DNA of 64,000 nucleotides from Taenia hydatigena (Eukaryota > Platyhelminthes > Cestoda > Cyclophyllidea > Taeniidae), in assembly GCA_036345935.2 (NCBI GenBank), contig JADWOT020000001.1, positions 25,515,232 through 25,579,231 on the forward strand, given 5' to 3'. Below the pieces are notes generated by a model. The model was not told the DNA's origin, did no database searches, and saw only the letters and a list, made by a program, of their open reading frames with translations. A program made the translations under genes and the position numbers. Within the stretch, counting starts at the first letter, position 1. Each line of letters starts with the position of its first letter. This document shows positions 1 through 64,000 of this stretch, piece by piece.

Positions 1-3000
1 ACATCATTTCACTTGGGCCTAAAAATGTGTCTAGAACCAGGCATGTCTCTTCATTTTCGAAGCTTGTGAATCGAGAGAGACACGTAAGTAAGAGAAGGGA
101 CTTTTCTTAAGCTGCCGCCTTGTCACTTCACAACCTTTGTGATGAACTAGTAATGCACCTTCGGAAATAGAATGAAGCAGGCCTTTCGGCGTGACAAGTG
201 GAATTCTAGCCTCAGGTTTAACGATTCTCTGATGGCGTTGAGACATCACATTGCCACTGTTCGCGCAAGAGAAATACCTCATAGTTTCAAATTTCCCACT
301 TCATTCACTAAGTGAGGAGGATGGGAGCTATTGCCACAGTTCTAATTTGTTGTAAAATTATTCATTCTGGATTTTATCATGCGAACTTTTGTTAGCTGCC
401 TCTGGAATGGAGGAGCGGCAAGTCAGAGTGCGCCCTACCATCTCTACACTCACCTCACCTCCATTGCTTTGAAACCGTCCACTTGCCTGACGATGGCACA
501 CACATGAAAATTACAAGGTCAACGAAAATGAGCTAAGCAGGTTTCGTTCGCGCATCTATCCATAGCGTTTGTCCACGTGTTCCTAATTAAATCGTAAGAT
601 TTGTAGAACACTCTAAAATTACCTGACAGCCGCCATTTTTGCGGCCAACAACAGATTTAACGGCTTTTAAGTTAAGAATTGGATGGTTTAATGAAGCCGA
701 GTTGCTTGATCAGCTCACCTATCACCCATTGCGGGTACGAAGATTCCACCCACTGCCAAAATTTTATCTATCGAGTCCAAATTCTCAGCTTTAGTCATCA
801 ACCAATGCGCATATATCAAGGTGTGATCCATGAAGGGAGCAAAGAAGGTCACATTGCGCGGATGCAGAGGTGGGCTCTGGGCGGATAAATGGATGCATTT
901 AGTAGGCCAATGATTGCCTTGAGGGTATTGTAACAGTAAGGGACAAATGAATGGATAAATGAGCCTATTGCTAATGCACCCATATGGTTTGGATGTAATG
1001 AGGATGTGAGTTTGCGATCTTTGAAAAATAAAATCAACGATAGGCATACGAGTGCCCTAAGACCAGGATGATCAGGCGGGTGAATTTGGGACGGTTCAAG
1101 CTACGTTTGATGCCCTCTTTCACTTTGAAGAAGTGCAGACCTGAAATGAGAAACATTCTACCACAAGGCCGAGTTTCTATGTCTAATGAGGAGTTGTGTC
1201 CTGTGCTCAACTTTTTGTAGGTGCATCACAAGCCCTTTGTGTTCATTAAAAGTCTAGGTCACTTTTATTTTGGCAAATTTTTGTGCACATTTGCTTTAAT
1301 TTAATGCATATTAAACACTTCACTAAGATCAATAAATGGTTTTAGTTGGAAGCATGCCTGTGTGCCGCTCTCTGCTGCTATTGCTTGGTGAGTTCTAGCA
1401 AGGCTGCCGAAACTAGAAGGTTGATTAAGAGGAACAGGGGTTACTTTATGAAGGTTTGGATTCCTGTTGCGAAAGCCGGGCCTAATAGTCGCTTGGGTAA
1501 CTGCAATTTATGGTCAAGATTGTGAGAAAAGTAAACTGTTGATCAATTTTGCTGCACTTAAGTCCACAGAGATTTTTCGTTACGATAGGTCAATCTGCCA
1601 CATCAGATGCATGTCATGCCAGGGTATGCTTAAGGTCCGTCAGAACATACCACATAACCGAGATGTGTGTGTGTGTGAGTGTGCTAATTAATTTCAGACG
1701 GTTTATAAGGCCTTGTTAATGGCATTGAAACGAGTTTATATTGTTCATCTTCTCCATACGTGCAAAAGAAAGAGTGCCATGCCACATTTCCTACCGCCGA
1801 ATCTACTGCGCATGCTGTTCCTTTGGCATGGATCACGATTCGCTCTGTACGGTGTCATGACATCCCTGCAGTATTAAGCAAGGGTTCCAAAAGTAGCAAC
1901 ACATATAAACAGTAGGCGAATTCGGGCAAGATTATGATCACTTATAGCAAAAGAAGCTTAGAGGGACACACATGAACCAGCACTGCTCTATCATACATTT
2001 ATCTCACCACCATTTGGCGCTTCAGCGCAATGAGTTAGATGTCTGGAAAGTCAAAATAGGTCTTTTCCTTTATTCAAAGAGTAAGTAAAGTAGACAACAA
2101 TCGATTCTTCGGTTCTAGCAATTTTAACAACCTTACTGTGTTTTTGGTAAAGCTGCGGTTTACCTTCCACGGTCCCATTCGCAAAGAGCAATTGACCTGG
2201 GACGATGTTATTAGAATCGCATCAGAACAATGCCACGGTTAAAGCTAAAGAAATGAGCTTTACACTCTTCGCGACATAATGCGCAATGTTTTTGCCTAGC
2301 CCTACACCGGACATTGCGTCTTAGTCAATCTCCACATATTGCAATATTGAGCTGACGCATAACCCCTATGCCATGTCAGATGCTGGGCAGCCTTTCTGTA
2401 CTGTAAGGATCAATTTCCTGCCAGCCTAACATGAATTACAGCCTCAATAAGGATTTATGTTAGAACAGCCGTTCTCAGCACTAGCATCAACGGCACTTTA
2501 TATCAGACACGTCAATTTAATCTCGAGTTGCTACTCTATCCGTGTCAAATCTATGTGGAAGTCACAGAAAGACACGGTATTTGCCTTCATATATCAAGAA
2601 GGTATGCCAAAAACATCAAGATGAGGTAAGGGAATTCAAACATAACTGCTTAGAACTCTGGCGTTAATCCTGCCTTCTGCGTTACTAATTTCGCGATCGC
2701 TAATATGAAAGAACCCAGTTGGCAACAGTCAAATTTGGTTTTGCTTGAAAGACTTGCCAAAGATACACACAAAACTCTGTGACACATAGCTAAGTAAAAA
2801 GCGGAAATAGATGTGTCGCCCGCAATTAGGGAGGCATTTATAAGCAATTGGTAGCTTTAAATAAAACTAACCAAAATTATCCGCCCTCATTTGCTGTGAT
2901 GCCTAAGTAAAATTAGTTGCTAAAATCGCGTCCGCAACTAGAGTTGATTATCCTTACGTTATTCGCCTCCCTCTCAGAAGAGTTGCAGTCCTTAAACACT

Positions 3001-6000
3001 CAGGTCAGTTGGCTAAGTTACCCTTTATGTGTAGGGTATGCAGGCAAAACTTGGAAAAACCGTATGGTGGCACATTTTTGCATGTAAATGCTTGCAGCGG
3101 CTGGTCATTAGCACGACGTTTTTACTCGAAAGGCGATTTAGAGCAGAATGACGAATGCGGATTAGTTGTCCTACTAGTTGCAACACGATTACATACTTGC
3201 TTTGGCGGAGGACTACTCTAGACACATAATGAGCAATTTCGAGATTGTAGGTTGAGCAGATATGGCCAGGTGACAATGCGTGCATGGGATACCATTATGC
3301 GAATGACTCCACGCAGCCCACCAGCAGACCAAACCAGTATGCACCATGTCCTCGTGGATGAGAACAAAGGCTTGTCAAGTCTGACGAATCCTAAAAGAGA
3401 GCAAGGTTTCGTCACAAATGCAACAGATGCCACGTCAAACACTGTGCTATTTTATGCAGCAAGTATATGGCGCAAGTCAAATTATTCGTCATAGCGACTT
3501 CCCACAAACGCTGCTTTGGGAGCTCCAAAACCGATAGATTAGTGTTCAATTGCACTCCCATGACTTAACTGAAGACTTCGTCATTTGGGTATTGTGCAAG
3601 AGGTGCCAATCACATACATGACGAAAGCAAAAGCAGTAAGCCTTGTCACTACTATTCACACAGTAAAGCTTTAATGACAGGCATGGCCTCATCTCATTCA
3701 CAGCTCATGTCGCAACAGCTCCACAGTAGCAGACTAGGTCACTTCTCGATACAATTACAGCGGTGGCACTCGATGCACTGCAGCCACTAATTCTATTGTT
3801 GAGTGGTCAGTAAATAGTTTGAAAGCTCTCCAGTTTCTGCAAGATCTTCACGAGATACTTCATAGCGCTTAACTTATCTCTCCTCAAATCTATTGCGATT
3901 GCATCAGTCAAAATTTGGTGGGATGCAAGCTATTTGTCGGATCTACAAGATAGATTGTGCAGTCATGAGAGTCAAAATTATCAAGCCAACTTTTCGAATA
4001 ATGCGACCTAGTTTACTGAAGGGAACATCAAACGGGGGATATCCAGGACAGCAGAACTATACGTGCCTTATGATGACCCAGCAACTAAGCTTTTGCCAGG
4101 GCAGCAAAGTCGCGATGCTGCTCTTCGTATTGATAGCACTTTCAAAGACGTCCCTTTCTAGTTTGAGTCTGTTAAAATGCAGAGGTGCGCAGTTTTGCGA
4201 TCATGGTTTTGCGCAAGGTGATAATGTATCAGTGATAAGAGTCCGTTTGCGTTCCCTAATAATGGGTACATTTAAAGGCGTTTCGAAAGGAATGGAGTGA
4301 GAGTTGTCCCAAAAGTAGGTGGCAGGGACACTTTTCCAGTCAAATTCATTAGTTTATGAGCTAAAAGAGGTGAGGTGGGAGGCATCGCAAAAAAGATCCA
4401 CCTCCAACTTGGGCTGCTCGTGTTGGGATTTATCACACTGGAACCGTGACACTCGCCTCATTTCCATCCTGAGCCGCGTGACATATACTTGATCTACGTG
4501 TTAGCATTTCATGTTCAAAGTGTCAGGAAGGTTAGCAGATGAAGCAATGAAAGTAGACGTTAAAACAAAGTGAAAGAAAGGTAGGCAAGTCGTAGAAAGA
4601 AGATATTGAGGCTCTTGCAACCCATAACTATCGAGAGATTTTAGCATTGACGGACTACGTGACAGTGGGGTTGAGGTTTAAATGACTTGGAATCGTTTGC
4701 GTGTGCTGTGACCTCGCTTTGATAGTAGCATATTGAATTCTTCTTTATGCTCCACTTGGAAGACCATGCAATTGCCTATGTTCGGAGAAGGTAAATGCAA
4801 TAAACGGCCAGAGATCACGATTCCCGCATTAAAGGTAAAATGGCAACAACGATGTCAACGCTGCCGTTGAAGGTCTCGCTGCTAATAGATGCATGTTTGG
4901 CTTGATAGGAAACAATTTCTAAGACAGGCGTTGCACTATGGCTGTTGAAACCTATCGCAGCAAGTAATGACTCACTTGATCAAGTGCACGGCCTTCGGAA
5001 GACTAACAAAGCGCCCCATAGAATAAGTTGCGGATGCTTAAAGATACGCGACCATTATGATGATAGTAATAAATAGATTTCATTCTTCATCACATTGTTT
5101 AGTGTATTTTAACATGTAATTCATACCGAATAAAATGAGTCGTTAGGATGATCGCTTGAACTGTGGCATGTACTTCAGCAGGCATATAATGTTTTAGCCA
5201 CACAGAGGTAGCTGTACATGTGGATTCAGTAAGCGTAGTGGCAACTTCAAATGCTCATCAGGATGGCTCGCAGACGATTTAAACCTTTGCTTTATGAGCA
5301 GTACGCAAACAAAGAAGTTTAGACAGTGCGCACGTGGCTGTTTCAATAAGTCATGGGTGCCTTTCACGACAAGTATGCTTCGATAATGTACGCATTTATG
5401 GCCATGCATATTCCAGCTAGTGTATTTCCTACAACGATGCATGGATCATGGTGCGTGCTACTCGTCAGCTTAGAAAATTTTAATGCAAATGCACTGAGTC
5501 AACTCAAAAGATTTTGTTCAGGGGTTTTCACGCTCTCGACTGGTACTTTGGTCCACGTTTTATGCAAAAAAATACTACCCACTGCAGTCCGCATTAGGAC
5601 GGCTTATATTGACCTCGACCCTCGGCACTTATAGGCTTGGATGCAAAGGTATGTTCAGATGTAAGCATTTTAAGTAGATTGGGTCTAGTAGCAGCAGTTG
5701 CAATTGCATTCGGTGCCACAACGTCCAATGTCCAATTTGTTGTTAAACCTTGACCCACTTAACACACATATTTTAAGACCATTTAATGCAACTCCTCGTC
5801 GTTCCTTCTGCATGGAAGCCCATTCATCCTTTCGCAACACTATAGCGAAAAAAACCCATGAAATTGTGAATCGCTACAGCATGATGGACTAAATATTCAT
5901 TTCCTTTTTTGCAAAGCACCGACTTTTTGCTCTACCTAATTAGACGTTTGGCAGTGCTCTAAAGCAAATAAATATAAGGCGAAATCCTGCGTTTGCATTA

Positions 6001-6104
6001 AATTTTAACGGCAACTGTGTCCAGTCACAAATCTGTGATGAAGATTGTGTCTTAATCTATTCCTTGATTTGAGATTTCCTTCTCCCCATTTTATTTATTT
6101 TTCG
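1..6104. other. No recognisable gene
   Basis: About 6 kb of AT-rich sequence with only short scattered frames. The longest (3893-4300, 135 codons) has no recognisable domain, signal peptide or duplicate copy in the window. A short GT run lies at 1663-1682. Confidence 0.6.
1663..1682 (+). repeat. Short GT microsatellite
   Basis: GTGTGTGTGTGTGAGTGTG run. Confidence 0.6.
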
Positions 6105-7565
6105 GATTGCTACTTTCGTAGATGTTGGCATTCTGCGAACGCAAAGACATTTCTGCAGATTTAAATATTCCTCGAATTAGAACTTTAATGCAGAAGATCC
6201 CCACCGGACTTCAAGCGTTTTGATAGATACAATTGTATGCCTTATCACTCTTGGTCAATTTTTTACTCCTCTCTGATTCATTTCTTCACATCCACCACTG
6301 GCTACCCATTTTGCTCTTATCATCCGCTTATTGTTGCGATTGTGTTTTCATGAGTTTGACTCCCATCAAGCTTCACTGGAATTTATTTTGCAAATTTTGA
6401 GAACAACATTTGCATCAGACAGTCTGCATTGTGATTTCGCTTTTGACGTACAAACCTTTAAAGTATCTCTCGTGGTGTCGTCTAATCCATCGCAGTTCTG
6501 AGCTATCGGTATGACTCAACAGATCTCTTGTCACTTGGTAGAGCATAAACATTGGCAAGACCCTAAAGGAAACGTGACTGAGTGTCAAAGACTCTATTAG
6601 GATCAGCTAAGTAGGAGTTACATTTGAATAAGTGCATGGTAAGAAGCATCCATACATTCACGCATAAGTGGTTTTGATGCAATTGCCAAGTTCTAATTAC
6701 GATAATTATATTAATTGATGCGCATGTGCATGAAATGGCAATAGGGTCTTGTTGGTCCACATGCATTTTTTAGAAAACGCCTATCAGCAAATCTGATTTG
6801 CTGCTATCCTCACAACCAAGCCCTTTTCATTTTATGACTTCTGGTGTTATGCTAATGACTAAAGCAGATATTTTCGTCGTAGTATAATTTGAAGTTTTCG
6901 TGCTATAATCTGATCTATCGCAGGTTGCATCCCCAGATACACAGCAACAGCTCACCTCTTACTCTTTTAAGCAAAACATCAAACAGGCTTTAACGTAAGA
7001 CGTGACGATTTGAAAAGAATACCTCTCTCGTGTCAACTGTCCATCACTTTGTCCAGGTGCATAGGAATGGTCGTCCTGATGTTTACATAGAATATGCTTT
7101 TGGCGCAAGACGGAATGCACAAATACAATGTGCTGTCTACGAGGCGTCAGCTGCGCCATCGCTTATGCTTCAGTCAGTGTGCACCAACATTTATGGCTTT
7201 TGCTATCAAGAAAAGTCCGCATTCCTTCCATCCATGTCTTCACTAGGCATCAATTATTTCCACATCAACATGGGATGGCACAGTGGCAAGCGAGCTCGGA
7301 AAGCGAGCACTTCAGCCAAGCAGACATGCTTTTTATGCTAATTTACTTGTGTGGACTGAGTAGAGGAGAATTGTGTTGAATGGAACTTGAGCATCAGTGA
7401 ATAGAAATTGGGGCCAATGCAACAGGCAGACCTTCGTAATACAGTAGCAGCAGATCCAACGTTGAGCATAGGACCACGCAAAAATCCTAGCGGGAATGTC
7501 CAACGCATTAGTGGGAGCTCGTTATAGCCAACCAGCCTTGCAGATCCGCTCTACAATTCATAGCA
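6105..7565 (+). repeat. Dispersed repeat family, copy A
   Basis: Aligns with 20695-22140 through almost its whole length and with 57070-58318. Shared blocks include GATTTAAATAT near the start, GACTCAACAGATCTCT in the middle, GCATCAGTGAATAGAAATTG near the end and a terminal CTCTACAATTCATAG. The 5' end is truncated compared with the copies at 45899 and 56768. Short frames inside (7030-7341) are not kept open in other copies, so it looks non-coding or decayed. The class of element is not known to me. Confidence 0.7.
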
Positions 7566-8104
7566 ACAAAGATTGACTCTGTGCGGATTAAACGAAGGCG
7601 GCGGCACGTGCCATTGGGTCCGCGAAACAAATCTATTACTGCATGTAGCTTTTCCTGGTTGGGTGTTTTTCGGTTCAGTAACAGCATTTAGTCGCCGCGC
7701 TCATAAAATTTTACACTTTTTTGCATTTTTTGCTCTTTTCAAAGTTGCAGGTGCATTTTAACAGGCAAACTAATGACCAGGCGTGTCTTGGGGAAATGGG
7801 CAGCTGTGTTAGCCGATGTCCACCATAACTATGCGGAATGTGAGAGGAATATTTTAGCAAATAGATGATCACTCTGTGCAATTTTATGCAAAATACAATG
7901 TGTTTTGCATCGTCAATAAACTCGCTGCAATTTACCTTTATTACAATCTTGCGTTGGCATTAAGACCATTTTTTTCCAAGAATATATGGATGCTTCAAAC
8001 AATACGCTTTGTTAAATTGACACCTAATTGGCGCCAAAGAATAGGTTGTATTGTAATGCGTCATATTTTGCATCAAATCTTCTTCAATGTTTTGTCTTAC
8101 TGAG

Positions 8105-8310
8105 TAACAGGAGACCTGGCATTGTGCACCCACAGCTCTAAGGTGTGGTGGATCACATTGGGGGGTTGAAAGAAACTTCAAAGAACACTACGACGAAAAC
8201 AAAATCACACGACTAAGTCCCCGTTTGCGTGAACAACTTATAATTCTGTTAGAAAGAGCTCAATAGGACTAATTTTGAAGGATAAGCACGAATGAGCATT
8301 TGATAGAAGC
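8105..8310 (+). repeat. Short diverged direct repeat, unit 1
   Basis: Shares an ordered set of blocks with 8876-9085: GAAACTTCAAAGAA, GACGAAAAC, TAGCTCAA, AGGRCT and a CACGAATRAG-TTTGATAGAA end. The units are about 770 bp apart. Fragments of the same family occur at 40487-40580 and 41098-41200. Confidence 0.5.
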
Positions 8311-8875
8311 TCATGCTTTCCAAGTGTGGGCCACCTAATTAAAGCGAAGCATCAAGTGCTATGTCACAGAATTAGTGCATGGGCCCTGTTTAGAATAAAC
8401 AAATGCGCTGAGAAACAGATCTATCGCCGCATGCGACCTTACCTAGTCGTGCGACTTTCGGTTTGGCAAGAGCATTTGATCGCCTGCTTCAAGCAAGTTG
8501 AAGCCTTGGATATTTTTCGGAGTCTGGTGTATACTTTGACGGGCCAACAAATGTCCTGACATGGCTGAGGGAGATTGAACGCTGTCTCAATTAAATTTCA
8601 CCGAAAGCTTGCAAAATGCTTACGGGAAAATTCAACAAAATGATACCAATACCATGTTATTTGTAGAAAACCTAATGTGCTATTTTGTGCACCAATATAC
8701 TTTCCCACATCCTCATTATATTTTTTTGCACTTTAATGACGACCACGTATTCTGTGAATGTGTAAATGCTACTAACAATAAATCAAATCAACTGTGAAAA
8801 TTAACGCGATAGAATTGGTTCCCTTGCAAGGAATCATGCCTTTACATCAGAATTTCTCTAATGATTTGCTTTGCT

Positions 8876-9085
8876 GAGTGATGGCAGCTGCTTTTGTGCA
8901 CCCTAGCCTCCAAACTTTGTCGGAGCATATGAAGGTTGAAACTTCAAAGAAAACCATGACGAAAACTGGTTCACACCGCTCAGTCGTTTCTTTTCGGCAG
9001 ACAACGGTAACTTATGCAAGAAATAGCTCAACAGGGCTGGGTGTGGGTAATATGCACGAATAAGTATTTGATAGAAACCGAGTGA
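8876..9085 (+). repeat. Short diverged direct repeat, unit 2
   Basis: Partner of 8105-8310 with the same block order. No gene is recognisable in either unit. Confidence 0.5.
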
Positions 9086-9099
9086 TTTGTTGGTCATGC

Positions 9100-11270
9100 A
9101 CCATGCAGTCGAAACCACATGAAGGTTTCGGTGTGTCTAAGAATGGTAACAAAATATATGGTTCAAGTCATAACCTTTGAGGAGCGAAGCAAAAGTGTCA
9201 TTGTAGATTTAGCGCTAGTATTTTTGTATTTATGCAACCAGAGCAATAAGTTAAGCACACAACTTGCCTTTCCAATTTTGAAGTGCCAATAAAGCATTTA
9301 GAATGCAAGCCAGCTTTTCATTGAAAATTATTAAAATATTTTAAAGATTAGGATGCGAATAAAACTTTTTGGATCGCAAATGTCAAAAAGGAATTACAAT
9401 GCTTTCGCTTAAACGAGTGGCAGTCGACTTGCGGTAGACCACATGAGAGTCTCAATTCCATTTTACAGAATGTTGCGGTGCAGTATGGCGGTCCTACTAG
9501 CATTAGCTCACGCTCATTGTTCTAACCATAACACATTAAAGTTGATTTTAATCCCTTCAGCCTACATGCAAGCAAAACTTTCTCTTTCTCCTTTTCCTTA
9601 ATTACTTCGGCTGGGCAATTAGTGGAACATCTAATCCAATTTGAAGCATGGTTAATGTCAGAGGGCGAAATGAGATGGAATGAGTCTTGTTTATTTATTT
9701 CTGGGAATCTGATTGCAGTGGTCATGGCCTTGCCTTCGGGACAGTAGATTCTAATGTATGATAGTTGTGGTTACAGCAGATCGAGCACGAATGCCATGAT
9801 ATAGTTCAGTTTAATGGCCCTCATTAAATCGCTTCAAGCGAAATGAATTCTATAGACCAAATTTTACTGCCGCGACTGTCTCAGAAGTTTGTTAAGGCTT
9901 TAACTCGCCAACAACCAAAGAATTACAATGCGTGTTTTCTCGGCGATTGTACGAGGGACATAAGTTTACGAATAAGGTCCGTCTAATTAATGGAATTAAA
10001 AATAATAGCAAGTCCTGAGTTGAAGCAACCACGTAATAAGCCGGTGCCAAAGGCCAAATCACTGCGATGTAGTTTGAGCATTTTAAAAGGCAACCTGTCA
10101 TTGCATCTTTGTTTCACGTGCTACACATCGGATGAAAGATGAGCGAGAGAAAAGTACTTTCATTCATAGTCTAACCTGCATATTCTTCTGAGCCTAGTCA
10201 TTTCAAACGATGTCTTTCGTCTTTCTCAATTTGAGTATTCGAGCCTCGCGTATCCGTGTCAGGAGCTCAAGTATGGAGGGAAGTTAGCTGGAGATCTTTT
10301 GATTGCATTTCTCAAGATTCTATACGTTCCCTGTTAGGCGCATTCTTTCCAAGTCGAAGAACATGACCTGCCACTTTCGATTCTCCTCCTGTTATTCAAT
10401 CCGCTGTTCGTTACACGTCCAACAGATGGTACAACTGTTTGAAGAGAAGCAAAATCCTCACTTTTTAGCTCAATTCTGCTTATTTTATAATGGCATTCAA
10501 AATCAATTGTTAATGATGATTTATATGTGCAATTATTGTTGCAATGTCAGGCGCACCGCGATGGGTCATGACATTATAAAAATTCACTTCAAAAGGTGCC
10601 ACGGCAGGAAATTAGGAACTAAATTTCCTTAGTTCACGTGCATCATTCTGGAACAATTAGTCCCGGAAAATGCTGCGGATCAGGAACGACACATGCCAGC
10701 ACTAAGTAGCATGGTCTAGTAATTCAGGTTTATTCTAAATTGTATGGCATGAGTGGAAATGAAGTGCGGCTTGAAAGAAGAGAGAAATACGTGCCAGACA
10801 CTAGAAAGCGTTCTTACATGTGACATTTCTTGGCCGTGTGATGCTGTGCTTGGTTGGCTGCACCCGGCCTCCTGGCTCGTGCCATTTAACGCCAAGAGAC
10901 TTGTTTGAACTTATGAAGTTACTAGGTTTTTGTAAAAGGACCTCATGAACAACCAGACCTAAATGCAGAAAACTGAATGCTGTAACAACTGGTATCTACC
11001 GCCTCACATGCAGGATTTTGGATACCAAGTATATTTCATGTATTGCCATGATAAGCTTGTATTTCTAGTCAAAAGAGCATCGTTCAATAAAGATGGGGAT
11101 GCCTTTTCCATGAGCTTGTCCAGATGTAATGCCCATCTAGCACACGTAAAAATTATCCTTTGTCGGATGGAATCATGTTCTACACAGAATCCATTCAGGA
11201 GTTTTGCTGAAAGGAGAGACACGTGAACCGTAGTTGTTGCGCTATATCTACTGATGCATCAAGAAAGTCA
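9100..11270. other. No recognisable gene
   Basis: Only short frames, the longest 109 codons (10303-10632). I see no similarity to the other segments of this window. Confidence 0.55.
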
Positions 11271-11275
11271 AAGGT

Positions 11276-11710
11276 GCTACTCTTGGTGCAATGGTGACTC
11301 TCATTCATTGCATCCCTTTAAATTTTTTAACCGACACTGTTCCCCTTCCTGTCAACTCCGATTCCTTACGAATTATTCAACGCCTACATCCATCCAATTT
11401 ATCAATCCTATTTCAACTTTACCCAACAAAGTTAAAACGGATGGCTGAACCACGTGGCCAGCGGTGTAAGTTTGCTTCACTGTGGCTTTATTGGAAGCTC
11501 TCTAAGCCAACCATTTGGCGCACTTCAGCTCATCTATCTGGGTCAACCATAACGGCTTACCTAGCACTCACTTGTGTAAAAGCATTGTGCAAGTGTCTAT
11601 GTGAGAATCACATAGAATTGGGAATTTCTGCTGTGTTCACATCCATCCATTTCGTAGTGCTTTGCTTATCCAGCAGCAGCATAACAACTACTGCTTCACC
11701 GACTAGCGCA
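11276..11710 (+). repeat. Left arm of a 435-bp inverted repeat
   Basis: Matches the reverse complement of 14192-14626 with no mismatch that I could see (coordinates sum to 25902), across a loop of about 2.5 kb. It is also a diverged relative (about 75-80%) of the FN3 5'-flank segments near 16300-16680, 31800-32160 and 54750-55130. A reading frame stays open across the whole arm (11291-11824 +). Confidence 0.85.
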
Positions 11711-11739
11711 TATTGGTTCCGCATTAAGCACCATCATGA

Positions 11740-13940
11740 CGGAGATGTATTTAAGGCAAAATATTGCTGCATTAGCTCGTATAAGCAGTTGTTAAGCTTG
11801 TTCAGAGCAAGTTGGAGCAAATGACTAAACAGAATCGCAATAATTTTGCTCACAAATACGCTTCTTTCTCGTTATGGACTTCGTCGTCCTTCTCCTTAAT
11901 TTTGTATCTCAAAATTTTTGGTCTGCCAAATTTTGCCAATTTCTAACCCCCTTCTTTTAATATCTTACTCGGTAATTGAGACACGATTTATGCCGTTGAA
12001 TGAATGAACGAACAAAATATGCACCGAATGCAACGCTTACTACCGACAAAATTTTTCGCCATGAGCACTGGTCAGCCTCACCTACTTCTAAAGCATTCCT
12101 TATCGGCCACAAAATGCATTTACCGGTTCCCATCCTACACGAAAAGCGACATTTCTCCATTAATGCAGGTTCAAATCTGCCATTCAGCTATGCATTTTAA
12201 TTGAGAGCAGGATGCCTGTTCCATCACGGCATGAAGGTGTACACTACACTGCATGGGTCTAGCAAAGTGGTCTCTTGATGCTGTTTTTCAGGTGTGTGAC
12301 TACCTGGATAATCATTCCTACATGCTTCCAAATGAAGAAGTACCAAACAAACCCTTGAGGGCAACTCGAAGTAGAACCTGCAACAGGATGCTTAGTAATT
12401 TTAAATTTACACTTACAATGTCTGGCTGCTAACAAAATCCTACTTGCATCATTTTATTACAATGTTGTAAAGTTAATTCACCAGACTCTGGAAGTGCATT
12501 GTGCGATTTCTTCCTTGCATTGCCATGATTAATGTCTCTGTCGGTACTACAGTTGGCGCAATCGCAAAACTGACGCATTTGATAGAGCCTGGAATTAGAT
12601 TTTAAACAAATGCATGGCTAGTTTGCGGAAGCCCATCATCAAAAGGCATGAGAGGAATGGATTTTACGGTGTTCGTCTGATTTTGATCTAGTCTAATTAA
12701 TTGTGCCTAAAATGTTACACGCCAAAGCGCATATTTGCTCTCATGTGCGATGGCGCCGCGTAAAATTTCCTTACTTAGGTTCTGCAGTCAAACAAATAAA
12801 TGCGGTTGTTTTGATGCGCTAAGCAAAGCCTGCATTTCGTTATTGAGGCGCAAAAACGAATTGATATAAGGACCACATTGACACTGTAAACAGTACGAAC
12901 GGACAACTCAAACCTCACATTAGGTCAGAATGGCAAGGTAAGGGCTAAGGCAAATGCATCGAAATTGCGTGGGTGGCACCGGGCTCACTGCTGCGCCCAC
13001 CATGACTTGGTGTGAAGTCGCAGGACTATTACATCCTCGAAATGAAGCCCATTTGAACCATTTACACTGCCTACAACATGGCAGACATGGTATGTGTGTT
13101 CATCACTGCTGCCATAACCAGACGATTAAGCGAAGGACATCGCATTCTGTCTGCAGGGTACACAGCTTAGACCATGCGTACTCTGAGGCGATTCGCTCAG
13201 TGTTGGGCATAATTGGGTCACAAATGAGTGGACATTACACAGAAGTTGGAATCTCACCGTCAATGGAGCAGAAGGGGAGAGAGACATCACGCAGTGTTTG
13301 CAGATACGCACCTGTTAATTGTCTTCAGTAGCACTTATCCGAGCAACACTGCAGCGATATGCTTAAGTTCTCATTTGCCATACAAATTAATTGCTATGAC
13401 TATTCTTAAATCTAACAAAATAGAAAATCTGGTGCTGCAATCATAACTGCGTCAATGAATTGAATCAACATTTGCAAAACACAGGTAAAGTTACATATAA
13501 ATGGCAACTGCATGACTGCACAAAGGCATGCAGGCTGCTTTGAAGCGGCTTTTTAGCCTCCTGTCACGAGCAACATGCGATATTCAGTGTTCGCCAAATG
13601 AAATGCAGATTGTCTTGCCACTACGTTGATTTGGAACTACGCCAACGGATGTGACGAGGCTGTGAAACAGCCGCTAGCAATGGACACATTCATTTCCTAC
13701 TTTGGACAGCCAAGTAAGTAACGCGATGTGAGAGGGCAAAGCAGATGCAAACAAAGTATTTCTAGTCACATTCCATCCTCCATCCAACACGTTTTCTCCT
13801 TTAATCGGAAGCGAATCAGCACAACTAGTATGATGATAGCATGAGGGATTTAGTTTAGCCTACCATGTAGCATGTTTAAAGTAGAAATCTTTTAAGAATG
13901 TTGCAGTTTTTTTTAGGTTTCAATTGGTCACATCTTCGTT
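11740..13940. other. Loop of the small inverted repeat, no recognisable gene
   Basis: Separates the 435-bp arms. Short frames only (up to 125 codons at 12954-13331), with no recognisable motif. Confidence 0.55.
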
Positions 13941-13948
13941 TCTTTTGC

Positions 13949-14704
13949 TCATTGATTCGCTGCTGTGCGCAGAGTGTGGTTGCGGTGTGCTGGAAAGTAG
14001 TGCGAATGGGTCCGCCCAAAGTGGTGATAAGAAGAAAACCTGATTGCTTGTTCAATCACTCTAAGCCCTGTTTGTGGCAATTCATATAACTTGGTTTTCA
14101 AATAGGGGCGTCTAATCAGTAGCCTGTCTAATCTTTCTAATTTTCCGAATTTCTCCCATCCTTGAAGATGATGCTTGAGGCGAAACCAACATGCGCTAGT
14201 CGGTGAAGCAGTAGTTGTTATGCTGCTGCTGGATAAGCAAAGCACTACGAAATGGATGGATGTGAACACAGCAGAAATTCCCAATTCTATGTGATTCTCA
14301 CATAGACACTTGCACAATGCTTTTACACAAGTGAGTGCTAGGTAAGCCGTTATGGTTGACCCAGATAGATGAGCTGAAGTGCGCCAAATGGTTGGCTTAG
14401 AGAGCTTCCAATAAAGCCACAGTGAAGCAAACTTACACCGCTGGCCACGTGGTTCAGCCATCCGTTTTAACTTTGTTGGGTAAAGTTGAAATAGGATTGA
14501 TAAATTGGATGGATGTAGGCGTTGAATAATTCGTAAGGAATCGGAGTTGACAGGAAGGGGAACAGTGTCGGTTAAAAAATTTAAAGGGATGCAATGAATG
14601 AGAGTCACCATTGCACCAAGAGCAGCAAAATATAAAATATGTCCGTTGGAATTCTTAGAAGACAAGGCACGCTTTGATGCTCTTTCCAATGTTTTACCAA
14701 ACAA
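13949..14704 (-). CDS. Unrecognised 251-codon ORF overlapping the small inverted repeat
   Basis: This is the longest open frame in the window. I do not recognise the product. The middle (about residues 32-175) is encoded by the 435-bp inverted repeat and is therefore repeated in the 177-codon frame at 11291-11824. The C-terminal part contains a charged stretch (WFRLKHHLQGWEKFGKLERL, then LLIRR and KTKLYEL). The paralogous stretch at 16230-16440 on the same strand still encodes a similar pattern (WFHLKNHLHVWEFLKNLE, LIRRLHCKTRL) but is cut by stops elsewhere. It is either a decayed gene carried with the FN3 5' flank, whose best-preserved copy is here, or a chance frame in a repeat. No clear signal peptide or known domain is visible. 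Confidence 0.25.
   Translation of the reverse strand: MFGKTLERASKRALSSKNSNGHILYFAALGAMVTLIHCIPLNFLTDTVPLPVNSDSLRIIQRLHPSNLSILFQLYPTKLKRMAEPRGQRCKFASLWLYWKLSKPTIWRTSAHLSGSTITAYLALTCVKALCKCLCENHIELGISAVFTSIHFVVLCLSSSSITTTASPTSACWFRLKHHLQGWEKFGKLERLDRLLIRRPYLKTKLYELPQTGLRVIEQAIRFSSYHHFGRTHSHYFPAHRNHTLRTAANQ
14192..14626 (-). repeat. Right arm of a 435-bp inverted repeat
   Basis: Reverse complement of 11276-11710. Going down the minus strand, homology to the FN3 5'-flank family continues past this arm to about 14040, while the other arm loses it soon after 11740. The right arm is therefore probably the parent copy. Confidence 0.85.
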
Positions 14705-17284
14705 AGTCTACTTAGTTTAACGAGACGATTTTGGAGAGAAGACATTTTTGAAGGACTCCAGCCACTCCCAAATAGTCATAGTTCGCTTGCGCAGATTTTA
14801 CTGAAAGGCTATCAATAACCGTGTCCTTTGGCGGCCTATTGAGCTGAAGTTCTTCTAGGAAAAGCAAAGGGAGACAATGCTTCAGTTTGGGAGTGGACAT
14901 CTGCGCCAACGCAATGTTCGCTTACGCAAAGTGATTGGGTTCAGGAAGCAGTTGCGTTGACGGCGGAATATATGGGCCAAGAGGAATTATTCGCAATTGC
15001 CTGATGTTGAGAGCGACTTGGTAATGTAGTGATGGTAGAAGAATTAAGTGGGTGGATTGGCATGAAAGGCCAAGTGAGCGGTAAATGATGAAACGTGTGC
15101 GTGAAATTATCATGAGAGTCCTTATAATGCCAGGATCAAACGTATGCCAAGTTGGCTGTTGTGGTTGAGCCAAAGACATGAACTTCTATGCGCCATGTGG
15201 AGCGGTCAAAGAGAACGTTGTGATTGTCACGAAGAAAACTACGCCTCGACTTTATTAGTCTAGCTGCAATTTTCAAAGTGAATTCTTCATCACTTCAAAT
15301 GGCACGCACACCACTTTGCACACAGTCCAAAGGTTTATTCCTTACGTCAACATGTTATGGTGACGTTTCGGACGACATGATGACAAGGCAGCAGCATGTT
15401 TGGTCGCAAAGGACGTAAGGCGTCATGCTATGTACTATTTAGTTAACGTTGTTGATTAATTTCAAAAAGTTTGCAAACGCGTGATGCAAACCAACTCACC
15501 AATATGAGCAAGCGCAACCGGCAAGGAATCGGTGTAGGCATGTCTTCCTCACCCCAGGAACAGCAGACGCTGAGGTGGAGTCATGATGCATACTGTGGTC
15601 TTGCTGCACAAATGGTTATGTTCACATCAGCATAACAGACTACCACTACCTCGTTAGTTGCAGGCAAGTGAACATCTGCAGGCGTGCATAATGTGCATAC
15701 ACAGTAGGGCAGGTGAGTCCTGGCACTTCCAATTTTGATCTTTGCAGTAGAAATTAGAGACTTGATAGCTTGGAAAAAGTGATGCCGTATCGACCACTCA
15801 ATAATGCCTCCGATTCATTAAAAATCCAAGTCGATATGCCACATTCGTGTTGTCTAGCTTTATGCTAGTGTTTCGGCCGGTGCACAAGCAAGATGGATCT
15901 GGTGCTAAATAGATTTGAGAGTCTTAATATGCAAGGGAATGGTTAGAAATGCTACGAAACGCTATCGTGCCTACCACACGTCCTCTCCTCCAAGCGGTTG
16001 TAGTGGTGAGAGTAGCCAATATCCACAACCTAGCTGCCGCGTGCAGCAAGAAGGGGAAGCTTGGCACCACCTTTTCAGCATGTGATAACACGGACTCATT
16101 CAAGCACAGTGGGGTACTTGTATGCGGTTAAGAGAATACTGTGCATTGATTGCTCTTTTGCTTGCAAGAGCATGCAAAGTGAAATGACAGTATGTTCGAC
16201 AGTGAAGTTAAATAAATCCTCCTGAGGCAGCTATAATGAGAGATACAGATTGCTTGTTCAATCATTCTAGGCCCTTTCGCCTCAATCCATTTAACCTGGT
16301 CTTACAATGCAGGCGTCTGATCAGTTGTGCGCCTTGTATTTCCAGATTTTTAAGAAACTCCCATACATGAAGGTGATTCTTCAGATGAAACCAATGTACA
16401 CTATTAAGCGATATAATGCTTAATGTGTCGTTGGTGAATTGTCAAGATAATACGCAGTCGATGAATGTGAATAGGGCAAAAATTCTCAATTCTATGTTAC
16501 TTCCATATAGATTTTGCACAATCCCCCCACTTAACTGAGTACCAGGTGAGGCGTTGTGATTGACCCAGACAAATGAGCTGAAGCGCGTCAAATGGTGGGC
16601 TCAGAGAAGCTTCTAGGAATGTCACAGTGAACCAAAGCTACTCCTCTGCCTATGTGGTTCTGCCGAGAATTTCACCTCATTAAATGTGAATTGGAGCAAG
16701 CAATTCAGGATTTCTTTGGAGGGATATAAGACCATGCAAATTTTTGGGGATGTGCAGGTGATAGGAACCCGGTGCCTTGTCAGCTCTAGGTTTCACAGGC
16801 ATCCAACATGCAGCAGTTGCGAATCGACCAAAAGTCGTAATATTTGAAGCTATAGCAATCAAAATCTCGATGATGGAAACATGACTTGAGCAGCCTTTGA
16901 ATATTATGTCTATCTTTTGCTACTTAAAAGAGCAAGGTGAGTGAGGAGGAAAGGTGTCTCTAGTCAATCCAGCCATTTAATTGCTTCATGTGCAAATTTA
17001 GTTGGGAGGAATAGCCTTCTGGCCACTTACTCAATGGCGACGTGCAGACGAGTATTGTGTGGCTTACGAATCCAAAGAACTGCCATGAGCTCGCTAGGAT
17101 GGCATGTTAATGCAGACCAAACTGGCTCAATTTGTATGATATGGGAGTGGACATCATGTAGCTTAAAGAAAGCAGTGCTATATGCCATGCTCTCCGAGAC
17201 GTGATCTTATTACTGCAAATGGCATCACCCAGTCGTGTGATCCACCACTTCGTGACTACAAATGTTTGCTGCTTTCCGAGGTCT

Positions 17285-17308
17285 TAGGCGTGTGCGTGTG
17301 TGTGCATG
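17285..17308 (+). repeat. GT-rich microsatellite upstream of left outer FN3 locus
   Basis: Interrupted GT run (GTGTGCGTGTGTGTGCATG). It is mirrored near 54123-54146 and has a CA/TA counterpart near 31167 in the spacer copy of the 5' flank. Confidence 0.5.
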
Positions 17309-17597
17309 AATGGTCTCACGAAAATCCATGCCATGCTGAAGGAGACTGAAAGCTCCATCAGCGAATCCCCTCCACCGTTATGAATGATAAACGATTGTAA
17401 GGAATTATAAAGAAAACATGCACATTCGAAATTGACACAAATAGGGCCTTTTTGCACCTCAATGATAATATGCTTGAAGGTTGAAGTTGAGTCCACCCGC
17501 GCAACCCATCACGGATTGCGCAATGTGAGCACGGCAAGGGTGCATTTTAAATCAGCACCAAGGCGTCCCATAGGCTCATTTGAATGTAGCCTATTGC

Positions 17598-17605
17598 TAT
17601 AAAAG
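17598..17605 (+). promoter_or_regulatory. TATA box of left outer FN3 locus
   Basis: TATAAAAG, 39 bp before the ATG. It is preceded by CCCATAGGCTCATTTGAATG about 30 bp upstream. Both elements recur at the other FN3 loci of this window. Confidence 0.7.
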
Positions 17606-17636
17606 CGTTGTGATTTGTGAGGACAAACCATTCATC

Positions 17637-18847
17637 ATGCTGAAGACGGTTCTTCAATTCAGTCTCGTGGTATTATTGACCACCCTGTGGGCTGTGAGTG
17701 GTGGTGCAGCGAGCGGTATGTTCTTTTCAAATATTTCGCTATGATAACCATGCGTAAACAGTACAACTTTCTTCCTTTCTGAGTTTCCTTCAATATTTTT
17801 ACACCGTAGTCCTAAGCCTATCTTCTACTAGCATCACGAGATGCATAAAATGTTGCCACCGTATGTGCTATATCTTCACAAAATTGTGGCTCTGACATAA
17901 CATTACGTATCAGTAGTAATGAGGTCTGCTAATCATCACCCTATGCGGCACACGCACTGCTTACTTCAGACTGGGTGATGGAATGCGTTTGCATCCTTAC
18001 ACTGATTTCATGATATCGGTTGCAAACAGTGGACATTTTTGTCATTCAAGGCAAGGTGAAGCGCTAGTAGGTTTGCTTAACAATGTGTCCTTCTTGCTTT
18101 TTTAAAGTATCAGTGGCAAAAAGCCAAGCGTTGCAATGTCCAAACTTCCACCTTACTTCAATTGGAGCCGAATTGATACTGATTTCGTTGAGTTAAGTTG
18201 GAATGTTGCTCAGTTGGGTAGATGGTACGCAAACATAGTTAAGCTCTCTGCGACAGGAATCTCTTACCAATTCGAGGAGCTAGTATCTACAGAATTCGCC
18301 CATGGAAGCCTGACTCTTAGGAACATGAGACCTACCTCGACCTACGCGATGACTTTGAAAGTAATAAAAATAGTTAGGTTCATTAGAACCTACACCAATG
18401 TTATTACAACAGCGTCCGAAGGTCAACCTGTGCACACACTTCTAATGCATAACTCCACGCTTTATTTGATTGTTGCTTATTTAGTAGCAAGTCATGAAAG
18501 CGGATGATAATTTTATTGTTATGCCTCAACCAGTAATGTTTATTGCATCGCGCCTCATTGTCCATTTGCATTATCCTTAGCACCGGAAATCGCTTCCATG
18601 ACTAACAAACTCACCGAAAAAAGAGCGTAAGTTGATGCGAAAATTTGAAGTGCTGTCTGCGGAAATTATCACGGCTCATTACTTGTCATCATCGGAATAA
18701 TCTTTTCCCATTGTAGGCTGCTGCGGTAAAGGATGCGTGCCAGTCGGCCATCGTTCGCTTCTGCCCAACAATAATGTGACATCTTATATTCAATCACTCT
18801 ATCATCACAAGCACAAGCTTCTCCTATGCTTGCTTTTGCTTAAATAA
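17637..18847 (+). pseudogene. FN3 oncosphere-antigen-like gene, left outer copy, frameshifted
   Basis: Three exons are inferred. Exon 1 (17637-17715) encodes a 26-residue signal peptide (MLKTVLQFSLVVLLTTLW...) ending in phase 1 before GTATGT. Exon 2 (18108-18421) encodes one FN3 domain with the motifs FNWSR, LSWNV and LRPTSTY. It is 314 nt long, where intact relatives have 315 or 318. One base is missing near 18120 (AAAAAGCC against AAAGGAGCC in the spacer gene), so a phase-1 junction reads out of frame and soon stops. I tested the nearby AG acceptors and none restores the frame. The donor after exon 2 is GTCAAC, where relatives have GTAAG. A possible last exon (18717-18847) follows an acceptor TTGTAG and ends in a leucine-rich tail with AATAAA overlapping the stop. 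The FN3 frame could still be read from an internal ATG at 18136 without a signal peptide. The family is secreted by the infective oncosphere; this copy is probably non-functional. Confidence 0.75.
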
Positions 18848-18849
18848 TA

Positions 18850-20617
18850 AAGTCCCGGTAACGGTCACCTCCTCAGTTGGTGGGCGCGTAATAGCTGGCA
18901 TTTGGCTGGTTACAATTGTAAGCAGCCTCATGCGGAGGGGCTTAATACCTGCATACATGTGTATCTCTCGCGCAACAATGGACGAATGACTGGGATATCT
19001 AGCTACTATTGGGCTTTACCGACTTCTGCAGGAGTTTGGATAGATTCGGCAACTAATTAACCACTACTGTTGTATGATTTGGACATGAAGTTGGGTGTCC
19101 AACGGATAAAATATATTTTCTAGATACCATCAATGCTCTTGCCACGCACTTCTTTCTCACTGCCATCACCAGCATCTACATTGCTGATTATCATTGGCTT
19201 TCGCGACTTTGAGAATGTCTGCAATGATTGTGTTGCGTTTGCTCACAACTGTTGCAAACGATAGATGCTAGACGACAGATCTTGATATGTGTGATCGGAT
19301 TCCCAGCAAATCGGTGATGCTGCATGAAAGGCCTGCCAGAAGCACTCTTCATCTGCAGCATATCTACATGCGGCATATCTGGTGACAGGCCGCCTCATGC
19401 AGCATTGCCCGTTCCTTCGTATATCAGAGCCATTCCTTCTGTTTCTTGCTAAAATTAGGACGATTTGCGTACATTCCTTGCAAATGTAGCTACCGGTTTT
19501 CTTGCTGTCTGCAAAGTCACATAACTAGCTGCCACAATGTAAAGTTGCCTCACCTTCCTCACTTTACCATTTCAAGCTATACACGAAACTCTGTTTAGCT
19601 TAGCACAACATTCAGTAATTTAAAATGCTGTAGCAACTAGTGAGACGGATATACTGCACACTTCCCCATTTCTTACTACGAAATCTATACACTGTTAAGA
19701 TAGAAAAATCGGCTTCTTTTAGGGTAGCCAGTATACGTGCATGGTACGTGCACATTGGATGATCGCTTCTTCATTCACTGTGCGAAGTCACGGCAGGTGG
19801 ATGCATCCATCTAACCTTCCCATGCTCTCGCAGCTGACCGAGCATATGCTCACAAATTGCTTTGACGGAGGTTTAGATGGCCTCCCTTATGCCTGAATTC
19901 TCTCTTGTTCCCTCAGTACTCAGGATCAGTGCGCCTATCTTAAATTCATTCGTCTTACATTAACAAAGCATTTATGTGCAGGTACGCGTAACCTGCTAGT
20001 CTTTCCCCTTCAGCGCTGCTTGACATGCCTCTCTGCGTATTCTGCAAGAGATTTGACTTTTAAAGGCTTTCCAAATATAGGCCGTGGAAAGTAAGGTAGC
20101 TATGTTGAATGACTTACCGTGACACAAGTAAGCCTTCATCTCTGATGCTTCATCGCTAAAGCTCAATGAGGCGGTGCATTTTCTTTTCCAGGAGAGGAGT
20201 GGATAGAGAAGGAGCATTCGACATAGCAATACTCAGTGCAGCCTTTCCATTCACCTCGTCTAGTGGCTGTGAAAATGAGACTATTCTGTTTTGCTCAGAT
20301 GTCAACTCGTTTCACTTTGGTTTCTCAAATTAACCAGCCATATTCTGAGATTGATTTTTAATTTTTCGTGTCCCTAGACTCACTCGTCCTGTTAACGGCA
20401 TTTTACGAGCCAACAGCAAGTTTAACTTTGATTGACAATGCTAAGCATTTGCCAGCAGCGAGTATCCTTGCGAGCACATAAACCTGGTCACACCAGAATT
20501 CGCCAAAGCCGCACGATTCGATAGCTCGCTACTACGCGTGAACAATCTCTTGGGGGCGAAAGAGATACTTTCTAGCAGTCGCAGTGTTCTTTGATGCAAT
20601 AGATCAGTGTATCAGTC
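18850..20617. other. Arm sequence without recognisable gene (mirror 50814-52581)
   Basis: Lies between the outer FN3 locus and the dispersed repeat copy B. Only short frames are present. Two arm-to-arm differences (18884, 19749) fall here. Confidence 0.55.
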
Positions 20618-22140
20618 AGCGAACGTGTGTTGGCTGCCAAACTTTTTGTCGAAGCTATGTTATGGCACTCAATCCCAAAAACACCACTTTCTCAGATGTT
20701 GGTACTCTGCGAACGCAAAGGCGTATCTGCAGATTTAAATATATTTTGCACCGAAATCCAATGCAGCAGATCTCCACAGGACTTCAAGCGTCTTGATAGA
20801 TATATTTGCATGCCTTATCACTCTTGGTCAATCTTCCACTCCTCTATGATTCATTTCTCTGCACCCACTACTGGCAGTCCATTTAGCTTCCTTCAGCCAC
20901 TTATTATTGCGGTTGTGTTTTCGTGTGCTTAACTCCAATCGAGCCCCACTGAAATTCATTTTGCAAATATTGGGAACGAAGCTTGCAGCAGAGAGTCTGC
21001 ATTGTGATTTTGCTTTTGACGTACAAACCTTTAAAGTATCTCTCGTGCTGTCGTCTGATAGATCACAGTTCCGAACTATCGGTAGGACTCAACAGATCTC
21101 TCGTTACTTGGCAGAGCATAAACATTGACAAGGCCCTAAAGTAAACGTGATTGAGTGCCAAAGACTCTGTTATGATCCGCTAACTAGGTGTTACATTTGA
21201 CTAAGTGTATAGTAAGAAGCATCCATCCTGTTGGCCCACATGCATTTTTTAGAAAAGGCTCGCCAGCATTTCGTATAAATTTGGCGGAATCTTCTTGCTG
21301 CAGCGTTTATTCTCTTTCATTTAGATCTGCCGTTCTGTGAAAGAACAAAGAAACTGGCGGTAATATATGGAAAACAGATTTGCTGCTATCCTCACAATCA
21401 AGCCCTTTTCAGTTTATACCAACCAGTGTTATGCTAATGACTGAAGCAGATATTTTCGTCGCGACATAATTTGAAGATTTTGTGCTATCATCTGATCTAC
21501 AGCAGGTTGCATCTCCAGCCGCACAGCAACAGCGCACCTCTTACTCTTTTGAGCAATACATCAAACAGGCTTTGACGTTAGATGTGATAACTTGCAATAG
21601 ATACCCCCCTCCCGGCAGCCGCCCAACACTATGTCCAGTTGCATAGGAATGGTCATCCTGATATTTGCAAAGAATAAGCTTTTAGTGCAAAGCTAAATGC
21701 ACATTTATAGTGTGCTGTCTACGAGGCGTCAGCTGCGCCATCGCTTATGTTTCAGTCAGTGTGCACCAACATTTATGGCTTTCGCTATAAAGAAAAGTAT
21801 GCATTCCTCCTGCCCATGTCTTCACTAGGTATCATTTATTTCCACATCAACACGGAATGGCATGGTGGTAAGCAAGCTCGGAAAGCGAACCCTTCAGCTA
21901 AGCAGACACGCCTTCTATATTAATTTACTTGTGTGGACTGAGTGGAGGAGAATCGTGGTAAATGGAACATAAGCATCAGTGAATAGAAATTGGGGCCAAT
22001 GCGACAGGCAGACCTTCGTAATACAGTAGCAGCAGATCCAACGTTAAGCATATGACCACGCGAAAATCCTAGCGAGAATGTCCAATACAAAGGTGGGAGC
22101 TCATTATAGCTAACCAGACTTGCAATCTGCTCTACAATGC
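20618..22140 (+). repeat. Dispersed repeat family, copy B (left arm)
   Basis: Same family as 6105-7565. It starts at the block TGTGTTGGCTGCC and runs to CTCTACAATGCATAAC. The segment with the GCGCAGCTGACGCCTCG motif (minus-strand reading) and the 3' end match copy A closely. It is mirrored in the right arm at 49291-50813. Confidence 0.7.
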
Positions 22141-22730
22141 ATAACAACGAGGATGTAATTTTCGATGCCCAGCCGCAAACCCGGGTCGGCCATACCATCC
22201 CCTAGATCCAAACCCGGGTATGTTATGGCTTGCATGTGTAGGCGTCATGAGTTGTAGACGCAGCGCATTTTATAGTACACGAAGAGTGAATCAAACACTA
22301 TTGAGAGGATAATAATCAGGACAATTATTTCATGCAAATGCACATGATGGGTGAAGGCTTGACCTCATCCTTTTCATTTAGGTGCCGTAGCCAGTCGTCC
22401 TACGAATCGCAATGCATTCCAACGTCATCGTAGTCTTCCTGTTCCTACCACGCAATGAGATGAATTCTGTGCATTTATTTAGCATTTGAGGATCATTTAT
22501 TCATTTATTCTGTCCTACCGAGGAGGCGACGTCTAAAAATCCATGCTGCTTGATGACCCCATCTCAACCTTGCTTGTCTCAAATTACTCAACTTGATGGC
22601 GTAAAAGCGGCCGTTTGCTCAGATTATTCTTGTAAAATTAGTATGATCGAAGTAATGGAATTGTGATGCAGACCATGCATCAAGTGAATGCGATGGAAAT
22701 AGCCTGCCTGGCCTTCCAGTTTCCATTAGC

Positions 22731-24353
22731 TTCTCTTACAAATTGCAGATGCGCCTTGCAACGCGTGTCAACAAGGAATTCATTTGGCATATCTATGCTC
22801 ATTGCCTGAGATGGCCTTACTGACTCAATGGTGGGCAATTGAGTATCGCATTGGCTCGTTTGTGTAAGGATCATTAGATATAGGGCAAAACAATTTGCAG
22901 TACACTAAGTAAGCGGGAATAATAAAGACAATAACTGTGGCTACAAAGTCAACGATTGCGCCATGGCCCGAGCACCTCCTTTTTTACAACCCTCATAACA
23001 TCCGCAAACTAAAGCAATCTGAGTGAACAAAACTTAAGAGCCAGTTTTTTAGTCAAGTAAGAATAGCCATGCTTGAATCGCTTATAGCATGGATCTACAA
23101 CATTTGCCAACGCTGTTCCAACTCTCTCTGCCGGTTTTGTTTCATTTTCAAGCTTTTGCAAATATGATTAATGCACCTTGCTAATATGGTGCTGTAATAT
23201 CAGCGGAGCAAAACGAAGTCCAAAAATGTCAGAAGGGCAAAAATTGCAAGTTATGTATGAGAATGTACAAAATATGAACGCTTAAGAATTAGCAGTGCTG
23301 TTAAATTTAGAGAATGTGACTTTTACATGTGCTCAGATAATTTGTGATGCGAAAATAGTCACAAATGAATTGCTTTCTAACAATAACTTCATTACCAAGC
23401 GTCAACCAAGTAGAGTACATTGGCAGCGGATTTATTTATCTCAGCAGCCCCATTTGATAATAAACTTACAGTCTCCCCAATCTATAGTCTTATGGTCAGC
23501 AATTCGAAGCGAGTTGCTTGATTTGATTCAGTCTGCATTAATGCAGCTGCAGTGACTCAGCCTACCGGCTCTACCGACTACCCACTCACCAGTCCAACTT
23601 AAATGCATAACATTTGTCTCATACATCTCATTCAGTGTTTGTGGTTGGCGATGATCTAGCCCTAGGACCATGTCTTCTTGCAGTTGGATTAATTAGCCAA
23701 GCGTCTGTTGATAAGTTTGTCACCAGATTAATTATTTGATGCATTGTGGTGTTGCTAATGAGTGCTACATTACGCTGAGACATGTCGCAGCCAACATCGC
23801 CTCCAAAGAGATACTGTCATTGTTCCAACATCCTGCGCTAACGCTCTCTGTGGCGAAGGCGCCATTATCTGGTCACAACCTGTCTGGTAATAGGGCCAGC
23901 CATATATTACCTGACTTCGGTGATTGAAGAAAGTTCAAATCGTGAGTAAAAGACTTGCTTTGAACCTCCTGTATTGACTGACTTTTCTCTCCTTTTAGTG
24001 CGTTTCGTCCAAAGTTGATAATCAGCAAGCACGCCACTAATCTGCAATCTTTGGCCAAAGTCTCATTTTGCAGCGAAATGCGCACCATCTGTATTAGCCT
24101 TCATAGTGTGGATGGAGAGGTTCTCAAAATATTTTCTCGGCAGACAGAAATTAGTGGATCACTTTGTGAGCCATACCAAGTTTGCTTCATAGGGAGTTCT
24201 AAGCGTGCGCCATTTCTGCTGCCTTCATCTAAAGGCAGACAGTTATGAGGGAACCAGTTTGGGAATTAGACGAATTGTGACCGACGAAATGGTTTAAATT
24301 TAGCAAAGTCATCATAATCCAAACCAATGACCCACATGTACTGGCAAATTATT
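22731..24353 (-). repeat. Arm segment duplicated in the spacer (left)
   Basis: Inverted relative of 38236-39520 and mirror of 47078-48700. Includes the 370-bp extra stretch at 23167-23545. No coding region is supported. Confidence 0.7.
23167..23545. mobile_element. Candidate 370-bp insertion with 9-bp flanking repeats (left arm)
   Basis: Mirror of 47886-48264, so the event predates or was carried with the arm duplication. Confidence 0.4.
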
Positions 24354-24364
24354 TTGCATTCTAT

Positions 24365-25532
24365 AGCGCAACCTGCGGTAGATCAGATAATAGCGCAAAA
24401 AACTTCAAGGCATACTCCGGCGAAAATATCTGCTTCAGTCACTATCATAACACTGGTTGGTATAAACTGAAAAGGGCTTGATTGTGAGGATAGCAGCAAA
24501 TCAGATTTCCATATATTACCGCCAGTTTCTTTGTTCTATCAGGACTTGGGTTTTCATGTCAAAGAAGTCACAGAACGGCAGACCAAAACAAAAGGGATTA
24601 ATTGCTGTATCAAGAAAATTCCTCCAAATTTACGCAAAATACAAATAAATAATCTTAAATGAGAACTGCGCGTAGGTCGACGGGACTGCGCATCAGTTAG
24701 CATAATTATCATAATTAGAATTTGTCAACTGCATCGAAACCACTTATTCGTGAATGTATGGATGCTTCTTACCATACACGTAGTCAACTGTAACACCTAT
24801 TTAGCGGATCACAACAGAGTCTTTGTCACTTATTCACGCTTTCTTTAGGGCGCTGCCAATGTTTATGCTCTACCAAGTGACAAGAGATCTGTTGAGTCAT
24901 ACCGATAGCTCAGAACTGCGATGGATCAGACGACACCACGAGAGGTACTGTAAAGGTATGTGCGACGAAAGCAAAACCGTAATGCCGACTGTCTGCTGCA
25001 AATAGTGTCGTCAATATTTGCAAAATAAATTCCAGTAGGGCTTAGTTGCAGTTAAACACATTAGAACACAATCGCAACAATGAGTGGCTGATGGGAGCTA
25101 AATGGATGGCCAGTGGTGGGTGCAGAGAAATGAATCATGGAGGAGTGGGAGATTGACCAAGAGCGATAAGGCATGCAAATTTATCTATCAAGACGTTTGA
25201 AGTCCTGTGGAGATCTGCTGCATTGGAGTTTCAGTGCAAAAAACATTTAAATCTGCAGAAATGTCTTCGCATTGGTAGAATACCAACATCTGATAAGGTG
25301 GTGCTTTTGGGATTGAGTGCCATAACACAGCTTCGACAGGAAGTTCGGCAGCCAGCACACGTTTGCCGACTGCTTTTTTAACCTGCGTGAATTGGTCGCG
25401 CACCTTTGAGGACACCGAGGTAAACATTGGTGTGGGGAGCATGAAGTAGACGCCACAGGTGGGAGATTGTCACCCTCCAGCTCACTCATGGCTGTGCTTT
25501 GTCGTGCGTCTCAACAAAGATGGCACTACAGC
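24365..25532 (-). repeat. Dispersed repeat family, copy C (left arm)
   Basis: Minus-strand copy beginning at a block TGTAGTGCCATCTTTG that is also the start of the copy at 56768, so this may be the true 5' end of the element. It carries a frame starting MSELEGDNLPPVASTS. It ends abruptly at 24365 (GCAGGTTGCG), next to a segment shared with 38236-39520. Confidence 0.7.
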
Positions 25533-27490
25533 TGAAATTTTGGTTTGCTCTGTGTCAAGTTCCGGGTTGTGCTAAACATCAAATCAACCCTATTGTTCAC
25601 CGCAGGGTTTAAACAAGTCAGCACACAGATTCGATTCCCAGCAGCATCTCACATACGTGACGCCTGTAGACCACCGCCTTACCACCACTACTAATTTTGT
25701 GTTCATAGAACGATATGGATGCGGTATTTGAAGGTGAGCCCTGCTGAGTAGTAACTATTATCAGAGACGCAAAATTCACCATCATTTTGGAAAGAAACCT
25801 TCCTCTAAATCAGTTTACTATATAAACTCGCATTTCTACTATCCGAAATCCACGCAGAGGCATCTGCGCACTCATACGAATAGCTTTGGAGCAGTAGCAG
25901 CTTAATATTTAGGGTGTGTCTTTTGCATCCACTTAGGCGGTACATGCAGAAAGGCAAAGGCTTTGTCAATCGCATTTTACCTCTGCTTGCAAAATCAAAC
26001 ATAATTAGCATAAGAACTGATTCAAGTCTCTATATATAAAGCTTGATGCACAGTAAACGGTGTGTGTCAAAGCGCGTGGCGAAGCAGGCAAGCTTAAAAG
26101 AAACCAGAATAGAATTATTCCCTTTAGGTTAAGCTTTGATGCCGGTAGAACGTTTAAAGGCAAATCGCACTGCAACTAACGTTAGAAGATCAGGCACAAA
26201 ATATTAGGCTATTTTATTTCTTTGTCAGCTGCATTCTTATTGGACGTCATTTTGCAGCAACCTAAAGCCGCACATTTGTTAATCACTAGCTTTTTAATTA
26301 AAATGCTCACTGTTTATAATGGATCCAATTATTAACCCTGAGCATTTTTTCTGACGCTAAAATGGCAACATTTATTTGCAGAATGTTAGCTTGCACCTTT
26401 TATAGCTGAATCACTCTTGCATCAGCAGCGCTGAGTATTGGTATCCACGCTTTGAGCGTTTCCGCACTTCCGAGAACATCTTCTTTGCGTCTATTTATTG
26501 CGCGTATCCTTTCCTCGCTAAGGACAATGCGAGTGCTTCCACGCGCACACTTTATAAACCTCGCTGTGGAAGAACTATTAACTCAACACGTAAGACGCAT
26601 GTTGCCCCTTTTATTCACCGCACAATGGCAGTGAGACATTGATCTTTGATGGTACTTTAAAATGATAACAGGGGAGTATTTCGCTGAGCAGGTGATAATT
26701 TTCTTTAAAAATAGCATTCAACTACGTTAAAACCTGAATGGCCTGCAGTAGACAGCAAACCATTTGGAATTAAATGACAGCATTTGTCCAGCAATTTGGC
26801 TTAATTACATTGAGTTGACGTTCCCCATTTCCGACCTCTCATTAAATCCTGTCGCATTAGGTGGTATGTGCGATTAGGTAAGAAAACGGCCACTTCGACA
26901 CCACACATGTAGAGGGAAGGGGTAGGTGGTGGTGTCAATTAAATACCATGACATCAATGCATGATAGCCTGCTGAGGTAGAGCGGACTAATCGTGGTTCA
27001 CCGAATGCATGCGATAGCTTTAAATAGACACAAGTTTACTTCAAAGGACCAAAAACCTCGCCACGGCGTGATAATAACTTCTAAACAACGCTAAAAGCGT
27101 CAATTAAGATTCGATTAAATGCTCCTAACTGGTCGGACTCTCAGGAAGTAAGCAACACAATTTGAGAAATGCTTTTGTATTTGTGGGTGATAAAAATTGT
27201 GAAGGATTTAGGTGCCCTTTGCATTAAAAAGGAGAAAGTGCATGTGAGGACTACATTTTGGCCATTGTTATTAAAGAAAAATGACAAAAACGTCAAAAGT
27301 GCTCCACAGACATGCGTTGGTGGTGTAGAAGGTAGCAAATATGATAGTTCTCATTATCGATAAGCAGACCTGAATGAATATCGGCTGAAGTTCACTATGC
27401 TTCATAGCAGCCTGTAGTGAAAAGCATTTCGGTAGTTGCGAGTTATGGCTGTGATGATGCTCGTAGAAGAAGCTCCTTAACAGTTGCACT
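25533..27490. other. Arm sequence without recognisable gene (mirror 43939-45898)
   Basis: Downstream of the inner FN3 gene. Contains the single arm-to-arm indel (about 27199) and a weak tRNA-like B-box near 25641. No coding region is supported. Confidence 0.5.
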
Positions 27491-27493
27491 AAC

Positions 27494-29031
27494 TTACGCG
27501 AAATACGCGGTAGATCTGCTGCGTGCGCAGGTGCTTTCTTTCGATTCTGCATAAAATGAAAGAGTCAATAAAGATATCGTGCGCAACACTTGGTGAACTG
27601 AGATGCAACAACCACTGCAATTGGGTCGTGGTAATAAGGTCAGCGAATGCTTTTGCACTCCCATGCGTGACGTGACACGAACACATTCAACTTTGATTTG
27701 TTCAACAGAGCTATGCGCATAAGCTTACCAGACGCTTTTGTTTTAATAGTCTCTGTGGAACTGAAGATGACGTCTTCACCCTTCAGCCCTTCCGCAGTGA
27801 CAAGGTAGGTCGAGCTGGAAAAGAGGTTACTGAGAATAACAGCCTCGGTTGGGAAAAGTGAGTAGTTCGTCCCGGCGTATCGAACGGTAACTCCTACTGC
27901 AGAAAGAGTGATCACAGCTGCGTAGTCCTTGCCCAAGGCTGAAGCATTCCAAGTTAACAGAATGTCGTAAGCACCCACTTCGCCCCATTTGAAGTGTGGC
28001 GGCAGCGAAGAGCTTGCCGTGCCTGCCTCTTCTTTCTTTGTCACTTAATTAAGCAATAAAAGGCATAAATGCCAAACACATTTAAATACAATTTGCCACG
28101 TAAACATCACGATGATAATGGTGACAGGCAGAAGTAATTCACGAGTTTATGCCTTTAAAATGAAAGAATTAACTGCAGTCCACTGCCTGGGTTAATAATT
28201 AGCAGAGGTCGTTCCGCCATACAAAATTGTCCAACACGAAACATTTGTGAGCGCATTAATTCAAAAGAATCAAACGCCTGAGCATTGCATAAACTGTGTA
28301 CGTGTGTTGTGCCACAATGCGCTGCTTATCCACGACAAGCGAACTTTTATTTTCCAGGTGCGATTCACCACCTACTTCCTTCCGCTCCTCAAAACAGTCA
28401 TACCCTGCTAATGCACGCATTGCAGTGCCGCATCATTATTACACACAAACTGATACAGTGTTCGCAAGTTGCTTGGAGTCATGCCGTCTGAGCTCAGTAG
28501 TTAGCTAAATTGGGACGTAGTGAGGCGGTTCACTAACAAAGACACGGTGGTCAACTTGTTATGATGCAGATGGACACCATTTCAACAATGTTGAATAGCT
28601 TTTACGGGGCAGCTCATAAACTGACAAGAAATGCTAAAGGTGAGAAAAGGTAGGTAAAAGTGAGTCGATGGTTCTACGTAATGTTACAAAATTAATGCCA
28701 GTGCTGCGTAATGATAAACACAAACTATGGCTGCCTATAAGCACAAGTTTTAAAGCATTGTCCTTTGAGATCGTGCAGCATGTACATCACGCTTCGGAAA
28801 ATGACAGCGAGAAATGAGCGAGAGAGCAAATGAGAGCTGCAGTCTGAATTAATGCGTAGACGATGGCCTAAATTGACGCATGAAGATAAGGAAGGAAATT
28901 AGCCAATGTGCCAAACAGTACTATCTGCATGTTTGTCAGAGTCAAAACATACCGTGCACTGCAGCTCTTCCCACAGTCCACATAGTGGCCACCAATATCA
29001 AGAGGTTAAATCGAAGAACGTGCTTCTGCAT
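27494..29031 (-). CDS. Secreted FN3-domain protein, oncosphere-antigen family, left inner copy
   Basis: Split gene on the minus strand. Exon 1 (28953-29031) encodes a signal peptide (MQKHVLRFNLLILVATMW...) and ends in phase 1 before GTATGT. Exon 2 (27729-28043) is 315 nt, in frame, and carries one FN3 domain (about residues 40-130) with FKW, LLTWNAS and a Leu...Ser-Thr-Tyr strand. The usual Pro of the FN3 Leu-x-Pro motif is absent. Possible N-glycosylation sites are Asn59 (NAS) and Asn86 (NYS). The exon 2 donor is GTAAGC. The proposed last exon (27494-27546) follows TTATGCAG and gives a 148-residue protein, close to the family's usual size. Another acceptor upstream (AATTGCAG) would give a different short tail, so the C-terminus is uncertain. 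The intron 1 acceptor is TTAATTAAG. The protein is strongly diverged from the other paralogues here, and its sequence is identical in the right arm. Confidence 0.75.
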
Positions 29032-29060
29032 CTTGAATGCTTTGAACTCACGAACCACAG

Positions 29061-29068
29061 CTTTTATG
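29061..29068 (-). promoter_or_regulatory. TATA-like box of left inner FN3 gene
   Basis: CATAAAAG, 37 bp before the ATG. A diverged upstream box TCATAGGCTGATT matches the CCATAGGCTCATT of the other loci, so the promoter layout is conserved even though the protein has diverged. Confidence 0.6.
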
Positions 29069-29809
29069 CAACCGATGCGCACACGAATCAGCCTATGAAA
29101 CAACATCGTTATTTTGATCTACAAACCCGCTTTGATGTAAGCGCTGCGTGCATCTCGTGATGGGTTGCGTAAGTGATTTCTCGTTCACCCTTCAAGAGTT
29201 TCATCACTGAGGTGCTCAAAGGCGTGATTTCTGTAAAATGAAGTGCGGATTAAAGCCATGAAAGAACAGCTTGATTTTTGCTTAACGTTGTTGTTGGCTT
29301 ATTTGGTCACAACGTACAAAGTAATCGACATTATCCGGAAAGTGCACTGCGTCGTTTAGGCAACTAACTTTCCTGACGAAATGAGGCATCCCTCATTGTA
29401 AACCAAGCTTCAACTTCTAAAATTTTATTCTGACTCACTAGGTCGACGCTGCTTAACTCATGTCAGATTCATTGCAAATATTTGAGTTTGTATTGCATCT
29501 CTTGAAACGCGCATTTCACTTGAACTTTAAGCAAGGTGCATGAGCCCAAAGAATGCCGGGCATATTATCGTGTTGCCTCAGCAGCTGCTCGCTTGAAGCT
29601 AAAGACATGACTCTCACCAACAAACATGCACATTTAAACTGGCAAGTCTCAGCGGCCACTGTTAGCTCACTGATGTCAACCATGCCGGTGCCTAATCTAC
29701 TTGTCCAACAGAAATTCCAGGGTTAAATAACAAAAGACCTTAACATTTCTTTTAAGATCGTGTGAATGCGGCCTAAAGAAAACTGAAAAATCTGCTTGAA
29801 TAATTGTTT

Positions 29810-30835
29810 TTAGATTGATGCACATGAGCTTATGCATTTGAAATTTTCGTTTACCGCGACATGCTCTGAAGTAGCGGAGCGGAGACACTTCGTACAAAGA
29901 GAGATAGAGGCATTGTCAAGCAAACGTATTAGAGCCTTGTGTTTAACATAATCACGAATCGAATACTGAGTTATGCAGCAGAACCACGCGCACGTTCTTA
30001 CCTTTGGGTGCTGTTGTGACATAATCGACGTAAACGTGAGTGTGGCCAGAAAGGCGCAGCACTTCCACAATCACTTTGAAGATCGAATTGGGTCTTAGGT
30101 GGCTAAACATGAGGCTTCCATCTGAAACCACTGTAAAGTTCATGCCGAAGTAGTGGTAAGAGAGGCCCATTGCAGTGAGACGAATTACGCTTGCGTGCAG
30201 CTTCTCCAATTTGGTAACGTTCCAACTCAACTCAATGAAGTCAGGACCAATCCGGCTCCAATTGAAGGTAGAAGGAAGTTTGGACACTGCGGCTCTTGGC
30301 TCCTTTGTCACCGACAATTCTAAAAAAACAAGAGAGATACATTGTTGGGAAATGCATTAGCGCTTCACCTTACGTTTGATCACAAAATTGTCTGCTGTTT
30401 GCACCTAACATCATGAAATCAGTGTAAGGATACAAAAGCATTGCATCACCCAGTGTGACTTAAGCAGTGTGTGTGCCGCATTGGATAATAATTAGTAGAC
30501 CTCATTGTTACTGATACGCAATGTTATGTCAGAGTCACAAATATGTAAAAATATATTTCCACACCTATAATGGCAACCTTCCATGCATGTCACAATGGCG
30601 GTGAGGAATGGGCTTAGGACTAGGGCGAAATGAGTGAATGCTTAGAGTGATGCATGAAGACAATGAGGGAGACTGGCCAATAAAGCAAGCTGTAGTGTTT
30701 GTCAGGCGGCTAATTCACGCACGGTTATAAGAGTAAAATGTTGGAGAAGAACATACGACTGACTGCACCACTGCCCACAGCCCACAGGGTGATCAACACT
30801 ACCACGAGACTGAATTGAAGAACCGTCCTCAGCAT
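29810..30835 (-). CDS. Secreted FN3-domain protein, oncosphere-antigen family, spacer copy
   Basis: Best-preserved member. Exon 1 (30757-30835) encodes a signal peptide (MLRTVLQFSLVVVLITLW...). Exon 2 (30002-30319, 318 nt) carries a full FN3 domain at about residues 42-132, with FNWSR, LSWNVT and the classic HLRPNSIFKV strand. Possible N-glycosylation sites are Asn60 (NVT) and Asn87 (NFT). Donors are GTATGT and GTAAGA and all junctions are phase 1. The proposed last exon (29810-29865) follows a pyrimidine-rich tract and CTTCAG and gives a 150-residue protein. A diverged copy of this exon at 41578-41663 keeps a stop at the same codon (TGA for TAA), which supports it. The gene is closest to the outer pseudogenes and shares their 5' flank. 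It ends about 780 bp upstream of the left inner gene, in the same orientation. Expected role, from the family: secreted oncosphere protein exposed to host antibody. Confidence 0.8.
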
Positions 30836-32995
30836 GTTGAATGGCTCGTCCTCACAAATCATAAGGCTTTTATAGCAATAAGCCACATTCAAATGAGCCT
30901 ATGGGATGCCATGGTGTTGACTTTAGAATGCACGCGTGTTGTGCTCACATTGTGCAATCCGTGGTGGGTTGCGTGGGTGGACTCAACTCCAACCTTGAGG
31001 CATGTCATCATTGAGGTGCAAAAAGGCTCTATTTGTGTAGAATGCAAATGTGTAGGCTTTCTTTAGGACTCCCAACAATGGTTTATTATTCAGGACAGTG
31101 AAAAGGATTGGCTGGTGAAGCTTCCAGTCTCCTTCAGCTTGACGTAGATTATCGTGAGGTTGTTGACACACACACATACATACATCCAAGACCTCGGAAA
31201 GCAGGAAACAATTGTAGTCGCGAAGTGGCGGATCACACGACTGGGTGGTGCCACCTGTAGCAATGAGATCACATCTCGGAAAGCATGGCATGTGGCACCG
31301 ATTTCTTCTAACCCACATATCGCCCACTTCCCTATCATGCAAGTTAGACTGATTTCGTGTGCATTAACATGCCATGCTAGCAAGCGCATGGCGAGCCCTT
31401 GGAATCTGAAACCACAAAACACCCATCTGCACGCCCTCATTGAGTGAATGGTCAGGAAGCCGTTTCTCCCAATTAATTTTGCACATAAAACGATTGAATA
31501 GTTTAGCTTGACTACAGACACCTTCCCTCCTCACTCACCTCGCTCTTCCAAATGACCAATGATAGACATAACATTCAAAGGCTTCCCAAGTCGTGTTTTG
31601 ATCTTCAAGAATTTGATTCCTACATCGTTAAATATTGCAATGCTTAGTCGAACCGCAACTACAGCATGTTGGATGTCTGCGGAATATGGAGCCGACAAGC
31701 CACTGAGTTCCCATCACCTACACATCCCCAAAAATCTGCATGGACTTTTAACCCTCCAAGGAAGTCCTGTAGCTATTGCTCCAATTCATGACCAGTAAGG
31801 TCTCATCCCACCGTGGTGAAATTCTTGGCTGAACCACGTAGCCAGTGGAGTGACTTTGTTTCACTGTGACATTCTTAGAAGTTCCTCTCAACCCACCATT
31901 TGATGCACTTCAGCTCATTTGTCTGGGTCAACCACAACGGCTCACCTGGCACTCAGTTGAGTGGGAGGATTGTGCAAGTATCGGCGTGAAAGTCACATAG
32001 AATGAAGAACTTTTGCTCTTTTCACGGTCATGGACTCCGTATTGCCTTGTTAATCCACCAACAACACGTTAACTGTTGTATGACTGAGTAGGGTGCATTG
32101 GTATTTTGTGAAGAATCGCCTTCATGTATGGGAGAGATTGGTAAGAATTTGGAGAGACAAGGCGAGCTACTGACCTGATGCCTGCCTTAAGAGAACAGGT
32201 TAAATTAATTGAGACGAACAAGGCTTAGGAGGTTTGAGCAAGCAATCTGTATCTCTCCTTGCAGCTGCCTTAGGAAGACTCGTTTAACATCACTTTGGAG
32301 CACACTGTGATTCCACACTACATACTCTCGCAAACAAAAGGGCATTCAATGCACATTATTCTCTTTTTCACAGACGAGTACTCGACTGTACTTGAATGAG
32401 TTCGTGTCATCGCATGCAGGAACGGAGGTCATGCTAAGCTTCGACTTGCCTCTGCGCGTGGCTGCCAGATTATGGATACTGGCCACTCCCATCACTACAA
32501 TCGCTTGAAGGAGAGGGCGTGTGTTAGGCGCGATGGCGTTTGCTAGCTGTTCTCATCTATCAAAGCGAATCAGTACCAAATCCACCATGCTAGTGCACTG
32601 GCCGAGACACTAGAATGAAGCCAGACAACACGAGTGTGGTATGTCGATTTAGTTTTCCAATGCAACGGAGAGCATTGTCAAGTGGTCGAAACGGCACTGC
32701 TTTCTTCCAAGCTATCAAGTCTCCAATGCCTACCACAAAGCCCAAAATTGGGAGCGTCAAGACCAACTTGCCGCACTGCGTGTTTTAATTAAGCTCGTCC
32801 GCAGGGGTTCACTCACCTGCAACTGATAAGGTAGTGATAGTCCGTTAAGCTGGTGTGAACGAAAACACTCCTGCGGCAAGACGACAGCATGCATCGTGGC
32901 TCAACCTCAGCGTCTGCTGTTCCTGAGGTGAGGAAGACATGCCTGCACCAATCCCTTACCGGGTGCACCTCTCATATTGGCGAGCTTGTTTTCAT
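30836..32995 (-). repeat. Third, older copy of the FN3-gene 5' flank
   Basis: The whole 5' region of the spacer gene aligns with the 5' regions of the outer pair (about 53795-55945 on the right, 15486-17636 on the left) at roughly 80-90% identity by eye. Shared landmarks include the promoter, a stretch encoding the diverged frame ...GRN...WHVNA..., and a distal block around GCGTCTGCTGTTCCTGAGG. The spacer gene and the outer pair are therefore copies of one unit of at least 3 kb, duplicated before the arms became near-identical. A CA/TA-rich microsatellite lies near 31167-31190. Confidence 0.75.
30867..30874 (-). promoter_or_regulatory. TATA box of spacer FN3 gene
   Basis: TATAAAAG on the minus strand, 39 bp before the ATG. 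The upstream box CCCATAGGCTCATTTGAATG is identical to that of the outer pair, and the sequence between the TATA box and the ATG is nearly the same. Confidence 0.7.
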
Positions 32996-33024
32996 CATCT
33001 ATTTGAAGAATGCAAACTAAATGG

Positions 33025-34945
33025 ATGTAAGGCGTGATGCTTTAATCTGGGCATGCTAAGAGTCCTGCGATAAAACGAAAGACCGTGTAATGACCTAACT
33101 TTGTAGGGATCCTGTTGGCAGTAAAAGAATCAATGTCTGGTTCAGCCTGCAGAACCTGCAAAATATTGCGTCACACGTACAATGAGTCGGAGCATACAGC
33201 TCTACAATTAGAGGCCCATGCCAGAAAATGAGGGATGAGGGCAACTTTTCATTGTAACCGAGGTTCCTGCTCCTCGTTAAACAGGAAGTGAATAGGACGC
33301 TGTGCCTTTAAGTAAAGCACGTAAACCGTCACAAAACCAGCATAGAAAATGGGCGTGTTTGTTTAAAACCTCTGTTTTGAGCAATGCTTGACTGTGTTTA
33401 GTGATAAATAACTCAGTTGACTTACTGGAACGCAGCAATAACAAGTAAGACTTGGGCGTAGAATGAGTGAGAGATACGTAGCGCGTCATTCATGGCACGT
33501 GTCGATGTGCAATATTTAAGAAGAGCATGTAGATGGGGATGGTGGCTAAATGTCGGCAGTAGGTGGGACGAATTGGCACCGTAATGTGTTGCATTAGAAG
33601 CTGTTAATGGGTGTGGTGAAGTTGTGGCAAGATGTCAACTGCATTCCGTGCAGAAGAGCGTTAATCTCTGACTGGCCTTCGAGCTAATGATTGGGAGTGC
33701 TCAAGCGGACTGACCCTAATTTCTGGTTCTTGAGCACCAACTGTGCTTCTTCGCCTAGCCTATTTGATCACTTTCGGGCAAGTTAGAACGACTTGATGTT
33801 CTTTTGCCCATCTACCTTTCAAAATGCAGGACGCGTTGTGCTGCTACTGCTGCTGCTTAAGTCAAATGAACTGTAGTGCATTGATTTTGGCAACGAGATG
33901 TGATATTTAAGACAATAAGAAATCTTTGTGCCTTCCCATTTGATGAGTTGGTGTTTTCGCCAAGAAAGACAAATGGAAACATCGAAATGTCATGAATTTG
34001 ATGGGCAGCAGATAAAGAAGCTATAATGGTGAAGCAGCATATCACCTAACCATTTGAAATTTGTTTTTGAAGTGCTACTGTAAGAAAAGCTTATGCTATG
34101 CAGTAGCATGCGGTTTCACCTGTCGTTCTGCATTAAAAGCAGTCTACGCACCAGCAACTCTAATGCGCATCGCTTAGCAGCATAGATTTTGGCCTGTGAA
34201 GATCCCATACTATTTATAATACACTGAATGGCCTAAAATCAACATCATTTTGGCGTGGATTTGTAGTGGCTCACCTCGCACGCCATTGTGCTGTGTGTTG
34301 TCAACTTCTTTTTCAACTTTCTTGCATAGCATTCGAAATACTCCATCGTTAGTCAATGTAGATTAGTTTCAGTTCTCACAGCTGCCGTAGAATTTGCAAA
34401 AGTAGAATTACGAGTTTTCAGCTTACCAATTGCTTTTATTATGCAAGCGCAAACACGGTGTCGTTACTTATTGGCATCTTTCACTTACAGTTTACGCATC
34501 AGGTCTGGCTTTGCTCCTCATAGGATTTGATAAATGCAATTGTAAATCTGAACTTTCTTGATAGGATTGCACATTTGCATATTTTCTATTCCATACACCC
34601 TACATGCGAAATGACATTTGGTTTCCACTACCTGCTTATGCTGACGCAGTTCTATCCGTGCATGTCGCTCCAATTATGCCCCATTGGATATCGTTTTGCG
34701 CATGTTTAAGCTGATGACCAAAGCAAATATTCCACTGTGCAAATCTTTGAACTGACATGGCTTATACATCTCGGTATACCACAACATCTCATCTGGCACT
34801 CGGTAGAGCAAAATACTAATAAAGATTTATGCAAAATGAAAGTCATTTTAAGCAAATTTGGCCACTTGCCTCCCCATAGGGCATCTCCATGTTATATTGT
34901 TTGCATAGTAAAGAGCCTTAGGTCGCGTGTGAAATAGCACAGTGA
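33025..34945 (+). repeat. Direct segmental duplication, copy 1
   Basis: Aligns with 62508-64000 in the same orientation (offset about 29480 at the start). Overall identity is about 88-90% by eye, but 33367-33660 is nearly identical (first 225 bp without a mismatch seen). It contains 34007-34424, which the other copy lacks. Short frames such as 34527-34709 occur in both copies but are not convincing genes. Confidence 0.8.
34007..34424. other. 415-bp indel between segmental duplicates
   Basis: Present here and absent from the partner copy, where the junction lies near 63486. The motif CAGC occurs at both ends, as expected for a 4-bp target-site duplication or for a deletion between short repeats. 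No terminal inverted repeat and no coding frame are evident. Confidence 0.4.
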
Positions 34946-37900
34946 GTAAAAGCACTGCACGGCTTCTTTGACCGAAGTGCACTCATTCCTTGACTTTACC
35001 CATGCTTGTTCTACATACTTTGTATGCTCAATTAATTCAGCATTTACTGCACCTCATTTGGACCCATGCGTTTATGAGCTAGTTGTCACGTGCCTAAGAC
35101 TTTGATAAGGGACAACCAGTTTAACGGCACTGAAGCCATTGAGCTGGGCGGTTAATTGTAGTCACCAAGCAGACAATCGCACAGCTGGGAAACACCACAT
35201 GTAGGAATAAATTATCTCCTTGATTGCACAGCATATGCCACCATCCTCTTTCAAGCACACTGAATTCACACCCACATCACGAATGCTAGGTGTAAATAAC
35301 CATGATTAACACGCCATGACAGCGAGTGCTATTATCTCACGAGGCCTAGTAAGCCGCGCTTACAGAGGCAAGTTGTTCCACAACAATGCACTTTCGCTGG
35401 TGTGGGTGACAGTTTGTTATTGCGCTGTGACACCCTTTGAAATTGCTTAGTGAACCAGTGCAATTCACATGGGATGCAGTTGCTTTGAGGAATGAGAAAT
35501 CGTCTTTGATAATTTTACTCATGATTTCTGACATTTGCGCTCATTATTTCAATGGTTCATGCCTTATATCGTTCATCTCATGGTACCACTTTCGCAAAAT
35601 TTACTACATACATTGTCATTAGTTTGGTTTATCGGATTTCGGTGACGTCCATATCGCCCTGCTGTAAGATGAGGAGCTCTGTATCTATAGCTTATGATCC
35701 AAAAACGAGTCAATATGATCGTGTTCATTGATGTATATGGACATGTGAGGTGGTATTCTTGTTATTAAACACCAAATAGCGTATCGGTCATGACGGCTGT
35801 CACTGTAACATCATAATTGGATGCAAGAACATTTGCGTGGTCAAATGAACAGAGAACTAAAGCAGTGTCATTCTTGCATTGCATCTGTTTTAATGGGTCT
35901 CACTTCTACCTCATTTGAGGTAGAGGTTTGAGGTTTGAGGAAAGCCTGCTATCGTGCCATTCTCTATTCATGCAAGTCTAACTGCATTTTACGTAAGGCA
36001 GAGTAGACGCGAGTGCTCACCTTAGTTTGCAGTGAATTATTTAGTAATGACATTACAAATGTCAAACTTCGCCATCTTTCGCTTTGTTTACTTAAATTAA
36101 TACAGTCAGCTGGCTGCTGCGTACCACTGGTGTGTATGTACGAATCTGCAAATAGCTTGCATGATGTTTGCGCAACAAGTGGCAAGATGTAGTTAGGGGT
36201 GCTTGTGAGCTTGTTGGCAGAGAGCCAAGTATTCGGAAAACGACAAAATTCAGCAACAATAATTCACGGCAGCCAGGAGGACATGCAGCATTTATATTGA
36301 TTTTCAAACTCCATAATATACGGCACCACCTTCTCTTAGGCCGCATACGCTCACACTCTTATTATGGCGTCGAAGCACAATAAACCGCAATCACCACGCC
36401 GTGATTGCGAGTGGTGTTTTCTGTTAATAGCTATCAAGCTGAATGGTCCAATAATGCCTTCTGCTTAGGGACAACGACATACAGCAGCGCGACGTGGATG
36501 CATTCGCTTCCCAGTAAACGCATTTGGATCCTCGAGCACTAAATGTGACGGTCTAATTGCTCTTCATGATCAGTTGTGTTTAGCTCGATAACCGGTTGGG
36601 TGCTGCAAGCATGGTAATGCAAATTATTCGGAAGAGTATACTCTAACCTATGCACTAGTCTAATTATACGGCTTTCGAAAATTGCAAAACTGAAGTGTGA
36701 GTCCCCAGCATTGAAGCATTTCCTATTAAATGCCTCTTCGTCACCGCCTAATTCTCAGTCCGAATGGCAGAGCAGCTAGTAAATTTTGACAAAATATAGG
36801 TATACCTTCTTTCATGCAATGTCTATCTCATGGGAAAGCGCAATTCTCACGGATTGTCATGGCCCGAAATCCGACGCATTCCACGGCATATCTACCCGTG
36901 GCATATCGTCCCAGGGGCTACTTGGGTGTGTCTCACCAGCAGCAATCAAACCACAGCGTCAAACAATGCATGCACAACGCATGCTGGTATGCTGGAAGAA
37001 GCAGCTGACTAAATACCTGCTTTTGAAAAATAAGACTGTGTTAGACGCGCACGCACTGGTTTAATTCATCGCGCAACTCCTATTCTATCCAAAGCTACCA
37101 CAATTCAAAATGGAAACTAATTCTACCCTGTAACGCAAAGTAGATGAGAAGTGTCTTCACTAAGTAAGCAATCAGGCGATTGTCCTGGCATGATATTCTG
37201 GAGGTAGTTCAACGTAAACGATTTGCAACCACTCTTTTAACAGTCTTATTATTTTCGCATAATTTGTCTAAGGTTTAAAGCAGGGACGTATTGCACGCAG
37301 ATCAGCATGCAGTAGGCAACCCAGTGTTAACATGGTGTGCATAACTGAGTGGCTCTAAGGTGAGCTGATGATTTAAGTCTTGCAACAACAAATCGACAGC
37401 AATTTTGGAGTCGTTGAGTGAAATTCGGTCCAAAATTATTACGAATCAGTAGGGGAACGGCAGTTGAGAAAGGCTGCGCACTGTGATTGATTAAAGCCAT
37501 GGTTTTTTATACAGCCACGTAATGACGGACGCGTGGCCTAAAGTGCGTTGCAATGCCTAACGACCTCCGTGAAATGTGTGCAATCGTACACATAAGCAGA
37601 AGATGGGGCGACACAACTTTGCGGATTAATGCAGAACAATATATCTGTGAGAGATTTTGTGGACATTGCTGCGCGTCGCAGTTAAGCAGCGATGTTCCGG
37701 ACGCTGCGATCTTCTCATTGATAAGGCTTCACTGCTCTTACACCTCTACTACTTGCATGCATGGAACACAATGCTACATTTCTGTTACCTACCTTTTTAT
37801 TTTAACGTGAACCACGCCTTCCGGCACTCGCGCGCGAAGGTGCTACAACTCCGACAAAGTCCCATTCGTGATGTCATTTACTCGCTTACCATTTCTTCCA

Positions 37901-38235
37901 CACTTTGTGTTAGATACATGCTCTTCTGTGCAGCCAAATGTTAATATTTTGAAATTTGCAGCGATCGATTGTCTAGCAATGTGGCTAAATACATTGGGTC
38001 AGCTTTCACATTTCTGACCTATCATCAATTCCCGCCGCCTTAATATCATTTAAATGAACACACTACGACAGCAAATGTGGGACGCGTGACGAAACGAAAA
38101 GAGGTGTACTGCGCACATGCATGATGCACACCAATTTGTTTTGAGTCAAATTGCATCACATCACCACCAAGTAACCGACCCATTGTAATTTTAACGCGTT
38201 AAGTTTGGCATTCTCCTCACTTGAAATTGAAAACT
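34946..38235. other. Central spacer, no recognisable gene
   Basis: Contains the symmetry axis (about 35715), one repeat unit (35618-35815) and a small hairpin (35905-35924). Short frames only. Confidence 0.55.
35618..35815 (+). repeat. Diverged repeat shared with 40111-40343
   Basis: Both copies contain TGTCATTAGTTTG, a GATGACRTC-like block, AGCTYATGATCC, GCATGGACATGTG-like and CATGACGGCT in that order. The second copy has about 35 bp extra in the middle. Confidence 0.55.
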
Positions 38236-39520
38236 TGCTTAATAATTTGCCAGTACATGTGGGTCATGGGTTTGGATCATGATGACTTTGCAAATTTCAA
38301 ACCATCCCACTGGTCACAATTCTTCCAATTTTTAGTCTGGTCCTCTCCCGATTGACTGCCTTTAGATGAAGGCAGCAGAAATGGCGCAAGTTTAGAACTC
38401 ACTATGAAGCAAACTTGGCTTAGCCTACAAAGCGATCCACTAATTCCTATCTTCCTAGAAACTCTTTTTGAGACCCTCTCTATCCACACTAAGAAGGCCA
38501 GTACACAGGGTGCATATTTTGCGCCACAGTGAGACATCGGCCAAAGATTGCAGATTATTGGTGTGCTTGCTGTTTATCAACTTCTGACGATACGCAACAT
38601 GAGAAGAGAAGGGTGAGTCAACACAGGAGGTTCAAAGTAAGCCTTTTGCCCATGAATTGACCTTTCTTAAATCACCGGTTGACAGGTTGAGACCAGATAG
38701 TGGCGCCTTCGCCACCAAGAGTGTCAGCGCAGGATGTTGGAACAATGACAGAGTGTCTGTTTGGAGGCGATGGTAGCGGCGACCCACCTCAGAGTACAGT
38801 GACATTCATTAACAGAACTGCAATGTATCAAATAATTAAGCCGAGGACAAACTTATCAACAGAGACTTGACGATCTAATTCAACTGCAAGAAGACATGGT
38901 GCTAGGACTAGATCGTCGCCAAACACAAGCACTGAATGAGAGGTAATGGATGCAAATGTTGTGCTTCTAAGTTGGGCTCGTGGTAGGGTAGCCAATAGAG
39001 CCGGTAGTCTAAGCCATAACCACAGGGTACATTAAATATGTTCGAAAAAGCTTAAAAATGAAACAAAACCAGCAGAGCTGGTCGAAATGGCGTTAGCAAA
39101 TAGAGTAGACCCATGCCATAAGCGATTCGATCAAGACTATCCTAACCTGATTGAAGAAATGGCTCCCAAGCTTGTTCACTCAGATTGCTTTAGTTTGCGG
39201 ATGTTATGAGGGTTGTAAAACTACAAGCTGGCGGGGAGGAAGGAGGTGTTTGAGCCATGGCGCAATCGCTGACTTTGTACCCACAGTGATTGTCTTTATT
39301 TTCCCGTCTAATGTTTAGGATTTTTGACATCAAAATCTCACTTCGTGTGTTGCGAATTGCTTCGCCCCATAACTAATGATCCTTACACAAAAGAGCCAAT
39401 GCGATACTCAGATGTTCACCATTGAGTTAGTAAGGTCGTCAATGGCAATGAGCATGGAGACGCCATACAGATTCCTTGTGGACACTCGTTGCAAGGCGTA
39501 TCTGCAAGGTAGCCGAACCA
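38236..39520 (+). repeat. Spacer copy of arm segment (older duplicate)
   Basis: Aligns in the same orientation with 47078-48700 (and inverted with 22731-24353) at roughly 80-85%. Landmarks are TTTGCCAGTACATGTGGGTC, the GAAGGCAGCAGAAATGGCGC block and GAGCCAATGCGATACTCA. It lacks the 370-bp stretch present in both arms at 47886-48264. No gene is recognisable. Confidence 0.75.
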
Positions 39521-40110
39521 TAAGAGCTCTCAATTCTACCTGCCTGCCTATCGGCCTGTTGTGAGGACCTCAATTTCGATTCGCAACTGCCAAAGCCCTA
39601 GTCAAATGAAAGTATGTCTACTGAATCCGCTAAAGTAGAACTCAGGGTTAGGGATGTGAATTGATGTAAGGGGCACTGTGTCCCACAGAGGCGTACCTTT
39701 CAGCTTCACTGTTTTTGGCCAAGTAAAATAGCGCTCGATCAACGCGAAGTGAGGTTTAACGCAGCGTATCGTTTAAAGCGATAATTGCGAGTCATGTTAC
39801 ACACCGACTGCGAGCACGAGAATCGGCATAGCTTCTATTACCTGTCATGAGCCACCGGCTTACCTGGGATGGTTACGCAAACAACTTTATCACCATGCAA
39901 CTATCAGTTCATGCACATTGTTTGCTCGTACCCATCATCATTTGCTGTTGCATTTAGCTGTGTTGCCTAATTCAGTGATTATAATTTCATCCATTACCTT
40001 GAAAAGGGTTTATAGCTGGCGATAATGGGTGCATTTGCAATTGGTATAGCGCTGAGCAGTGCACATCATCTATCTTGCAGCACTACTTTAACAAAGTTTA
40101 TCATGGATCA

Positions 40111-40343
40111 ATGTCATTAGTTTGTTTAACAGACTTGATGACATCTGAATCAGCCTGTCTGTAAAACGAGGTGCTTTACATCTACAGCTCATGATCCATG
40201 GCCCTACCACTGAATGAGATGGTTTGCTTCTCACAAAGAAGTCATCACGACCGCGTTTATTGACGTGCATGGACATGTGCGATGATATCCTTGTAATTAT
40301 ACACTGCAAAACGTGTCTGCCATGACGGCTCCAACTTCGACAT
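40111..40343 (+). repeat. Diverged repeat shared with 35618-35815
   Basis: Second copy of the family described at 35618-35815, in the same orientation, also inside the palindrome spacer. Confidence 0.55.
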
Positions 40344-41577
40344 CATTTGTAAGGTTAGGGGTGAGAGCAGCGAATAATAGGCCTATGGGAAAAGAGACTG
40401 GAAATATTGTCAAATTTCTTTGTTAAAGTCAAATTCACAGTAAGAATCTTGGCATTTGTTTGCAATGATTTTGCTCTAACGGACGACAGGAGAGCCGATG
40501 TTGTGTACCCAGAGCTGCGAAATGTGATTGGTCATGTGACGGATTAAAAGAAACTTCAAAGTTGGTTGCAACAAAAACAAAAGCAAACAGGCGAAAATCT
40601 GTTTCAATCGCCAGTTTCGACTTTTGTGGAATAATGCACAATGGGGATTAATCGGAGGAATATGCGCGAAGCAGCACTTGGGTCAACTCCATCAAGCTCT
40701 TCGCTCGTTTTTAAAGTCCTGGATTTACGTCAACGAGCTTACAAAGGAGCAGACTCAGACAAAGGTGGTTGAACGCTGTATCTAACCGATTCGGTCAGCA
40801 ATGTGTAAGGAACATATAAAACGCCATGGGAGGACTGCCAAAGTGCCGACCAAGTTGTGGGGCCACTTTCCAACGGTGCCATTTCGCACATCATCCAGCA
40901 CCGTATTCTTTCTGCATCAATAACCACACATCTTTTTCATTGTAATCTTCTTTGATTACTGAACCATTTCTTTCGTGGATTTGAAGATACCCTTTCCTAT
41001 GCACTAGAATGAATGTGACACCCAGTTGTCGAGATCAAACGGATTTTGGCAAGTAATCACGCCTCTGAATCAAGTCTTTTTGAATGCTTTTTGCCCCACC
41101 GAGTGACAAGAGAGCTGTTATGGCTTACCAAATGCCATGAGCCGTGTTTACTCCCAAACTGGAATGAAAGAGACTTCAAAGCATGTTGCGAAAAACAACT
41201 TCACATGTTCAGCAGTCTTTACTAGCTGTCGGTCTCAAACTCTGCAAAATAAAATCCTATAAGTGATGCACACGAATGTAAATTTGCGAGCGTAGGCAGG
41301 TGGTAGGGCAGAATGCGAAATGCAATATTGTAGAGTTGGGATTCGACTAAGAACGGTGAGGCATCTATCAAATTTGCATCAATCGAAACGTTTAAAACAG
41401 GCGCAAGATCTGGTGTACTGAAATTGTAATGCATTAAAACAACAAAGAGAAGGGTTATTTTGAAATTTTTAACAAGAATTGTAAGGAGCACTGGTAATGA
41501 GATGTGAGAAGCAAAGAAGCACGATTTTTAATGTATAAGGGAGGAAAAGCTGTAGTGGATTATATGACAGATCCAAT

Positions 41578-41663
41578 GCTAATTCAGAGCAAATGCATAA
41601 GCTCATGTGCATCGATCTGAAAACAACAATTTAAGCAAATTTTCAGCTCTTTTTAGGCTGCGC
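41578..41663 (+). pseudogene. Remnant of the last exon of the spacer-type FN3 gene
   Basis: Immediately inside the right arm, this stretch aligns with the minus strand of 29766-29875, the proposed last exon of the spacer gene. It keeps the acceptor (ATTCAG) and the block AAATGCATAAGCTCATGTGC. It lacks 23 nt just after the acceptor and has TGA in place of the TAA stop. Upstream of 41578 I see no trace of the FN3 exon, so the rest of this gene copy is absent on the right side. Confidence 0.6.
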
Positions 41664-42360
41664 TCACACGATCTTAAAAGAAATGTTAAGGTCTTTTGTT
41701 ATTTAACCCTGGAATTTCTGTTGGACAAGTAGATTAGGCACCGGCATGGTTGACATCAGTGAGCAAACAGTGGCCGCTGAGACTTGCCAGTTTAAATGTG
41801 CATGTTTGTTGGTGAGAGTCATGTCTTTAGCTTCAAGCGAGCAGCTGCTGAGGCAACACGATAATATGCCCGGCATTCTTTGGGCTCATGCACCTTGCTT
41901 AAAGTTCAAGTGAAATGCGCGTTTCAAGAGATGCAATACAAACTCAAATATTTGCAATGAATCTGACATGAGTTAAGCAGCGTCGACCTAGTGAGTCAGA
42001 ATAAAATTTTAGAAGTTGAAGCTTGGTTTACAATGAGGGATGCCTCATTTCGTCAGGAAAGTTAGTTGCCTAAACGACGCAGTGCACTTTCCGGATAATG
42101 TCGATTACTTTGTACGTTGTGACCAAATAAGCCAACAACAACGTTAAGCAAAAATCAAGCTGTTCTTTCATGGCTTTAATCCGCACTTCATTTTACAGAA
42201 ATCACGCCTTTGAGCACCTCAGTGATGAAACTCTTGAAGGGTGAACGAGAAATCACTTACGCAACCCATCACGAGATGCACGCAGCGCTTACATCAAAGC
42301 GGGTTTGTAGATCAAAATAACGATGTTGTTTCATAGGCTGATTCGTGTGCGCATCGGTTG

Positions 42361-42368
42361 CATAAAAG
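42361..42368 (+). promoter_or_regulatory. TATA-like box of right inner FN3 gene
   Basis: CATAAAAG, 37 bp before the ATG at 42398, with TCATAGGCTGATT upstream. Identical to the left inner promoter. Confidence 0.6.
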
Positions 42369-42397
42369 CTGTGGTTCGTGAGTTCAAAGCATTCAAG

Positions 42398-43935
42398 ATG
42401 CAGAAGCACGTTCTTCGATTTAACCTCTTGATATTGGTGGCCACTATGTGGACTGTGGGAAGAGCTGCAGTGCACGGTATGTTTTGACTCTGACAAACAT
42501 GCAGATAGTACTGTTTGGCACATTGGCTAATTTCCTTCCTTATCTTCATGCGTCAATTTAGGCCATCGTCTACGCATTAATTCAGACTGCAGCTCTCATT
42601 TGCTCTCTCGCTCATTTCTCGCTGTCATTTTCCGAAGCGTGATGTACATGCTGCACGATCTCAAAGGACAATGCTTTAAAACTTGTGCTTATAGGCAGCC
42701 ATAGTTTGTGTTTATCATTACGCAGCACTGGCATTAATTTTGTAACATTACGTAGAACCATCGACTCACTTTTACCTACCTTTTCTCACCTTTAGCATTT
42801 CTTGTCAGTTTATGAGCTGCCCCGTAAAAGCTATTCAACATTGTTGAAATGGTGTCCATCTGCATCATAACAAGTTGACCACCGTGTCTTTGTTAGTGAA
42901 CCGCCTCACTACGTCCCAATTTAGCTAACTACTGAGCTCAGACGGCATGACTCCAAGCAACTTGCGAACACTGTATCAGTTTGTGTGTAATAATGATGCG
43001 GCACTGCAATGCGTGCATTAGCAGGGTATGACTGTTTTGAGGAGCGGAAGGAAGTAGGTGGTGAATCGCACCTGGAAAATAAAAGTTCGCTTGTCGTGGA
43101 TAAGCAGCGCATTGTGGCACAACACACGTACACAGTTTATGCAATGCTCAGGCGTTTGATTCTTTTGAATTAATGCGCTCACAAATGTTTCGTGTTGGAC
43201 AATTTTGTATGGCGGAACGACCTCTGCTAATTATTAACCCAGGCAGTGGACTGCAGTTAATTCTTTCATTTTAAAGGCATAAACTCGTGAATTACTTCTG
43301 CCTGTCACCATTATCATCGTGATGTTTACGTGGCAAATTGTATTTAAATGTGTTTGGCATTTATGCCTTTTATTGCTTAATTAAGTGACAAAGAAAGAAG
43401 AGGCAGGCACGGCAAGCTCTTCGCTGCCGCCACACTTCAAATGGGGCGAAGTGGGTGCTTACGACATTCTGTTAACTTGGAATGCTTCAGCCTTGGGCAA
43501 GGACTACGCAGCTGTGATCACTCTTTCTGCAGTAGGAGTTACCGTTCGATACGCCGGGACGAACTACTCACTTTTCCCAACCGAGGCTGTTATTCTCAGT
43601 AACCTCTTTTCCAGCTCGACCTACCTTGTCACTGCGGAAGGGCTGAAGGGTGAAGACGTCATCTTCAGTTCCACAGAGACTATTAAAACAAAAGCGTCTG
43701 GTAAGCTTATGCGCATAGCTCTGTTGAACAAATCAAAGTTGAATGTGTTCGTGTCACGTCACGCATGGGAGTGCAAAAGCATTCGCTGACCTTATTACCA
43801 CGACCCAATTGCAGTGGTTGTTGCATCTCAGTTCACCAAGTGTTGCGCACGATATCTTTATTGACTCTTTCATTTTATGCAGAATCGAAAGAAAGCACCT
43901 GCGCACGCAGCAGATCTACCGCGTATTTCGCGTAA
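42398..43935 (+). CDS. Secreted FN3-domain protein, oncosphere-antigen family, right inner copy
   Basis: Mirror copy of 27494-29031 with an identical predicted protein. Exons are 42398-42476 (signal peptide), 43386-43700 (FN3 domain) and tentatively 43883-43935 (last 17 residues and stop). Both junctions are phase 1, the arrangement described for EG95-type genes. The start ATG lies 37 bp after a TATA-like CATAAAAG. It is transcribed outward, away from the spacer, while the outer pseudogene of the same arm points back towards it. The last exon is the weakest part: acceptor CAG at 43880-43882 is my choice because it gives a family-sized product. Confidence 0.75.
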
Positions 43936-45898
43936 GTTAGTGCAACTGTTAAGGAGCTTCTTCTACGAGCATCATCACAGCCATAACTCGCAACTACCGA
44001 AATGCTTTTCACTACAGGCTGCTATGAAGCATAGTGAACTTCAGCCGATATTCATTCAGGTCTGCTTATCGATAATGAGAACTATCATATTTGCTACCTT
44101 CTACACCACCAACGCATGTCTGTGGAGCACTTTTGACGTTTTCGTCATTTTTCTTTAATAACAATGGCCAAAATGTAGTCCTCACATGCACTTTCTCCTT
44201 TTTAATGCAAAGGGCACCTAAATCCTTCACACAATTTTTATCACCCACAAATACAAAAGCATTTCTCAAATTGTGTTGCTTACTTCCTGAGAGTCCGACC
44301 AGTTAGGAGCATTTAATCGAATCTTAATTGACGCTTTTAGCGTTGTTTAGAAGTTATTATCACGCCGTGGCGAGGTTTTTGGTCCTTTGAAGTAAACTTG
44401 TGTCTATTTAAAGCTATCGCATGCATTCGGTGAACCACGATTAGTCCGCTCTACCTCAGCAGGCTATCATGCATTGATGTCATGGTATTTAATTGACACC
44501 ACCACCTACCCCTTCCCTCTACATGTGTGGTGTCGAAGTGGCCGTTTTCTTACCTAATCGCACATACCACCTAATGCGACAGGATTTAATGAGAGGTCGG
44601 AAATGGGGAACGTCAACTCAATGTAATTAAGCCAAATTGCTGGACAAATGCTGTCATTTAATTCCAAATGGTTTGCTGTCTACTGCAGGCCATTCAGGTT
44701 TTAACGTAGTTGAATGCTATTTTTAAAGAAAATTATCACCTGCTCAGCGAAATACTCCCCTGTTATCATTTTAAAGTACCATCAAAGATCAATGTCTCAC
44801 TGCCATTGTGCGGTGAATAAAAGGGGCAACATGCGTCTTACGTGTTGAGTTAATAGTTCTTCCACAGCGAGGTTTATAAAGTGTGCGCGTGGAAGCACTC
44901 GCATTGTCCTTAGCGAGGAAAGGATACGCGCAATAAATAGACGCAAAGAAGATGTTCTCGGAAGTGCGGAAACGCTCAAAGCGTGGATACCAATACTCAG
45001 CGCTGCTGATGCAAGAGTGATTCAGCTATAAAAGGTGCAAGCTAACATTCTGCAAATAAATGTTGCCATTTTAGCGTCAGAAAAAATGCTCAGGGTTAAT
45101 AATTGGATCCATTATAAACAGTGAGCATTTTAATTAAAAAGCTAGTGATTAACAAATGTGCGGCTTTAGGTTGCTGCAAAATGACGTCCAATAAGAATGC
45201 AGCTGACAAAGAAATAAAATAGCCTAATATTTTGTGCCTGATCTTCTAACGTTAGTTGCAGTGCGATTTGCCTTTAAACGTTCTACCGGCATCAAAGCTT
45301 AACCTAAAGGGAATAATTCTATTCTGGTTTCTTTTAAGCTTGCCTGCTTCGCCACGCGCTTTGACACACACCGTTTACTGTGCATCAAGCTTTATATATA
45401 GAGACTTGAATCAGTTCTTATGCTAATTATGTTTGATTTTGCAAGCAGAGGTAAAATGCGATTGACAAAGCCTTTGCCTTTCTGCATGTACCGCCTAAGT
45501 GGATGCAAAAGACACACCCTAAATATTAAGCTGCTACTGCTCCAAAGCTATTCGTATGAGTGCGCAGATGCCTCTGCGTGGATTTCGGATAGTAGAAATG
45601 CGAGTTTATATAGTAAACTGATTTAGAGGAAGGTTTCTTTCCAAAATGATGGTGAATTTTGCGTCTCTGATAATAGTTACTACTCAGCAGGGCTCACCTT
45701 CAAATACCGCATCCATATCGTTCTATGAACACAAAATTAGTAGTGGTGGTAAGGCGGTGGTCTACAGGCGTCACGTATGTGAGATGCTGCTGGGAATCGA
45801 ATCTGTGTGCTGACTTGTTTAAACCCTGCGGTGAACAATAGGGTTGATTTGATGTTTAGCACAACCCGGAACTTGACACAGAGCAAACCAAAATTTCA

Positions 45899-47066
45899 GC
45901 TGTAGTGCCATCTTTGTTGAGACGCACGACAAAGCACAGCCATGAGTGAGCTGGAGGGTGACAATCTCCCACCTGTGGCGTCTACTTCATGCTCCCCACA
46001 CCAATGTTTACCTCGGTGTCCTCAAAGGTGCGCGACCAATTCACGCAGGTTAAAAAAGCAGTCGGCAAACGTGTGCTGGCTGCCGAACTTCCTGTCGAAG
46101 CTGTGTTATGGCACTCAATCCCAAAAGCACCACCTTATCAGATGTTGGTATTCTACCAATGCGAAGACATTTCTGCAGATTTAAATGTTTTTTGCACTGA
46201 AACTCCAATGCAGCAGATCTCCACAGGACTTCAAACGTCTTGATAGATAAATTTGCATGCCTTATCGCTCTTGGTCAATCTCCCACTCCTCCATGATTCA
46301 TTTCTCTGCACCCACCACTGGCCATCCATTTAGCTCCCATCAGCCACTCATTGTTGCGATTGTGTTCTAATGTGTTTAACTGCAACTAAGCCCTACTGGA
46401 ATTTATTTTGCAAATATTGACGACACTATTTGCAGCAGACAGTCGGCATTACGGTTTTGCTTTCGTCGCACATACCTTTACAGTACCTCTCGTGGTGTCG
46501 TCTGATCCATCGCAGTTCTGAGCTATCGGTATGACTCAACAGATCTCTTGTCACTTGGTAGAGCATAAACATTGGCAGCGCCCTAAAGAAAGCGTGAATA
46601 AGTGACAAAGACTCTGTTGTGATCCGCTAAATAGGTGTTACAGTTGACTACGTGTATGGTAAGAAGCATCCATACATTCACGAATAAGTGGTTTCGATGC
46701 AGTTGACAAATTCTAATTATGATAATTATGCTAACTGATGCGCAGTCCCGTCGACCTACGCGCAGTTCTCATTTAAGATTATTTATTTGTATTTTGCGTA
46801 AATTTGGAGGAATTTTCTTGATACAGCAATTAATCCCTTTTGTTTTGGTCTGCCGTTCTGTGACTTCTTTGACATGAAAACCCAAGTCCTGATAGAACAA
46901 AGAAACTGGCGGTAATATATGGAAATCTGATTTGCTGCTATCCTCACAATCAAGCCCTTTTCAGTTTATACCAACCAGTGTTATGATAGTGACTGAAGCA
47001 GATATTTTCGCCGGAGTATGCCTTGAAGTTTTTTGCGCTATTATCTGATCTACCGCAGGTTGCGCT
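45899..47066 (+). repeat. Dispersed repeat family, copy C (right arm)
   Basis: Mirror of 24365-25532. Compared with copies A and B it lacks the 3' third, stopping after the ATTATCTGATCTACCGCAGG block. It contains short frames (45942-46184, 45989-46243) partly shared with the copy at 56768, suggesting a once-coding element. Confidence 0.7.
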
Positions 47067-47077
47067 ATAGAATGCAA

Positions 47078-48700
47078 AATAATTTGCCAGTACATGTGGG
47101 TCATTGGTTTGGATTATGATGACTTTGCTAATTTTAAACCATTTCGTCGGTCACAATTCGTCTAATTCCCAAACTGGTTCCCTCATAACTGTCTGCCTTT
47201 AGATGAAGGCAGCAGAAATGGCGCACGCTTAGAACTCCCTATGAAGCAAACTTGGTATGGCTCACAAAGTGATCCACTAATTTCTGTCTGCCGAGAAAAT
47301 ATTTTGAGAACCTCTCCATCCACACTATGAAGGCTAATACAGATGGTGCGCATTTCGCTGCAAAATGAGACTTTGGCCAAAGATTGCAGATTAGTGGCGT
47401 GCTTGCTGATTATCAACTTTGGACGAAACGCACTAAAAGGAGAGAAAAGTCAGTCAATACAGGAGGTTCAAAGCAAGTCTTTTACTCACGATTTGAACTT
47501 TCTTCAATCACCGAAGTCAGGTAATATATGGCTGGCCCTATTACCAGACAGGTTGTGACCAGATAATGGCGCCTTCGCCACAGAGAGCGTTAGCGCAGGA
47601 TGTTGGAACAATGACAGTATCTCTTTGGAGGCGATGTTGGCTGCGACATGTCTCAGCGTAATGTAGCACTCATTAGCAACACCACAATGCATCAAATAAT
47701 TAATCTGGTGACAAACTTATCAACAGACGCTTGGCTAATTAATCCAACTGCAAGAAGACATGGTCCTAGGGCTAGATCATCGCCAACCACAAACACTGAA
47801 TGAGATGTATGAGACAAATGTTATGCATTTAAGTTGGACTGGTGAGTGGGTAGTCGGTAGAGCCGGTAGGCTGAGTCACTGCAGCTGCATTAATGCAGAC
47901 TGAATCAAATCAAGCAACTCGCTTCGAATTGCTGACCATAAGACTATAGATTGGGGAGACTGTAAGTTTATTATCAAATGGGGCTGCTGAGATAAATAAA
48001 TCCGCTGCCAATGTACTCTACTTGGTTGACGCTTGGTAATGAAGTTATTGTTAGAAAGCAATTCATTTGTGACTATTTTCGCATCACAAATTATCTGAGC
48101 ACATGTAAAAGTCACATTCTCTAAATTTAACAGCACTGCTAATTCTTAAGCGTTCATATTTTGTACATTCTCATACATAACTTGCAATTTTTGCCCTTCT
48201 GACATTTTTGGACTTCGTTTTGCTCCGCTGATATTACAGCACCATATTAGCAAGGTGCATTAATCATATTTGCAAAAGCTTGAAAATGAAACAAAACCGG
48301 CAGAGAGAGTTGGAACAGCGTTGGCAAATGTTGTAGATCCATGCTATAAGCGATTCAAGCATGGCTATTCTTACTTGACTAAAAAACTGGCTCTTAAGTT
48401 TTGTTCACTCAGATTGCTTTAGTTTGCGGATGTTATGAGGGTTGTAAAAAAGGAGGTGCTCGGGCCATGGCGCAATCGTTGACTTTGTAGCCACAGTTAT
48501 TGTCTTTATTATTCCCGCTTACTTAGTGTACTGCAAATTGTTTTGCCCTATATCTAATGATCCTTACACAAACGAGCCAATGCGATACTCAATTGCCCAC
48601 CATTGAGTCAGTAAGGCCATCTCAGGCAATGAGCATAGATATGCCAAATGAATTCCTTGTTGACACGCGTTGCAAGGCGCATCTGCAATTTGTAAGAGAA
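47078..48700 (+). repeat. Arm segment duplicated in the spacer (right)
   Basis: Diverged direct relative of 38236-39520. Homology starts directly where the dispersed repeat copy C ends at 47066. Confidence 0.7.
47886..48264. mobile_element. Candidate 370-bp insertion with 9-bp flanking repeats (right arm)
   Basis: TGCATTAAT occurs at 47886-47894 and again at 48256-48264. The paralogous spacer sequence near 39030 lacks everything between and has only one similar motif (ACATTAAAT). This fits an insertion with a 9-bp target-site duplication, or a deletion between short repeats in the spacer copy. An 86-codon frame (47876-48136, minus) fills most of it but resembles nothing known to me. No terminal inverted repeat is visible. 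Confidence 0.4.
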
Positions 48701-49290
48701 GCTAATGGAAACTGGAAGGCCAGGCAGGCTATTTCCATCGCATTCACTTGATGCATGGTCTGCATCACAATTCCATTACTTCGATCATACTAATTTTACA
48801 AGAATAATCTGAGCAAACGGCCGCTTTTACGCCATCAAGTTGAGTAATTTGAGACAAGCAAGGTTGAGATGGGGTCATCAAGCAGCATGGATTTTTAGAC
48901 GTCGCCTCCTCGGTAGGACAGAATAAATGAATAAATGATCCTCAAATGCTAAATAAATGCACAGAATTCATCTCATTGCGTGGTAGGAACAGGAAGACTA
49001 CGATGACGTTGGAATGCATTGCGATTCGTAGGACGACTGGCTACGGCACCTAAATGAAAAGGATGAGGTCAAGCCTTCACCCATCATGTGCATTTGCATG
49101 AAATAATTGTCCTGATTATTATCCTCTCAATAGTGTTTGATTCACTCTTCGTGTACTATAAAATGCGCTGCGTCTACAACTCATGACGCCTACACATGCA
49201 AGCCATAACATACCCGGGTTTGGATCTAGGGGATGGTATGGCCGACCCGGGTTTGCGGCTGGGCATCGAAAATTACATCCTCGTTGTTAT

Positions 49291-50813
49291 GCATTGTAGA
49301 GCAGATTGCAAGTCTGGTTAGCTATAATGAGCTCCCACCTTTGTATTGGACATTCTCGCTAGGATTTTCGCGTGGTCATATGCTTAACGTTGGATCTGCT
49401 GCTACTGTATTACGAAGGTCTGCCTGTCGCATTGGCCCCAATTTCTATTCACTGATGCTTATGTTCCATTTACCACGATTCTCCTCCACTCAGTCCACAC
49501 AAGTAAATTAATATAGAAGGCGTGTCTGCTTAGCTGAAGGGTTCGCTTTCCGAGCTTGCTTACCACCATGCCATTCCGTGTTGATGTGGAAATAAATGAT
49601 ACCTAGTGAAGACATGGGCAGGAGGAATGCATACTTTTCTTTATAGCGAAAGCCATAAATGTTGGTGCACACTGACTGAAACATAAGCGATGGCGCAGCT
49701 GACGCCTCGTAGACAGCACACTATAAATGTGCATTTAGCTTTGCACTAAAAGCTTATTCTTTGCAAATATCAGGATGACCATTCCTATGCAACTGGACAT
49801 AGTGTTGGGCGGCTGCCGGGAGGGGGGTATCTATTGCAAGTTATCACATCTAACGTCAAAGCCTGTTTGATGTATTGCTCAAAAGAGTAAGAGGTGCGCT
49901 GTTGCTGTGCGGCTGGAGATGCAACCTGCTGTAGATCAGATGATAGCACAAAATATTCAAATTATGTCGCGACGAAAATATCTGCTTCAGTCATTAGCAT
50001 AACACTGGTTGGTATAAACTGAAAAGGGCTTGATTGTGAGGATAGCAGCAAATCTGTTTTCCATATATTACCGCCAGTTTCTTTGTTCTTTCACAGAACG
50101 GCAGATCTAAATGAAAGAGAATAAACGCTGCAGCAAGAAGATTCCGCCAAATTTATACGAAATGCTGGCGAGCCTTTTCTAAAAAATGCATGTGGGCCAA
50201 CAGGATGGATGCTTCTTACTATACACTTAGTCAAATGTAACACCTAGTTAGCGGATCATAACAGAGTCTTTGGCACTCAATCACGTTTACTTTAGGGCCT
50301 TGTCAATGTTTATGCTCTGCCAAGTAACGAGAGATCTGTTGAGTCCTACCGATAGTTCGGAACTGTGATCTATCAGACGACAGCACGAGAGATACTTTAA
50401 AGGTTTGTACGTCAAAAGCAAAATCACAATGCAGACTCTCTGCTGCAAGCTTCGTTCCCAATATTTGCAAAATGAATTTCAGTGGGGCTCGATTGGAGTT
50501 AAGCACACGAAAACACAACCGCAATAATAAGTGGCTGAAGGAAGCTAAATGGACTGCCAGTAGTGGGTGCAGAGAAATGAATCATAGAGGAGTGGAAGAT
50601 TGACCAAGAGTGATAAGGCATGCAAATATATCTATCAAGACGCTTGAAGTCCTGTGGAGATCTGCTGCATTGGATTTCGGTGCAAAATATATTTAAATCT
50701 GCAGATACGCCTTTGCGTTCGCAGAGTACCAACATCTGAGAAAGTGGTGTTTTTGGGATTGAGTGCCATAACATAGCTTCGACAAAAAGTTTGGCAGCCA
50801 ACACACGTTCGCT
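49291..50813 (-). repeat. Dispersed repeat family, copy B (right arm)
   Basis: Mirror of 20618-22140 in the right palindrome arm. One difference from the left copy lies at left position 21476. Confidence 0.7.
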
Positions 50814-52583
50814 GACTGATACACTGATCTATTGCATCAAAGAACACTGCGACTGCTAGAAAGTATCTCTTTCGCCCCCAAGAGATTGTTCACGCGTAGT
50901 AGCGAGCTATCGAATCGTGCGGCTTTGGCGAATTCTGGTGTGACCAGGTTTATGTGCTCGCAAGGATACTCGCTGCTGGCAAATGCTTAGCATTGTCAAT
51001 CAAAGTTAAACTTGCTGTTGGCTCGTAAAATGCCGTTAACAGGACGAGTGAGTCTAGGGACACGAAAAATTAAAAATCAATCTCAGAATATGGCTGGTTA
51101 ATTTGAGAAACCAAAGTGAAACGAGTTGACATCTGAGCAAAACAGAATAGTCTCATTTTCACAGCCACTAGACGAGGTGAATGGAAAGGCTGCACTGAGT
51201 ATTGCTATGTCGAATGCTCCTTCTCTATCCACTCCTCTCCTGGAAAAGAAAATGCACCGCCTCATTGAGCTTTAGCGATGAAGCATCAGAGATGAAGGCT
51301 TACTTGTGTCACGGTAAGTCATTCAACATAGCTACCTTACTTTCCACGGCCTATATTTGGAAAGCCTTTAAAAGTCAAATCTCTTGCAGAATACGCAGAG
51401 AGGCATGTCAAGCAGCGCTGAAGGGGAAAGACTAGCAGGTTACGCGTACCTGCACATAAATGCTTTGTTAATGTAAGACGAATGAATTTAAGATAGGCGC
51501 ACTGATCCTGAGTACTGAGGGAACAAGAGAGAATTCAGGCATAAGGGAGGCCATCTAAACCTCCGTCAAAGCAATTTGTGAGCATATGCTCGGTCAGCTG
51601 CGAGAGCATGGGAAGGTTAGATGGATGCATCCACCTGCCGTGACTTCGCACAGTGAATGAAGAAGCGATCATCCAATGTGCGCGTACCATGCACGTATAC
51701 TGGCTACCCTAAAAGAAGCCGATTTTTCTATCTTAACAGTGTATAGATTTCGTAGTAAGAAATGGGGAAGTGTGCAGTATATCCGTCTCACTAGTTGCTA
51801 CAGCATTTTAAATTACTGAATGTTGTGCTAAGCTAAACAGAGTTTCGTGTATAGCTTGAAATGGTAAAGTGAGGAAGGTGAGGCAACTTTACATTGTGGC
51901 AGCTAGTTATGTGACTTTGCAGACAGCAAGAAAACCGGTAGCTACATTTGCAAGGAATGTACGCAAATCGTCCTAATTTTAGCAAGAAACAGAAGGAATG
52001 GCTCTGATATACGAAGGAACGGGCAATGCTGCATGAGGCGGCCTGTCACCAGATATGCCGCATGTAGATATGCTGCAGATGAAGAGTGCTTCTGGCAGGC
52101 CTTTCATGCAGCATCACCGATTTGCTGGGAATCCGATCACACATATCAAGATCTGTCGTCTAGCATCTATCGTTTGCAACAGTTGTGAGCAAACGCAACA
52201 CAATCATTGCAGACATTCTCAAAGTCGCGAAAGCCAATGATAATCAGCAATGTAGATGCTGGTGATGGCAGTGAGAAAGAAGTGCGTGGCAAGAGCATTG
52301 ATGGTATCTAGAAAATATATTTTATCCGTTGGACACCCAACTTCATGTCCAAATCATACAACAGTAGTGGTTAATTAGTTGCCGAATCTATCCAAACTCC
52401 TGCAGAAGTCGGTAAAGCCCAATAGTAGCTAGATATCCCAGTCATTCGTCCATTGTTGCGCGAGAGATACACATGTATGCAGGTATTAAGCCCCTCCGCA
52501 TGAGGCTGCTTACAATTGTAACCAGCCAAATGCCAGCTATTACGCGACCACCAACTGAGGAGGTGACCGTTACCGGGACTTTA

Positions 52584-53794
52584 TTATTTAAGCAAAAGCA
52601 AGCATAGGAGAAGCTTGTGCTTGTGATAATAGAGTGATTGAATATAAGATGTCACATTATTGTTGGGCAGAAGCGAACGATGGCCGACTGGCACGCATCC
52701 TTTACCGCAGCAGCCTACAATGGGAAAAGATTATTCCGATGATGACAATTAATGAGCCGTGATAATTTCCGCAGACAGCACTTCAAATTTTCGCATCAAC
52801 TTACGCTCTTTTTTCGGTGAGTTTGTTAGTCATGGAAGCGATTTCCGGTGCTAAGGATAATGCAAATGGACAATGAGGCGCGATGCAATAAACATTACTG
52901 GTTGAGGCATAACAATAAAATTATCATCCGCTTTCATGACTTGCTACTAAATAAGCAACAATCAAATAAAGCGTGGAGTTATGCATTAGAAGTGTGTGCA
53001 CAGGTTGACCTTCGGACGCTGTTGTAATAACATTGGTGTAGGTTCTAATGAACCTAACTATTTTTATTACTTTCAAAGTCATCGCGTAGGTCGAGGTAGG
53101 TCTCATGTTCCTAAGAGTCAGGCTTCCATGGGCGAATTCTGTAGATACTAGCTCCTCGAATTGGTAAGAGATTCCTGTCGCAGAGAGCTTAACTACGTTT
53201 GCGTACCATCTACCCAACTGAGCAACATTCCAACTTAACTCAACGAAATCAGTATCAATTCGGCTCCAATTGAAGTAAGGCGGAAGTTTGGACATTGCAA
53301 CGCTTGGCTTTTTGCCACTGACACTTCAAAAAAGCAAGAAGGACACATTGTTAAGCAAATCTACTAGCGCTTCACCTTGCCTTGAATGACAAAAATGTCC
53401 ACTGTTTGCAACCGATATCATGAAATCAGTGTAAGGATGCAAACGCATTCCATCACCCAGTCTGAAGTAAGCAGTGCGTGTGCCGCATAGGGTGATGATT
53501 AGCAGACCTCATTACTACTGATACGTAATGTTATGTCAGAGCCACAATTTTGTGAAGATATAGCACATACGGTGGCAACTTTTTATGCATCTCGTGATGC
53601 TAGTAGAAGATAGGCTTAGGACTACGGTGTAAAAATATTGAAGGAAACTCAGAAAGGAAGAAAGTTGTACTGTTTACGCATGGTTATCATAGCGAAATAT
53701 TTGAAAAGAACATACCGCTCGCTGCACCACCACTCACAGCCCACAGGGTGGTCAATAATACCACGAGACTGAATTGAAGAACCGTCTTCAGCAT
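52584..53794 (-). pseudogene. FN3 oncosphere-antigen-like gene, right outer copy, frameshifted
   Basis: Mirror copy of 17637-18847. Exon 1 is 53716-53794, exon 2 is 53010-53323 and the possible last exon is 52584-52714. It carries the same single-base loss at the start of exon 2 and the same GTCAAC donor, so the lesions predate the duplication or were spread by conversion. Differences from the left copy include two bases around the exon 2 acceptor (TGAAGTG here, TAAAGTA there), a silent change in the Pro-Pro of the FN3 start, and Val instead of Ile after the Tyr-Ala-Asn of the C-strand region. Probably a pseudogene. Confidence 0.75.
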
Positions 53795-53825
53795 GATGAA
53801 TGGTTTGTCCTCACAAATCACAACG

Positions 53826-53833
53826 CTTTTATA
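53826..53833 (-). promoter_or_regulatory. TATA box of right outer FN3 locus
   Basis: Mirror image of the left outer promoter: TATAAAAG, 39 bp before the ATG, with the CATAGGCTCATTTG box upstream. The promoter looks intact although the coding frame is broken. Confidence 0.7.
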
Positions 53834-56767
53834 GCAATAGGCTACATTCAAATGAGCCTATGGGACGCCTTGGTGCTGATTTAAAATGCACCCTTGCCGT
53901 GCTCACATTGCGCAATCCGTGATGGGTTGCGCGGGTGGACTCAACTTCAACCTTCAAGCATATTATCATTAAGGTGCAAAAAGGCCCTATTTGTGTCAAT
54001 TTCGAATGTGCATGTTTTCTTTATAATTCCTTACAATCGTTTATCATTCATAACGGTGGAGGGGATTCGCTGATGGAGCTTTCAGTCTCCTTCAGCATGG
54101 CATGGATTTTCGTGAGACCATTCATGCACACACACGCACACGCCTAAGACCTCGGAAAGCAGCAAACATTTGTAGTCACGAAGTGGTGGATCACACGACT
54201 GGGTGATGCCATTTGCAGTAATAAGATCACGTCTCGGAGAGCATGGCATATAGCACTGCTTTCTTTAAGCTACATGATGTCCACTCCCATATCATACAAA
54301 TTGAGCCAGTTTGGTCTGCATTAACATGCCATCCTAGCGAGCTCATGGCAGTTCTTTGGATTCGTAAGCCACACAATACTCGTCTGCACGTCGCCATTGA
54401 GTAAGTGGCCAGAAGGCTATTCCTCCCAACTAAATTTGCACATGAAGCAATTAAATGGCTGGATTGACTAGAGACACCTTTCCTCCTCACTCACCTTGCT
54501 CTTTTAAGTAGCAAAAGATAGACATAATATTCAAAGGCTGCTCAAGTCATGTTTCCATCATCGAGATTTTGATTGCTATAGCTTCAAATATTACGACTTT
54601 TGGTCGATTCGCAACTGCTGCATGTTGGATGCCTGTGAAACCTAGAGCTGACAAGGCACCGGGTTCCTATCACCTGCACATCCCCAAAAATTTGCATGGT
54701 CTTATATCCCTCCAAAGAAATCCTGAATTGCTTGCTCCAATTCACATTTAATGAGGTGAAATTCTCGGCAGAACCACATAGGCAGAGGAGTAGCTTTGGT
54801 TCACTGTGACATTCCTAGAAGCTTCTCTGAGCCCACCATTTGACGCGCTTCAGCTCATTTGTCTGGGTCAATCACAACGCCTCACCTGGTACTCAGTTAA
54901 GTGGGGGGATTGTGCAAAATCTATATGGAAGTAACATAGAATTGAGAATTTTTGCCCTATTCACATTCATCGACTGCGTATTATCTTGACAATTCACCAA
55001 CGACACATTAAGCATTATATCGCTTAATAGTGTACATTGGTTTCATCTGAAGAATCACCTTCATGTATGGGAGTTTCTTAAAAATCTGGAAATACAAGGC
55101 GCACAACTGATCAGACGCCTGCATTGTAAGACCAGGTTAAATGGATTGAGGCGAAAGGGCCTAGAATGATTGAACAAGCAATCTGTATCTCTCATTATAG
55201 CTGCCTCAGGAGGATTTATTTAACTTCACTGTCGAACATACTGTCATTTCACTTTGCATGCTCTTGCAAGCAAAAGAGCAATCAATGCACAGTATTCTCT
55301 TAACCGCATACAAGTACCCCACTGTGCTTGAATGAGTCCGTGTTATCACATGCTGAAAAGGTGGTGCCAAGCTTCCCCTTCTTGCTGCACGCGGCAGCTA
55401 GGTTGTGGATATTGGCTACTCTCACCACTACAACCGCTTGGAGGAGAGGACGTGTGGTAGGCACGATAGCGTTTCGTAGCATTTCTAACCATTCCCTTGC
55501 ATATTAAGACTCTCAAATCTATTTAGCACCAGATCCATCTTGCTTGTGCACCGGCCGAAACACTAGCATAAAGCTAGACAACACGAATGTGGCATATCGA
55601 CTTGGATTTTTAATGAATCGGAGGCATTATTGAGTGGTCGATACGGCATCACTTTTTCCAAGCTATCAAGTCTCTAATTTCTACTGCAAAGATCAAAATT
55701 GGAAGTGCCAGGACTCACCTGCCCTACTGTGTATGCACATTATGCACGCCTGCAGATGTTCACTTGCCTGCAACTAACGAGGTAGTGGTAGTCTGTTATG
55801 CTGATGTGAACATAACCATTTGTGCAGCAAGACCACAGTATGCATCATGACTCCACCTCAGCGTCTGCTGTTCCTGAGGTGAGGAAGACATGCCTACACC
55901 GATTCCTTGCCGGTTGCGCTTGCTCATATTGGTGAGTTGGTTTGCATCACGCGTTTGCAAACTTTTTGAAATTAATCAACAACGTTAACTAAATAGTACA
56001 TAGCATGACGCCTTACGTCCTTTGCGACCAAACATGCTGCTGCCTTGTCATCATGTCGTCCGAAACGTCACCATAACATGTTGACGTAAGGAATAAACCT
56101 TTGGACTGTGTGCAAAGTGGTGTGCGTGCCATTTGAAGTGATGAAGAATTCACTTTGAAAATTGCAGCTAGACTAATAAAGTCGAGGCGTAGTTTTCTTC
56201 GTGACAATCACAACGTTCTCTTTGACCGCTCCACATGGCGCATAGAAGTTCATGTCTTTGGCTCAACCACAACAGCCAACTTGGCATACGTTTGATCCTG
56301 GCATTATAAGGACTCTCATGATAATTTCACGCACACGTTTCATCATTTGCTGCTCGCTTGGCCTTTCTCATCAATCTACCTATTTAATCACTTACCATCA
56401 CTCTATTACCAAGTCACTTTCAAAACATTAGTTTATTGCGCATAACTCCACTTTGCCCACATATTCTACCATCAATGCAAATACTTCTTAAAAGTAGTGA
56501 CTTTGAGTAAACGAACATTGCGTTGGCGCAGATGTTCAATCCAAACTCAAGCATTGTCTCCCTTTGCTTTTCCTAGAAGAACTTTAGCTCAATAGGCCGC
56601 CAAAGGACACGGTTATTGATGGCTTTTCAGTAAAATCTACGCAAGCGAACTGTGACTGGTTGGGATTGGCTGGAGTGCTTCATAAATAGCTTCTCTTCCC
56701 CGCTGCGCTAAGTAGGCTTTGATTAGTAAAGTGCTTAAAAGAGCATCAAAACGTGCTTTTATTTAGG

Positions 56768-58318
56768 TGTAGTGCCATCTTTGTCGAGACACACGACAAA
56801 GCACAGCCATGAGTCAGCTGAGTGGTGACGATCTCCTTCCTCTGGTGTCCGCTTCATACTCCCCACACTGACGTCTCTCAAGCCCTCTGTAATGGTGCTT
56901 AAGTTTGACGAATGAATGCGACCAGGTCATTGGAACCTGTCGGCTTTGCTTGTTATGTTGACCTTGGCAACGTCAAAGGCGCGCAGGTTATTCAGGAGTC
57001 AGCGAACAAGTGTTGGCTACCAAACTTCCTGTCAAAGCTGTGTTATGGCACTCAGTTCCAAAAACACTACATTCGCAGATGTTGGTGTTCTGCGAATGCA
57101 AAGACATTTCTGCAGATTTAAGCATTTCCTGCACCAAAACTTCACTACAGCGGATCTCCGCCGGACTTCAAACGTCTTGATAGATACGATTGTACGCCTT
57201 ATCACTCTCGGTCAATCTTCCACTCCTCCATGATTCATTTCTTTGCACCCACCACTAGCAATCCATTTAGCTCCCAACAACCGTATTTCGGTTGCGATTG
57301 TGTTCTCATGTGTTCAACTCCAAACAAGCCCTACTGGAAATTATTTTGCAAATATTGACGACACTATTTGCAGCAGACAGTCTGCATTGTGATTTTGCTT
57401 TTGACGTACAAACCTTTAAAGTATCTCTCGTGCTGTCGTCTGATCCGTCACAGTTTCGAGCTATCCGTATGACTCAACAGATCTCTCGTCACTTGGTAGG
57501 GCATAAACATTGGCAAGGCCCTAAAGATAACGTGATTGAGTGTCAAAGACCCTATTGGGATCCGCTAACTAGGTGCTACATTTGACTAAGTGTATGGTAA
57601 GAAGCATCCACACATTCACAAATAAGTCGCTTTGATGCAATTGCCAAATTTCAATTATGATAATTATGTTAATTGATGGGCAACCCAAAGCAAGTTAAAC
57701 TGTGCATGAAATGGCCATGCAGTCCTGTTGGTCTACATGCAATTCTTATTTGGAAATATCCATCAGCATTTTGCATAAATTTGGCGGAATCTTATTGTTG
57801 CAGCGTTTAGTCTCTTTTTTTTTAGGTCCGCCGATTTGTCACTTCGTTGACAAAGAATCCAAAGTCCTGAAAGAACAAAGAAACTGGCAGTAATAGATAG
57901 GGATCTGATTAGCTACTATCCTCACAATCAAGTTCTTTTCAGTTCACACCTACCAATGTTATGCTAATGACTAAAGCAGATATTTTCGTCGTAGTAAATT
58001 TTGAAGATTTTGTGCTAATATCTGATTTATCGCAGGCTGCCTCTCCGGCCAAACAGCAAAAGCTCACCTCTTACTCTTTTGAGCAAAACATCAAACAGGC
58101 TTAGACGTAAGATGTGATAACCTGCAAAAGATATCTCTCTCCTGGTAGCCGTCCAAAACTTTGTTTAGGTGCATAGGAATAGTCATTCTGAAATTTACAT
58201 AGAATATGCTTTCAGCGCAAAACAGAATGCACAAATACAATGTGCAGTCTACGAGGCATCAGCTGTGCCATCGCTTATGCTTCAGTCAGTGTGCACCAAC
58301 ATTTATGGCTTTAGCTCT
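56768..58318 (+). repeat. Dispersed repeat family, copy D
   Basis: Starts at TGTAGTGCCATCTTTG, exactly where the diverged homology between the two palindrome flanks stops on the right side, so it appears inserted at that point. It shares the start with copy C and the later blocks with A and B, and ends near CAACATTTATGGCTTTAGC. An open stretch (57292-57585) reads through the GACTCAACAGATCTCT block. Confidence 0.7.
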
Positions 58319-58319
58319 C

Positions 58320-61300
58320 ACCTTCACCATCGATGCAGGCGGGTAGTATCAAGGCAGTCGAGTACTTGCTATATCGCACTCAACTCCAAATATTTCAAGT
58401 GTAAGGAAAATGCGATTGTATATTCACGAGTTTGCAAGATCTACCGAAACATCCTTTTGGAAGGCGCGTTGACGAAGATCGGTGGTAGTGATAGGCGTTA
58501 CTTTGCGTTTGCTTAATTGTTCAAGTGGCGGACCGCGTATGCTGCATCAAGTCATCTTTGGGCTTGCACATTCGTGCGAAAGCACCATGTCAGTACATTG
58601 GGCAAAATATTCGTATCAGGTGAACGCATGCAATGAAACAAACTGTGCAATGTGCCGCGAGGATGATTACGTTTTTAACTGCCATCGCTTGTATCATCGA
58701 GGTACACAGAAATACAAGCTGATTTAAATGAAATTTACCCAACAGTCATCTAACATCATGCATGCTTCCCGTAGCTTTAGTCCAGCCATCGTGAGTGCAT
58801 TAGCATGGTTTGCAATCGAAGACCATGCGTCGCACAAATATGGTCAGATGTGCGCTGCCGAATTCGGCAGAGCAGGGATGTTGCTCGTTATCTTTGGTGC
58901 TCACATCGACTTATTTGCGATTCGCAAATGTTGCAACTACACTTTGGCGCAGCGTGACAAAGAGTTGAGCAAGTTTGACGGGGACACCTAACATGATGCG
59001 CAAAGTCATTTGCCTCGATTAGTAGACGGCATACTGATTGATGCAGATTCAAGCCCTCACTTGCACAGCTATAAGTCGGCTGCGCGGCAACGTTCACTCT
59101 GACGTAATGTTAACTTCATTCTCTGCGCAACACAGTCCCTCAGGCTCAATGCAATGTCAATTAAATTAGGTTAAGCAATGTGATCATGTGATCGCAACCT
59201 CTCTGATCTGCTTGTTGCATTAATCTCGGTGTCCCCCAAGGTGAACGGACATCTCACGCTGGACATGCAGTAGTCAAGTACAGGTGTGCTAACTGCCAAA
59301 CTTTCCGTTGCATCACATCTCAGAACGCTCAGGAGTTGTGCGGCGTTGCATTTCCTATGCTAATGACTTGCAAGAAGGTCCATTCTCCTTTCGTTCAGCT
59401 CTGATAGGGAATCGGACGTCACTCGTTATATGCAAGCCTAAGATGACGTGTCAAGAAGACTGACACCATCGCTTAGCTAATGTGAGATATTTTGCTTATT
59501 TGCTTAAGTAATAGGAAAGCTTGATGAGTCTTCTCGACTTGGATGTTGTCCATTGCTACCCATTTACCACTCATCACATTCGTTTGATTAAGCAGGCATC
59601 TGCAACCACAGTGCATCCCATCAATTTGGTTCAATGCAATAACATCGTATTTTTAATCAAAAAGAGCCTGATTTGTGCAAGCAGCTATCGGTAGCAGCGC
59701 AAATGTGGCTACATTAACCACGAACGGTGATCCCAACATCATTCGAGCGCGCATTTGAGAAAAACCGCACTTGGTGATGATGGTTGTTGGTGAAGTATGC
59801 AAAATGATATCAATCGCAACAAATAATGAATTAGAAATTACAAACATAGCTTACTGGCGACAACATTTTTAGCTATATAGGTATTTAGGCGCTCTCGTAT
59901 GTTGCCACGATCTAAGTCGAAAAGGAAGGCTGCGAGGTGGGAACTACATGACGAGGTGAATGGAAAGCAGTGAGCAGCAGGATGTAATTGGCATGGAGAA
60001 TGCATCGTCCCAGCATCTTAGCGAAACGAGACATTAAAGCTTGGCGCTTGCTTTGCAGTACAAAGAAGACGAACTCGTCTCCTCTGTATGTGTCGATAAG
60101 CAATTCGCATTCAGGCCTACCACAAAACGCGCAGAGAAGTGTGCTGTTCCGAAATAGAAGGTGGGCTAATAATATGCACTAGACCGCAACACTGCGATGT
60201 CAAACGCATGTATAGGCGAATATAGCGCAAAAGCTGCGATGCTGATCACTCTGGAGGATGGTGATTATTTATGCAAGATAGAGGCGAGCTGAAATTCTGT
60301 CAAAAATTTGTGCGACGTTACTCCGATGGCTGCAATTGCATGGAAAGCGCAGATCGACGCTCTGACATCAGAAAGTGAATGACGTAGAGTTCTGCCAGTG
60401 TAACCCTTCCATTCAGGCACATCTCCTTCCCTAAAACGTAGCAATATTGTGTGTTTCTACAAACCACTGCATTTGAGAGTACCAAAATAGCAGAACGAGA
60501 GCCGTTTTGTTCTATTAATTGCTACAACTTTTGAATTACTGCATGAACTGCTCAACGCGACAGGTTTCAATGTATCGTTTTAAATCATAGAGCACGAAAA
60601 AATAAAATGAGTGGAAGGAGGCGAATTTGCATCGTGCCAGATACTCCAGTGACTCTGGAGGCAGCAAGCGACCGGTAGATGCATTTGCAGAGAATGCATG
60701 CAGATCGTTCCACTTCTAGCAGGGAAGAACAGAAAGTGTCTTAAGCACAATAAACGCACAGTGACCGCGATGAAATGCAAAGCTGTATGATTCGCTCATT
60801 CTAGCCGCCGAAGTGCCCCAAATGAAGGAAGGCAAAGTGCGTGGTATGCAGAAAGTACGTGCCTGTGCGTGCTGCTTCAAAGTGTGACTGAAGTTGACGA
60901 TGGTATCCAAAGTACCGAAGGCGTAGTGGACAGACCACAGTCATGGTGTGTTGCACGGAGAGCAGAGGCCACAAGTGTGGTTATGGTTGTCTGAAGTCGC
61001 CTCAATCTCTACGTCAAGGAGTGTTAATTAGTGAGTGGAACTGGCGATGCTAATGAGATGCAACTGAAAGACCACATCTGAATTCAAACATTTTCATCCT
61101 GCATGGTAACGCCACGACATTGATGAATGTAAGCATATGCTTCGTAACTTTACCTGAGGTGCTTGCATTTGTCGTAGAGTAGCTTAAATTCGACTGAAGG
61201 CCCGATTGCAGATTCTCGGAAAATACACTGACCCCACAATGTGGCGTTGAAAGGCAAATATTACATGCACTTCCAATTCAGGCATTTGTGCTGCCAGCTG

Positions 61301-62507
61301 TACTGTGCTGATGGGACCAGAACTTGTGCATTCGGATCTTACGTAGTCACTGAAGCTGCATTGTCTCGTTGGGAGAGGCGTGTCTGAGCTAATTATGCGT
61401 GTCAAACGTTTTTCCGCGTCAGCTTATTTCTAGATGATCGAACAGATTGTGGTCGATGCATATTCGTTTTTGTCACTACTTGCTTTAAGTTTTCATTCCA
61501 ACCGCTGATCTGACACAGTTTCAAGCGCTTGGTATACCACAGCAGCTGTCTTGTCAGTGGATGGGGCAAAAACATAAAAAAGTCTTTATTCAAAGGCGTG
61601 AGTACTTGTCGAAATTCCTTTCTGGTTCGTCAACTTGGTGCCACATTCAGCCAGAGGCATGAGAAAGCGCATCCCCATGTTCACGTAAGAAGTGACCCTG
61701 TAACCGAAGAAGATCGCAGCAAAAGTTGATACAAATTTATTAATGCACAGAGAATGAAGCATTAGATCATGTGTGAATTAACAGTCGGAAGATGAGCCCG
61801 CAACTTAATTCGCACTTGGGCACTGCTTCTTTGGTGTCTTCTATGTTCATTCTGCATGACATTGGCGGAAACGGGTAGATGCAACGTCCAGCCTCTTCCG
61901 TCTAGTTCTGCTGCTTTGTGAGCCCGTTGATACACAACCCAAGGCGTTGAAAACGAACAAAGAACATGATGGAGTTGAAACGAATTCTAATTCGTAAATA
62001 GTTTACTAATCAAGCTCTTTTGAATTTTACTCTACGCCGATTTGCCTTTGTTTATGTCGCCACAAACTAAATTTTCCATTAACTCGCCATATGACCCAAC
62101 ACAGCTCACAGCTCTGGATGCGCAACAAATATATTTGGCCTTGTTGAATATAGGCCTGAGAAGAAACTATTACCTAAAGAAAAGAAACAATATATCTGCA
62201 CTGTTTAGAAGGAAGCAACAAGGATAGGCACCTCAGATTTGCAACAGTGAGTGCACAGGAGTCAAAAGAGTTGTTCAAAAGCAGAAAGGAAACATGCCAC
62301 AAATAGCTGAAAGGCAAGAGCTTTTTAAAAGTTGAGGGTAGATTTAAAGCATTTGTGCCAAACTCAACACCGCTGTTCGAAGGAGAGACACAGAAATAAA
62401 ACGGGCGGCTGACAGCCTCCAAGGAGACATTGCGAGTTATGCATGGTCCTATGCAATTTGTACAAGGCATGATCGACTCGCCCATTTGCTCTAGCACCGC
62501 AAATGGG
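58320..62507. other. Right flank, no recognisable gene
   Basis: Short frames up to 120 codons (62174-62536, minus). A fragment near 61500-61600 weakly resembles the middle of the dispersed repeat family (GGTATACCACAGCAGCTGTC). Nothing else is recognised. Confidence 0.5.
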
Positions 62508-64000
62508 TGTAAGGCGTGATGCTTTAATCCAGACATGCTGAGAGTCCTGAGATAAAACGAAAGACCAAGTGATGACTTAACTTTGTAGGGATCCTGTAGG
62601 CAGCAAAAGAATTAATGCCTGGTTCAAATTGCAGCACTTGCAAAATATTGCGTCACATGTACAATGAGTCGGAGCATACAGTTCTACAATTAGAGACCTA
62701 TGCCAAAAATAAGGAATAAGGGCAACTTTTCATTGCAACCGAGATTCCTGCTCTTCGTTAGATAAAAAATAAATGGGACGCTGTGCCTTTAAGTAAAGCA
62801 CGTAAATTGTCACAAAACCAGCGTAGAAAATGGGCGTGTTTGTTTAGAACCTCTGTTTTGAGCAATGCTTGACTGTGTTTAGTGATAAATAACTCAGTTG
62901 ACTTACTGGAACGCAGCAATAACAAGTAAGACTTGGGCGTAGAATGAGTGAGAGATACGTAGCGCGTCATTCATGGCACGTGTCGATGTGCAATATTTAA
63001 GAAGAGCATGTAGATGGGGATGGTGGCTAAATGTCGGCAGTAGGTGGGACGAATTGGCACCGTAATGTGTTGTATTAGAAGCTGTTAATGGGTGTGGTGA
63101 AGTTGTGGCAAGATGTCAACTTCATTCCGTGCAGAAGAGCGTTGATCTCTGACTGGCCTTCGAGCTGCTGATTGGGAGTGCTCAAACGGACTGATCCAAA
63201 TGTCTGGTTCTTGAACACCAACTGTGCTTCTTCGCCTAACCTATTTTATCACTCTTGGGCAAATTGAAAAGACTTGCTGTTCTTTTGTGCATCCACCTTT
63301 CAAAATACAGGAGGCGGTTCGCTGCTACTGCTTAAGTTAAATGAACTGTGGTGCATTGATTTTGGCAACGAAATGTGATATTTAAGACAATGGGAAAACA
63401 TTTGCTCTTTCGAATAGATAGGTTGGTAACTGGGCTAAGGAAGGCCAATAAAATTACCACAATGTCATGAAATTGACAGGCAACTTACCAGTTGTTCTTA
63501 TTATGCAGGCGCAAATAAGGTGTTGTTGCTTAGTGACATCTTCCACTCACAGTTAACGCATCAGATCTGGCCTTGCTCCTCATTGGATTTGATAAATGCA
63601 ATTGTGAATCTAAACATTTTTGATTGGATTGCAAATTTATGCACTTTCTATTCCGTACACCCTACATGCGAAATGGCATTTGGTTTCCACTACCTGCTTA
63701 TGTTGACGCAGTTCCATCCGTGCATGTCGCTCCAATTATGCCTCATTGGATTTCATTCTGCACACATGTTAAAACTGATGACCAAAACAAGCATTCGGTT
63801 GTACGAATTTTTGAACTGACATGGTTTATACATTTCGATATGCCACAACACCTCATCTGGCACTCAGTAGAGCAAAATACTAATAAAGATTTATGCAAAA
63901 TGAAAGTCATTTTATGCAAGGAATCGTCTTTGCCTCTATAACTAGGTGGCAAATTTGGCCACTTGCCTTCCCATAGGGCATCTCCATGTTATATTGTTTG
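62508..64000 (+). repeat. Direct segmental duplication, copy 2 (runs off the window)
   Basis: Partner of 33025-34945, starting at GTAAGGCGTGATGCTTTAAT. It is still matching at the last base of the window, so the true end lies outside. It has a short extra stretch near 63920-63950 relative to copy 1. Confidence 0.8.

Follow-up and report, generated by a model that had tools for sequence, protein, structure and literature searches.

The analysed window (the whole stretch of DNA, 64,000 nt long and with no Ns in it) carries two 14.7-kb arms in inverted orientation that are more alike than their age would allow, with 99.88% identity in their core against 82–84% in the collinear extensions at their ends. 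As collinear homology persists at this lower level beyond sharp edges, the arms suggest a sharply bounded, recently homogenised tract within an older inverted duplicate, the pattern that long-tract gene conversion would leave. We give a probability of about two in three to an origin in which an old inverted duplication was followed, much later, by the overwriting of one arm by the other through interlocus gene conversion or break-induced copying of about 14.7 kb.

Layout of the Palindrome

Self-BLAST of the window returned as its top-scoring repeat the inverted pair 14664–29840 and 56759–41590 (15,181 columns, 99.24% identity), and from its coordinates the two homologous blocks are almost equal in length (15,177 and 15,170 bp). 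The initial annotation had described two inverted arms of about 99.9% identity around an 11.9-kb spacer; base-by-base alignment reproduced the arm coordinates and gave 17 difference events in 14,683 bp for the core (99.88% identity), and the spacer measured 11,898 bp. The parts of the palindrome are the following:

15083–29765, + strand, left arm, homogenised core (14,683 bp)
41664–56348, − strand, right arm, homogenised core (14,685 bp)
29766–41663, no strand, asymmetric spacer (11,898 bp) containing the fifth FN3 gene, sp
14664–15082, + strand, older outer extension of the inverted duplicate, left (82.2% identical to 56349–56759, 336/409 columns)
56349–56759, − strand, older outer extension, right (partner of 14664–15082)
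29766–29840, + strand, older inner extension, left (83.8% identical to 41590–41663, 62/74 columns)
41590–41663, − strand, older inner extension, right (partner of 29766–29840)

The palindrome is real in the sequence as assembled, with inverted arms longer than 10 kb and more than 99% identical, a spacer between them and flanks that differ. GC content was 42.96% in the arms and 43.65% in the spacer (P 0.27) and, as the arms do not exceed the spacer, there is no sign in them of long-term GC-biased conversion.

Arm Edges and Older Extensions

Within a few bases of the core edges, the identity between arms falls from 99.88% to 82.2% on the outer side and to 83.8% on the inner side, and the extensions past these edges keep the inverted, collinear order. 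The boundaries first proposed for the arms therefore hold as limits of the near-identical core, but not as limits with unrelated sequence, since homology continues outside them at 82–84%. When the outer stretch was aligned at 40 random placements on the right flank, identity averaged 42% and reached 55.5% at most. Expressed as Jukes–Cantor (JC) distances, the outer extension stands at 0.204, the core at 0.0012, and the core without its most divergent patch at 0.0005.

Differences between the Arms

The 17 core events comprise 16 substitutions and one 2-base indel, and no single-base indel difference was found between the arm cores in the base-by-base alignment. Given that 16 of the 17 events are substitutions and 10 of these 16 are transitions (P 0.016 against one third), the differences resemble genuine mutations more closely than errors of long-read sequencing. 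More than half of them gather around one pair of arm genes, a1 and b1, in a single patch:

17460–18884, no strand, divergent patch of 1,425 bp in which 10 of the 17 differences between the arms fall

A scan statistic with 100,000 simulations gave a P of about 6e-5 for this patch, at a width picked post hoc. Outside it, only seven events were counted in 13.26 kb, so that divergence within the patch is more than tenfold higher, as if it had escaped the last homogenisation event. The spacer gene sp was used as a reference for polarising eight arm differences, all within the stretch homologous to sp (site 18682, beyond that stretch, was left out), and it agreed with the right arm at four, with the left arm at two and with neither at two. 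This agreement, with the right arm at some sites and the left at others, points to mutations that accrued on both arms since homogenisation.

FN3 Genes in the Arms and Spacer

The antigen gene cluster proposed for the palindrome is present, with two qualifications. Of the five FN3 exons in the window, four belong to the arms, at two genes per arm (a1/b1 and a2/b2), but the fifth belongs to the spacer gene sp, and one of the two arm gene types appears broken. The genes and a related duplicate are located as follows:

17637–18507, + strand, gene a1 (signal-peptide-like exon 1 at 17637–17715; FN3 frame at 18106–18507)
52924–53794, − strand, gene b1, counterpart of a1 in the right arm, sharing its faults
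27494–29031, − strand, gene a2 (three exons, 29031–28953, 28043–27729 and 27546–27494; 148 aa predicted)
42398–43935, + strand, gene b2, right-arm copy of a2
30002–30835, − strand, gene sp (exon 1 at 30835–30757 and exon 2 at 30319–30002, both open)
30154–32997, − strand, older diverged copy of arm stretch 15482–18269 (76.4% over 2,869 columns)

Genes a1 and b1 are probably broken: in each arm the phases of the exons disagree and the second donor departs from the consensus. Genes a2 and b2, without a single base difference between them across the gene, read as intact antigen-type genes, with a TATA-like box 37 bases upstream of the ATG and exons of 79, 315 and 53 bp in phase 1/1 as predicted by splice consensus. 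The best-placed exon 3 of a2, for which there are other candidates under that same prediction, encodes a short C-terminus that by eye lacks a hydrophobic tail such as the GPI-anchor-type C-terminus of EG95.

We assign the five FN3 genes to the taeniid EG95/45W/16K/18K family of oncosphere antigens by their fold, their exon structure and comparison with printed peptides of EG95. The window genes have one fibronectin type III domain, as in this family, whose members in Echinococcus (EG95) and Taenia (45W/16K/18K) are described as small secreted-type FN3 proteins encoded in three exons by multigene families with pseudogenes (PMC2671473; Tm16/Tm18 in PMC2706984), much like the genes found here. 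Exon 2 of EG95 has 317 sites, as summed from Table 1 of PMC2671473, compared with 315 bp in a2/b2 and 318 bp in sp. The three-exon layout of signal peptide, FN3 domain and C-terminus, with the signal peptide judged by eye, fits a2/b2 and does not fit a1/b1.

Five EG95 peptides printed in PMC7244849 and PMC11876539 were compared with three FN3 exons, making 15 comparisons with 5000 shuffles each. In six of them, at most 13 of the 5000 shuffles scored as high, and in the remaining nine this number ranged from 67 to 4085. The six comprise EG95 residues 20–63 against a1, sp and a2 (13, 0 and 2 shuffles equal or higher, respectively), residues 94–108 against a1 and sp (0 in both cases), and residues 96–110 against sp (0). 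In addition, two EG95 segments match collinearly, with a spacing of 45 residues in EG95 and of 44 here, as counted by hand.

On chromosomes 2 and 4 of the assembled E. granulosus genome, four Eg95 genes are reported (PMC8894454), and a term search of the main text of that account found neither palindromes nor the word 'inverted', in contrast to the locus in our window. Among the matches listed in the open-licence literature, none dealt with tapeworm antigen loci in palindromes or inverted repeats.

Other searches for proteins gave no relatives: all four candidates for the a1 frame were weaker than E 0.01, in collections with apparently few or no animals, and a2 against viral contigs yielded nine pattern stretches, none of them a relative. 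These blanks are not evidence of novelty, because the collections searched seem nearly animal-free. Among 18 open frames of the window, no Pfam match was above the cut-off (two were sub-threshold, with E 0.25 and 0.14) and no transposon proteins were seen; tandem repeats, tRNAs and Rfam families at the gathering threshold were likewise absent from the window. A repeat family at 6110–7573, 20613–22154, 24368–25387 and 56982–58320 was considered as a second gene family and rejected, as four pairwise comparisons examined by eye showed no clear codon-position bias.

Origin of the Arms

In the scenario that we favour, a block of FN3 antigen-type genes would have been duplicated long ago in inverted orientation, leaving flanking remnants that are now 82–84% identical. 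Much later, interlocus gene conversion or break-induced copying would have replaced one arm with the sequence of the other. The copied tract, of about 14.7 kb, would have stopped some 410 bp before one end of the homologous blocks and some 75 bp before the other. Gene conversion would be the process, in at least two layers and driven by pairing of the inverted arms, and a probable side effect would be the occasional inversion of the spacer by arm-to-arm crossing-over. What can be read directly in the sequence in support of this comprises the arms themselves, the abrupt limits of their cores within collinear homology of older date, their excess of identity, the differences polarised on both arms and the patch of higher divergence.

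One rival is that the block was copied in inverted orientation only once, and recently, and was integrated through recombination between repeats already lying at both target edges; this would dispense with an older second arm and with continuing homogenisation. The low divergence outside the patch is what one event would leave, and the abundant older duplicates (42% of window bases, arm-versus-arm matches excluded) could supply the edge homology. We nevertheless consider this unlikely, as two independent repeats would have had to be present, correctly spaced and inverted at both edges, whereas mapping of the window with the right arm masked gave the two extensions no further hit at E 1e-5, and the block lengths are nearly equal; the more than tenfold higher divergence of the patch also suggests more than one layer. 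Even less probable is an assembly artefact, in which one arm was placed twice, whether when gaps were filled, when haplotypes were mixed or through an inverted chimera produced by whole-genome amplification. Assemblers struggle with long near-identical inverted repeats, and artificial palindromes are described in amplified DNA (PMC6218980), but a fold-back chimera would be expected to mirror its flanks and to have little spacer, and here the flanks differ save for the 82–84% homology, which an assembler is not expected to invent. The separate substitutions, derived on both arms, and the lack of single-base indels in the core also argue against an artefact, and haplotype mixing by itself, although it might produce the low divergence, would not account for the inverted collinear extensions.

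Selection for a greater dose of the a2/b2 antigen, keeping the copies identical and the palindrome maintained for its antigen genes, would be a reason for conversion rather than an alternative to it. The absence of base differences between a2 and b2, their intact reading and their TATA-like box are in its favour; the equally identical sequence is, however, mostly non-coding, and the other arm gene type looks broken in both arms, which makes this role quite improbable. Since the faults of a1/b1 are identical in both arms, the palindrome, as assembled, preserves a damaged gene as faithfully as the good one. Of the suggestion in the initial annotation that the structure is a mechanism for homogenising antigens, the homogenisation of the arms (99.88% inside versus 82–84% outside) and the presence of oncosphere-antigen-type FN3 genes are supported, but an antigen-specific role goes beyond what the sequence supports.

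Tapeworms are hermaphrodites and are not known to have a non-recombining sex chromosome. It is an improbable, frankly speculative extension of the favoured scenario that an autosomal palindrome in a hermaphrodite acts as a recombination unit for an oncosphere-antigen locus. Conversion would keep the intact antigen copies in step, crossing-over would flip the spacer and set its third antigen gene now in one orientation, now in the other, and the copy number of the antigens as well as their sequence would thereby evolve in blocks and not gene by gene.

If the old duplication and later overwriting are real, long-tract palindrome homogenisation would operate in a flatworm antigen cluster, the replacement of 15-kb blocks would be possible for paralogues related to veterinary vaccine antigens, and pseudogenes could be propagated in this way as well. 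Counting genes of this family from short reads may also be unreliable, because two of the gene copies (a2/b2) are identical. The diverged extensions provide a built-in yardstick for testing homogenisation in other strains.

Comparison with Known Systems

Gene conversion diversifies the expressed antigens in trypanosome VSG and Plasmodium var genes. Recombination takes place between antigen gene copies there as it would here, whereas the effect observed at this locus is homogenisation.

Palindromes of the human Y chromosome are large inverted repeats with a spacer, mostly gene-bearing, homogenised by conversion and more than 99.9% identical (PMC3723533), compared with 99.88% here. Palindrome P6, for which arm-to-arm conversion with inferred minimum tracts of up to 9,023 bp is described, lies on a non-recombining sex chromosome and has arms of more than 100 kb (PMC3723533), in contrast to the 14.7 kb of the present arms. 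As a 14.7-kb tract exceeds these minimum tracts, it may have taken several overlapping events, or break-induced copying, to produce it. Arm GC is raised in P6 and P3 and is not in P4, P5, P7 and P8 (PMC3723533), nor in our arms; thus, it does not appear to be a required feature.

A further comparable case is found in Caenorhabditis, where the inverted gene duplicates F44E5.4/F44E5.5 and those of the HSP16 locus have nearly identical arms, are diverged elsewhere, and have had conversion proposed for them (PMC1803023). The F44E5.4 locus, with arms of 2,207 bp and a spacer of 126 bp, is far smaller than the palindrome described here, and its age evidence comes from three species, whereas here it comes from the diverged extensions only. 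In one Caenorhabditis pair, the 5′ parts are identical and the 3′ parts diverged (PMC1803023), somewhat like a1 and sp. The arm stretch 15482–18269, of which the older copy overlapping sp was listed above, spans the upstream region, exon 1, intron 1 and the start of exon 2 of a1. Between a1 and sp, 29 of 64 synonymous sites in exon 2 were diverged versus 88 of 386 sites in intron 1 (Fisher P 3e-4), with a dN/dS of 0.69 (0.63 and 0.67 in the other two gene pairs). Positive selection is not needed to account for the excess divergence of this exon: the higher divergence extends to its synonymous sites, a pattern pointing to a mosaic.

Structure and Age of the Palindrome

Comparison of the window with itself revealed a single dominant inverted pair, 14664–29840 against 41590–56759, with 99.24% identity over 15,181 columns. 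When the two sides were aligned base by base, this pair consisted of a nearly identical core with extensions at both ends, arranged as follows:

15083–29765, + strand, left arm core
41664–56348, − strand, right arm core
14664–15082 and 56349–56759, outer extensions
29766–29840 and 41590–41663, inner extensions
29766–41663, spacer

Over 14,683 bp the arm cores were 99.88% identical, differing by 16 substitutions and a single 2-base indel (17 events in all); the longest run without differences was about 2.9 kb. The spacer (11,898 bp) is asymmetric, and the GC content of the arms did not exceed that of the spacer. The base-by-base alignment bore out the arm coordinates given in the initial annotation, and the palindrome is real at the level of the sequence. 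These coordinates mark the edges of the core, sharp to within a few bases, but not the limits of homology, which runs on past them, collinear and inverted, at 82.2% in the outer extension (409 aligned columns) and 83.8% in the inner one (74 columns). For the outer piece, 40 random placements in the right flank gave a mean of 42% and a maximum of 55.5%. Once the right arm was masked, a comparison within the window at E 1e-5 showed no other match to either extension. The Jukes–Cantor distance was 0.204 in the outer extension, 0.0012 in the core, and 0.0005 in the core without its difference-rich patch (17460–18884).

Judged from these extensions, which are collinear, diverged and otherwise unmatched in the window (the outer one also above random placements), the palindrome represents an inverted duplicate of greater age, at least about 15.18 kb long, whose interior has been made nearly identical. 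They also make the evidence for homogenisation stronger than it was when first proposed. Long-tract interlocus gene conversion, or else break-induced copying, would be expected to leave such a sharp-edged, nearly identical core within older homology.

FN3 Genes of the Arms and Spacer

A search with an FN3-exon profile detected five copies in the window, the next match having an E value of 1.9:

17637–18507, + strand, a1, left arm
27494–29031, − strand, a2, left arm
30002–30835, − strand, sp, spacer
42398–43935, + strand, b2, right arm copy of a2
52924–53794, − strand, b1, right arm copy of a1
17598, 29068, 30874, 42361 and 53833, box [CT]ATAAAAGC, each upstream of an FN3-gene ATG

All five showed a signal-peptide-like exon 1, as judged by eye. 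Genes a2 and b2, without a single base difference between them, have three predicted exons (79, 315 and 53 bp) whose phases agree, for a predicted protein of 148 residues. In sp, exons 1 and 2 (the latter of 318 bp) are open, and exon 3 is only a candidate. Genes a1 and b1 are taken as broken, barring rescue by unusual splicing, because their second donor departs from consensus and exon 1 is out of phase with exon 2 at the conserved splice sites, faults common to both arms.

The AT-rich box lies 37–39 bases upstream of the ATG in every FN3 gene, and its five occurrences in the window fall exactly at these genes. First-order shuffles contained 1.9 on average, and at least five in 5 of 200, although only three of the boxes are independent, as the arms duplicate them. 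From its position, it is likely a shared core promoter.

Arm Differences and Origin of the Palindrome

Ten of the 17 difference events fell within the 1,425 bp patch (P about 6e-5, 100,000 simulations) and five within 165 bp (P about 4e-4, by simulation), both widths having been picked post hoc. The patch surrounds the a1/b1 gene; its simplest reading is that it was spared by the last conversion, and hypermutation or selection may instead have produced its divergence. Eight arm differences could be compared with the diverged spacer copy at the sp locus, a ninth listed site being left out for lying outside the homologous stretch. The spacer copy sided with the right arm at four, with the left at two and with neither at two; thus, both arms have mutated since homogenisation. 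Transitions made up 10 of the 16 substitutions (P 0.016 against one third).

The best explanation, to which we give a probability of about two in three, is that an antigen-type gene block was duplicated in inverted orientation long ago and that long-tract conversion later homogenised the arms. The 14.7 kb tract would probably represent several events or break-induced copying, since the longest minimum tract inferred for human palindrome P6 is only 9,023 bp (PMC3723533, in the part available). An origin by a single recent copying between repeats already present at the edges is unlikely, and an assembly artefact is less probable still, as the changes polarised by sp on both arms and the share of transitions speak for two real arms that the assembly kept separate.

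Judging from the available parts of both papers, P6 (PMC3723533) and Caenorhabditis inverted gene pairs (PMC1803023) are among the closest precedents; this kind of structure is known already, here in what appears to be a new setting. The initial proposal that the palindrome homogenises antigen genes gains from the diverged extensions as to homogenisation, but its link to antigen function is circumstantial, with one gene pair intact and the other broken. E. granulosus carries four Eg95 genes on chromosomes 2 and 4, and the available main text of its genome paper contains neither “palindrom” nor “inverted” (PMC8894454).

Older Duplicates at the Locus

Duplicates within the window (alignments of at least 70 bp, E 1e-5) covered 67.6% of it, and 42.0% without the arm-versus-arm match; by this comparison, the locus is assembled from duplicates of several ages. 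The spacer copy 30154–32997 showed 76% identity to arm positions 15482–18269. Between a1 and sp, identity was 78.7% in the upstream 2 kb and 77.2% in intron 1. The 5′ and FN3 parts of these genes seem to differ in history, because in exon 2 (18108–18421 against 30319–30002) synonymous sites were also more diverged (pS 0.449, pN 0.350, dN/dS 0.69), which suggests a mosaic whose break lies in exon 2.

Just outside the left arm, a small inverted pair (11275–11743/14159–14627; 469 bp, 98.1%) stops 36 bases before the outer extension, and parts of it are 71–77% related to the FN3-gene upstream region (16248–16664, 31826–32260). Members of another repeat family, each about 1 to 1.5 kb long (6110–7573, 20613–22154, 24368–25387 and 56982–58320; 77–86%), occur in the arms and both flanks and show no clear codon bias. 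Finally, a direct repeat (33019–34903/62501–64000; 82–89%) links the spacer to the right flank and runs to the window end, and the left part of the spacer (30154–32997 and 33019–34903) is similar to the outer part of the right arm and the flank beyond it.
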